Shown in pieces: positions 1 through 64,000 of a stretch of DNA of 64,000 nucleotides. Below the pieces are notes generated by a model, which saw only the letters and a program-made list of their open reading frames with translations, ran no database searches and was not told the origin of the DNA. This DNA comes from Membranipora membranacea (taxonomy: Eukaryota > Bryozoa > Gymnolaemata > Cheilostomatida > Membraniporidae): NCBI GenBank assembly GCA_914767715.1, contig OU612071.1, forward strand, positions 6,369,493-6,433,492, given 5' to 3'. Position 1 is the first letter of the stretch, and every line of letters begins with the position of its first letter. Both the position numbers and the translations under genes were made by a program.

Positions 1-1728
1 CATCTCAGACTTGTTGTTTATTGAGGCAGCCCACCTGTTTGGCTAACCGAATCCTCACAAGTAACAACATTATAACTTGTGGCAGTATAGATACAGTCCG
101 AGGGCACGATTTTTAAAAAAATGTACAAATTCAACCGTAACATGAATGATTTCAATGGTTATTTCAGGACTGCAATTCCTAAATGGTGATAAATACTCCA
201 AGGTCTTCCATACAGATACCAGGTCACTGAAAATGCAGCAGAATATTTCACAAATAATATATGTGTATTATTAGGGGTGAGCCCTCCAGACACACAGTTA
301 TCATAATCCTATACGCATCCAGCATAATCACATTAGTGTTTTTCAATAATAAAATGGATGACATTCGTGTAAAATTTAAGCTCAAACATTTGGGTGTATT
401 TTGAAAATGCTATCATTGAACAGTATCCACTGAAAAAGCCAATTCCAAACCATTTTTCGGAACATAGAAACATACAAAGTGAGGATGGTATAGCATAAAC
501 ACCTCTCCCCGAGCACCGTCTACTTGATTGTGCAATAACTCCCGGAAGAAGGTTTACCCGGCTAGCCATGAGTGAAGTGATCGCAACCTTGTATCACTTT
601 TTTAGAAGCATGGACCATGGTTTTGTTGAGTAAAGAGAGTGTGGATAATTGAATGTCGACAAGGTATCATGGTCGATTTCAAAAATGTAAATTTATGAGC
701 AGCCAGCCACTAGAGCCTTTTGATTCAACATAATATGATATGATATCTTAGATGGAATATAATTGGTGTAAAAAAGCGGGGCAGACTCAATATGGGCCAA
801 TTTTTGTATCAAAACTGGGGTTTCAGGCTTGGAATACTGGTGCGAAAATATATTTGTTCTGAGCAGGAATTACAAAATATCTAACTCTGGTTATATTAAT
901 CAAAAATTCTATCGAGGTAAAAGTGCAGATCTGACTGGCTAAAAGTGCAATACTACAAGACAAACAGAATCGGATATGGATTCTGGAAATGTCTGAATAA
1001 GTATGTAGAATGATGAAGATAAATTATTTTGAGGTATCTAGTCATTTTGAAAGAATTTGATGGGTATCTGATGGGTCACCACAATCTATACTGAAAACTT
1101 GTATCAATCAACAGAAATAGTCTTTCGTTTAAGTTCAGTATAGCATCTCCATTGTCATTTGTATATTGCTCCACTCCTTTGATAAAAGGCAATTAAAATT
1201 TGTTCGAAACTGTACACAATGGCATAGAAACTACAAATATATAGGCACTTTGCACTGCCTTGCGCAACATTGCCACTGCACTGATGGATGAAATAAACAC
1301 CATAATGAAAAAGTAAATCGCAATTTTAAATATGTTAAAAAAATATTTCAAACATGACCTAAAAAGCTCATTTAGATAATGTGATGAACTGATGCTCCAA
1401 AAAAAAACAGATCTCTGTGAGTTACCATGTCAAATTGTAATTCTGCCCAAACAGAAAAAGATGAACTTGGAGATTTTTTGTCAGATTTGGAGTTTTTTGC
1501 AGCAAAAAATAAATGAATAGTTAGCTGATTGACTAACGATCCAGGTGACCAAATGTGGTTATTCTGAATTAAAAACTGTAGGAAGATAGCTTTTGGAAAA
1601 GTAAGGAAGAGATAACTACAACTGAGCATTTTTGACTTTAAATAACTGAGTATTGTCCTATGTAGACTCTTCTCTGATGATACATCAGCCTTGAATGAGT
1701 GATCATCTTTTTCTCTACCAACTTGTAG

Positions 1729-1890
1729 GTCCAGTGACATTTACGCTCTGATATGCCCTGATTTGCTCTGCTCGGTGTGAGGACCATTATTTTCCCTGCG
1801 GCTGTGTAGGTCAGGTGACATTTGCGCTCTGTTATGCTCTGCGCGGGTACAAGGACCCAGCTATTCCCTGTAATTGTTTCGTTTTGCACT
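1729..1890. repeat. two diverged ~80-bp tandem units
   Basis: Two adjacent units share the pattern AGGTC..GTGACATTT.CGCTCTG.TATG...CTCTG, followed by a GAGGACC or AAGGACC block and a TTCCCTG block. The second unit starts near 1810. They differ by scattered substitutions and a short deletion, so the duplication is old. No coding role is evident. Confidence 0.6.
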
Positions 1891-2608
1891 GATCAAGGTC
1901 AGCAATTGGTTACGATAAGGGTTGGCAACCCTAAACAAAGTGTCATGTGGCACAGTTTATGTTTTCTTTACCAACCAACATTGAACTATATATTTTATTT
2001 TCGTAACATCTGAAATATTATAATCGACCTCAAACCAACCATATTTTCTTATTTGATTAGGTAGAGTAAAAATTTGCCATAAGCTTTTGCTCAAATTTAG
2101 TACCAAGTACTCATATATTTTTGTGATCCTCAGACCAAATTTGGATTGAGATTTATCTCATCCACCAGACTCTATGTACTTTTAATTTTTTTTAGTTTTT
2201 CCGTACCCGACAAAGCTTTAATGCAGCTATAAATCTATAAATGTATTACCAATTGCCTTGGCAAATGTCATTGTTGTCATTTGAAATTGTTTTCTTTTTT
2301 TCTCAAAATATCTCTTTATCCCGCAAAATTTAACTCAAATTATCTCCTAGACCAACTAAGCCACATCTACTAATAACCTTATTGATCACAAGATGGATTC
2401 AGAGATAGCAATAAGCAATAATCTTGAGTGCTGTATACGTCTATGTTCATCCCAATAGTTTGGGGGGATAGTCAGGCTGCAACTTACTCTCCCTCATTTT
2501 TAGAAAGTTCTAACTTTGTAACAGGTAATAGTGTTATCCTGGTGTACTGGTGTTATAAAGTTTAACCGGCAACTAGGAGATAGACATGAGGATGGGCAGT
2601 CTGCAGTC

Positions 2609-2649
2609 AGGTCAAAGGTCAAATATCTCTACAGTCAGGTCAAAGGTCG
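2609..2649 (+). promoter_or_regulatory. tandem DR1-like hormone-receptor half sites
   Basis: AGGTCAAAGGTCA occurs at 2609-2621. A near copy, AGGTCAAAGGTCG, lies at 2637-2649, 28 bp later, inside a short tandem duplication. AGGTCA direct repeats with a one-base spacer are the classic DR1 site for RXR and HNF4-type nuclear receptors. No promoter or gene is visible nearby, so the regulatory role is only inferred and the match could arise by chance. Confidence 0.35.
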
Positions 2650-4309
2650 AATACCTCTAGCTAGTTTTCTTGTACATTCATCTTCAGCCGGTCTTCATTG
2701 ACAGTCTCACTCTCCTCTTTGTCTTTCTGGCTCGATCGGCGTCTTGTTAATTTACACCAGAGTCTAGGTCGACTTTACTGATAATTTTCCTCGAACTACT
2801 ATCAGTTAGCTCACTTTTATTATACACAGTTAGCTGATCCTGATTGTTTTTTAAACCTTACCCACAAATATGTAATATATGGATATTGCTTATTGTGAAG
2901 CGCTTTACATAAAGCCAATTGGATCTGGTTACCAACATTCATTATTAGAGATCTAATTATTTTTATGTTGCATTAGAAGTGTAAAATGGTAAAAATTGTA
3001 GATTGTTTAGAAAAGAAAACCAGAATGATCATCATTTTATTCCCTTTTTAATGCCTAATGTATGTTCTTGGCATCTGTGCCTTTCAAGCCAACAAACAAG
3101 TATCAGCATCATTATATATCGGTACATTATCTGTGGGCAGGAATAATTTTGATAAGTCGAAAGTTCAAAGATCTGTTTTTATGACATGCTGCTCTGCAAA
3201 TTTGTTGCTCGGCATTCCATTTCCTCATACGTCTGCCGACTACAGTCTAGCTAGAATGCTGAACGGCATGAATTCAATCAATGGCAGGGTAAGAAGGTTT
3301 TTATTATTTTATATGAAAAATAGAAAACCAGTTAGAAAGAAGAGACATTTGGCTGCTACCAAAAACATGCAGCTCTTGGCTTAACAAGTTCCTTAAGACT
3401 TTGGGATTATATGCACATGAATCTGTTGTTGTAATATTTTTGAGTTTATTGTCTGGTCAGTTTTGTTGCGACTGTCTGACCTGAACTTGGGCCCTAATTT
3501 ACCCAAACTGCTCCCAGTACTATAGTTTGTTCCCAAATAAAGGTTTCCACTCAGCATATAGAGGTGCCTGTATAGAACATGTGGTATTCGCGGTTCAGTT
3601 CACTTTCCGTTGTGTTAAGTTGAACCGATAGCAGTGAGAGGGTGTCTGAATGTCTTTTTAAAAAAGTATGAATAATGAACAAACACACAATAAGCAGTTC
3701 TCTATACTCTCATGGTCATACAGTGGATTATGGTTGTGGCAGAAAAACTGCAACTACATGTGTCAAGGTCAAACCTCTGTTATGTGAATGAACATGTTCC
3801 GACTCTTCCTTGTAGGTTGATCTTATCACAATTGGTCCGTGGAATGGCGACAATCTCACCTAACATACCATCCTCAAAGCGAAATGAAATTTTATTTGCA
3901 ATGATTTTCATTCTGATTGAGGTGAGAACAAAAAAAATTGTGTATTGCTTCATTTCACCGTACAGCTATATCACATGTGAAGGACAACACCCAACATAGA
4001 CAACTCACTAGACATATGAAAAAGCTTTGACAGCAATTTTTGGTTTGGGGCTGCATCTGAGATACTCAGAGATCACAGCTCAGTAATGTTCAGTAATTAA
4101 AGGTATTTCATTGGTCAGCATCACCGTTACTGCTGATGTATCTCCCCAGTCATTGTCTGCATCTGAAGTTCAAATGTTCAAAAGGTTCATTATGATGATA
4201 TGGCAAATTCTAAATCTATGTTCAATGATATTTATATTCATTTGCTATCAATTACACAACCTGATAGCAGTATGGGGTAAAAGGGCCACATAGTGCAATT
4301 ATTGCAGAT

Positions 4310-4440
4310 TAACACGATTCTTATTGCGAGACAGGCTATTGGTTCAAATCCCGGTGATGACACATTTTAGTTCTGAGTTGCTCCAGTGAGAAAAGATATA
4401 TTCATATGAAGTTGGAAAGTTGAATTGAGTGGAGGGAAGC
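4310..4440 (+). repeat. possible tRNA-derived SINE fragment
   Basis: GGTTCAAATCCCGG near 4350 matches a tRNA B box. The following body, TTCTGAGTTGCTCCAGTGAG, resembles text near 9340 (TTCTGAGTTGTCCCAAATGTG). The A box is not clear. It reads as a degraded SINE copy, not a tRNA gene. Confidence 0.4.
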
Positions 4441-7400
4441 TTGCCAACAAAATGCCAGTTATAGGGTAGAGGAGAAATGACACCTTGGTTTGAGATAGTT
4501 ATGATGTCACGGATGCGAGATGTAACATTCATGCCCAGGCTCCCTGAGCTAGACCATTCAGCTGCTGGTTGGATATGAAATCATGTTATGCCAACTACAA
4601 TGCTCACGATTATAAAAGAACAAACATATTTGCAAATTAATGTGTTCTGTGTTAAAAATATGCAGGCATTGAATTCCGTATCTGGAACAGCAGCTCACTC
4701 ATAGCTTTATATTCTGTATCTACTATCTATGTTTGTGAGTCTTTAGTAGATCACGTGACAGTCAACCGACTGAAACTGCTTGTAGCCTCTAAACTTTTAA
4801 TTGAATTATGTGTTTTCTAGTGGCTTTTCTGTTTGGTATCAATACAACAAACATGGATAATAATTATCCTAACAGAGTCAAATCAAAAATAAAACAAAAA
4901 GGCTATTTAACAAACATACTTGTTGCTCACAGCAAAATGTTTTTAAATCACCAAACAATTTTTCGCATGATCCAAAAACCTACTAGCGAATGAGCTGATG
5001 TCAAGTGAGTGATTTTATCTCTGTCCATTGCGAAATACAGCTCCTCAATTGGAGACTGGTGAGTTGATGAAACCATTATAGGAATAGTACAATTCGATGT
5101 ATGAAGGTAACTCCGGGTAACACAATAATCTTTAAAAAGTGCAAGTTCAATAGTAGTAGTTAAATGTCATGTCATGCTTATATAGAGGAGTAATAATTTT
5201 ATATTAAATTAAATTTTGAAAGAAAAGATTTTGATAGTTTTTTATTTCTGCCATTGTACACTATAGAAGATAATACCACAATTTGGTCTGGCGTTTGTGT
5301 ATTCTCGATTTAATATGAAATGCAGCGCATGTCATATATCATTCCTCATTCATTATTCATGATAGTGTAATTCTCAAACAGCGACTTCATGTTGATGACC
5401 ATGGTCAAAGGTGGGGTGTTCATCTGCGTATATAAATCAGTACATTGTGTAAAAATTTCTAATGTAACATTGATTAAAAAATTGTCTGCGTAGGGAGCAA
5501 CAATCTTGCGGGTTTGTGATATTAACTTGATAAAAAACATATGGTGCATCGATTTTCTTGTGTAACCATTTCTCACCTTGATGCCTGCGCTTTTGATGCA
5601 ACATTAAAAGTTCTATTTGATAGGAATCCTAAAACAATCAGAATATGCTGTGTCAAATATATGACGTGCAGACCTAGAAATCACTTTCGATAGTAACAAG
5701 TTTGTATTCTAAAAAAACATGGGATATTAAGATGCAGCCTGACTAACCCCTCACTTTGTAGATCGATGCTTCAACAGTACTCAGCAGTATTATCACTTAT
5801 TGCTGAGACAACTGATCTTCCTTCTTGCCAAACCACATGGGAATGTGGTAATACTGGCATCAATAGGGTAATCAATCAGTCAATTGGGAAAAAGAGCATG
5901 CTCAATGAGTAATGGAAAGTCTCCATCAATTATCCACCTACAGCTGTCACATCTCATATATGCCTAGTTCTCCACAATTCCTTCAGAGGTGCCACTGAGA
6001 GATTTTTCAGACCGATCTTCGCATGAATTATGCAATCATTATATAACCCACAGAAGGGTCTCAAAGATATACTGATAAACGATACATTGATATACGATAG
6101 GCTGAATACACGATACACTGTTCCGATAAATTCTAATGGTCATCAACGAGCTTAGATTTAATTCAAGGTTATTATAATACACAGTCTATTTAAATCATCA
6201 CAAGTTATATGTATTGCAGCTTTTGATATCTGTTGATGATCTGGTACATGAAAGCGCCGACAAGGCCGTCTCGTGTGCGTGAGGTTTTGGATAGCCCTTG
6301 AATACACAATTGTGACTACTAAAGAGTCAAGTGGCAGTGATTACCAATTACTTGTGTCAACTGGACAGGCATAAAATTAATTTGTTTAGCATAAGATTAT
6401 TTATTTAATTACCCTGACCATTTAATTCAATGGAGACAAAATACATGTATAAAATATTTATATAAGGTTAAAAATATTAAAAAGTGTTCTAGATAATCTG
6501 ACCTGATCGTCTCTGCACTCGTATCCATATTTTTTTTGTATCCTTTGTTATATAGAATGTCAGATGAGTGCTGATATAAGCACTGATAGCACAGATAAAG
6601 CTGATATTACTCAGAATTACACAACAACACCAGTTATATTATATTATACAATCAATGATCTCACTTGACAATCTAAAACACTGCTGAATAGGACAACGGT
6701 CCTGATGCTCTCCTGTCTTAATGCTAACTGCTGTCTATATGTATTGTTGTGCCACTGATGTACATGTGACACAGTCTTTTGGTAGGTGGTTTCACTTTGA
6801 TGATATAGTGTTGTACACTCAGGTGCAGCTGGTGCAACTATTGCTGAGGTTGATGGTAACTTGTAGTTGTATTCTCTTTCTTCTTTTACTAGGAGTGATG
6901 GTGGAAGTCTTGTGCTGTACTGGATTCGATATTATTTCAATTCTTGTTCATCGCTCTGGTGTTCAGGTCATCAGATATGTATGTAGCAGAAGGTAGGGAT
7001 GTAATACTAAGCTGATGCTAAAATAGAAATCTCCGCAAACCAGGGTTAATTTACAGTTGTAATAAAACACCATTAAGTGTTGTTTTTTATCTAAATAAAA
7101 TCCTATCTACTGATAGGCTGCATACTTTTAAACTCAACGTTAGTTTCACAATAAAATCCCAACACCTTAAAATTTCACTATAATGTAAAATCATTAACAT
7201 TTATAAGATTATGAATTTATGGATTTATGGAACTAGATATGGATATGGATTTATGGACTTATGGATTATAAATTGTACCATCACCTCGTGTTCAAAATGA
7301 GGTTTGAAGGAAGATGATGTTGTGTGTCAAATCAATGATCCAAGGCTAAAAGAATACTGACTCTGTCATCTCATTTTTGCCACATTCAAACACGTCAGCA

Positions 7401-8479
7401 ACTTTCACCACCCTAGCTTCTTTTCCATTGATCAAGCATAGTTATTTGTATGTAGTTGGAAGCGTTGGTTTAGATCTCTAGAAAATTCTAGTAATACTAA
7501 GATCCCTGTATATGATTTTATCGTGGTAGCGACTACCCTCCGAGATGGTGATGAAAACATTTTCTCTGGTTGAGCTATCAGCGCAGAAAGTTGTTTTTGT
7601 CGGTTTTTTGCCTGTTTTTCTGTCTGGTATTCATCCTGTTTGATAAGGAATCTCAAGAAATATATCAAGGTGTATGCTTTAAAAATTGTCACCCTGAAAA
7701 TACCATGGAGGTTACTGGGTGCATTTGTTTTCATATCTATCTGTACCTTCTGACTTCTGCGGCTGACTATATATAACAACATATCTTGAGTGCCCATTTT
7801 TGGTATTGACAAATGTAATATAAATTAGAGTTCCCATAACGTTCATGAAGCATGAGGATCTGAATGAAGCTACTATATAATACAGCTAACAGAACAGTGA
7901 GCTAATCCTTGCAGTGAATGGCCTCGGCATGCTATTCCTCCATTCCAAGTATTTAATAACTCCTCGATTCTACTCTTAATCGCATCCAAGACACAGGGAG
8001 TTATGTTGGCAAGCAAAATCAGGGAGAATGGTGGTCAAACCAAATAACAAATATGATATTGATACTGATGAGAGTATGTACATGCCAGGAGTTACTCCTT
8101 GGTAAATGTCACTACACATTACTAGTTTGCCCTTGAATGCCTCAAGGGCACAGGCCTCCTTATCATACTGGTTGCTGGGGGTTTGTGAGGTGGGAAGAAG
8201 AGGATGCATCACTTCTTTGTTCACAAAGTTGGAATTCAGATCAATTACCTCAACCCCAGATCTAGTCTATCACAGATTTTTACCTGCCAACCCCAGACCC
8301 AAAACAATATCTGCGCTCCACACAGATGTTGGGTTCAATAATAAGCTCAGTATGCCCATGCACACACTCACATCAAACTTATGGGGGAAGATGGACAAGA
8401 CATTTGAGGTTGAAACAAACATCTGCAACCTCTTTTTAAACACCTAGTGCAAAAAACTCATTCTTATGTGGTATGTGGT

Positions 8480-8640
8480 GACTTTATAGCTGTCTTTCCA
8501 GCTTGTCAACGTATCTTTCCATGCTGTCCCATGTCATTCCAAGAGTCAGTCAAAAGATAGATGCGCAGAAGAGGTATTCATCCGAGAGTGGGATTTGAAC
8601 CCACACCTGCTGCGGCACGCCTTACATCGCCAATTGTTGA
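8480..8640 (-). repeat. tRNA-derived SINE fragment
   Basis: Read on the minus strand, a B-box-like GGGTTCAAATCCC near 8590-8602 is followed by a body containing TGACTGACT.TTGGAATGACATG. The same body follows the tRNA-like heads of the better copies at 18.7-19.3 kb (tail of TGACTGACTCATGGAAAGAC type). The head is truncated. This is an old member of the same family. Confidence 0.55.
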
Positions 8641-9631
8641 GACCCCTTGTAGTGAGTTTTTAGCTGTCTGTACAGCTTGTCAAAATTTCTTTCTATTCTG
8701 TCACGTTTCTACATCTCCTCCACACTTGCGTTTATAATTTGACTAATATCCTTATGATGTCAGGGCAGTTGTTTGTCAATAATATCTTGTTTGCGTACCT
8801 GCAATTGAATAACATTTTGTTTACCACAAAGAAGAAGATTAGATTGGGACAAGGGACATTGAAACACTGGATATAGTAACTTTGATGTCTACTTGTGCGA
8901 CATTGCATGGTTTTTGCTGATAATTGTATGTAACTATTGATTTTTTTATTTGACACCTCAAATATAAGGCGATTATGTCATCAATGATTTGAATACTTAT
9001 TTCATGATGACACAACTTCAGAATAATTGCTGATATGAATACAAAACACAATGCATGCTCTCCATACAGCTGTTATCATCTTTGGATGTCTGAATAAAGA
9101 AATTATTGGTTGGAAGTTTTGGAGCAGGTTTCTAAATTGTCACAACAAAACATTATTTAATTTAATAAAGCTGTGATAAAGGCTTTCATGGTAACGTGAA
9201 AGGTAGGTAAGGAAATTAATATTTGGCTATTCTTAAAACTTGAAAACATGAATTTCAAAATGCAACATCCATCTGTGGACGGTTATGTTGCTTTATCTGT
9301 GCTAATGTCTGAAAGCATATGACATTTTGTTTCTGAGTTGTCCCAAATGTGAAGAGAGAAGATAACCCGAAACACAACCCACAATTCATACTTGGGACAT
9401 GTAGCCAGTGAGTTTGGGACCGCTGGGGATTGCACATCAGCTGTCACATGACATTTGTTATCACTATTATGCATGCGGTATACTTATTGTCTTCTCATGA
9501 ATAAATTAGTGAATTTGCGAGACTATCATATATAAGTCTGATTTACTAGTTGATGATGATAATGATGATTGTATATCAATGATCAAAAGGAGCCACTGAA
9601 ATATCCTTAATTTGTCCTGCTGTTTTGTTGG

Positions 9632-9637
9632 CACAAG
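9632..9637. repeat. left target-site duplication CACAAG
   Basis: CACAAG directly precedes the left terminus TATGGGG. The same six bases follow the right terminus at 40777-40782. A 6-bp duplication fits a retroviral-integrase-like DDE enzyme and marks the exact insertion edges. Confidence 0.85.
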
Positions 9638-10558
9638 TATGGGGAGCCCTTTGTAAAAATTTGTCATGTCAATTAGAGCATTGCATATGTGATATGCCAA
9701 GTTTTATACATGGCATACCAACTTTTATATGTTGCATGTCATAATTTATATATTTATGCCCACTTTTCCATGTTATATGCCAATTCTAATTTCTGTTGCA
9801 TCATCATTCATATGCGATATGCTGACATTCATGCATGCTATTCCAACATACATCCATGATATGCCACCTTTCATACATGACATGTAATAATTTGTGTGTG
9901 ATATGATGAAATTCAAGCATGTCACATCAATATTCATGTTTGCTATGCCAAGATTTCTATTTTTGTTGATTCATGTATCCCACTTGCTAGTTGTCTTCTC
10001 TCATTTATGTTATACCAACATTTATATGCGATATGTCAACACAAAAATTTATGTGGCATCAAGAATTGTCAGCGAGTCAACATGACAGACAATGAGAAGT
10101 TATCCTCACTTAGCAGTAGCCTGTGCTCCCACTATAATGTATAATAGAGAGAACGTTAGGTGTGCATTTCCTCGTTCAGTCTCAGCACGGATAGTGTCAC
10201 CCATTCATCAATTTCCTGCAGTGCCAATCAACAACTCCTTGCTTTGATAAGGCCATGACAAATCACTTTTAGGTTTGTGTCAGGTCCCTTGTGGTCTTTC
10301 TCATTTACCCATGATTTTTGTGTCAATTTTATCACCTTCCTGGTCAGAGTCCAATATGGTTGGTGTGATACATATTTAATATTGTACTGTAACTACTGTT
10401 ACTTACTGAGTTACTGTACTGGTATGATTTTTTTTAGTTGTTAACTCAGCTACCTCCCAGCTACCTAAAGTGTGACTGTCATGGCCTAATGACATTACCA
10501 CATATACCCCGCCACAGGCCCCCTGCAGCCCTGCCACACTCCCTATATGCCCACAGTC
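9638..10558 (+). repeat. left terminal inverted repeat
   Basis: This stretch matches the reverse complement of 39893-40776 across its length, with scattered substitutions and small indels (for example extra bases near 10456 and 10479-10510 in this copy). It starts TATGGGGAGCCC and ends CCCACAGTC. The outer 400 bp consist of degenerate short repeats of the type CATATG..ATATGCCAACATTCAT, spaced roughly 20-27 bp apart. Such subterminal repeats are typical transposase-binding regions; binding itself is inferred. Confidence 0.9.
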
Positions 10559-10702
10559 CACAGACAGCATTGATTTGATGAGTTGCAGCCTTGTGTGTGT
10601 GTGTGTGTGTGGCAAATCAAATCAAATGTCAGTGACCTGCTGTCTGTGCACAGTCGGAATGTGGGCATCTAGGGAGCGTGGCAGGGCTGCAGGGGGCCTG
10701 TG
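10511..10702. repeat. foldback at inner end of left TIR
   Basis: The inner end of the left TIR (about 10511-10570, GCCACAGGCCCCCTGCAGCC...) is repeated in inverted orientation at about 10635-10702, with a 65-bp loop holding a (GT)n tract at 10591-10612. This gives a local hairpin that the right end lacks; the right end instead has a short palindrome at 39866-39890. It may record an aberrant end-repair event. Confidence 0.75.
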
Positions 10703-11645
10703 GGTCTTGCCGTGTCAATCGATAATATAATTATATTATAATTATATACCGCATATCACAATGTTATCTTTTGCAAGAATCAATTAATAAATGTATCAAA
10801 CTCACTCAATATGTCTCATCACTGTATCATAATAGATTAGATCTATGATTTCTGGAATTCTATTGGGAAAACCTTTAACAGTATTGGGCAGAGTTGAAGT
10901 GCTCATCACTTTTGTGTGCGATTATCTCATCAGCAAGTAATACAATCTTCACTTACCCCAATCCTATAAAACTGCACACATTTACAGTTGGAGTTATAGA
11001 CCATAGTGCATCTAACTAAACCCAATAATCCTTGTTTTGATGGCTCCCTCAGGTCCCGATGGCTGGTGCGTATAAGATTGATGTCAGCTATGATCAGTTG
11101 CTGCAGTTGCTGACTGTCACACTACAAAGACGGAGATAGCCTGTTATTTTCAAATAAGTCGCCCCACACTGAACAGTATCATCACCGATTACGAGCTTCA
11201 AGATCTCAGGCAATGGTAAGTTACTTCACTTTGTTAATTTCAGCTCTGTGAATTTGGTGTGTCAGTTGTAACCACAGCCACTCCTTTCAAGCTTGTTCGG
11301 AGGTTATCGTGTCTGTAGGCGGTCATTTAGGGATGGCTGTAGTTTGAATTGGCCTCTTTTAACCTTACCAAAAAACTTACCCAAAGCGACAAAAGCCAGC
11401 AAACATTGGGAATAACCTCAAAAAGGGTTTTTTCAACAGAAAAGAATTGAAATGCTTTTATTTTTCCTGTTGCAACTATGGAAATAATAAAAATAACTTG
11501 AAAGTAGCCTACGGTATTAGAATCTATAGGTTGTACATTCGGGACTGACAGTTTGGTAATTTATAATGTACCGTGTAGTACAGTAGTTCAAATCCTGATA
11601 ATCCAAAAACCCTGATATTTAGAACAAACATAGTCAGTCCAGGCC

Positions 11646-11745
11646 ATAGACCTAATATAAAAATTATTTTATTTATTTATATTATATAATATACTAGCAT
11701 ATATATATATAATATAAATAATAATTTTATTCATATAAGGTCTAT
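11646..11745. repeat. AT-rich palindromic mini-element, copy 1
   Basis: Starts ATAGACCTAATATAA and ends in the near reverse complement, ATATAAGGTCTAT, around an A/T-only core. Shorter relatives lie at 22353-22392 and 39784-39836, so this is a small repeat family and not chance low complexity. Confidence 0.7.
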
Positions 11746-11880
11746 TGTCTCGGCTGAGTACACTGTAATTACCATCGCTTAAGTAAAACTTTCACCCATA
11801 CTTTGAACATTTGACAGCTGACTTTTCAAAAACTAGCGAACAATTTCACATTTCTCTGAACAATCTTTCTCACCAGTCGG

Positions 11881-13145
11881 TAGTTGGCCCAGGGGGTCAA
11901 CTCTCAAACAATCATACACCATGATCATGTTTATAATTCTTTTTATCCCCTACAACGTTTATGTGCTTCTGAAATCTACCCCCTTTAAGAAGAGTTGAGA
12001 GTCGTGATTGACCCCTAAGAGGATGATTGACGATCTACGCAAATTTTGACCAATTATTTTCAATTTTCTTCTTGGCGAGGTTAGTGTATTGTATGGAAAT
12101 TCAAAGACCAACAACAACTCCATGAAAAATTTGTCACTAGGCATTTGAAGTTACATACTTTATACAGAAGAGAAGACAAGAACTGAAAGGTATATTGATT
12201 ACTGCAGTGATTCGATCATGGATCCTGATCACTGGTTGCCATGACAGGGTAAGAAACCTAGGGAAATCTGGGATTGAATACAGCACCAACAATCAGAAAA
12301 ACTATGGTAGTTTTTGCAGGTTATCGTTGTATTAAGTCCCAGAAATCCCTGTTTTTTACTCACCAGTAATCGTTAGTAATCGATTATGTAAAAATCTGCA
12401 TCTCCCTTATCAATCAGTACAGTTAGGATATCTTTGAGCCCTTCATTGTGCCCATTCATATAGCCACAGAACTTAATCGCATTAGCGGATCTGGACATTG
12501 AGCTAGTGGTAGAAATATTCTGTTTTCCATGACAATGCGCGATCCTCCCACATGAATTACTATCCCCAATATCATGGCCTTCTGTTGTAAATTGGGAAGC
12601 ATGTTGATTCTGAGCCATTTATGGTTTTCCAGCTTTTTCCCAGCAGCCTACCGCCGTAGTTGATTCTGCTTAAGTGATAACTCTTAGCAACAGAAGCAGT
12701 AAACCTGTAAAACTGTTCCATTGTTTCAGTAAAATCCCTGTGTAGATAAATTGCATTTTTTCATGTTTTCTGGCAGTTATCCCTTCAATATGATTGAGGG
12801 GATAATTCCTACAGAAAATCGGTTTCATGATTTTTTGAGTCCCCCTCTGGCCCCGAGGGAAGAGAGAGTCTATGCTCCTTAAATCTCAACCCCAAATACA
12901 CCACTAGTTGAACATATAGCATAACTCTAAAGAGAAATTTCGATTTGAAGTGGAAAAATACCCCCTACAAGTCAGCTATATGTGAATTACACCATTTTTA
13001 CTTGTGAGTATTCTGAAAACTTACCCTCTACAACTCCTGCTAAGAGGAGTTCCAAAACGTTTTAGGGGGGTCCCCCCCAAAACGATCATAATAACATGAT
13101 GATGGTGTATGATTGTTTTAGAGTTGACCCCCTGGGGTAGTTGGG
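11881..13145. mobile_element. inverted-repeat (MITE-like) element, 1.27 kb
   Basis: The left arm (11883-11932; CAGGGGGTCAACTCTCAAACAATCATACACC) matches the reverse complement of the right arm (13092-13145) over about 50 bp. No transposase is seen inside. Related termini with the core CCCCAGGGGG recur near 22275 and at 39318/39613, all inside the giant transposon. This is a non-autonomous DNA element nested in it. Target-site duplication was not determined. Confidence 0.7.
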
Positions 13146-14436
13146 TTCCTGGGCCATCCTACATGTAAAGTTTGCACTGCATTTGGATGGCAGGTTTATG
13201 AGTTAAATTGTTGGGTAATATGGCTGCGTGATTTTTTTTTACTTTGTTACCATGACAACAGATCTATCAGAGCATAAAAAATTTTTGTCTGTTGGATTAT
13301 GTAAAAAAGCTCCCAGTGGGGATGCCTCTGCTCCTAACACACTTTCAACCACTGTTACACTGATCCTGTGCAAATGTTCATCTTTTATTATTCCATCTAC
13401 CTGTAAGCATGGTTTGTTCGCAAAAAATACCAAGCATCATTGATATAGCTCAATTTTTAAACACTGGCTGGAAGCATTCTTCACTCACAGGATGTTTATA
13501 AATTAAGCTCCACTTTCCTAATGAGTGAAAGTCTAGGGTCATGTTGTTGCGTCATGCGCATTGATGTCATGTTAAGTTCTGCTAAATTGACAATACTTTT
13601 TCACAGACGTTGCTATACCTTAATGTGTGGTTATGTTCCAGCTAGCATCAGAAGAGGCTTAGACGCAAAGACTAGGCACCTGGTACCAAGTCTCCGTGCT
13701 CTCATTGTGATATCTTGTTCATCGCACCAGCATTTAGGTGCGCGTGTGGTATAAAAGTTATCATAATGTGAACGCAGAGACTTCGCACTATACGCATTAT
13801 GTCTCTGAGCCTAAATCTGTACAGACTAGGTGGAAAACAAATCAATCAAACATATCCATCCTTATGAAAATCAATATCTACACTGACACTCTCCAAAAGA
13901 GGAAGTGTAGTGCTAATTCTTATCAACTTTGACCCTGGTGTGAGACAGACTAACAAAACACCTGGATTAGTTGAAATGTGTGGAACTATTGGAACGTCTT
14001 GCTGGAACAGATATCATCAGCTGCATTCCAATGACACGCTAATTGATGATTTTCAGATAATTGTTTGAATTCTCTAGGCTCCCCATTGTGCTCTCTATAA
14101 ACTTGAGTGGAGGGCAGAAACTTGTCTGTTTTACTTAAATTGCAAGTTTCTCTCGCACAGTGTTAATTTTGGTTGAGTATCACCAACATTTTATTGTCAT
14201 ATGGAAACCCTGTAGATTCCCAAATTTGCAACAAATTAATTTTTAAGCAGCATTTTTCAGTATGACTGTTGAACTGTACCTCTCATTGCCCGGAAAAGTG
14301 TCAAATTCAATATTTTACATTTTCATGTGCGATCGTAAGAGCACTAACCACATGCACATTCAAAACTCCCGGTTCTGTTATGGCATGTTATACCATAGAC
14401 TATTTTCACATACTATTCACAACAATTTTGTTGCAG

Positions 14437-15400
14437 GGCAAGGCTAACTGATGCGGAACTAGACGACATTACTGAGAAAGCAATGGTGAAATTGCCGGGC
14501 ATCGGAGAACGCATGCTTAGGGGCCACTTCAGGTCATTAGGTCACAGAGTGCAACGGCGCCGACTCAGGGAGTCAATTAAACGTGTTGATCCGATTGGTG
14601 TTGAGCAGCGCCGTGAGAATTTACAACGCAGGATCACCAGGCGTGTTTACAATGTCCCACATCCTCACTATATCTGGCACATTGACGGCAACCACAAGAT
14701 GAATCGCTGGGGCTTATATATCCATGGGGCTATAGATGGTTATTCGCGAAGCTGCCTTTACTTGGAGTGTCATAGCAATAACCTGGCTGAAACTGTGTAC
14801 CAGCTATTTGCAGAGGCTGTTGAAAGATTTAATATAATTCCTACACATGTAAGATCTGATTACAGAACTGAGAATGTTCGAGTTTGGGATTTTATGAATG
14901 ATATCTCAGATTTAACCGGGAGTCCAGCAGTCTTCCTCGGATCTTCTGTACATAATCAAAGAATAGAGCGGTTCAATCGCGAAATCAATAAAAACATACG
15001 TGACAAGTTTGGTGTGTTGTTCAAAATGTTGGAAAGTCGAGGAATTCTAAATGTTGAAGACTCGCTGGACATTTTCGCCCTCCACTATGTCTTCCTACCC
15101 CGAATAAACGAGTCACTCAGAATACTTATGAATTCTCACAACAACCACCCAGTCAGCTCGGAGGGAAACAAGACTCCTTATCAAATGCTTGCAACAGGAG
15201 GATTCGAAGTGCCATACAACAAAGAAAGTGTTGATATGACACAGACATTTCGAAATAAAAATGAAATAGAGGAGCTTATTCCTCCTGAATACTTAGAACA
15301 CATGATTAATACAGTACCATCATTTACAGCTGATAATGATCATGGTTGTACCGTTTACGAGGCGATCAGGGAATTTCTACACGCATATTGTTATGAATAA
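14437..15400 (+). CDS. rve-type DDE integrase/transposase
   Basis: Encodes a protein of at least 305 residues from the ATG at 14483. A clean acceptor (TTTTGTTGCAG) precedes 14437, and the frame is open from 14438 with family-like residues, so an upstream exon is likely and the ATG may be internal. The rve catalytic core is plain: WHIDGNHK with D68, RSDYRTENV with D126, and VHNQRIERFNRE with E162 (counted from the 14483 ATG). This gives D,D(35)E spacing as in retroviral integrases. Segments such as LRESIKRVDPIGV, IHGAIDGYSR and LHYVFLPRIN match the metazoan 'integrase core domain' proteins found in many copies in fish and invertebrate genomes. It is predicted to cut and join the element's ends in the nucleus. 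One oddity is that the usual Gly of the S-D-x-G-x-E-N motif is Arg here (SDYRTEN). The N-terminal DNA-binding exon was not found. The stop lies 670 bp from the convergent HECT gene's stop. Confidence 0.88.
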
Positions 15401-16070
15401 TTTTTTTTCAAGAGACTGACATGAATATACCTCAGTGTTTTACGACTGTGTGACCTCTGATGCTCTGACAAGGCTTTTCTTACCACCTGCTAAATGCTTT
15501 TCACTCTCAGGTAATATATACATATATAAATTGAATTGATACATCCAATTTAAGCAGTAACACTAGTGAATACACTTGCAACGCGCTTCATATCCGTTGT
15601 GGAATATTATTTATTGCATGTACAATGTTTGCAATATTTCAGATCTATGGAATTTAAATATCTGCCAGCATAACACAACCTTTATCTACAAACGCCCATG
15701 TAGAAAGCATAAAATAAAAATACAACATTAGCAAAATACATACCATACAATGCATATACCATGCATAGGCTTACAACAGAAGTTCCCGTTTAAAAGCCAC
15801 AATTTTGAAATAATACGACAAGGTGTAATAACTATTTCTGAAACTTGAAAATCCTTATATTGTCCTAGCCAACTTAGACATACAAGTACGGTACAGACTT
15901 TTTTGACGTACAGGTCAACAGTCATCAATACAACGGTAATTAGACATGGTATTTAAAATTGGTTTACAGAGATAATTGCATCCTATCAGCAGTGGTGCTG
16001 CAGTATGAAGGATATTAAACTTCAGACTAATTATGTGCCGGTAACACACAATGTTTAGTTGGGTAATATT

Positions 16071-16342
16071 TTACATTGTTCCAAAGAGTTTTGTGCTGAA
16101 TGCTGTGTCCATCAGCGCCATCAGCCTGGATTCAGCAGGATAACGAGTAGTCGAATCTGGTGGGATCGGCAAATACATCTGGTTAGCACATGTAGATGCT
16201 GTAGGCATCCAGTGCTCATGAGGACGGAAGGTTATAGTAGGCTTCATCTTGAAACCAAGCACGGGTTCATATCTGCTGCCAGTGGCGAATTCCAGAATAT
16301 CTTCTGGTGTTATTTTTCCGTTAACTCCTTTTCGATTTCCAC
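16071..16342 (-). CDS. HECT ligase last exon, catalytic C-lobe
   Basis: Acceptor TTGCTTTCAG, stop TAA. It encodes GNRKGVNGKITPEDILEFAT, then GSRYEPVLGF, then WMPTASTCANQMYLP and a short tail ending TKLFGTM. LPTASTC is the active-site motif of HECT ligases, and Cys in TASTC is the expected thioester residue. The usual final Phe a few residues from the C-terminus has a plausible counterpart in LFGTM. Confidence 0.9.
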
Positions 16343-19300
16343 CTGAAAGCAATGACACTATTGAACAACATGTATGTTTTTGCATTAACCAAGGTTAGAT
16401 TGCCTGAGGGAGGATTTCTCCGCTGTGACAATACTGCTAAGATAGGTCTTCTCATGGTTTCCACTAACAATTAAGAAAGAAAACTCAAGTTAAAGGTTTA
16501 TAAAAATGACAAGCTGAAACCTATGGAGCGCTCTTGTTCAGTTTTGAATTTTTAGCTATGTTGACTGCATTTCACTAAGAAATCATGTGAAATAGCTGCA
16601 TTTTACTTGATCTACCAAAGACAATTTATCAGCTAATTTGTGTATGTCACTTTGCTAGTGTTTTAGGCTTGTAGCGGAGGGCCTGAAAAGTGACTTTGTA
16701 GCTATGAACTGTAAAGCTAAACTTATTTTTGCGCAGGAGTGTTCATCGGCACCATGACTAACAAGACATAATTATAACATGATTCTCGCTTACCGAAGAC
16801 GTCTCTGACATATTTATTGAACAGCCCGTAAGCTGGATCATGTCGTTTTCTCAAATTACTACTCTGGGGAGCATCAGATTGTGTGGTGAATATTCTGAGA
16901 AAACGGGATGGCGTTTCGTGTTTTTGTTTGTGTGTCATCATCAGCTGTTCCACTTCTTTTATCTCCATCAGCTACAATATTACATTGGCATTAATCCAGG
17001 GGCGATTATGACCACTACGGAGATATTGGCAATGGGAGTTATCCTCCCATGAAAAAGAGGCAGACAATTAACATGTCTGAAAAATTGAAAACGGTCAAGT
17101 ATGTCAAAACGGTTGAACATAGAGTTGATATAGGGGTTTTTTGGCACGTTTTATTCAAATTTCCCAGCTATATCTTTCTGTTTTCTCTACTCCTTCAACG
17201 TGTTTTGAGCCCTTTCGGGTTGGATGAGGCAACAGAAAGCTAGACTAGGCAGTAAACTTTTTTTTGCAATATACACCCCCTGCATCAATCTCACCTCACG
17301 TCTTTTTCAGTAGGGTATGGGAATGATGCCAGCATTCAACTAAAACAGCAGATTAAAACCTACCAGTTATTTCAAACTTGGTACCTACTACCCACCTTCC
17401 AAATGCCTGAGCGCTTCAGTCCACTCTTATATTGCTCGTAATGCTCTCCGTCCTTCAATGGTGGTACCGTACATACAGGCCCTCCCTGTATCACACTCAT
17501 TCCTATTAAACGAGAATAAGATACTTACACCTCAATTTGAATACAGTTCATGTCTACTACAGGGTAAAAGTTTATGCGGAGTTACAATAGGAAGCATTGC
17601 TGCAATGTTGACAATGTACCAATATTTCCATCAGGGGATGTGACAATAAGGAAGTACCGTGATATCTTGCCTATAAGACACAGGCCTTTTAAGTGAATCG
17701 TCAAATCTGTCAAATTTTCAGGCTTTATCTCGTCCTAGAGTAAACGTTGAAATTAGATTGATTGATTGAGGGAAATATCCAGCTCTCGCTGTGGCAATTC
17801 ATGGGAATGTTAAAGCGTTAGACTTAGTACTACGTGCATGGTGGGGGTGAATCACAATTTTCCCTATAGATAAAGACATAGACAAAGAAGGCTTTGATAG
17901 GAGTTGGTCTAATGCGGGCAAGTCTTGATGTAATGTCATGGCCCTAAAAAGATGTTTGCGCATTTAAGATTAAGAAACCATTTGGGAAAACCCGGTAATA
18001 GGTCACAGAAGATAACAATTTTTTGTGCATGCAGAAGATATAGCTGGCTGGCTGTTGATGAATTTTGCCGCCGAATCTTTATCTGTAAAGAGTGCCGACA
18101 TTAGGTCTAATGAGAATATGCATTGCCTTCAATGACACTTGCTTTAACCAGTCAATTGTAGGATGAGGAATGTTTAGCAACAACTGCTTGCTCTTGACAA
18201 CTTTTGCATTACCCAGAGTGGCTCGGCTCTGTATTATCCAATATTTGCAAATGTGGCCTGGCCCTGTAAATATCTGGTCCATAGCTAATAAAGTGTACGA
18301 CAAGACAGTCATGAAAGACCCAAAACTTCATCAACCAATCATTTTAAATATGTATTGTGGACCTATACGTTGAAAGCCTCCTCATTTTAAACTTCAGTAC
18401 CTGTGATAAGGCCGTAAACATAGTAGAGCTGACTGTCAAAATGTCCCTTAATATACACTAGCTCGTTATCATCCTCTGTAAGCATCTCCCTCACTTCTGT
18501 GAGAAAAAGGTTGAAAAATTCCTTGCGTGGACCTCCATAATCCTCTGCATCTGAATAAAAAACAATAATTATGATTAATGAGTGTACAAGAAACCTACAA
18601 GTATGGTAAAGATGTGAGAGATTAATCCTAGACTCTACGCAGGACTCGGGGGGATGGGCCAGCAGAGGACAGGCTCCCTTCTCCCTTATGCACCAAGGAA
18701 GACCTAACCCTAAGGATAGGTATACACCCGAGGGTGCTGGGGGCTGGAACAATCAACAATGAATGCTCCCCCAGTGGGGCTCGAACCCACAACTCCTGCG
18801 GCACTAATCGCCTGGCAGTGAATAGCAAGCGCGCTAACCGATTGCGCCATCTCACCATCCCCAAAAAAGAATGGGTCGATGGCGCTAATTAGATAGCCCG
18901 CTATTCACTACTCGGAGTTGTGTTCTCTCATCCCACAGCACATTCCATTCCACCATTGCCACCCTATGAAACACAGCGTACGTGTTAGGGTTATTGGCCT
19001 TACATGGCCCATTGCTGGGACCCCTTGTAGTAGGTTTAGCTGTCTTTCCAGCTTGTCAGCATGTCTTTCCATGCTGTCACATGTCTTTCCATGAGTCAGT
19101 CAGTAGACAAGTACACAGGATAGGTATACACCCGAGGGTGCTGGGGGCTGGAACAATCAACAATGAATGCTCCCCCAGTGGGGCTCGAACCCACAACTCC
19201 TGCGGCACTAATCGCCTGGCAGTGAATAGCAAGCGCGCTAACCGATTGCGCCATCTCACCATCCCCAAAAAAGAATGGGTCGATGGCGCTAATTAGATAG

Positions 19301-22300
19301 CCCGCTATTCACTACTCGGAGTTGTGTTCTCTCATCCCACAGCACATTCCATTCCACTAAGTAATATAAACAATTTCCTCGTGATATTGAGGAGTTGTTC
19401 CCCCATTTACACTGAGAGAATAACTGCCATTATATTTGGTTTAACACAAATCTAACCAGCAATTTTTTTCCACCAAGGAATCGTTACTACATACATGAAC
19501 TATTTTACTGTTTCATCTTCACATAGCTTACTAGATCAGACAAATGATTTGTAAATAAGAACTCAGATATTTGCTGTCCAAACATCTCGGATCTGAATGC
19601 CCACTTGAGACAGTGAAGTATCTGACCGGACAGTGAGTTAATATTCTCTACCTTCCAAGCGGAACGAGACCTCTAGAGGTACCCTCGTGTCTAAACACTC
19701 TGTAACTCGATGTTGATCTGCATCGATTATCTCATCAACAGTTGAGCTCACTATATTGCTCCTAGAGATCATGATTGGTACTGTTGCGCCCTCTATTACT
19801 TCAAGTGTTGAAGTCAGATCAAGCGGTCTAGCATCTGGACGCCATGCAGCCTCCCTGTAAGCTTGGAGAACCTTCACCGCATCAGGTCTTGTGCAGCGAC
19901 TGCTCACTCTAAAAACAAAGAGAAGACATTGGCGTAACTTGACAGAAACTACTACATGTCAGAAGTCATCTTTAAAACTGGTATTGATAAATTCTAAAGA
20001 TCAAAAGCTTTCATGTGAGCTGATGTTCAATTCTCAAAACTCAAGTCCTAAGCGTTAGCCTGGCAGTGAAAAGTGGTCATGTTGGCAGTATTGTACATCA
20101 GGTCAGGACTTTTTTTTATATACGTCCACCATTGAAATATTCGAAGAGCCCCGATATCAGACGGCTAAGTTCAAAATTTCTTATTTTAGTAAGCATAGGC
20201 TAATTTGAGACTGCCCACTACTGTTTTATTAGATATAATTTTAGGCCTAAATCAATTTGGGCCAGGTTTTATCCTGGAACGAGCCTCTTGGTTTTGGCTA
20301 GCAAAGGGCTGTCCTAGGCTAGCCTAGGTCAATATGTTGACTGCAAATGGATGGGATACTGGACAACCTGATAGTACTGACTAGTAAGTTTTGGGAGGGG
20401 ACAGATTTCTGGTTTGGTGACGTGGATAAGTTGATCGATCTGCTTACAGCACTGGTTTCCATCAGAGGGATTTGTTAATGGTATTCACTTGTAACAAGCC
20501 CCATTTGCAACATTATTTTTTGGTCGGGAGGGCATAACTTTATCAGTGATCTACATCTCTGAGTATATTACGAGTGTAGTATTTAATAAGTACTGACTTT
20601 TCATTGTGTTGATTACGACAGGCAAATAGCAAAGCTGGCAGCATGTACCTACATGTAGCTCTCACAATTAGCCACCATTGACAAGTTAATTCCAATCCAT
20701 ATAAATCGTACCAATGGGTGGGAAGAAATGTTCACAAGCCTGGGTGAATCGTCGCCGAGGACGACGACCAGCCAGTATTCTATTACAAGACAGAGTTTTC
20801 AATTGTGGTCTTATCATGCTGAAACCAACCCTAACCTGACCAAACTGCTATGTTTTTTGGCGACTCTATCTCGCATTGTGTTTGTGTTTCTAAGGCAGAT
20901 ACCAAATGTAGAATTATTGCGAAGTGTTTTCCATGACTTTAAATTAAAAATTTAATATACATACAGAATATCAATCTTAACTCCTTTGCTAATTTCTTGA
21001 TTATACAAAATACAGCTGTGCCCCTTATAATGAGCTGAGTTTCTCTTGTCTATTTATTAGCTATTATTGCTAGGAGGGTAATCATTTTCAGTTTCATGCA
21101 GGTTGATGTTTACATTCATGGTCATCATTATGGCAGTAAAATTTTAGCTTTTGGCACAGTGGGGGATGTGCAAGTCTGCATTTGCTTGTATTAATGAAAA
21201 AAAATAACAACGCCAATTAGTACCGAAATGGTACCCTAATACCTAACGTTCATCATGGAACAGTTTAATATTGGTTAACGTACATGTGCTACCAGTTTTC
21301 AAACTAGCCTTTTCTTAGTTAGACTTAGAGCTTCAAAATGATGGGAAATAATCTATTTACACGAAAAACATCTTAACAGGGCATGGTTTAACAATAGAAC
21401 ATACCACGCAACACTACCCAAGTCCCCTGTTTCCGCTGCTAGTAAATCGATGGTGTGAACAAGCTTGGGCCTATTAAATCACACATATTTTGCTGCAAAA
21501 GGTAAGTAGTACCTTCTGGCCTCATTGAAAGCTATGAGAATTGATTTTTCCTCATTTGACAAATCTTCACTATCAGCTGATGGCGCTTGAAGAGACAGAT
21601 TGGCAGTGACTTGTGTAGGAGGATCCGAGTTGCCAGATGTAGTGGCCGCTTGGTTGGAGACTTCAGTTTCTTGGACTTCACGAGCTGTAAAACCATGGAC
21701 ACTGAGAGTGCCGGTACCAGAAGAGACTCTTGATCTGGTTGCGGCTGGTCTCCTCGCTGTGCCGGTAGCTGCCGGTCGATTGCTGCTCCCTACCAGCTGC
21801 TCAGATACGACCTCTATATCCTCGTCACTATCAGCAGTACCTCTAACAAATATTAAATCAAGCATAAATCCAGCCAAATCTTGGGCAAATGAAGAGTGAC
21901 ACCAATAAAACTGCTGCCGATGTCGCAACATCTCGGCATTTTGGTCAAAGCACACTCATCAATTCATCATGAGCCAGTTGACATCAACGCCACTGCACAC
22001 CAATACTAAATGTTTGGGAACAAAGCTGAAGCCCTTTTGATTTGACAGCAAATTAACACTTCAATCGACTCAGGGAATATGCCAGCACCATAAAAGCAAT
22101 GAGTAAAAGTATGTGATTCTCTCAAAACTAGTAGTTAATAATGGAATGTCAATGTTGAAACTGATTATTGATCCTGATTTTTTTACATGTGTTTCAAAGG
22201 TTGTTGCTAAAAATAGCACCGTTGCTCCATTTTTTTATTAAAATTACAATAATTTCTCCAAAACTACCCAGCAACCTATTTGCCCCAGGGGGCAGCTCTG

Positions 22301-25300
22301 AACAAAGCATACACTATGCTCAAGTCTTTCTTGATTTTCTACCACCTACAACCATAGACCTAATATAAATATTTATTTATATTAGGTCTATGCCTACAAC
22401 ACATTCTCTGACTTCTGACAAAAGACCCCATACAAAGACTCAAATTCTGAGGACTGAAATATACCCCCCAACAAGTCACTATAACGCATAATTATACCTA
22501 GAAAGGCAATTCGTTGTCAGTTACTCAAGCAACAATTATTAAAAGTCTTTATATGGCCTATAATATACATAGTAAACCATAATTTGATTAGGAGTCTTCT
22601 ACACAATCATATTGTGGAGACAACTCTTTGAAAACCCTAGAACTCCAATTGCTCTAGCAAATGTTGAGAGGCTCCTGAGAACAACTCCCTACAAAGATGA
22701 CTTTGGAAGTGTATAGAACCTCCCTTAACATTGAGAAAGACCTGTGCGTAGTGTAGCTTCATTTGGAAGATGACCCTCGGGACTATTTTCTAAAATTCTC
22801 ACCAAATTTTGTTAAGTTCAGAAAGGATTATGGAAATGGCAGCTGTTCAAAATTAATTATGATAGACACAAAATGTATCGTCACTCAAGTCAACCCTGTT
22901 AATTCTGAGTTGGTTGCCTATGATGGTGACTTCATACAGGCCTTCATCCCCTTGCTTCTCACTGAAAGAGAAACTTGACCTATATACAATAGTGGTATAA
23001 ATAATATCGGTCAACAATACAATTGGTCAGGAATAGTACACAAGTCATTGAAAATGGAACATGGGGCTGGGACACACATGACATACGGTACACACAGCAC
23101 AGTTTTGATATGGAGCGAGATCCAATGGGTTTTTTTTTACAATACTTAGGTAAAAGCCAGTGTTTACGTTACCTAAAAATTAAATATGAAAATCTGACAG
23201 GGTATGTTCACAACTGATTTGTAAAATTTATAGCCATACGGTATGTCTATCAATAAGGGGAATAAATGATACTGTATACCACAGGTAATAAAATACGATG
23301 TCAATCAATCATTGACTTGTAATACATGTCCCTATGCAGCTTGAGCACTCAATAAAATATCCTGAGACTGCGCCCAGCGGATGGTCAGCTAAAAATGATC
23401 ACCAGGAAAGTGTAAGAGCTCCTCCCCACTAATTCCACCAGCTTGAGTTAAAAGTGTAACCCTTTCCACTAACTAGTTGTACATACATGCTACCTTTGAC
23501 ACGATATCCCTCCCACAGCTGTTATCATTACTTGAGAATTTTCTTGGCATTATCTGCTTGTCCTTAAGATGATAGCACCGATGGTCTCAAAAGCTCTTTC
23601 GTGTATTTGTTTTGTTGAATCAAACAAGAGCACGACTCCAAATCAAATATATACTTTTGCATAATCCAATGCCAGTTTGAGTTCTTTACTGAAGTGTACA
23701 CTGCACCACACCATTGTTGGTTTGGTAGACCCGACTAGGTGAACGCCTTAGAGCAACATCAGCTTCAATTAGAATATCAGAGAATACATTTATATAGGGC
23801 ATGCCGATATCAATGTGAGACAACTCAAAATTTCACACACCTGGTATTTGTGGACTCTTCATTACCACTCTCATTCAAGGAGATAGCTGGTAGGTCATCT
23901 CCTTCATCTTTTTCCTCACTGTAAAACATACAATTATACTGATGATACTGATGATACTAATGACTTTATCAGCTTTGAATGTTACCACCATATCAGCAAA
24001 CTCATGGGCTCCTACCTATCGGCAGCTTTGGTTCGTTGGTCTGTCCTGGGTCTTCAAACATCGGTTATAATTAGTTTCGCAATCGATGCCACTGGCTGAA
24101 CCAGGCACTTGCATTCAGGTCGCTAATAAATCCTATTGAATAACTGCTTATACAATGAGCAGGTTTGCAAAGTATCTGATGACAGTCAACTCATCAGAGC
24201 TTTTCTAATATGCTAAAATTGGAATGTTCAGGTATATGACTAGGTAGATAGATATAATAATCTCCAATCAGTTTGATATTCTAATAAGTTCAATTCAATA
24301 CAAAATTTCCATACTATCCTTTGCAATTCGACTTCTCTAAATTTTAAGTAAAAGTACAATAAATCTTCCATATACATTGTACGTCATTATCTCATTTTGA
24401 CAATGAAAGTAATGTCATGTTTGGAATCAGCATGCTCAAAAATGTCTAAGACCAGTATTCAATTATCACTTCCTGGTTGGGTCTACTGTGAGTTGTCCAC
24501 CCCTGCACATGCAGAGATAAAAGAGGACAGCTGACATTTTTTACTAAAAAAATTTTCTGATTCATGATCGAAATTTCAACTGTTTATCATGTTTTATTCA
24601 ACTCGATACCTCTAAAGCCTCATATTGATTCCTTGGATATTTTTAAGTCCTTACATGCAAACCCATCAACATACATTGAATCAAGAGGAGAGCCTAACAA
24701 ATACCTGCAAACAGTTTATGAGTCAAAGTGACAAGTAAATTGTATGTGCCATGTGTAACTGAAAGCTGCATGTTAGGCATTGACCTGTTCAATACATTTC
24801 AGACATGCCTATGCCTATCAAATCGATTGAAAATACGAACAATGCAAACATGAGAACAAGAGACACTTTGCCAACTGAACAGATTTAACTTTGACAACCA
24901 ACCTTTTTGTGTCCTGTAAATATCATAAATGTTTATAATTACACAAAGGTCCTGCATGTACACTAATGTACATTTTTACTATCTTTATAAGATCATCGGA
25001 AATTAATGATCATAGTGACTAGGGTTTTCCTGGTGAATGCTAGACAAGTGGAGTGAATTGCCCAGAATTGATAATTATGCATTTTTCCAATAAGAACCTC
25101 TTTTCAAGGGTGATAAAGCTTCGGGGTTTGCCTTGGAATTTATAAAACAAGTTATCAAAATGCACAAAGCATGCTTACATCAAATAGTGATACCGGATTC
25201 AACTTTTAAACTAGGCCTATGCAAGATTCGAACAGCAATGATCGGAAATACATTAAGGGCCAGTGATTATTTTCATGATTTCAATATCCAATGAGGTGCT

Positions 25301-28300
25301 ATCAGCATAAAACCTTGATAAAAAAAGCTAAGGTATGCAAAGCATTTAACTAGCCGACTCCTACTCAGCCAACAAGCTGTCATTCAAGTATAATGCATTT
25401 TTTCTCAGTCATTGCTTAAAGTGCTTGTAAAGGAAACAGGTTTTTGGTATCATTCTAGAGCTCTCAGTCTAGTTTAGAACATTATGCTTTGTCCAAAAGC
25501 AGCATGTGACCCAGTTAAGAATTATTTTCACTCAAAGTTGGGATGAGAAGGTACTAAAAAGGTACTATTTTTCTCCTTTGGAGTTGTGATCACTTGTAGA
25601 AAATAGTACCTTTTTAGTACCTTAGATTATAATGGGAATATACAGTATCTCGTAAATAAGACTTTTGTAATGACACAGTGGTTGATATTCCCTGCATACA
25701 ATATTAAACCACACAGAATTTATCTATTGAATGAATGAGTGAATACAATGCAAAGTTAATCTGTCCCATGTTATGTGGCTTAGCTGGTAAAATGGGATAG
25801 TGTATAAAATTTCATAATTGAATGACAAAGCAAACGATCGAAATCAAGCACGGCAAAAATTACAACTCTTGCTCATCCGACAGCGAGAGTGAAAATTATA
25901 GGGAGATTTACAGATCCAGTGAGAGCGAGATTGAATATCCTTCAGGAGGCAATTGTAGCAAATCGACGTCGAGTCCATGTGATTATCATAGGGAAAGTTT
26001 CCCTGAGGTAGTCACACCAATGAACTTAGTTCATTGGTCACACCACTAAGTTTAAATCTGTATGATTTCGGCCACTTGAAATAACCCACAGTGCTTTGAC
26101 AGATACAACATTTTCTGTAAATCATGGTTACTGCTCGAGATAGAAATTGGCAATATAAAGGCAGATCAATACATGGCTAAAGTATTTCAAGGTTTTGTTT
26201 ATATTTATTTGACGAATAAATGAAATTGTGGCTACATGGATTGTATTGAAGATTAAAAAAGCTAAGATATGACATTCCAATCAAACTCTGTCTTCAGCCG
26301 TTATGCTTTATGATTAGTGGCTTTCAATAGAATGTCAATGGAAGATACAAAATTTACACATGTAGACTAGATGTTTTTCTAATTTGCACAAAAATCTAAA
26401 ATAATTTGTTTTTAAATCTCGACATTTCAGGCATTTGGATGATGTTAAAATCCAAAGCATGCGATGATTAATACTGAGTGATTTGAAGTTTTGAGAAACA
26501 ATTTTTGCAAATATTCTGATGTTTGGACTCACAAGATTTTCTCGGGTAAACTTTGTTGTTTACATCAAAAACTGGAATTTACAAGTCACAAAGTAAATTG
26601 AAGTAAATAAAATTGTCATCTAGTTATTTCGGACTTCAGGGTGATGAAAAATGTAAATGAATTTGACTGCCTCCTAAAGAGAGGAGTATTGATAATTGTG
26701 TAAGCAGTGGGATACCTTGAGAAACTTTCTATATTATTTTACATCAGATCTTGTCCATCTGTGCATCACAGATACTCAGCACATCTAAACATGGACTATC
26801 AATATTACTGACTGAGTGCAGCATGCCATATGAGAACCTATGTCAAAGCACATATCAGTCACATAGGAAATTAATTTGTTGAGTTTTTGAGTTATTTCAT
26901 CAGTATGGATCTTATTTGGGGGGCTAGTGTTGGATATTATCGCAAGATTTGGTACTAACCATAAAGCATTGTATGGACCATTTTTAGGTAAATCTGAAAT
27001 AAGCAAGGCTTTGTCAGCAGGAAGAATCCGTTGCTCCAGTGTAATCTTATTTAAACAGAGCAAACAAGCGCAGCGGTATGAAATGAAAATCACTCGCTTG
27101 AAAAGCTGTGGACAGGGAATGGGTCATAGTCATTGATTGTAATGTACAGTCAGTATTTATAATCTTTGGTACAGTGGTTCTTCTAATCTCTTCTTCAACA
27201 TGGGCTCATAGCAGAAATGAAGGTTGTTTTGATTAGCGGTCTCAACTCATTAAATTTGAACTTTTATGTCATCGACAGACTTGTGAGTGACTTTGTCATG
27301 TATTTGCAAAAGTTGTTATCTGACCACAATAGTCACTAATATTACTGTATTTCCCCCATAATAGGCTCATTACAAATTGCCTGGACAAGTTGGGCTGTGC
27401 GTGAGTAGGCAACTCAATAGTGTTAACTTATAACCCCCAAACCTACCAGACCAAGTAACCCTGAAGACTTATTTTTCATGCAAATGCATGTGTGATAGCT
27501 GTCTTAATCTCAATTCAAGCTCAAAAATGATACCAAGAACCCTGTTCCTTTACAAACACTTTAATTGATTGGTAGCTGGTAGTTTTCTATCTCAACAGAT
27601 AGCTCACCTGCACAAAGTAGCTGTCAGGTAGAGTCACTGCGTCGAGCTCTCTGCTGGGTAAGAGGTATATGTACTTAGACTGTCCGAGAACCTTTTTGAG
27701 GTTAAGAGCATTCAATGTCTGATCTGGTGGCAGATTCGGAGGTACTAGGTTTCGAGAGACATCTATCATAATCTGGGTAACACTAAAAATGAAATAAGGA
27801 TGTCATTTAGTACGGAAATAATACTTTTTATAACTATCTGACTTTAAATGGAGTTACCAAGGCAGCTCATGTGTAGGCTACCGAGACATGGTATAATAAT
27901 ATTTTGCAACTATTACATTACGTCTATGGTAGGATACAATTAATATACCAGACAAGGATTGCTTGCCCTGGATGGAATGCTAATTCAGCATTAAAAAACC
28001 CCTCACTTCACGTGTGACGTGACATGCCGTCTCCAAAGATACTCAGTAATTTCTGTACATGTATAATCAGTGTTATATTGGAATGCATCATTAAAGTTAT
28101 ATTTCATCTTAACTAGGTGTAATAAAGGCAAAAGGTATATGCCACAACATGCAGCCGTAAGCCTTCTTCAATGTATCGCCAAGATAGTCATTTAATTATT
28201 TCAGCTCACATGACACAAACGATTCTACAGGGTGTTGTTGAGAGAAATTGCGAATGGAAATAAAAATTCGGGCCGCATACGCTACTAGTATAATAGATAA

Positions 28301-31300
28301 GGCATAGAGCTATTGATTGCGGGAATCTAACGAATTGCTAATAATATCTGACGGGCAGGTTTGAAGCTGTATTTGTGTAAAATAAGGTGAGAAAGACCTA
28401 TTTTTGACCAATTTTCTCTGCTTCAATTCCCGCCCAACAGATATTATTGGCAGTGTTGACTGTACCCCACATTTAATAACTCCACGCTTTATCTAGTAGC
28501 ACATACAGCCCAAATTTTTAACTCCCCACCCAAAATTTGCTCCAAAAGGATCATTACTGTGCTAACAAGCTTCATACTGAAATGTCCCGTGTATGCAATT
28601 TGAGTAGGGCTGTGGAGAAAAATTGAGAAAGAAATATATGATATCCTCCGTGTGTGGTATCCATCATTCCAGATTTCATTTCTATGTTGTTGTGACCCAT
28701 AGACTTAAAGGGGAACACAACAAAGAAAATTGATGTTGACTGAAAATGAATAGTTTCTCAGCAGCTTTACCGGATCGGAAACATAATTTGTCTATCATGC
28801 TTAGTTTCCAAGCAAATTGAATTTGTATTATGCTTGGGATTTCCCAAAAGATTCCAAGGTTGAGAAAACCAGCAATGAAGCCTCAAAAAATCTTGCTTTC
28901 TATGTACAGTAGAGCTCTGAATTGAGTGTCACATAGTTTATTAATAATTGCAGTAGCATAAAACAAGAGCTCGCGTCTTATGCCCTGCTCATTCCAAAGA
29001 TAGCATTTAATCGAGATTATAAACAAATCAACTTCCTTTTTGTTGACGTCAAATCAAAAATTTCACACTGCTGTAAAATTGAATCCGGCGCACCTAAACA
29101 AGTCAAATTTTGATTCTGTGCTCAACTACAGTTCCTCCATGAGATATGAGCATTTCAGCAAAATCTATTTTTCACTCCCCCTGTGTTGTGTTTAGCTTTA
29201 ATTTAATATAATAAACATGGCATCAGTGTCTGTTCTGCTGAACAATTAATTCTATGTCGCAATGTCACAGAAATTCCAACAATATATGTCCCACTTTGGA
29301 CTGTATAGTCTAAGTGAGGCACATATCAAGTCCATGATGTGACCAAATCTGACAAAAGGAACCCTTGTACAGTCCCCAGATTTGGAGACTCTCATTAAAG
29401 ACACCCCCTCTGCCTCTTTGTGAAGAGGAGCTGGGCTAGCGGCGGGCATGGGTATAAGGCTACAGCAGAAACAAGAGCTTTGGCCAACTTTGTGAGGACT
29501 ACATTTCTATGAGTGCATACAGGGTACTACTAACCTTGCACCTTTCAAAACACCCACAAACAGTTCATTAAACATCCTTATCATGTCCTGCTTGGTATAT
29601 GAAAGGGTAATTTCAACATTTCCATAATATGTATGCGCTTGAAGATAAAGTGCAAGTTTTTCCGCCCCCATGGGTACTTTCCTAGCAGACGGGGATGTCA
29701 TCAGTGTGACTGTTTTTGCGAACGTGCGACCTTGCATCATCCTTCCCCCACTCTGATCACTAGCCCTGTAATAGAAAAAAGTTGTGTATGCTTGGGGCCA
29801 GGATCAAGTTTTACAATGGCCAATTGGGAAACCTAAGGCTGGTCTGATGATTATAATCAAATTGTAGTTGCTGGAATAGCTGAGTACCAGTAGTAACAAA
29901 TGGCATGTATTTAAATATTTGAGCCTTGAACATCTGTCAACATGGTGAAATACACTGTTACATACCATTAGGCCATTCAAAATTAATGTGTTGGTCCAGA
30001 TATACACTTTGGGATCTGCCCTGGTGAGGGAGGAGGACTTTTATTTTAGGATTTTTGAGTATTTTTACGCTAATTGAGGCATAAAATTGATAACATCCTC
30101 TATAATTTGGATATCTGACTTCTTTTTCAAGAAAAAAAGAATCAAATGTGCTCAATGTGAGAAGAAGGAAGGTGAGAGATGAGGTATTTTGTTTCATCAG
30201 ACCCCATTTCCTGTGGAGCTGGAAACTGCTAACTTACCCCCTTGTTAACTGGACCAACACATTAATTTGGAGTAGCCTTACGACGAATGGACACTCATCA
30301 TAGGCCTACATAATGTTCACTTGTTTGAGATAGAACAAAATGACCAAATGTATATACAAGTATTTTAAAACACTTGGGGGACCTGTGCCCACAGGACGCT
30401 TCACCCAGGGGCGTATTAAGCCACCCACGAGTCACATTTTTTCAGCGGGTGTCTCCCCAAAAGGGGATAACTCCCAAAGTGAAAATTCAACAGATATGGA
30501 CAGACACTAGGGGTGATTGACCCTTCTGAGAAAAAAATCTGGCCTTATTTTTGCGCTAGGTCTACTCCTTACCTGTTATTTCAGCTTTTTGTTGTTGAAA
30601 ACCATGAAAAAATCAATAGAACTAGTGGGTGGGATCATCAGCCAATGACACCCCTGGCGTCATTCGTCTGACTGGTTAATTTGGAGGTACAAAAACACAT
30701 AGATAGTAGATTCTTCAATAAAGGTTGCTTGTTATAAGCTGGATTATACAATTCAAACTCAGGGCTTGTCCTGCGGCAGTCAATAACTTCCTTACCATGG
30801 AGGAAATGATGAATTACAGTTACTGTGTGAGATCTCAAGTTCTCACAGCTCAGGAGATTTCAGATAAAGAGAATGGAGCCAGGTGATACCAGTTGACGTC
30901 AACCACTTCAGAATAATGTATATAATTAAAGTCCAACCTCCGCCTTTTTGGAGGGGATTAGGCGCTGACATTTAAATGATATAGATAATTAAAGACTTTT
31001 TATCAGAAACAAAATCTGGATCAAATCTCCGCTTTTGTCAAGAGGATGGGCAAATGCGATCTCCGGTTTTTTGGCCATGCGCGCCCGCCGTGGTGAACCC
31101 CTGTGCATATAAAAACCGAGGGAACATCAAGGCGGGTCAGTTCTGGCTGGAGAGCCCTTGGAGCATGTTTTTATGGTAAAGTATAGATTGCTTTTCTGGT
31201 ATCTAACTTAGTTTATTATTCAAGAATAAAAATTGATTTTAATGTCGAAAAGGCATCTCAACTATGAGTCATTAGTAAATTGAATTAATACCTACTTGTA

Positions 31301-34300
31301 ACAAAATTCTAAAGAACAATGTTGTGGATAAATTTGATTAGGTAAACAAAACACTTTTTGTATGGAGTTGCCTTCTTTCTCAACGGGAAGAGGTTAACTC
31401 CATACAAAATAAACATGAGCAAAATGAATGAAATAGTGGTGTCTGTTCTGCTCGGGTATTCGGCCCCAAGTGGGTCAAATATGCGACAGAATTCTGGTGC
31501 CCCGAGTGAATTTTAACTTACGACCTTCCAGTTTTGAGACTGATTCGCGATCATGCTGCGTTATTGTCATTATATCCACTTTATTTAGCATCGATCTAGA
31601 GTAATATCCATGTAAGTACATGTAGCAGTATCATTTTTTTTTCTCTTAGTATTAATCGAGCGTCTCTTAGTATTAATCCAGTGAGACGATAGCTGTAGTT
31701 TTGTTGCCACAGTTAGCCATAATTCAGTTATCATTATCCATTTCTCAAGATGTGTAGTGGATGTTTCTTCTTCTCTCATACTGTAGTGCTGGTATGATGC
31801 TTGTCATTTTTGGCGATCAGCATGATTGTTTCTTTCCAGTGCCTGTAATAATAAGAGTTAAAGGGCGTTAATCATGCATCAACACATTCACGCTTCGTAT
31901 CAGCTAGATGTTTTATTCATAGGACATTAGCATTATTATTCTATTCTCTAGATATAATTAATGCTGGATAGGATTGTATTCAAACCGAACTTCCCGAGCC
32001 GACGACATATTTAACTGAAGAGAGATTAATCATCCATTACAACGTAAGTTGACAAAACAGCCTTTACCTCACAAATCACCAGGTTAAACCTTGAGAAAAT
32101 TATAGGGTTTGAAAATTCTTTTGAGACGACAAAATTACAACCATGGACAACAAAAGTAAGGAAATTCTGGTCCAGGAAAATGCTGGGACGGATAAACAAA
32201 ATATTTATATGGATACTGGAAAAATATTATTATTACTATGGAGGAAAAAATTGGTGGACAAATTGAAAGGAAAATAGGAGGAAAATTATGGAAAATTGAA
32301 ACCGGGGAGCTCCAGCGGCAACTAATCACTCCATTTGTATGGAATAGGCCTATGGGGCTAGTTGTCAGAGGCTGCAGACTAATCAAGTAAATACGCGTAC
32401 TTAGTTGAGTTAATATCATTCCTTCATTAAAGATTGTCTGAATCTGGCTTTATCTGACAACTGGTCTGACTCTGTACACTTGGGGGGATTGATTGTCCAT
32501 ATGTTATACAAAGAGGATATAAAGGAGGATATAAGGAGGATATTTATTTTATAGGATTTATTTAATTTTTTTTTTTCAAGTCTTTTGTCAAAAATCAGGC
32601 GCTTTCAACTTCTGATTACAGGATGAAGCTTCAAAACTACTAGCAATTTTCCTTTCATTTAGTTGTTTTGCCTGTGTTTAGAGTTAAGTTCACTAATTTT
32701 CTATACAACTTGAAAAGTTTTATTTTTGTTGTCACCAGTATCTTTTTAGATTTGGAGGTAAATAGTTTAAACTAGTGAAACATTTATACTCCCATGTTCT
32801 TGCAAGTTTTTCACCAACGTTGTCTGTGGTTTTGATCTTTACAAACGGAATATAAACAATTATAACTGGTCTCAAAAGTTAACACGCAATGACATTTTAT
32901 ACAAACCCCTTCGGTAGAATGGGATCATTTAACCACGGGGACGGTAAGTCATGCTAGTAATAGGAAGTGACTATAAGAAAATTGCGTAATAATGGACATT
33001 GATGTACAATGCTATGTGTATTCAGACATCCAAATTATGTTAAAAAGTTACCCAACAACATACCTGTCACAAGTGGCGGATGCCTTGAGATATCTCATCG
33101 CCATACCTGCCAGTTGGTCCGCTTACAGGCTATCATGGGGTTAAACTACCAAATACAAATTGTGATATGAATATAAATATTGCTGGTTTCATGATCATTT
33201 TTCTATGGATAATTGCGTGTTGACTTATACCAATGTATTTACAAGACAAGGTAAACCGTTGGAAATTTGTGTAGGTGATTTGTCAGGTTGTTTTTAAAAG
33301 GATGGTTATTTGTCGGCTCGGGATGGTTCAATGGTCATTTTGAAACTTAAAAGTATTGCAGTTATATTGCTGCGAACCTCTCAACACAAATAACCCTGTA
33401 CCGGCAAAACATAGAATTCACATGTACTTGTTGTAAATAACTCAATGTACATACCTTGTCGCCCAGTTGGGGGATAATCTTTTCAGTTGTAGGTCTAATA
33501 ATGACTAAGATATGTAGTTGATTACCAAATTGGGAATCTCCGCTATTATTATAGGTAAGGCCTCATTTATTACTAAGCTAGTTGACTAAGTGCTGAGGTT
33601 AGCTGAGTGTTGAAGTCTACTGCACAGCACAACTAACACAAGTAGTTAGTTTCCATAGCAATAGGTATGATTGATGAGTACTATCTAATTAAAAAGATGT
33701 CTAATGTATTAGGGGGTTAAATGCTACTAAACCTGCTTACGGCATAGTTTCGCTTGACTTCCACTCTGATGTTAACAAACTTATTTCAAGTAAATTATTT
33801 CATGGTTGGCTGTCAGTGGGCTTGAATTCCCATAGCAGGCGTATCAACCTGCAACCACGCATAAGAAATACAGGAACTAATTTAGAAAGGCATGTCGGAT
33901 GGTGCATCACCTGTAATTAGATAATATAAGATTTTAGATGCGCATTAGAGTTTTCACGGTCATTTGGGAGTCAAAGTTTGTGATTTATCATTTATTTAGG
34001 TAACTATTTAAGGGAGGTCTTGGTATTGGACGTTTGTGTTGTTTATCTATAATGGTTACTCTTATTGCGCCGTTAAAAATCCGGACGAAACTTTAGATAG
34101 TTGTTTTTTGAAGTTCAAAGTAATTGTAAATGCAGATATCTCTGTATGTCAGTAAAACTGGTTTTATCAACTGACCACTAGTTCTGACAACACTACTAGC
34201 CTCAATAGCCTAAATAGCATTAGTGGAATATGGGATGGAGTTTTTATTAGCACTCCATCTATTGATGTAGGAGGGGATAACTCTCTATTAGCATTAGTTT

Positions 34301-37300
34301 CATACACATTGGATATTCAATGAACTAAGATTAAATTAGGATAAGGTGTTTGAAGTAATTGAATAAATCAGGATAAATTATGCAATTAATACTTTTTGTA
34401 TTAGGTAAATAAGAGTGTATGGATTCAAACAAGCATTTAAAGCTAATTCTAAATGTAGGCACATGCCGATGACCTTGTCTGTCAAATTTGGATCGTGGGG
34501 ACCTGGGAGCTTTAGTTGTAGGATTACTCCGATGATCGAAGCATTGTATCCTACTGTTGAGTGATGTGCAGGTTTTTGGGGAGGGGGCCCAGAAGAACTG
34601 TTCATTTTTGTCTCACTATACTCAGTATTCAGTGTCAGTAAACATTTCTTTAGAATTGCCGTTCACAGCGTCCTGCCGCTCCCTGACTGTCACATGCGGG
34701 AATAATCTTTCATGTAGGGTTTGGGTTTCCCTTCCACCTGATGGTAGGGCCTAAGTCACTCGCGACTATGATTCAGTTGTAGTGCAATTACTGTGAGCCT
34801 TCCAATATAAAGCAATCAGGGAGGCAAACTGGGCTTTCGAGCCTATGTTGGTAGGGTGAGCTTCATGATCACAGGCATTCCAAACTTTGAATCGGCAAAA
34901 TATTGATGGTATATTCAATTTGAATTGAGTTCTTCTTACAGGGCCACTCCCAGAGACTGCTGATTTGGGCAACAGTGGATGTTGTTATGCCGAGAGCGGT
35001 GGGGAGTATGACTGCTGTTTGAATTATACAGGACCCACGGCAGAATTCTCGGTGGTTAAGGTCATTGGTCAGTGTCATTTGTCTGTTAGTTGTTTGTTAG
35101 TTGAAAAATTTAATTCACCAAAAAGGGTGTAGGGCGAAAAATAAGGATTAGCGTTTGGGTTAAAAGAGTCATCAGTTTAAATTTGATTGATGAATCAGTA
35201 ATTTCCAATGGTACCTATCCATTATCCAATATTGAGAGTACCTTACCAGTAGTAATTGAGTGTTTTCTGTAGCAGTAGGTTTAAGTTATAGTTACCATGG
35301 TTAAATTTGTAATTTAGGTTTAAGTTATTAGATGGGAAATAATTATACTCTATCCTTCACAAATTATAAAAGTTGTCTGGTTGCCAGTGTCGGTCAGTTG
35401 ACAACTCCAAGCTAGGAAAAAGTAAATAAATAGTTACTAGTCTAACCAGGTAGTTTATTCAAAGCGCTTTGGCTCAATACTGTATTTGTAAACAAAAATT
35501 TGATTGAACGGATCTATCCATAACTTTTATTTCATTCATCACTGGGTTAGTTCATCTGGTTACCATTCCATGCTATTTTCTGTGGTTTTCCATGGAATGC
35601 CTTGCATTCCGGGTCAACTGATTTGTTTTCAGTGATGCAGTGTAGATGGCCGAGGGGTAATGAGGGAGTGCCAGTACTAAGAGCTATGGTTCAGACGACA
35701 TAATGGACAATGTCGAGCCAACTATCCTGATGAGCCAGGAATATAATGTAAATAAAGCTTGTGAAGATTTAGACATTTCTCTCACAAGTGCGAAGGGAAA
35801 TAATTGCGATAATATTATGAGTTTTATTTTTTGTCGCGAGGAAGGAGGATACAACTCCGAATTGAATGCTAAAATTGTCTATTGTGTAAATTAAACAATG
35901 TTCCTGAATTTGCTTAGAATTGTTGGGAGTGGGAAGTGACCTGTCATTTTGCCTTTAGTGTCATAGTCTTTAGATTAGGTCACCTGATAACCAATCTATG
36001 CTATTTCCTTTGGTTCTCCGTGGAATGTCTGGCATTCCGGATTAACCGATTTGTTTGCAGAAGGGAGTGAATGGCTGCTTTCAATGCTGCTTATATAATG
36101 GCGATCTAGGATGTATAATCATTCATTATGGTGGGCTGGCTATCCTGATGGACAGGGAGACTCAATAGAAAGGAGATGTCACTAATTGAAAATTACTATG
36201 GAGACCCAGGGTGAACTATGGCAGCTTAGCTACCCAAGTGGATCAGGAGGAGATGATCAGAGGAGTGGCAGAGGAAGTGAGACCTCAACTCGGGCAGCGG
36301 GGTTCAGCATGAGCCGGAGGCTGTGAGATAACTTCACAGCTTTCTTTGGAGGACCCAGGAGGGTCCGGAGAAGGAGCGGCAGAAGCTGTGAGATAACTTC
36401 ACAGCTTACTTCAGAGCACAGGAGAAACAAGGAGAAGAAACTGTGAGATAACTTCACAGCTTCCTTTGGTGGACCCAGGAGGGTCAGGAGAAGGAGCGGC
36501 AGAGGCTGTGAGATAACTTCACAGCTTCCTTTGGAGGACCCAGGAGGGTCAGGAGAAGGAGCGGCAGAAGCTGTGAGATAACTTCACAGCTTCCTTTGGA
36601 GGACCCAGGAGGGTCAGGAGAAGGAGCGGCAGAAGCTGTGAGATAACTTCACAGCTTCCTTTGGAGGACCCAGGAGGGTCAGGAGAAGGAGCGGCAGAAG
36701 CTGTGAGATAACTTCACAGCTTCCTTTGGAGGACCCAGGAGGGTCAGGAGAAGGAGCGGCAGAAGCTGTGAGATAACCTCACAGCTTTCTCGGATGACTC
36801 AGGAGAGTCAATAAAAAGGGAGGGCAGAAGCTGTGAGATCTCAAGTTCTCACAGCTCAGGAGATTTCAGATAAAGAGAATGGAGCCAGGTGATACCAGTT
36901 GACGTCAACCACTTCAGAATAATGTATATAATTAAAGTCCAACCTCCGCCTTTTTGGAGGGGATTAGGCGCTGACATTTAAATGATATAGATAATTAAAG
37001 ACTTTTTATCAGAAACAAAATCTGGATCAAATCTCCGCTTTTGTCAAGAGGATGGGCAAATGCGATCTCCGGTTTTTTGGCCATGCGCGCCCGCCGTGGT
37101 GAACCCCTGTGCATATAAAAACCGAGGGAACATCAAGGCGGGTCAGTTCTGGCTGGAGAGCCCTTGGAGCATGTTTTTATGGTAAAGTATAGATTGCTTT
37201 TCTGGTATCTAACTTAGTTTATTATTCAAGAATAAAAATTGATTTTAATGTCGAAAAGGCATCTCAACTATGAGTCATTAGTAAATTGAATTAATACCTA

Positions 37301-38091
37301 CTTGTAACAAAATTCTAAAGAACAATGTTGTGGATAAATTTGATTAGGTAAACAAAACACTTTTTGTATGGAGTTGCCTTCTTTCTCAACGGGAAGAGGT
37401 TAACTCCATACAAAATAAACATGAGCAAAATGAATGAAATAGTGGTGTCTGTTCTGCTCGGGTATTCGGCCCCAAGTGGGTCAAATATGCGACAACTGTA
37501 ACACTATGACATGAATGTCGATGCATCAACGCAAGGCAACTATATATTGCCTTTGGAAATCAATTACAATCAATCAATTACAAATCGATTACAATTACAA
37601 TCAATCTTACATTGATGTTGTTGCTGTTACTGTGCGGGTCGTGCAATGGTTGAAAACCAATATACATGTAAGACTATTAGTTGCCATAATCTTCATAAGC
37701 CAGTGTGTAACAAGAACTAGCTGAGGATAGAATGTTTGCTGTATGACGTTACCCTCATTGAGAGATCTTCCATGAAATGGCTGGAAATCTACCCATATTC
37801 TAGACCGTCAACACCAAGCTTAGGTCTAACTTCGACCAATCCATTTGCCTTTTTGTATTTGGGAAGAGGAACATCCCAAAAAAAAGGAAGAGACCAATGG
37901 ATTTTGTCTAGTCTTACTGAACCGAATTTCCTATTTTGGGACCCTATTATTGCATGCTAATTGACAGGGAAATCAATTTTGGAGAAGCATGGTGTTCAAA
38001 TGATAAAATCATATTCATACCTTCTTCGGGTAGCTCTCCGTTGTGAGGACGGGGGAATTAGCCGGTTACGTAGGTCATTTAAGTCTGACAT
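16071..38091 (-). CDS. HECT-type E3 ubiquitin ligase, multi-exon (G2E3-like family)
   Basis: The gene runs from an ATG at 38091 to the TAA at 16071-16073. Exons (descending): 38091-38021, 29765-29535, 27782-27608, [gap], 23918-23841, 21842-21513, 19908-19652, 18550-18401, 17502-17396, 16971-16794, 16342-16071. Every adjacent pair joins in phase except across the 27608-23918 gap. The product is about 610 residues: a basic N-terminus, an N-terminal region like that of the animal 'G2/M phase-specific E3 ligase-like' multicopy family, an acidic/Ser-Thr-rich linker, then a HECT domain. HECT hallmarks are PLEVSF, AEDYGGPRKEFF, VIQGGP, EDILEFATGS and the catalytic TASTC. The enzyme class forms a ubiquitin thioester on that cysteine. 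The HECT N-lobe appears about 100 residues short. The gene lies wholly inside the giant transposon, so it is cargo rather than host sequence. Intron 1 holds the LTR element. Confidence 0.85.
16794..16971 (-). CDS. HECT ligase exon before C-lobe
   Basis: Encodes LMEIKEVEQLMMTHKQKHET...LFNKYVRDVF, 59 residues and a split Gly codon. It corresponds to the end of the N-lobe and the hinge. Donor TCTTCG|GTAAGC is strong. The acceptor ATTGTAG is weaker but gives phase 0, matching the exon before. Confidence 0.75.
17396..17502 (-). CDS. HECT ligase exon, QGGP segment
   Basis: Encodes MSVIQGGPVCTVPPLKDGEH and then EQYKSGLKRSGIWK. The first part is the conserved G-x-x-I-x-GGP helix of G2E3-like HECT domains. 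In relatives about 100 residues of E2-binding subdomain separate GGP from the GL..LGI motif; here both lie in one short exon. Acceptor TTTAATAG, donor AAG|GTGGGT, phase 2 in and 0 out. Confidence 0.8.
18401..18550 (-). CDS. HECT ligase exon, N-lobe core
   Basis: Encodes DAEDYGGPRKEFFNLFLTEV at its start and LYYVYGLIT at its end. D-x-GGPRREFF is the most conserved N-lobe motif of HECT ligases. Acceptor TTTTTATTCAG, donor ACAG|GTACTG. The split Gly codon joins to MSVIQGGP of the next exon. Confidence 0.9.
18713..19357 (-). repeat. tandem duplication of a tRNA-derived SINE
   Basis: Blocks 18713-18953 and 19117-19357 (241 bp each, offset 404) read as identical. Each contains, on the minus strand, a tRNA-like head (18770-18856 and 19174-19260) with an A-box-like TGGCGCAATCGGTTAGCGCG and B box GGTTCGAGCCCC. 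The SINE body (TGACTGACTCATGGAAAGAC) follows between the copies. Flanking sequence is duplicated with the head, so this is a segmental tandem duplication and not two insertions. It lies in a HECT intron. Confidence 0.8.
19652..19908 (-). CDS. HECT ligase exon, start of HECT domain
   Basis: Acceptor TTGTTTTTAG, donor GAAG|GTAGAG. It encodes about 85 residues ending in DTRVPLEVSFRLE, the start of the HECT N-lobe (family pattern PLxVxFxGE). The final G joins AT of the next exon to give Asp, producing the continuous HECT text LE-DAEDYGGPRKEFF. Confidence 0.85.
21513..21842 (-). CDS. HECT ligase low-complexity exon
   Basis: Acceptor TTTGTTAG, donor AGAAG|GTACTA. It encodes about 109 residues. The first part (TADSDEDIEVVSEQ) is acidic, the middle is Ala/Thr/Ser/Gly rich, and the end (LSNEEKSILIAFNEARR) is helical. 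The end leads directly into the HECT N-terminal exon. Acid- and Ser-rich linkers are common upstream of HECT domains. Confidence 0.75.
22353..22392. repeat. ATAGACCT palindromic mini-element, copy 2
   Basis: A near-perfect 40-bp palindrome: CATAGACCTAATATAAATA mirrored to end in ATTAGGTCTATG. It is the shortest of the three relatives (see 11646 and 39784). It sits inside the relic of a CCCCAGGGGG element near 22275. Confidence 0.7.
22632..22980 (+). other. broken coding-like stretch of unknown origin
   Basis: Two adjacent plus-strand segments look protein-like: 22632-22716 (NPRTPIALANVERLLRTTPY, then a stop) and 22763-22978 (DDPRDYFLKFSPNFVKFRKD...FIQAFIPLLLTERET). They have no good start codon, no splice evidence and no family I recognise. 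They lie in a HECT intron on the opposite strand. They may be a decayed gene fragment or chance. Confidence 0.2.
23841..23918 (-). CDS. HECT ligase acidic linker exon
   Basis: Acceptor GTTTTACAG, donor CCAG|GTGTGT. It encodes 25 residues, EEKDEGDDLPAISLNESGNE then ESTNT. It is acidic and Ser/Thr rich, as expected for a disordered linker. Its 3' phase matches the next exon exactly (Arg codon split AG|A). A possible 11-nt microexon at 24903-24913 would fix the phase on its 5' side, but that is weak. Confidence 0.65.
25549..25626. repeat. small foldback element
   Basis: AGGTACTAAAAAGGTACTAT at the left and its inverse ATAGTACCTTTTTAGTACCT at the right enclose a loop of about 30 bp. It sits in a HECT intron. 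It may be a minimal MITE; no other copy was seen. Confidence 0.6.
27608..27782 (-). CDS. HECT ligase exon 3
   Basis: Acceptor CATTTTTAG, donor CAG|GTGAGC. It encodes 58 residues, including LVPPNLPPDQTLNALNLKKV and LGQSKYIYLLP, the end of the N-terminal module of this family (pattern: L.P......L....GQ..IYI.P). It joins exon 2 in phase and ends in phase 0. The following recognised exon needs a phase-2 partner, so at least one small exon is missing from this model. Confidence 0.75.
29250..29450. repeat. SINE-related fragment
   Basis: Contains CCCCTCTGCCTCTTTGT near 29404-29420, which also occurs in the plus-strand SINE-like copy near 59363. The surrounding text is similar but diverged. It lies just downstream of HECT exon 2, in the intron. 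Confidence 0.4.
29535..29765 (-). CDS. HECT ligase exon 2
   Basis: Bounded by TTCTATTACAG and AAG|GTTAGT. It encodes GRTFAKTVTLMTSPSARKVP..., including KLALYLQAHTYYGNVEITLS. This matches the N-terminal region of G2E3-like metazoan HECT proteins (pattern: basic, TV.LM, VP.G...LY...G...I.F). The phase is 1 base in and 2 bases out, compatible with both neighbours. Confidence 0.75.
30822..30825. repeat. LTR element target duplication ACTG, left
   Basis: ACTG lies immediately before the 5' LTR and again at 37495-37498, immediately after the 3' LTR. This fixes both ends of the insertion. Confidence 0.75.
30826..31488 (+). repeat. 5' LTR
   Basis: Begins TGTGAGATCTCAAGTTCTCA, itself an imperfect hairpin, and ends GCGACA. 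It holds a TATA box (TATAAAAA, 31108-31115) and AATAAA (31225-31230), giving a plausible U3/R boundary roughly 25-30 bp after the TATA. No coding frame. Confidence 0.9.
31108..31115 (+). promoter_or_regulatory. LTR TATA box
   Basis: TATAAAAA follows a GC-rich block (GCGCGCCCGCCG) in the 5' LTR. The 3' LTR copy is at 37114-37121. It is probably the core promoter of the retrotransposon RNA. Confidence 0.6.
31489..36237 (+). other. LTR element interior, non-coding
   Basis: About 4.7 kb with no long frame and no retroelement protein motif. It contains micro-tandem AGGAGGATATAA units near 32515 and a diverged repeated module (about 35563-35660 and 35990-36085) with the shared core GGAATG.C..GCATTCCGG. 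The short frame at 35703-35894 has no recognised similarity. Confidence 0.6.
31495..31508 (+). other. primer binding site candidate
   Basis: TGGTGCCCCGAGTG begins six bases after the 5' LTR. TGG at the start matches the complement of a tRNA CCA end, as needed to prime minus-strand synthesis. The specific tRNA was not identified. Confidence 0.6.
36238..36831 (+). repeat. 65-bp tandem array running into the 3' LTR
   Basis: CTGTGAGATAACTTCACAGC recurs at 36321, 36386, 36441, 36506, 36571, 36636, 36701 and 36766, with spacing of 65 bp except one of 55. The next position in register, 36831, is the base before the LTR start (TGTGAG). Each unit carries a hairpin (AAGCTGTGA...TCACAGCTT) and a GGACCCAGGAGGGTCAGGAG block. 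Confidence 0.9.
36813..36830 (+). other. polypurine tract
   Basis: AAAAAGGGAGGGCAGAAG lies just 5' of the 3' LTR, as required for plus-strand priming. Only one pyrimidine interrupts it. Confidence 0.65.
36832..37494 (+). repeat. 3' LTR
   Basis: The same 663 bp as the 5' LTR with no difference seen by eye; offset 6006. It is followed by the ACTG duplication at 37495-37498. Confidence 0.9.
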
Positions 38092-38094
38092 CGT
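38021..38094 (-). CDS. HECT ligase exon 1 (first coding)
   Basis: After an acceptor (CTTTACAG) three bases precede the ATG at 38091. The exon encodes 23 residues, MSDLNDLRNRLIPPSSQ followed by an arginine-rich stretch, and stops at a GTATGA donor in phase 2. The next exon supplies the single base needed to complete an Arg codon. The acceptor implies at least one more upstream, probably untranslated, exon between here and the right TIR. Confidence 0.7.
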
Positions 38095-39317
38095 CTGTAA
38101 AGTAAGATCACAATGAATGGATTAGCCTGCACGATGTTCAATTGATCTTATGGGAGCCTAATGGCTAGCATCCACGATCCTGGTTCCTTCTCTGGTATTG
38201 AATGTGTTTAGAACAAAAGCCTTTAGTTTGAAATGCCATGAGCAATGTTTGCTTGATAGTTAGCCTAATTGATATATAAAAACCATGGTGAAATAAAAAA
38301 AAGCAGCACCAATTCGTCCCAATCTAGGCTGTTATGTGTCAAAAAGCATGAAAGTACATTGTTGTGCATCTATCTTTCAATGCCATTTCCCCAAATTCTC
38401 AGTCCCAGATGTAGCTAGGATAAAAAGTGAAAACAGTTTTTGAAATGGGACAGTTTGGGTAATCCAATCAGCTGGCTTTTGTGACCAAAATTCTTCTACT
38501 TTCAGAAACGCATAATAGTGCCTAAAATCCTAACTCGGTTGACAGTCCCTCATATGGCTAAATACACTTCTGCAGGTCAAACTCCACTTTCTACACCAGA
38601 GAGACACACCGTCCTGTGTTTTGAAGGCTTGGTTAAGCATAATATACTAGGCATAATGCATGTAGACGTAAACAAAATGATCCCAGTTGGTTTGATCAGC
38701 AAAGAACAAACAAGCAAAGCAAAGCTGCTGTGTTGGTCAAACATTAACGGGTGACAACAAGGGTTGAATTGACTACCATAACCAAAGCAAACTCACTGGC
38801 AATAAACTATAATTAGTATAGTATTTTATAGTGTACCCTGTCACCTTGACACCTTGGGCTCACACCTGCTAGCCTCGGTTGAAGGGGTGGGGGCAATGGA
38901 GTAATATTTGGGGCAATTCAATTGGATGGCGAGTGACATACGTAATATAACATTCTTTTACATACATGTATATGAAATCAGGTGTGAGAAGCTTGTTCCT
39001 TTAAAGTGGGGCAATAAGTAGTCTCACTCATTCACACTCATCATAGCCCCATCTCATAGCATATCCTATTGTTTGAAGGGGCATCCACTCAACCAATAAG
39101 TCAGAGAGAGTTGGCAAGCCTGCAGCCTGCCTAGCTCAGGCAGGCTGTTTCTCGTCTGGTCTGCAAAGTGGACTTTGCCCGGCAGGAGATTGTGCAAAGG
39201 GTCTACTTTGGCCCCATTGGACAGGCGAAAGTGCTTTTCCAGTGAACCAGTCCCGTTGTGGCAAAGTAGACATTTGCATTATCTCCTGCAGCGCAAACTC
39301 TACTTTTGTGACCGGAT

Positions 39318-39613
39318 AAAGCCCCAGGGGGTTCACTCTCCAGAAACCCCCATAGCACTCTGTGAAAGAATTTCAGGGAGGTACCCTTTTCACATTCAAC
39401 CTATATGAAACCAGTACCCTTTTTGTGAGTCTTTTGAGACAGCACAATGATGATAGATATTCATACCTATTATACTCTGTCCACCTAGGAAAAAGCACCC
39501 TATTTCTTTAAATCACTCTAGAGCACCTGTGAGCTTATAAAGTGCCCCTAAAACGTGGATTTCCTGTTGAGCCGTGTGGGTCATTTTGGTCAAGTGAACC
39601 CCCTGGGGATAAA
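39318..39613. repeat. short CCCCAGGGGG-ended element
   Basis: AAAGCCCCAGGGGGTTCACT near 39318 and the inverse AGTGAACCCCCTGGGGATAA near 39593 bracket about 295 bp. The ends resemble the 11881-13145 element. No coding frame of note. Confidence 0.5.
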
Positions 39614-39783
39614 GCCTGCCTGTGCTGCCTGGATCCCACTTCAATGTTGCTTTCCAAGCAGCACCCAACTACATGTATTTTCCCTAGGGCAGCACACTGA
39701 TTTTGGGAAGCACTACCATAAATCAACTCAATCTTGTAATCAGTGAGCTAGGGTAGCAAAGATTTAATTCTATGAGGGTGGCC

Positions 39784-39836
39784 CATAGACCTACTAATAA
39801 TATAAATAAAATATATATATGTATATAAGGTCTATG
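39784..39836. repeat. ATAGACCT palindromic mini-element, copy 3
   Basis: CATAGACCTACTAATAATAT at the left and TATATAAGGTCTATG at the right around an AT core. It lies about 55 bp inside the right TIR. Confidence 0.65.
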
Positions 39837-39865
39837 GGGTGGCTATTGCAAAAACAGAGCAGTAG

Positions 39866-39890
39866 AGTTACAAAAGGGCCTTTTGTAACT
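39866..39890. repeat. palindrome abutting right TIR
   Basis: AGTTACAAAAGG, a central G, then CCTTTTGTAACT form a perfect 12-bp-arm palindrome ending two bases before the inner edge of the right TIR at 39893. The left end has a different foldback there. Confidence 0.7.
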
Positions 39891-39892
39891 CC

Positions 39893-40776
39893 GACTGTGG
39901 GCATCTAGGGAGCGTGGCAGGGCTGCAGGGGGCCTGTGGTCACACTTTAGGTAGCTGAGTTAACAACTAAAAAAAAATCATACCAGTACAGTAACTCAGT
40001 AAGTAACAGTACTCAGTACAAAATTAAACATGTATCACACCAATCATACTGGACTCTGACCAGGAAGGTGTTAAAATTGACACAAAAATCATGGGTAAAT
40101 GAGGAAGACCACAAGGGACCTGACACAAACCTAAAGTGTGATTTGTCATGGCCTTATCAAAGCAAGGAGTTGTTGATTGGCACTGCAGGAACTTGATGAA
40201 TGGGTGACACTATCCGTGCTGATACTGAACGAGGAAGATGCACACCTAACGTTCTCTCTATTATACATGTAATTATTTTTATAGTGGGAGCACAGGCTAC
40301 TGCTAAGTGAGGATAAAATCATTGTCAGTCATGTTGACTCGCTGACAATTCTTGATGCCACATAAATTTTTGTGTTGACATATCACATATAAATGTTGGT
40401 ATAACATAAATGAGAGAAGACAACTAGCAAGTGGGATACATGAATCAACAAAAATAGAAATCTTGGCATAGCAAACATGAATATTGATGTGACATGCATG
40501 AATTTCAACATATCACACACAAATTATTACATGTCATGTATGAAAGGTGGCATATCATGGATGAATGTTGGAATAGCATGCATGAATGTCAGCTTATCAC
40601 ATATGAATGTTGATGCAACACACATTAGAATTGGCATATAACATGGAAAAATGGGCATAAATATATAAATTATGACATGCAACATATAAAAGTTGGTATG
40701 CCATGTATAAAACTTGGCATATCACATATGCAATGCTCTAATTGACATGACAAATTTTTACAAAGGGCTCCCCATA
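39893..40776 (-). repeat. right terminal inverted repeat
   Basis: Reverse complement of 9638-10558, about 884 bp, ending CCCCATA. It lacks the 30-odd extra bases that the left copy has near 10480-10510. The same subterminal short repeats are present. Confidence 0.9.
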
Positions 40777-40782
40777 CACAAG
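40777..40782. repeat. right target-site duplication CACAAG
   Basis: CACAAG directly after the CCCCATA terminus, identical to 9632-9637. Confidence 0.85.
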
Positions 40783-41294
40783 AGATACATCAACCTTTTC
40801 TTGAAGTGTTTTCTCATTCAAAAGATTTTTATTCCCATTGAATAACCATTATAATATTTGATAAGTACCTCAGTGGAAGACTGAGTGAGCATTTACCTGA
40901 AATTAGGCATATCAAGACCATGACTCAAAAACATAGTTTCCTACTATAGCCTACAAATCTGAGCTGAAACAGGATATAAATACCCCCATTTTATTGGGGG
41001 CCCTAGGACAAGTCCATCTAGCACAAGATTGACTGGTTCGGTCCATTGGTCAATCGGTTTAAACATTTCAGTGAAGTATGCCGATGTACATAGTGGTAAC
41101 ATCTCTTATGCTAATTTCAGCCATGGTTCATTGATAACAGCTAAGATATGTAACTGCATAATAGATTATGTGTAGTTAGGTTATTGGAATGGTATATCAT
41201 AAGAATTATGGTATCTAGAGCTGTATAAGTGATTCAGACCAAACATATGTCATTCAGCTAAAACTCATCATCGTTTTGTAGCCGCACGTCACAT

Positions 41295-41445
41295 ATAGGC
41301 CAGTACAGCTATAGCATAAGTTGTTATGGCACGGACAATATCTGATGGCAGGATACTGATCACGTTTTATACTTCATTGTTCAGTGAAATTCAACGGGCG
41401 TACCCAGTTGTAGTAGTCATATTTAGGAATTAAAAGGTGTTTTGT
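41295..41445 (-). repeat. dispersed repeat, partner at 56155-56300
   Basis: The reverse complement of this stretch (CTACTACAACTGGGTAC..CCCG, then GTGATCAGTATCCTGCCATC, then ATTGTCCGTGCCAT) matches 56155-56300 with moderate divergence. An old dispersed repeat in opposite orientations; class unknown. Confidence 0.65.
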
Positions 41446-41478
41446 GTTGGCATTATATGTGTGGTGAAATAACACCTA

Positions 41479-42632
41479 TTCTGTGTAATCTAAGTAATCT
41501 AATCATCAGGGAATTCCAGGTTCAAATTGCATTGTGGGATTTTGTTGACATGGCAATTAATTCACCAAGTAAACTTGGAGAGAAGGCTGCTCGTATCAGA
41601 CCAGCACAAATTAAAAAATTTCAATTGAATTATGTCAAACTTCTTACGGGACTAGTATCAAAGATTATAAATACTTGATGGCAGGATACTTGATGCTAGT
41701 ATAATATTGTATGGTCTTAAGATCACTGTCTTGGAGCAATTACAAACAACATTTTCGACGATTCAATTGCCTCTTATGTCATTTTTTGGCTGGATATCTT
41801 TTGCAAAACACATGAGCAAAGAGTTCAATGAGTGCTTCACTTTTCAGAAAGAAACCAAACTGTCAGAGTCTGAAAAACTTAGATATGCCAGCTTCGCATA
41901 CTTTCCTAACATGCTAATGGCATGATATGGGGATATGCGGTAGCGCTTTCTCTCATCAACCATCTCATGCAATGATAAAACATGTACAATGTAGCACCCA
42001 GTATTATAGTCTTGACTTGTGCCAACTGCATCAAACTCTTGACTTCCCACTAATCCCGTATCGATAGTGCTGCGGCTGACCTCTTCAACTGGGTACACAC
42101 TTTTTTCCTACATCAAATTTGTCTCACGCTATCATGTTTTGAGCAGTCTTATGTCTAGGCTGCTTTTTGTCCTGTTCTCGTTGAGATGTAGTGCTGTCGC
42201 TGACCACCTTTTGAAATGAGGTGATATAATATCTTGTTAAAATCATACATATAGTCGTGTTTCCTGCTGACCATATTAATCACCTAACATTTCACTTTCC
42301 TAACCGATTGTGGAGAAAATTGCAGGTATGCTGCCACGCTGCCGCTGACATGATTGCTACAACCGGGTACACTCTCAGTTTTGGATTCAGCACGTTGTTC
42401 CATGGCCTAGAAACACCTTTTATTGAATTCTAAACATTTCACTTATTATATGCAAGACATTATCATACTAACCTCATTAAGATCTGACATTATACTTATT
42501 GAAATTGAATTTGTCCTGATCTAAGACGAGCAGACTTCAGCAAGTTTACTTGGTAAATAAATTGGCAAAATCCCCACAATGCAGTTTCAACCTGGAATTC
42601 CCTATAGATTAGATTAGTAAGATTACACAGAA
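41479..42632. mobile_element. inverted-repeat element with ~110-bp arms
   Basis: Arms at 41479-41596 and 42526-42632 match in inverted orientation (shared GGGAATTCCAGGTT.AAA.TG and CCAAGTAAACTTG) with moderate divergence. The interior of about 0.9 kb has no recognisable transposase. An old non-autonomous DNA element or foldback. Confidence 0.6.
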
Positions 42633-43103
42633 TACTTCAGGGTAATAAGGTAACTGGTTCGGAATTGCCCTCTCACGTTAAAACCTTCCAAAATGAAGAG
42701 TTGCCCTCTCTCTTCGAAATTTCACAGGCTTTGATATGATTGGCCCATTACTTCTTACTTTTTTCTTATTGGCCTGTTCAATAACTTCATACTGATTACA
42801 ATATCTGTGTTGGGGAACACTGAGTTAGTTATCGATATTGCTAGTAGTCAACTTTCTGAACAGCAGTCAGACTCAGTGGCACCAATCAGTTACTTCACAG
42901 ACACATAAAACCACGATGAAGAGATGATGAGCCAACTCAGCTTCACAAGAAGAAGAAGAATGAAATTAGAACAGCTGTGAATTGACTTGATTCAATCAAT
43001 TTGTTGTAGCTCTCAGGTAAATAAATGTTATTTATTTAGTATTTATATTTGGTACACTACTATTCTACTACTCAGTTGTGAGTGAAAAATGAGTAGACTA
43101 ACT

Positions 43104-43318
43104 AAGAAGTCTAGCTAGTAACTGTTAGTTACTATCACTACTAGTAGCTTTCTGTAGTTTACCAATGGTACCAGTCCAATGTACATGTGCAGTGTAATAT
43201 AAAGCAAGGACTCCTTGCTTGATATTACACTGCACATGTACATTGGACTGGTACCATTGGTAAACTACAGAAAGCTACTAGTAGTGATAGTAACTAACAG
43301 TTACTAGCTAGACTTCTT
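43104..43318. repeat. perfect 97-bp-arm palindrome
   Basis: Bases 43104-43200 are an exact reverse complement of 43222-43318. The 21-bp spacer (AAAGCAAGGACTCCTTGCTTG) is itself palindromic. No mismatch was found by eye. A diverged single arm lies at 47240-47361. Confidence 0.92.
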
Positions 43319-43354
43319 GAAGGAGAAGGACTCCTAAGAGTTGTAAGAGGGGGG

Positions 43355-44210
43355 CGGTAACTGTAAATTGCTGAACAGGCCGAACATGCTGAACAGCTGA
43401 ACAGAATTTCTCAGACTACTAATTATGCACAAGCCTGGACAACTCCTTATATTCTGCTGAATACTTATATTAAGTTTGCAATTGCCTTTGTTTCTTTCTA
43501 TTATTTTATCCACAGTAAGTATTTGGGTATTACACTTAGTGAATGGATGGAAGGAACCAACAACACCCAACCCACCCCCCCCCCCCCAACAAAGCTTGTC
43601 AAGACTGCCTAGATGAAAGGATGGCATTGTGCTGAATAGTGTTTCTAGTTTCCTAAAATTTTCAGATTTGGTAGATTAATTGCTTCATTTGTTTTCCCTC
43701 ATTTATATGAATATATATGAATTTATTCATCAGTGGAAAAACACATAGCGTTGCTATTTGTGAAGATATGCCATCAGTATAAAGCCTTGTGTGAGGATAT
43801 AACTAAAGTTATAAATCTTGCAGCTTGTACATTACGCATGATTGAAGTTCCAGTAACAACCTTCAAAAACTCAGGCAAGCGCTGCTTGACAAAAGTTTAC
43901 GAGTGTCAGCTATAACAGATTCTGAACTTGTGGACCATTTAAAGATGAGAAATGCGGTCCAGCAGCCACACATGAAATAGCCATACGCCTCCTAAGGGTT
44001 AGATATGTACCCCACGTTCGTGTAATATATATCAGTGATGCTCTAAAACAAATATTTTAGGTGCCATACTCATTAAATCATTTGGCTGGGAGGAATGTGT
44101 TTGAGAAGTTATAGTCAGCCACAGAAAATAATACAAAAACTAATTTTAGTCTGAGAAATTCTGTTCAGCTGTTCAGTCTGTTCAGCCTGTTCAGCAATTT
44201 ACAGTTACCG
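43355..44210. mobile_element. MITE-like element with GTTCAG-rich TIRs
   Basis: Left arm 43355-43417 (CGGTAACTGTAAATTGCTGA...) and right arm 44148-44210 match inversely over about 63 bp. Both contain repeats of the hexamer GTTCAG/CTGAAC. G-rich runs flank both ends. The interior of about 0.73 kb has no intact transposase. Confidence 0.75.
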
Positions 44211-46268
44211 AGAGGGGGGGGAAGGCTCATACAAGTCCAAGGAGTTTACTCATTACTCCTCGCTTTGTTGTTTGTCGGTGGTGGCATGTTTAGGTGGGCA
44301 ACTCTCGTGCAACTAATTGTCTAGAACTGTTATTGCTAATCTACTATGGCTACATGTAGGCCTACATACTTTACATTGTAAGGAAATGCCCCCTCTCTTT
44401 ACTACAACTACACTACAGCCTATGTAGGCTGGGTCTTGTATTTGTATAAAGTGAGTGCATAGGCTTTGCCTCGGCGCAACTGACGGATCATTATTGCTTT
44501 ATGTCAACCATTCCCAACTGTCTGAGACTGGTGGGGTCACCCTTAAATACAAACAGCAAAACTATATACATATTAGTATGCACTTTATTTACTGATCAAG
44601 CATACGCATATAAGACCAAGTGGTACATCATCATCTAGCTTAGTAGGCGAGACCTGCTTTTAGCTTCGTTCGAGAATTGGCCACTAATCAATTGAACTAT
44701 GCTCACTCTTGTGTGAACTATTTGCGAACAGATTTATCTAAGGAGCGAGGATATTGAGCATTTAAGTTGTAATGATCTTTTGGTTTACAAAGCACAGCTC
44801 ATGCTAATTGAAATATTCCCTGGTCTATAATGTAATAAAGAATATACCAACCCCGATCACCAGAGGAAGGAAACCAGTGCAGACCTTGCCTTTTGCCAAT
44901 GGTATCGAATTCAAATGATTTGTTGGCTGTACAGAGTCTCAACTGCGTCACAGTGGTCATTTCATTATAATAAGCAGTGATCGGGGAGGGGGGCGGATTG
45001 CGTATAATATTACATGTGTGGGCTCTTTGAGTTGCAAGCATGTACTTCGCCTTAATTCAAGGTCAACCACTGACAACCATTGGTTATAGTGGTCTGTAGT
45101 TGGAGAGTAGAGAAATTGGTTACTGAGAGAAACTAGACCATTGCCAGCTTGCACACAATTGCAAAAGTTTCCCAAATGTAAATCTTCATCAATAGAATGG
45201 TGTATTCAAGTGTTGTAGCGGTACTAGCTCTCTAGAGTATAACACTGGTTTAATTATTCGTCTTGTTAATTAAGAATAAAGTAGATAGGCCTAGATACAA
45301 GAAATGACTCCTTTTGATTGCAGATTTTTTTGTATTTTAGTCTACATTGTAAAGCAACACAGACCGCAGAATAGTACTGAGAACAGTACAATGAAGAAGA
45401 GAGTGTTTGGGTGGTTTATAGCAGATGTGATACAACTCGTAGTATCAATAGTCGTTCAGCTTACTCAATTCAAACAGGTAAGCAGACAATCAAATTTTCA
45501 ATTTCGGTTGTAAAATTTGATTAAGTTGCAGCAGGGAACTGACCCAGAAAGGCTTGAAATGGCTGGTGTTATAAGCATCGATATGTCCACTGTTACACTT
45601 GCATCAAGCATCGTTAGTAATATAATGATATAAATGTCAGGTGATATGTGTAGGCTAACTGATGATAATTGCGTCGGTGTAATCGTTGAAGTATCATGGC
45701 ATAAATTTGGTAAAAACTGCTTGAACACTGGCAGGCCTCAGCAAGAATTTTTCATTGAAGCCGGCCAGTTAGTGTAATTAGGAGTTCAGTGACTATCGGA
45801 GTTGTGCTCATTTTTTCATGGAGGGAACAACTCATTCCATCTCGCAACATCAAGTCACCTCTTCCCTATATTCCACCCTCCTTGCCACAGCTCATTATCT
45901 TGAATGATCATTTTAGTAACAAATTTGCTGGCGTTATGTGCTGATCAAACCTATAGATCGAGTGTTTCCATTCCAAGACACCAGATATAAAATTTCACAA
46001 ACTTCTTCACCAACGGCTGGCAAATCTGTTTCCATCATAGGGATTGTAGATTTAACCAGGTCTTTAAGTGTTGTGTTATTTGTAATTTGGCAACATGCTA
46101 GAATCAGGCTCTCAATGCAGAGAAAATTGAAGGGTCCAGGGATGAACCTTGTAGCAGCAAAGCCTTGTTATAAGACTGCAAATAATTTGAATGCAAATAA
46201 TGTACTTAGGACATTGGAATGTATTATATTCATACTTTATCACATCATCAACTAAATATTTGTTGCAG

Positions 46269-46373
46269 AGAATACAGGAGAAAGACTGATTCAGTATGGC
46301 ATGATAATGGCAGAGTTACGCATCAAAACCTTTGGTGGTTTGAATTCTGTCCTGAGAAATCTTGATGTACCAA
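46269..46373 (+). CDS. possible orphan exon, unknown product
   Basis: Between an acceptor (TATTTGTTGCAG) and a strong donor (CCAA|GTGAGTG) one frame is open: NTGERLIQYGMIMAELRIKT then FGGLNSVLRNLDVP. The amphipathic, well-mixed composition is protein-like. I do not recognise the family and found no partner exons, though sequence near 46060 is partly duplicated near 47590. It could be an exon of a gene extending outside the repeats, or a relic. Confidence 0.35.
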
Positions 46374-46530
46374 GTGAGTGTCTGAGTGTCAAATAGTTAC
46401 ATTATTATGATTCATGATGGCTCATGATATACTCTTCGCTACCCTGACGCAGTGATCATTTGTATTTGATTGTCCAAATCAAGGATATCATCGGTAGCCT
46501 AATTGGTAACCATATCTCATACTCATTGAA

Positions 46531-46640
46531 AGACCCCCCTCCCTCCCTCCCTTCACCTGCTATCTACCTTATCAACCTAATTAGTGGTTAACTAATTAGT
46601 TTGATAAGGTAGATTGCAGGTGAAGGAAGGGGGGGGGTGA
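46531..46640. repeat. foldback hairpin, ~50-bp arms
   Basis: CCCTTCACCTGC.ATCTACCTTATCAA.CTAATTAG pairs with the inverse on the other side of a 6-8 base loop (TGGTTA). Outer C-rich and G-rich runs extend the stem. Few mismatches. Confidence 0.8.
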
Positions 46641-47239
46641 ATGAAATGATAATGAAATCTGTCTCTTAAAGTATTGTCAATTGTTCGATTGTGGTTATCA
46701 TGGGGCATTTAACTTCCCAACATATGTTGGTGTGTGGGTAATTCTAGGTCACAGGCCCTAAAAAAAATTAAACAGCATAAAACTTGTTTCTAATTTATAG
46801 TCAACTAAACGTATAGCCTTGGGAGTAAGTATTAGCTAAAGTTTAGTTTAGCTAGTCTTGAGATGACTTAATGTAAGCTAGCATTAAATTTTGGCTAGTG
46901 AAGGTTGAAGTCCATAAAAAGAAAAAAAGGGTGGGCGTATGTTTGCTACTCTTGAAGTTAGCTTTTTCAAGCCTGCGCAAAATGAAGAAAATTTCCTCCT
47001 ATGAATACTTTACTCCTCTATGGAACTTTTTATGAGCATTATATCTGCTTGATTTTGATTACTGTACCTTACATTTTAGAATGTACTTGAGGCATTGGAT
47101 TAGCAGGATGTTGGCACCTATTGACATTTGACTACCGCGTCAAACAACTTGAAGGCAGTTAGTGTAGGAAGAACAAGTATTCATCAGATAAAGTGGTAAG
47201 CTACTCTCACACTACTCTGTAAGTCTACTCATTCTTGTC

Positions 47240-47361
47240 GACTGAGTAGTAGAGTAGTACTCTACTACTCAGTCGTGAAGAATGAGTAGACTAACTAAGA
47301 AGTCTAGCTAGTAACTGTCAGTTATTATCACTACTAGTAGCCTTCAGTAGTTTGCCAATCA
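47240..47361 (+). repeat. diverged copy of one palindrome arm
   Basis: Shares ATGAGTAGACTAACTAAGAA and most of the following 70 bp with 43088-43171, including sequence just outside the palindrome. No inverted partner here, so this is a single-arm relative of the 43104-43318 structure. Confidence 0.7.
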
Positions 47362-50300
47362 GGGGTGTCTTTCAATTAGAAAGAGCGATACTTTACTAAA
47401 GCAATTTATCACTATCGCATCACTCGAAATTATTGCCCACTTGGTCTTTCAATTAGACAAAATCACTCCCAAATCGCTCGCTCAGAATGTATATAGTTCA
47501 ATCATTGACTGAACGATTTGAAAGTGAGATCCCTAGCAGGTATTGCTCACTCACCTGGTGAGCGATCAGATTGTGATTTTCGATTTTAAGTGTTGTGTTA
47601 TTTGTAATTTGTTAAAATGTTAGAATCCGGCTCCAAACGCAATGATCTCAGTGCCCTAACTTCATATCTAGATAGGGTGAAAGAAAGAGGGCTTACACGG
47701 TTTTCATCAGTAATAATACATCTGGTAAAAAAATCCAAAACTAAGAATTGCGAAAAAAATTCATCCTCAGCCATTCATATTTGTTGAGCCGACCTCAGCT
47801 GTTTCAGGGGAAACAATTGGTCCATAGTCAATAAGTTATATAATATGTGCCGAAATGTGAGTTGCTGGCAGTCAATGTAACATTGTGGATACCCTAAGAG
47901 AGTTAAGTATTTGCAGCAGGGAAAATTCACAAATAGCTACATTTAAAGCAAGCTAACATTTGCTCTCATTTCTTCATATAGACTCCCTACTCCGCTAGAG
48001 GAGTAATTTACTGCAAATCATCTTTAGACAACTATCCTGAATATTATGTAAGATCAAGTTTATCGTCCTATTGTATTTAGAGTGATATATGAATATCTCA
48101 AAAAACTCAATATTCACACCCGTATATATATATAATATGTGGTTTTAGATCAGAAGATGATTTGATGGTATTCAGTAGCTAATAAACCATGGCTTCCCGC
48201 CAGAAATTGCCAGAAGATTAAACCGTGAGTTACTTCAATACCATTGGACCCCACTTTCAATGATGGGATTACTCTAGTGGAGTAATGTTAGTTCAATAGG
48301 AAAAGTTTGCATTTCGAGAAAATGGCTTGAAGTAATAAAATTATGGCTAGCCAACATTTTCTCAACTCCGTCACTTGACATTACCTTCCAGTGGGTGACC
48401 TCACGTTCAAAGTTTTAACATACTTGGGTTTTAATGAGCTCATTGGATGGTTGTGACAGGGTTGTCACATCCAATTCTTGAGAAAGGCACCCAAGTGCCT
48501 TCGGAGTTCACCTCTATTACAAAAACTAAGTGCAGACAACCATTGCAGTACTAACAGTCTGCTGAATAACAATAAAAAAAGCATGGCTGTAAATGCTGTT
48601 GGCAAATTCCCACATGATTATAATATAAGTTGTATGTCAATTAAAATATTTTCATCCCTGCATTTCCGGTTGCTCCAATCCTAGTAAAATCCAAGTAAAA
48701 CGATGTTGTCTTGTGTTGATGGCTGGAGGGAGAGCAGCTCCAAATATATGCAAATTAGATTAAAATTTCTCTTGAGGTAGAGAATGTTTTACTTTTTGTC
48801 ACCATGCTCAGTAAATAACCTAACAAAGAGTCAAGTAGATGTCGAGCACATAGTGCTTGCTTTCCAATCTAGTCAATGCAATGTCACAGTGTATGTTATG
48901 TCATTATCCCTATCGTTTTATCCAATTTTTCTGCATTTGGAATCGCTTCTGGTGTCACCAGTAAAATGGGAGGAACTTGAAATGTAGGCATTTATCACAG
49001 AACTTGTAATGGTTCTGGATCAAAGAAAGAAGAAATATGTCTTCATCCAACCAACTTAACATTATTGATCGCCAACCACCCAACCAACGCTACTCCATAT
49101 TGAAAAGTTTCCCCACTCCTGATTGCTAAAATTAATTATTCTGAGCCATGATTTTTGCGTCATATTGTGTACTCTGATCTAAACTTCAACAGTGCCTCTG
49201 TTAGAAGGGAATTAGTGGGTGGGGTTATTGTATGACACCTGAAGCTTTTAAACAAACCATCGGAGTGAGCATTTGCTAATGTTGTTTCACCTTGGGCCTG
49301 ACACTGAGCTTATATATATTATATCTGCTTTCGCTTTGCATACTTTTGTCTTTTGTGATAGTATGGTACTTCAAAAAGTGCTGTTTTGATGTGGCCGCGT
49401 GGGCCTACATACATCTCAATTCGGAGTTTAGTGGACAGTCATAGCTTCATCATATTCTATAGACGGCATACAATAGATAGCTGTCAAGAGGTCATTTCTC
49501 ACAGATATACTCATATATGGTGTCCCAAACTCCGCACATAATTTTTTTCTACAACAATTTTACCGTTTTTTTGACTTCACAACATGAAATTTCTACATAC
49601 AAGATTATTTTTTACAGTTTTACTATTTGGAGGAGTGAACGTAGAATGGGGACAGTGACTCAGAAGATATACGACAGAGCATCATACTCAGCAGTTTTCT
49701 CACACCTTGTCACCCACCACCAATAACTCCAGCTTCAAAGAAGCACACTCTGCTGATGCTCTCTTTGTTACACTTGGAACTGAAGTTGTGAAGACACCAA
49801 TGACAAATACCCCCCCCCCCCCACCCAAGGTATGTATGGGCTTGAATGATCACCAATGCTTATCTATCAATATTTTGGGAGTCACCAGCAAAATTATTAT
49901 GTCAAACAATGTAATCCTCTGATTCATGATTGTTGCTACATCACTTAGACGCGTATTATATATAGTTTTTTTTGGTGATGGGTTGCGGTAAATATCGAAT
50001 ATACCAAATATATCAAATTGAGGATACTTTAGCCAGCGACACGTTGACACCCTCCCCCTAATTTAGCCACAATCGCTCTGAAAGTATGACACGGTGATTG
50101 ATATACATTTTTCTTCTTTTCAGACTATAATTGAGACTCATGGTGGTATAGAGCGGACACCAGTCATGACACATCAAATATGCACCATAAGCACCTCCTC
50201 CGATAGTGAACTGTCACAAAAGTCACACTCTTATATCTGCGCAGCACTATGTTGTCACTGCACACTGTTGAATCGATAGATCAAAAAGTAGTGCCACATA

Positions 50301-51313
50301 AACTTTCCCCATATGGTAATTGATAGGGATGGGCACATGCTCTCATTTTATCAAAGTTTCAAGCTGTTCAGTGTTCACATTTGTATTGATATATCAATTG
50401 ACTTTAGGGCATTTCTTGCGCCTAATGGTATTTTATAATCCTGTTGACAATCGCAGGAGGCCTTCTAGGGTTGTTGATTGTGAATGCCAATGTTTTGTGG
50501 GTTAACATATGCAAGAATAACATCTAAACTTTTTAGTATTTTCTACTGATTCAATTTTTTTTTTGGACAGTTTATTGTAGCGCACACATACATATTGAGG
50601 TTTGATCACAGCAATGAACTCCCTCTTCATTGATCACAGAATGGTTTCTCAGGCATTGTGTTTAGCAATGGCAGGCAAATTTACAAGTCGGTTTATCCCT
50701 GTGTTAAGCTTCTTATGGCTCATAGAGGGTTGCAGTTAGGTGGGAATCGGTGCTGCTAATACACATTTTTTGGTTAGTGAGGTCCAAGACTACTATCCTG
50801 GTTAGTAGTTAGTACAAGGCAGTTTAATATTTTTTAGAAATTAGTACAAAGCAGCTTACCAATTGATAGAGGATTATAGTACGATGGCACTGCTTGCATA
50901 AACTTTGCTAATATTGAACCCTCCTTGCTATAATCATCACCATGGTAGTATCATTGCTCGTAAAGAGTTAGTTTTTTTTTTATTTCTCATCTAAACAAAA
51001 TTCCCTGTCCAGTGGTACAAATTAGGATTCTGTAAGACCGGTGTGAGAGTATTTGTGTTCAGATATATACAAAATAAGTCTAGTTGTACACTTTTTTGTG
51101 TGTTTCAACACCTCATCAATCATTTCAGTTATTGCTGGGTGGTTAAAAGTTATATAGATAGATCAGGAATCTTGTTTAGAAGAAGTTTATTTAAACTTTC
51201 CTTCTACACCCTCTAGATTTTAAGATATATCAATTTTTACAACCCCTTATCATTTTTAGGAATTTCAACAAGAATAGCTAACCAGAGGGATTATATAGAT
51301 GACACACTAAGGG

Positions 51314-53309
51314 TTAATCTACGCTCCTTGGGATTTTTTAGCGTGGATGGCTTTCATTAGCTGTTTGTTGGATGAAGATGTTCTGGGCATGGAGCGCAAG
51401 CTCTGAATTTTATGGAATGTGGGTAGAGAGAAGCAAGGGTAAATCAAACCAAGGAGTAACAGCTTCCCCTGTTACTTCTTGATCAAAAAGACCTATAGTT
51501 CAATGACACAATAGAACTCGTTTGTATGGAATGTCTGATGGTCACTGTAAATTCTAAATATATCAATGCAGGCGATAATATTAAGCTGATAGCTTTGAAA
51601 GATTATCTGCTACAAGACTGTCCAGGCAATTATTTATCGCTCTAAATCTTAACTAATCTGGCAACCCAGCCGCCAGTCTAAGCTACCGGTCTCATATATA
51701 ACAGAATAAATATCAGTGTGTGTATTCCTTTGGCAGGAATTTGTTGAAATGATTGGAACAAGGAGTAAAAGTACTCCTTGATTGGAACTCCAGACTATAG
51801 CTGCATTGTGGAAATCCTGTCGTAATGGTCGAAACTTCTAGGAAATGTTGGTAGACCACATGGAACTGATGCATCGATGTTGTTTCACTCAATTACATGC
51901 AATTGATTTGAAATTAAATGCTAAAAAAATTAAACCTTTTTAGTTGAAAATTGTATTAATCTGGAGTAGGTTGGTGAAATCAGTCTTGATATTCATTGAT
52001 AAACCTTTAGGTTGAAAGAACTTTCAACATACCAAACTTTTCAATGCATGCATTCAATGGCTACAATGTACAGTTCAATCTGCCTGATCACTTTCAATGG
52101 GATTAGCTTATTGAATTGAACAAGATTCTCAGTGTCTATTTGCCAATTGTTTACCTTTTACTTGACATCAACATCTTAGCCAAGCAGCTGAGTTCAAGCA
52201 TAATTGGATGTATTGTTGTTATCCAAGTTGTTTACCCATGAAGTCATAATCAAGATAAGCCAGTCAGAATGTTAATTTTGTTGACATTGGCATTCATAGG
52301 CAACCTGCACAGAACTACCAGTAGATTTAAAAATGGTTAACCCTTTGGGTAAACACACAGATTATCGTAATGAGCTAGCAGCAGATTATCAAGAGCTGAG
52401 CCAGATACAACCACTGTATGTTGTATCGGGCTCAGCTCTTGTAGTTGACCAAGTAGCAGAGGAAAATCAATGAAACACCGGATAATAAGGGCGCAAGAGA
52501 TTTTTGCAAAGCAATCTCATTTTTGGCATAGTTACTCTGTACTATGATGAGCTTGGAAGCAGAGTTTGGTGAAATAATTTGATGAAAATATACAAATGGA
52601 ATTTGGTCAACCATCTAGTATTTTTCATAAAAGGTTAAAACTTCCCGCCCCCTCACTCTTCTGTCAAAAAATGATCATGATTGTACTTTCACCAAACAAC
52701 CATCATTGTAAACTTGTACATTCGCAAAATTAAAAACTCACCGCATTCATTATCAGCGGCAAAAGACATGAAGTAAGGTCAGCTTACGATGACATCCTGT
52801 CTCTCTAATTCCACAAGTTTGTCATGATGACTTGTTACAAGTGCAATGGAATGTGTGTGTAGAATTAACTACCAGCGACAATTAATTCGATAATTAAAAG
52901 TTTTGACAAGGAATATTGAGGTAATTAAGTCATTATGCCTGTTAAAGGCTAACCTCCCTGCTTGTGGCACACAAGCTGACAGCTTAAAATGTATTACTGT
53001 AACCGTTGTTGTCTTGTCACTAGCCTAACATTTAAATACTATCTGTACTAGTGCCAACACCTGCTAGGGAACTACCATCCAAGAGTGAGAGAGAAAAATG
53101 CCACAATTGCTTCCTGTACGCCATATAACTGAGATGGCTGGGAATGATAAAGTTTAACATCAAGAGCTCCTTTGTAGACAGGTAATGAATGTATACCAGG
53201 TTTACAATAGATTTACCTTTGCCTCATTTTACCCACATACCGTAGCATTCAGAGCTAAATCCTTGCTCAGAGCCATTCAATCTCAAAAATCCCAAGGAGC
53301 GTAGATTAA
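51314..53309. other. 25-bp inverted repeats 2 kb apart
   Basis: TTAATCTACGCTCCTTGGGA plus TTTTT at 51314-51338 is exactly inverted at 53285-53309. They could be termini of a roughly 2-kb DNA element or two dispersed repeats. No transposase frame is visible between them. Confidence 0.45.
52390..52441. repeat. 22-bp-arm hairpin
   Basis: CAAGAGCTGAGCC.GATACAAC at 52390-52411 and its inverse at 52420-52441 with an 8-base loop and one mismatch. It could be a small foldback or structured RNA; no context supports either. Confidence 0.7.
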
Positions 53310-53424
53310 GACTATGCCAATAATCAGTATTAATACTGCATGCTTTGACACCAAGTATGTTTTCTAGCCAGGGGCGTATATTCTAAAAAATTTCACTCAC
53401 TGACTTTTTAGAGATGAGCATAAT

Positions 53425-53500
53425 GATCGGGCACAGCCCGATCCACACGCCGTAGGCGTGGCGGGGAGGGGCGCTTAAGCTTAAGCTTAAGCGCCCTCCC
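53425..53500. repeat. three adjacent GC-rich hairpins
   Basis: GATCGGGC-ACA-GCCCGATC (53425-53443), CACGCC-GTA-GGCGTG (53446-53460) and a longer palindrome GCGCTTAAGCTTAAGCTTAAGCGC with G-rich and C-rich flanks (about 53464-53500). The GC content is far above the neighbourhood. Confidence 0.75.
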
Positions 53501-53652
53501 ACCACGGCAATTTTTGCATATCGGTAGCAAAATAGTGCAAGCAGAGAGGTATTTCAATAGCTCACTGACCTGTTGGGTACTTTCAGAAAACAACTCAATA
53601 GCAGTAGAAGATTACGGTAAAAATGCTCCAGTTATAAAGCATCCATTTGAAA

Positions 53653-53738
53653 AAAAACTGACCCCGAAAGGATTCGAACCCACAACAATCTTATTAACAG
53701 TGATTATTAGGCAGACGCTCTACACACTGAGCTAATAT
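53653..53738 (-). repeat. tRNA-like sequence (SINE head or tRNA pseudogene)
   Basis: On the minus strand, an A-box-like TTAGCTCAGTGTGTAGAGCG is followed by B box GGTTCGAATCC. The arms pair only in part, and no clean anticodon loop or terminator is seen, so a functional tRNA is unlikely. Confidence 0.45.
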
Positions 53739-54339
53739 GAGTGCTAATATACACCACTGTTTCTAGCATCAGTCAGCATATTTTCGGTAGTTCTGTGGAG
53801 AATATGGCCTCATTCGCATATCACTTTTCTCCACTTAGGCATGTAGGGCGATTAATACAAAGTAGATCCTCGCTCAACTGGTGAGCGATGTTGTACTTTT
53901 TTATTAGTAGCAAAGTTTTGTGATCATTCTGCTAGCATAATTTAGCTGATGTATTCTATTTATGCAGTTGCTGCCTACATTCTCAGATTGCACAAGATAT
54001 AGCTTAGGGTAGGCCTACAGTACAACACAGAAGAGTTGAACATAGGTATTTTGTGGGCTCATCATACTCAATACTAAGAGTTGTGCTTACAAAAATTGTG
54101 AGGAGGACAATTCGAATGGAATGCTTTCATTGTAGCAGCTAACTTGCCTGGTCATCTAAATACAAACTCATTGAATACAATGTCAATCCAAGTATATAAT
54201 ATTGACTAGAACTGGGCTAGAACTGTAAAGGATTATACTATAACAATACAATAAAAATAAAGAATGTAGTTTATTTGGCAGGCAGGGTTAATTATACAAT
54301 AATGTTGCTGGTTGGGTAATGATATATGGGGCATGAAAC

Positions 54340-56060
54340 TCAGTGTATGTCCTGAAAATCTGAGGTCTTTAGCTCAATAATTGCTTATTATGCCAGCTAC
54401 AAAAGAAGCTTTCTCTAAAGCATCACAAATCAGTAAAATAATGTGTAGGCACATTTTCTTTTTAGCAGCAGCATGGCTTCGAATGGTCTGACACCACAAA
54501 TTTTTATATCATTGGATTGCTCATCTTCTGAGGAACACAGTGGTTACTTTTTTTAGTAAACAAGGAAAATATCTATTAACATATCGAAAGCTTTATGGAA
54601 AACAGTTAAAAAATGATATAAATTGCTGCCCTGCTGCCGGCTTATGTATGCAATTATTCCACTTTCATGGGGGCAAAGAAATTCACAGTTTTTGAGTGTG
54701 TCCTGAAAATCTGAGGTCTGTAGCTCAATAATCGCTTATGCCAGCTACAAAAGAAGCTTTCTCTAAAGCATCACAAATCAGTAAAATAATGTGTAGGCAC
54801 ATTTTCTTTTGAGCAGCAGCATGGCTTCGAATGGTCTGACACCACAAATTTTTATATCATTGGATTGCTCATCTTCTGAGGAACACAGTGGTTATTTTCT
54901 TTAGTAAACAAGGAAAATATCTACCAACATATCGAAAGCTTTATGGTAAACAGTTAAAAAATTATATTAATTGCTGCCCTGCTGCCGGCTTATGTATAAA
55001 ATTATTCCATTTTCATGGGGGGCAAAGAAATACACAGTTTGTGAGTGTGTCCTAAAAATCTGAGGTCTGTAGCTCAATATTTTCTTATGCCAGCTACATA
55101 AGAAGCTTTTTCTAAAGCATCACAAATCAGTAAAACAATGTGTAGCCAAATTATCTTTTGAGCAGCAGCATAACTTCTAAAGGTCTGACAGCACAAATTT
55201 TTATATCATTGGATTCCTCATCTCCCGAGGAACATAGTGTAAATTTTTTTAGTAAAAAAGGAAAACATCTTCCAACATTTCGAGAGCTTTAGTGAAAACA
55301 TTTTGAAAATGATAAAATTGCTGCCCTGCTGCCGGCATATGTATGCAACTACTCCATTTTCACGGGGGGCATTTTTTGAGTATGATCTGAAAATCTGAGG
55401 TCTGTAGCTCGACAACTTATTTTGTTTGCAACAAAAAAGGCTTCCTCTTTACAATCATTATGATTTATAGCCATATTGAGAGTATAAAAAATTTGGCACC
55501 AACTCGAACCCAGAGCTCTGCGTTGACGAAATAGAGAATTATCCACTGAGCTACACAGACATGTTGTATCAAAATAAGAGCGTCTGCCTTAAATTTAGTG
55601 GAGCATGAATTCTGTATTACAATAATTACATTACATTACTGATGATGAATACACACACAATCAGCATATTTGTGCACAGCTAAATCATCGCAAATCAATA
55701 AAATAATATAGAAGCACATTTTCTTTTGAGCAGCAGCATGGCTTCAAATGGTCTGACACCACAAATTTTTATATCATTGGATTGCTCATCCTCTGAAGAA
55801 CATAGTGGTTATTTTCTTTAGTAAACAAGGAAAATATCTACCAACATATCGAAAGCTTTACGGAAAACGGTTAAAAATGATATAAATTGCTGCCCTGCTG
55901 CCGGCTTATGTATGCAATTATTCCACTTTCATGGGGGGCAAAGAAATACACAGTTTGTGAGTGTGTCCTGAAAATTTGAGGTCTGTAGCTTGATAACTTT
56001 TTATGCCAGCCACAAAAGAAGTTTTTCGCTTTATAATTTATATGAATTTTGGCCTTTTCG
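54340..56060 (+). repeat. tandem array, ~350-bp unit, about five copies
   Basis: The phrase CTGAAAATCTGAGGTCTGTA (or a near match) recurs near 54353, 54703, 55052, 55388 and 55970. Units share blocks such as GCCAGCTACA.AAGAAGCTTT, CACCACAAATTTTTATATCA and TGCTGCCCTGCTGCCGGC. The fourth interval is about 230 bp longer because it contains a tRNA-like sequence near 55500-55570. The first two units are nearly identical and the later ones more diverged. Confidence 0.85.
55500..55572 (-). repeat. tRNA-like insertion in the tandem array
   Basis: Read on minus: an A box of the form TGTAGCTCAGTGGATAA and B box GGGTTCGAGTT, about 70 bp in total. Probably a tRNA-derived SINE head that entered one unit of the array. 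The acceptor stem is poor. Confidence 0.45.
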
Positions 56061-56154
56061 AGATGTGGAGATAACTCGGGTTCACAAAATTACCTTATAT
56101 GCCCTGAGTAGGAGTTATGTCCCCCCACATATAATGCAAAAACAAAACACCTTT

Positions 56155-56300
56155 TAATATCTAAATTTGACCACTACAACTGGGTACACCCGGTGAATTT
56201 TACCGAAGAAATATCCATGAAGTAAAATATGCGATCAGTTTCCTGCCATCAAAGATTGTCCGTGCCATTATTTTATAGAGCAGTTACAGCTAGGCTGTTT
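56155..56300 (+). repeat. dispersed repeat, partner at 41295-41445
   Basis: Matches the reverse complement of 41295-41445. It lies between the 350-bp array and the TRIM gene. Confidence 0.6.
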
Positions 56301-56774
56301 CTGGCCTAATAGGTTTAGGAATACTGATTTCTGATTGGTCAATTTATGCCTCCATATATCCCAAAGTCGCCGATGTATCATTGAGGATGAGTTTACACTA
56401 TTACTTTGATATTTCTTCCTGTGGCCATTTCCTCATTTTCAGGTTACTTAGTAACGAGGTAATTGCCATTTGTAGTCCGATGTTTTGCAATCTGAAATTA
56501 TTCAGTATACAATACTGTCATACACATAGGCAATGCATCTGTACAGTTTGCATGTTAGGTGCCTGATAAGAAACCTACGTGAATAATGTTATCTATCTCG
56601 AATTATGAGAGCCGTAGAGATTGAAGGGCAAAATCAGCAATGAGTCAATTTCTCTATCTAACAGTTATGACATGGCTTGATCATGATGTATCCATTGATA
56701 TCAGCGTAGATCAAGTTATTCATGTAACAGTGATGGGTACACTGTAGTACTATGTGTCCAGTCGATCAGGAGAA

Positions 56775-56938
56775 ATGGCCAAATCCGCTGAGCGAAGAGA
56801 AACTTTTCTGGAGTGCTCTCTCTGCTTTGAGAACGATGAACTGAAGAGGCTACCGTGTCATCCTGGACACATATTCTGTGTGAAATGTTTGACTAAGGAT
56901 TCTGAGGTCACCAAGGTTATCAAGTGTTCTCTATGCAG
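56775..56938 (+). CDS. TRIM exon 1, RING finger
   Basis: The ATG in AGAAATGG has a fair context. A frame extends seven codons further upstream without an ATG, and an out-of-frame ATG lies at 56752. RING cysteines and histidine are C14, C17, C28, H32, C35, C38, C51 and C54 (CSLC ... CHPGHIFCVKC ... CSLC), a C3HC4 pattern. The donor GCAG|GTAAGT is ideal; phase 2. Confidence 0.85.
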
Positions 56939-59900
56939 GTAAGTTGTTACAATATCTTTATTGTTTTGTATGTGATATGATTGTAGTAACGATAATAGTA
57001 GTGGCGAATGTAGGTTTCGTAAAATTTAAAATGTTAGTGAGTTTGTGTCAAGGCAGCTATTGGCAAAAAAATGGTAGACAAGCTTTTTCAGCTAAAGTGT
57101 TACTGATCAAACCATATAAAATTATCAGTGTTCTGAGAGCTGTTCTGTTATGGTTGAGGGTACGCGTTCGGTGAATAAATGCATCTAATCTCGCTACTCC
57201 TGCTCATCATCGGGACATATGCAAGCCGATGCTTGCTACCAAATGATATAGATACCATCGGCAGAAAGTCAGTGATCATGCGTAATTATAACTTTTGTGA
57301 AAATTCTCAAAAATGATAGTGACAAGCATAATATCTGCTACTTGAGTGCAGACAGTATTGTTTCTCACTTAGCCGATTCCGTAATAAATGCTAGTGGTAG
57401 GCATAACTGCTACATAGTTCCAGACGGTATACAATCATTTCTTACTTAGCTGATTTCTTCAATGAAGTCAAGTTAATACAATTGCATGCAATTAAGCCCG
57501 CGATTCTTGCAAACAATAGGGCCTTGTATATACTTGAGATGCAATGTGTATTTATTATGTGGCAACATCTACTCATGAGCTAGGAATGTCCATTTCGGAA
57601 TAGACCCATGTGCATTTGTTATCTCTTTGTTTTGATTGGTAGATGGGTTTTTGTTCGTTATTGTGCTGTGGGCAGTTGTCCCATGACAATTGCTGTCATA
57701 ATTATCCATTTAACCAAGGTGCATCTGACATCTAATCTTTGTGTAACTCTCAGGCTTTGAGAGTATGAGAAAATTTGTATATTGCTCCCTAAACAAATGT
57801 GTCCCCGTTTATGCCCTCAATTTCCTCTACCTCCTTTCATTACCTATTACTGTGTTCTTTTCCCAGTAGTGAGCATTGCCTAAGTTTCACACATTGAAAA
57901 CCGTAATATTCATTAGTTCCGATTCATGACTCATTTTCACAATAACAATGTCTTGCTTATCTCATCAGTGATAAAAGGTACAGATTCATGTTAATGACAA
58001 TTAGTCAGTGCATCTGTGCCTGGTCTGCCGATTATGCTGAAGTCACTATCGTATTTTCTCATTGCCGATAGAACAATCCGCAAACTTACTAAATGGAATA
58101 TCAAGATAACATTGTATCCTGATACATGGCACTTTCTTATTACTTGTATTGAATAGTCTCCCATACATTGTAGGCTAACAGTAGCAGGATCAAAGGCATA
58201 ATAATAGAGTGTATTACAAGATAAGGAGCATTCATCTCCGTCACAATGACTGCATATTTCAAGTATACATTGAGACTGTCTCCCAGATAAGGCTCATATC
58301 AAATTACAAGAACAATGAACACACTCTGATGGGGGAAGTTAGATAAACTCTGATGTGTTACACCGCAGTATTTACAATGAATTCTCTCTATCATAGTCCA
58401 TTGTATTCATCTGAGAACTGTTAACTGTTAACTGATAACACAACAGTTCCAATGGCCAAGTGGTTGAAGAAATCAGGGTAAAGGCCATCATAGAGTAATT
58501 TAACCGATAATGTATCTATGTGTTCTTCAAAATTAGTATCAATATGAAAATTTTATTGGTACTTGTGGGTTTTGCCGCAAAAAAGCTTTGCAATATAACT
58601 GCAGAGCATTGATCGGTCAAAGCCCGACATGAATTGATAATCTGTCTTTGACAAGTGGGTTTATGTTACTTTATTATTTGTTTGTATCACTTTATACGCA
58701 TAATTTTTATTCTCAAAATATTGCTTGCAGTATTAGCCCTCAAAAGAAAAAAATACATATTTTATCGTAGATTGACAGAAAAAAATAAGCATATTATTTG
58801 TGGAAAACAATGTTATACGGTCATAATTTTAGAAATATAATGTATTATATAAATATTGTATATTCTCAGAACCGTGTTTGACGAAGGAATCCGCTCTCTA
58901 CCATCTGCTTGTGATCCGTTAGATGCGATTCTCTGCTGTGATGTTTGTATGAGAAAAGAAGATAAGCGACAGCTGGCTCAGATTTACTGTATAATCTGTA
59001 AGAAGAAGTTCTGCACGACTCATGAGAAGGTAGGTAACCAGAATCCATATTATGATGAGTTCACCAATATCCCAAATATCATGAGTCTTAACACATTGTT
59101 ATTGAAAACATTCTAATCTTTTCTCATTGGAAAATGACAGAGGATTGTCTAAGATTCATTTCCTTCTTTCACTGCACAACAACTAGGAATCAGGAGTGGT
59201 CCTATAGTTAAGGGTAAGGATCTTAAGATCAAGGTTCGATTACTAGGCGCAGTTTGTCCTACTCGATTTGGCACTGGCAAGCCATTCATTCTGGCCAGGT
59301 CTGTTCGGATATAGACCATAAATACAGGAGCTCTAGTGTGTGCTTGCACACAGAAAAAAGATCCCCTCTGCCTCTTTGTCAAAAATAGTGGCCGGCAACG
59401 GTGGGCAAGGTAAAGGGTCACCACCCCACATGCCGCATGATCCTGAGTTCAATAGGGCGGTTAAATATCACCTAGTGTAATGAAAGAAAACAAACTAATT
59501 CTCTCAGGATCGTAACTCTTTTTATTTTCTCAAACTAGTTTTGTTTGTCCTTAGTATTTTTATTTCCCTAGGCCCATAATGAATCTTTGGATGATCACGC
59601 TCGCATCAGAATGGATGAGTATAAGAAGGAATTCAGAAAAATGGAGACCAGATACTGTCAGACACATACAGTATAAGCTGTGAGCGATGTCACAATGTAT
59701 ATTGTCTCACCTGTCACCTTGTTCAGGGGATTGGATCATGTAATGATGGTTTGTACTTTTCCACAAAACATTATTAAATTGATTTCTCAAAGCCTTGCTG
59801 TAACTCCAGTTTTAGGATAAAATTCATCAGAACATCAGAAAGTATTATGATCATGAAGCGATAATGAGTGTTTCGTTTACCAAGTTGGTGTAAGCCATGG

Positions 59901-62900
59901 CTGAGGTTATATTTGTCTTTCAGGTTCCGCCCACAAGCTGTTGCCGATCATTTCACTCTACCATAATTTATTAGTAAAAGCCAATGAGAAGAAACTAATG
60001 GTATTTGAAAAGGAGGAACATGTGCTAGGAATGATGAAACAGCTAACAACTGTTATATCAGACTGGGATGCAATTACAGAACAAATGATCAAAAAACTTC
60101 ATCAGGCGAGAGATGAACAGGTATGAGTATTTTAAAGGCAAAAGAAGGACCAAAACAATATATAGTCTGGCAGCTAGGACAGCTGTAATTATTCAATATT
60201 TTGACACTGAACCAACTCATTGCATTTCTTGGTGCGAATTATGTGTAGCGCTAGAAACTGCCCCCTTTTTCTATTGATTGCTCCTGTGAGGTATCAAAGC
60301 TCTGTGCTGTACATAAATTTAAAAACAGTATAGATAGGACATTGGGCTTCAGTAACTTTGCATTATGTCCCAACCCGTATTGTCATTGTGCCACCCGCAG
60401 TGTCGCATTATGCATAGTGTAACTGCCAGTTGGTTTATAGTCAGCACCTTTTGCCTTTCATGATGTCAACCCACTGAATTAGATTCTTCTCTTAGAATGG
60501 AAATTGTATCATAGCGTTATACGGTAAGGACACTAAACACAGGGACCCATCTGACTGTTATCTGATTGGCTGTCCCTAGTAGCATGAATAATTAGCCTGA
60601 GAAATTGTCTTGTTTACAAAATTGCAAACAGTAATTATACCCCATACAGTGCATTCTGCGCATGCTCAGCTCTGGGCATGAGCTGATCTCTGCAAAATTG
60701 AGCCTCGGAATTCCGAAGCCATCTGATTGGCTACCTGCTCTGAGGGCACACTCACAAATGCGTGCGGAATTGTTAGAAAGAGTTATCTTCTATTGTCACT
60801 ATTAGCTAAAGTTGACTGGCAATTTATGCAGGGGGTGTCCTATCTCCCCAGACCGAAATTGCAATTAGAACCCAGACTAAACTCATTGTTCTTGCACATG
60901 CGCAAATTCAAGTCACGCATGATACATACTTAGCCTTACGACATTCTCTTTGTGGTAATGATAGCCTAGTTTATCAGTGATCTACATGCCCAGTCAGATC
61001 ACGAGAGTCAGTATGCATACAGTGTTGATGATTAGGGCATTTCTAGATTGCTACTAGGGACTGGCTATTTTTGCAAGCCCTTTGTTTTGCAAAAGAAAGC
61101 TAATGATGCTATTCCAGATATGGAATTCAATGTGTCAACCTTATCAGAAAGTATCCAATGAGAGAAGGCTATACTGAGTAAAACGACTTCTGAGCCAATC
61201 ACAATATTGTAAGAACATGATTGGCTGGAAGGTTGTTTTACTAACAGTCATGTGAAACCCAGCCTTATGGTCTAAATTGCTAAAATTCCTAGATTTGAGG
61301 CTAAAGTAGCTATCATATTATTGGATAGACAGAAGCACACAATGACCTATCTATACTGTCTTTAAATCTTTGGTGCTGTACCACTGCAATATGCTATCAC
61401 TTCCGAATATTTTTCATTGCTAATTATTTCCATATCAATTAATATAAATATTTGTTCAATGTCAGAAACATTGTACAATAGCCGATAACTTACTCCAACC
61501 TTTACAGTTCTCCTAAGATACAATAGCGTTAGGATCTTGCGCTGGCTGTTACAGCACTAAGTTTTGATACCTCACAGGTGTCATTGATTAGGGGAAAATT
61601 TCTAGCACTACGTTCGATTTTAACAAGAAGTGGTATGAATTTCCCAGCTCAGCATTATTTCATTACAACTGATGAATCAGCTGCCAGACTTTACATTGAT
61701 TTCGTCCTTCTGTAGGCTTAGTTTCATCTATGAATCATCTCTGTACAAATGAGATACTGTATGAACAGGTAATTCATTGACCTTCTAAGGCTATTTTCCA
61801 TCATACCAACGAACAATCAAAATATACGAAATGATTTTAATGATAAGATCATGAAATTTTCATTTTTGGATCTCAAAACCGAATATACAAAGCTTGAAAC
61901 CAGACTCAAAGATTTGAGAGCAAAGTGCAAGACTGAAGTTACGCAGTTTCTAGATGGAAGTGTTGGAGTTACTCTTGACAAGCTGACAAGAAAGGCATCG
62001 AAAATAGACTCTATACTCTACACATACCACAAGGTGAGAATGTTGATTGCAATATTCACAAAATCCAACTTTCGATGAAGATAAAAACCAGCAGTAGCAG
62101 TTGGCTAACTTCTAAGAAACAAAACACCCATTTGTGTCCTTTTGCTCACTCTGATTTTTAGTACTGTTTACGTACTCACCAAGTGAGAGAACATATTATA
62201 TACATTATGGATATGTATTTTATTGAGAAGGGGGCAAAGCTTTGGAATTAAATAAAGCGGGGACATTACTCAATTCTTTTAAAACGCAGTTTATGAAGAG
62301 ACAACTCTCTGAAATTATACATAAGTGAACAACATGGCAATTAGTATGCAGTGTAAACCTACCTTCATAGCTTGTTTTTTCAAATCTCATAATTAATTAT
62401 TTTATTATGAACAGGTTGATGTTGTCGCACGTTTCAAGGAGACAGAAGCATTGATAACTGAGCTTATCCAGATGAAGATACCTGCTTTCAATGAATCAGC
62501 CAATCATATTCAGGTCTCCAAACCGGGTAACTATCAAAGAATGAATATAATCAACCTTTCGTTGCATATGCAAACCTCTGTCTGTTAATCATGACTTTAT
62601 GGTTTCGCAAAATAGGCAAGGTGTTATTTTAACTACCTTACATAATACAAACAATCGGACACCGGTCTTGGTCTTTTGCATTTACTATTCTTTGTTGAAA
62701 TATTCACGCATTTGGAAATTTTAAAATTGAGTGACACATCAATTTTCTTCCTTTTTTAGATTTCTTTAACGTAATTGGGCAATATGCAATGATGATGAAT
62801 CGAATTTGACAAATTATATCAAGGTTTTATGTTTTTAAGTCGATATGTCACAAAAATATGATTTCAATTAGTCTATTTTCAACACAGTTCATTCTTTGAA

Positions 62901-63625
62901 GGCCACTATCACACTTTATTTCTTCAACTTTCTTTTTTCTTCATCAGATATTAGAATGATTCAACCATCCGTGCAGCTTGTGCGTTCAGAGGTCGAGCTT
63001 CTGACACAACCATCCTCCATGGCTTTACAATTAGAAAGAGTGGTCCAAGTGGCAGGGTGGTTCTATTCTGTGACCACACATGATAGTGTCACATATATTG
63101 GCTCAAATCAATTGTATAAAATGAGTGGTGGGTCAGAAGAGCAGACAGCTCTGGGGAATGCTGGCTCTGTCACAAGTGTTCAGGTTTTCAAGGGCGAAAT
63201 TTACATGTTGTGTCCTAGAGGGAGTGTCAAAGTTTTCGACATGACAGGCCAACCTAAAAGATCCTGGGACCTCTCATTCGGTAACCATTATTATGAGAAA
63301 ATTAGGGTTTTAGATGATAAAGTAGTTGTAGCCAATGGGAAGGACAAAATGGTAGTTGTATTTTCTCTAACTGGGGAGGTAGTGAAAAATATCCCAACTC
63401 CTGAACTTTATACAGGTGTAAAGTCCATGGCTGTTTGCGAAGAAAACTCAGTGATTGTAACTGATCAGCGAAATGTAATTAAAGTCAATATTGCTAGTGG
63501 TAAAGTAGTGTGGACTTCAAAAAAGATGAAACGTCCATATGGAGTTGTCTGCTACAAGAACAGATATGTACTTGTCTCTAGCGTCTCCACTGACACACCG
63601 ATATGGATACTAGACATTGAGTCCG
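56775..63625 (+). CDS. TRIM-like RING/B-box/propeller gene, partial, frameshifted
   Basis: Seven exons recognised: 56775-56938, 58870-59029, 59572-59748, 59924-60120, about 61848-62033, 62415-62526, 62948-63625. The gene continues past the window. Domains in order: RING finger, two B-box zinc fingers, a coiled coil and a beta-propeller-like repeat region. This is the TRIM E3 ubiquitin ligase plan; the expanded invertebrate members are often linked to innate or developmental functions. All junction phases agree except that exon 3 is one base short: its frame meets a TAA at 59674 inside the second B-box, while the B-box continues in the next frame and only that frame matches exon 4. This copy is therefore a pseudogene, a null allele or an assembly error. 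It is unrelated to the transposon's HECT gene except that both are E3 types. Confidence 0.8.
58870..59029 (+). CDS. TRIM exon 2, first B-box
   Basis: Acceptor TATTCTCAG. Encodes 53 residues with CCDVC, YCIICKKKFCTTHEK and surrounding acidic/basic residues, the B-box zinc-binding pattern continuing into exon 3 (AHNESLDDHARI). The split Arg codon matches exon 1. Donor AAG|GTAGGT. Confidence 0.85.
59190..59430 (+). repeat. tRNA-derived SINE in TRIM intron 2
   Basis: A-box-like GTCCTATAGTTAAGGGTAAG, B box GGTTCGATTAC at about 59233, then a body with GGCACTGGCAAGCCATTCAT and CCCCTCTGCCTCTTTGT. The last block is also present near 29404. Intronic and in the same orientation as the gene. Confidence 0.6.
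59572..59748 (+). pseudogene. TRIM exon 3, second B-box, frameshifted
   Basis: Acceptor TTTCCCTAG, donor GATG|GTTTGT. It begins in frame (AHNESLDDHARIRMDEYKKE...RYCQTHT) and then hits TAA at 59674-59676. Past that point the zinc-binding residues (SCERCHNVYCLTCHLV) lie in another frame. The exon is 177 nt, and one more base would give the phase required by exon 4. A single-base loss near 59669-59676 is the simplest reading. Confidence 0.75.
59924..60120 (+). CDS. TRIM exon 4, B-box end and coiled coil
   Basis: Acceptor TTGTCTTTCAG, donor CAG|GTATGA. Encodes about 65 residues: the last His of the B-box (SAHKLLPI), then a charged helical stretch (KANEKKLMVFEKEEHVLGMM...) typical of the TRIM coiled coil that drives antiparallel dimerisation. 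Confidence 0.85.
60246..61612. mobile_element. inverted-repeat element in TRIM intron 4
   Basis: Arms at about 60246-60313 and 61545-61612 (GTAG.GCTAGAAA...; CCTGTGAGGTATCAAA shared exactly) face each other, with perhaps three quarters identity. An inner pair (GGCTGTCCCTAGTAGC near 60569 and its inverse GCTACTAGGGACTGGC near 61051) suggests a nested structure. No transposase frame is seen. Confidence 0.65.
61848..62033 (+). CDS. TRIM exon 5, coiled coil
   Basis: Encodes FLDLKTEYTKLETRLKDLRA, then CKTEVTQFLDGSVGVTLDKL, then TRKASKIDSILYTYHK. The donor CAAG|GTGAGA is clear. The acceptor is uncertain: ATAAG|ATC fits phase 0 but has a poor polypyrimidine tract, and the frame is open back to 61773. 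Confidence 0.7.
62415..62526 (+). CDS. TRIM exon 6, end of coiled coil
   Basis: Acceptor TTATGAACAG, donor CCGG|GTAACT. Encodes VDVVARFKETEALITELIQM then KIPAFNESANHIQVSKP. It continues the helical region and leaves a split codon (phase 1) that matches exon 7. Confidence 0.8.
62948..63625 (+). CDS. TRIM exon 7, beta-propeller-like domain (partial)
   Basis: Acceptor TTTCTTCATCAG, donor TCCG|GTGAGT. About 225 residues with repeating beta blades (KGEIYMLCPRGSVKVFDMTG, KDKMVVVFSLTGEVVKNI, NVIKVNIASGKVVWTSKKMK, NRYVLVSS...WILDIESG). The pattern is a V-x-V-x-x-x-G-strand repeat, as in NHL or WD-like propellers of invertebrate TRIM proteins. The remaining blades lie beyond the window. No frame break is seen here, which fits a recent frameshift in exon 3. 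Confidence 0.8.
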
Positions 63626-64000
63626 GTGAGTTTAATGGGAACTCACAGACTTAATGTGTCAATTACTTACAGTCTTACTAAAAAAAATATGGTCTATGAC
63701 TAGTAATTAAATAGTCTTGCTTTGATCTAACCATCTTGCGATTGCTATAACAATTAGAATGATTGAGATAACAATAATTGGAAGTTGTATTCTTATTCTA
63801 AATCGATAGGAGATATTATGAAAATGATCGCCCTATCAAGCCTTGCACCTGCTGGTTGCAAGAAATAGTAACTTAACTTAACTTACCCTATTCAACCGAT
63901 CTCAATAGTACAAAGAAAATTACGGCTACTTTACTAATTTTTTCAGATTGATGTTTTTAGCATCAGGATCACCTTGTTCTCTATGATGAATTTTCAAAGC
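63626..64000 (+). other. intron after TRIM exon 7
   Basis: AT-rich and non-coding. Acceptor-like sites near 63947 and 63959 exist, but no continuation keeps an open frame with the phase-1 donor. The next exon is probably past the window end. Confidence 0.6.

What the first reader, a model, noticed from the sequence alone, without database searches (positions are those of the whole stretch)
9632..40782. A 31-kb DNA transposon carrying an integrase and a spliced HECT ubiquitin ligase
Seen: inverted repeats of about 0.9 kb, exact ends TATGGGG/CCCCATA, a perfect 6-bp duplication, an intact D,D(35)E integrase and a complete-looking HECT gene, all inside one bounded unit. Known: integrase-core genes and G2E3-like HECT genes are both present in high, unexplained copy number in fish and marine invertebrates. 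Inference: the two families may spread together as one giant mobile element, with the ligase as functional cargo acting on host or transposase proteins. I know of no clear description of such a unit.
Basis: partly seen in the sequence, partly recalled or inferred. Interest (0 to 1): 0.95.

Follow-up and report, generated by a model that had tools for sequence, protein, structure and literature searches.

The report
Jumping gene carrying a ubiquitin ligase
This stretch is a large cut-and-paste transposon of the IS3EU type that carries, besides its own transposase, a second gene for a HECT ubiquitin ligase, and the same pair of genes sits together in several other copies and relatives, so the ligase looks like a regular part of the mobile element.

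Summary
The bounded unit is real: 9638-40776, ends TATGGGG/CCCCATA, target duplication CACAAG, inverted repeats of about 0.9 kb. Ends, 6-bp duplication and an rva_4 (rve-type) DDE transposase fit the IS3EU/GingerRoot superfamily. In the unnamed host's genome six inverted-repeat pairs enclose both genes. Sites with different flanks and 97-100% identical coding exons (C3, C4, C7) show that the whole two-gene unit moved. Of 22 transposase loci, 13 have a HECT gene within 3 kb (11 by search, where 0.08 pairs within 15 kb are expected by chance; 2 by direct reading); in 10 of the 13 the genes lie tail to tail. That layout recurs in relatives with 53% and about 30% identical transposases, and on a contig that is probably sponge DNA. 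HECT therefore appears to be a standing second gene of these elements. What it ubiquitylates is unknown; its role is inferred. My searches found no open-access paper describing this; Repbase could not be searched.

The parts
9632..9637 (.). left target-site duplication CACAAG
   Evidence: read directly; identical to the right copy
9638..10559 (+). left terminal inverted repeat, TATGGGG end; outer about 400 bp is a degenerate array of 21-bp units
   Evidence: 21-bp autocorrelation z 8.3 against 500 dinucleotide shuffles
11059..11215 (+). transposase exon 1 (helix-turn-helix); 1-nt frameshift in this copy
   Evidence: tblastn of fish-type relatives; comparison of seven copies
14437..15400 (+). 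transposase exon 2, DDE core (rva_4/rve), stop at 15398-15400
16071..16342 (-). HECT gene last exon, C-lobe with catalytic Cys (..STCANQMYLP..) and stop
16794..16971 (-). HECT exon
17396..17502 (-). HECT exon
18401..18550 (-). HECT exon (..YGGPRKEFF..)
19652..19908 (-). HECT exon
21513..21842 (-). HECT gene exon, low-complexity linker; 5' boundary uncertain (an ATG-started reading goes to 21931)
27608..27782 (-). HECT gene N-terminal domain exon
29535..29765 (-). HECT gene N-terminal domain exon (..KTVTLMTSPSARKVPMG..); further upstream exon(s) not found
30826..37494 (.). nested LTR retroelement, no frame above 108 aa seen (LTRs 30826-31488 and 36832-37494, identical); not part of the transposon proper
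   Evidence: absent from five other copies
39893..40776 (-). right terminal inverted repeat, CCCCATA end
   Evidence: 21-bp autocorrelation z 10.8
40777..40782 (.). right target-site duplication CACAAG

Best explanation
A large two-gene DNA transposon of the IS3EU/GingerRoot superfamily. Shown: it is bounded by about 0.9-kb inverted repeats whose outer part is built of 21-bp units, makes 6-bp target duplications, and its whole unit sits at several sites with different flanks. It encodes a spliced transposase (HTH exon plus DDE core) and, tail to tail with it, a spliced HECT-type E3 ubiquitin ligase. Shown: related loci in the same genome, down to about 30% transposase identity, and a contig probably of sponge origin keep the same gene pair. 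Inferred: transposase binds the 21-bp arrays, cuts the element out and inserts it with a 6-bp stagger. Inferred, and only moderately likely: the ligase is kept because it helps the element, most likely by ubiquitylating host proteins that repress or process transposition (counter-defence), next most likely by turning over the transposase complex after strand transfer. The window copy itself is probably not self-sufficient, because its transposase is frameshifted.
For: Ends and TSD, TIR, superfamily features from passages of PMC10045372 and PMC12730594. Genome searches (counts are lower bounds by the tool's own note): 30 TIR matches, 77 HECT exon matches, 29 transposase matches. Both genes between TIRs: C7 6379130-6410268, C7 6627094-6650917, C4 27002518-27029394, C3 10071154-10091891, C8 10469778-10486349, C8 10601222-10616872 (transposases of the two C8 copies decayed). 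Duplications: C7 CACAAG, C3 TTCAAT and C8 10601222 CCGTAA perfect, C4 TCTTAG/TCTTTG (5 of 6), C8 10469778 CCGTAA/CCGTTG (4 of 6). 1.5-kb flanks of C3 and C4 are unrelated to C7. Transposase found beside the HECT last exon in 7 of 8 loci. 13 of 22 rva_4 loci with HECT within 3 kb, 10 of 13 tail to tail; 11 found by search against 0.08 pairs expected within 15 kb, 2 by reading. Second family C3 24.715-24.733 Mb: 1.4-kb inverted repeats, N-terminal HECT exons 46 and 58% identical, transposase 53%, end TATGGAGTGCC, 21-bp period. C2 37.45 Mb, about 30%. L003: transposase 3337-4810(+), HECT 6111-4996(-), Pfam HECT 1.5e-6. dN/dS of HECT window versus C3 0.31, C4 0.21, C5 0.37.
Against: Function of the ligase is untested. 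Selection evidence is thin and mixed: few substitutions, and HECT window versus C8b gives 3.84, versus C8a 0.70; transposase window versus C4 gives 1.93. The three C7 copies share flanks and the two C8 copies their left flank, so they are not independent insertions; collapsing them gives 10 of 19 loci. Nine of 22 transposase loci have no HECT found: two were read 3.3-3.5 kb downstream without one, seven were not read. Three C5 loci have both genes on one strand; the two read are fragmentary. TIR-only short copies and one-ended copies exist. No TSD could be shown for the second family because its outer left end is lost. Sponge origin of L003 is inferred from its spliced genes and record title, and no inverted repeats of the element were seen on it. 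AlphaFold models were too poor to use (pLDDT 36 and 41).
Confidence: 0.82

Rival explanations
1. Passenger: a host HECT gene was caught once inside an IS3EU element and has been carried along since, without a role in transposition.
For: The related IS481EU elements encode a single protein (passage), so a second gene need not be essential in this group; nine of 22 rva_4 loci show no HECT so far; the two C8 comparisons give HECT dN/dS of 0.70 and 3.84.
Against: The same tail-to-tail pair is found with transposases 53% and about 30% identical and on the sponge-like contig with an open 371-aa HECT frame; I infer that an unused gene would not stay readable so long. 22 of 31 HECT loci have no rva_4 gene within 15 kb, 16 of them with matches over more of the HECT profile, which I take for host genes.
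Confidence: 0.15
2. Chance composite: two related repeats happen to flank a host HECT gene and a separate integrase at this place only.
For: Only one copy lies in the window.
Against: The unit recurs whole at sites with other flanks and other duplications; expected chance pairs within 15 kb 0.08 against 11 found by search.
Confidence: 0.01
3. Polinton/Maverick or other virus-like self-synthesising element (6-bp duplications, long inverted repeats, integrase).
For: 6-bp TSD, long TIRs, rve-type integrase; size in the Polinton range (recalled).
Against: Ends are TA..TA (Polinton ends differ: recalled); outside the transposase core no open frame of 160 aa or more in the element, so no long polymerase or capsid frame was seen; spliced versions of such genes were not searched for.
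Confidence: 0.02
4. The ligase acts in cis on the transposition complex (removing or destroying transposase after strand transfer or limiting copy number) rather than on host defence.
For: It lies beside the transposase at 13 of 22 loci; a convergent layout could couple their expression (inference); no target evidence either way.
Against: None direct; fungal IS3EU cousins carry a TET/JBP gene that its describer thinks helps escape silencing, which points to counter-silencing as a job of second genes in this superfamily.
Confidence: 0.3

Closest known systems
[quoted passage not shown]
   Same: TA..TA termini, usually 6-bp duplications, integrase-like DDE transposase
   Different: 'hect' and 'ubiquitin' occur 0 times in the text; here a second spliced gene and about 24 kb
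TET/JBP-bearing IS3EU elements of rust fungi (PMC12730594, passages seen)
   Same: TAYGG..CCRTA ends (TATGG..CCATA here), 6-bp duplications, transposase and a further enzyme gene (alpha-kinase) in opposite orientations, with TET/JBP between
   Different: Cargo is alpha-kinase and a TET/JBP dioxygenase; 'hect' and 'ubiquitin' occur 0 times in the text; fungi
Proteins with the same integrase core in fish and marine invertebrates (P0018-P0120; 120 of 1418 hits were listed)
   Same: Same PF24764 core, 36-59% identity; some have an HTH N-terminus
   Different: Listed without genomic context; whether they lie in HECT-bearing elements was not testable
HECT protein of the crinoid Antedon mediterranea (P0122) and P0121, P0123-P0125
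   Same: 28-32% identical over 53-78% of the query; the N-terminal part of P0123 aligns to the window's two upstream exons
   Different: Not shown to lie in transposons; window protein lacks 11 residues of an N-lobe loop

Membership tests
IS3EU/GingerRoot | TA..TA termini | tested here: met
   TATGGGG..CCCCATA; same in further copies; second family right end TATGGAG
IS3EU/GingerRoot | 6-bp target-site duplication | tested here: met
   CACAAG, TTCAAT, CCGTAA, AAAACA perfect; C4 5 of 6; C8 10469778 4 of 6
IS3EU/GingerRoot | DDE integrase-like transposase | tested here: met
   PF24764 and PF00665, D,D(35)E
IS3EU/GingerRoot | No HHCC zinc motif before the core | tested here: inconclusive
   A helix-turn-helix exon precedes the core; no zinc motif was searched for formally
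IS3EU/GingerRoot | Transposase groups with known IS3EU in a tree | not testable with these tools
   Repbase sequences not held
Polinton/Maverick | protein-primed polymerase B, capsid, ATPase genes | tested here: not met
   No open frame of 160 aa or more outside the transposase core exon; spliced genes not searched for
Polinton/Maverick | 6-bp target duplication | tested here: met
HECT E3 ligase | HECT C-lobe with catalytic Cys | tested here: met
   Pfam PF00632 above its cut-off (31.1 against 23.9 bits), STCANQMYLP
HECT E3 ligase | complete bilobed catalytic domain | tested here: inconclusive
   N-lobe exons align to P0121-P0125 with an 11-residue gap; Pfam matches only profile 233-296
G2E3-like ligase | PHD fingers N-terminal to HECT (recalled) | tested here: not met
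   No such domain in the 460-aa or the N-terminal 135-aa piece; the first exon is missing from the model

The most novel reading that the evidence does not exclude
HECT ligases are an ancient, near-universal second gene of animal IS3EU transposons (in place before sponges and other animals parted, or spread between them), acting as a transposon-encoded ubiquitin ligase against host silencing; the unexplained crowds of HECT and integrase genes in fish and marine invertebrate genomes are then largely two halves of one mobile element.
Probability: 0.5. Interest if true: 0.88.

Novelty: new variant of a known kind. Interest (0 to 1): 0.74.

Why it matters
A transposon that brings its own E3 ligase would be a direct route by which a genomic parasite edits host protein levels, parallel to the TET/JBP-bearing IS3EU elements of fungi that are thought to escape methylation. 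It would give a simple cause for the large HECT and integrase families annotated as host genes in marine animals, and make the target question testable: express the ligase and see what disappears. It also gives annotators a rule to try (TATGG..CCATA ends, 21-bp arrays, neighbouring transposase and HECT) for removing such genes from host gene counts.

Tried and rejected
Chance composite and Polinton readings were rejected (see rivals). An assembly artefact is unlikely for the unit itself, because it recurs on C3, C4 and C8 with other flanks, but the C7 copies may be segmental duplicates or unpurged haplotypes. Searches that gave nothing: relatives in viral contigs with the transposase alignment, the HECT alignment, a sponge-type transposase alignment and the L003 HECT (0 relatives each); prokaryote contigs with the single transposase (none of 20 stretches). 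The alignment search A2 gave four contigs: L003 with HECT; L001 with 1.0 kb downstream and no HECT seen; L002 running into a retroelement-like frame (Pfam matches below cut-off); L004 ending inside the transposase. The HECT alignment search of the protein database returned no hits. Two AlphaFold jobs gave unusable models and were not searched further. The first coding exon of the HECT gene was sought by comparing translated pieces of the window (29501-30825 and 37499-39950) with the second family; only the known exon gave a clear match. TIR arm divergence was not used as a clock: left arms of the C7, C4 and C3 copies are 97-99.8% alike, whereas left and right arms of the window copy are 95% alike. 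Selection by dN/dS is left open. The joined-flank empty site of the transposon was never obtained.
Full report
OBSERVATION. The element runs from 9638 to 40776. It begins TATGGGG, ends CCCCATA and is flanked by CACAAG on both sides. The inverted repeats align over 833 columns at 95.1% identity, outermost block 459 bp at 98%. The outer 470 bp of each arm have a 21-bp period (identity at lag 21 of 0.459 and 0.506, z 8.3 and 10.8 against 500 dinucleotide shuffles), as expected of arrays of binding sites; that they bind transposase is inference.

GENES. Plus strand: a helix-turn-helix exon (11059-11215) and a core exon (14437-15400) joined by a GT/AG intron; the core matches PF24764 (6.6e-58) and PF00665. 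The D, D and E lie at positions 83, 141 and 177 of the exon-2 peptide; among 16 aligned sequences one differs at the E. Nearest proteins are 99% and 85% identical, then 59% and below; named ones include fish, a crinoid, a tunicate and a nemertean (120 of 1418 hits listed). Minus strand: six HECT exons 21931-16071 give an open 460-aa reading with matching phases, PF00632 E 2.5e-7. Five relatives were found, P0121-P0125, of which P0122 is from the crinoid Antedon mediterranea. Two more exons (29765-29535, 27782-27608) encode an N-terminal domain that aligns to P0123 (E 9e-6). The two genes converge, about 670 bp between their stops.

NESTED ELEMENT AND DECAY. 30826-37494 is an LTR retroelement with identical 663-bp LTRs, an ACTG duplication and a primer-binding-site-like motif; no frame above 108 aa was seen inside. 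Five other copies (C7 twice, C4, C3, C5) carry the site uninterrupted. Of seven copies of transposase exon 1 compared, four are broken (the window, C7 6.63 Mb and the C7 6.12 Mb half share a 1-nt frameshift; C8 10.47 Mb has another) and three are open: C4, C3 and C8 10.6 Mb. The core exon is open over all 320 residues in the window, C7 6.63 Mb, C3 and C4.

OTHER COPIES IN THE HOST GENOME (G000, unnamed, 339 Mb, 18 contigs). The TIR gave 30 matches, the 566-aa HECT query 77 exon matches, the transposase 29; the tool calls such counts lower bounds. Six TIR pairs enclose both genes: two on C7, one each on C4 and C3, two (decayed) on C8. A further pair on C5 (27.29-27.36 Mb) encloses HECT exons but no transposase match, and single ends lie beside HECT exons at C7 7.01, C5 26.32 and 26.41 Mb. 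Transposase lies beside the HECT last exon in 7 of 8 loci held, not in L059 on C5. Duplications are perfect at C7, C3 and C8 10.6 Mb, 5 of 6 at C4, 4 of 6 at C8 10.47 Mb. Flanks of the C7 copies are 99.5-99.9% alike (segmental duplication); the C8 copies share only the left flank; 1.5-kb flanks of C3 and C4 are unrelated to C7, and the 12-bp flanks of C3, C4, C7 and C8 all differ. So four separate insertion sites hold the unit. A TIR-only short copy also exists (C11 2394771-2395986, AAAACA duplicated), with other short or fragmentary TIR matches on C6 and C11.

IS THE PAIRING GENERAL? PF24764 gave 25 matches, which I merged into 22 loci; PF00632 gave 70 matches in 31 loci. Within 15 kb, 9 of 22 transposase loci have a HECT by PF00632 alone, 11 of 22 when matches are added (38 HECT loci); 0.08 pairs are expected by chance. 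I then read two apparent HECT-less loci as controls and both proved to have a HECT: C2 37.45 Mb (transposase about 30% identical, HECT tail to tail) and C5 27.17 Mb (HECT 2.7 kb downstream, same strand). That makes 13 of 22, all within 3 kb, ten tail to tail and three on the same strand. Of the other nine, two were read 3.3-3.5 kb downstream with no HECT and seven were not read; four of the nine are short fragments with weak matches (E 1.8e-4 to 9.1e-4). Collapsing duplicated copies gives 10 of 19. Three stretches of the window outside the element, used as a negative control, gave 0 hits. 22 of the 31 PF00632 loci have no rva_4 gene within 15 kb; I take 16 of them for host genes because they match more of the HECT profile. 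A second family at C3 24.715-24.733 Mb has inverted repeats of 1.4 kb (86%), 53% identical transposase, N-terminal HECT exons 46 and 58% identical, the right end TATGGAGTGCCGTTGGTAAAAG (family 1: TATGGGG[A/T]GCCCTTTGTAAAA) and a 21-bp period (0.512 at lag 21, no shuffles run); its outer left end is lost.

BEYOND THE HOST. Of four contigs found by the transposase alignment in the prokaryote genome collection, one, L003, filed as a symbiont of the sponge Iophon and probably sponge DNA, carries transposase exons 3337-3795 and 3986-4810 and, tail to tail, a HECT frame 6111-4996 (PF00632 1.5e-6), with an N-terminal-type exon further upstream (8231-7893; similarity to the window exon is by eye, the pairwise score was E 0.024 and not along the proposed alignment). 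The other three contigs are too short or interrupted (see Tried and rejected).

CLASSIFICATION AND LITERATURE. From passages of PMC10045372: complete IS3EU families have TA..TA termini and usually 6-bp duplications. [quoted passage not shown] Neither text contains 'HECT'. Searches for a published HECT-bearing transposon, listings only; no paper holds both IS3EU and HECT. Only open-access full text was searched, and Repbase was not available, so a Repbase entry with HECT may exist.

MECHANISM. Cut-and-paste by the transposase follows from the ends and duplications and from established DDE chemistry. The ligase's job is inferred. I rank counter-defence first (about 0.45), control of the transposition complex second (0.3), passenger third (0.15). 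Selection statistics are too few to decide: HECT dN/dS window-C3 0.31, C4 0.21, C5 0.37, C8a 0.70, C8b 3.84; transposase C3 0.41, C4 1.93, C8a 0.32, C8b 0.31 (HECT from up to four exons, not all present for every copy).

Noticed in passing
window 30826-37494: LTR retroelement with identical LTRs and no frame above 108 aa, nested in the transposon and absent from the five other copies read
   Followed up: yes
G000 C7 6.12-7.01 Mb: Near-identical copies of the insertion locus with flanks (99.5-99.9%), one of them split at transposase residue 83 with its halves 868 kb apart (6118252-6123293 and 6991495-7010268): large duplication, rearrangement or scaffolding problem
   Followed up: partly
G000 C5 27171005-27174626, 26632819-26636353, 27436000-27439394: Three loci in which transposase and HECT lie on the same strand about 2.7-2.8 kb apart
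   Followed up: partly
G000 C11 2394771-2395986: Short element made of TIR sequence, perfect AAAACA duplication: non-autonomous derivative
   Followed up: no
window 18713-18953 and 19117-19357: Identical 241-bp direct repeats with tRNA-like cores (Rfam tRNA just above threshold) inside a HECT intron, SINE-like
   Followed up: no
window 54348-56063: Array of 348-bp tandem repeats
   Followed up: no
window 43104-43318: 215-bp palindrome, 98.6% self-complementary
   Followed up: no
L001, L002, L003, L004: Contigs with animal-type transposases filed in bacterial symbiont genome bins from sponges: probable host contamination of those records
   Followed up: partly
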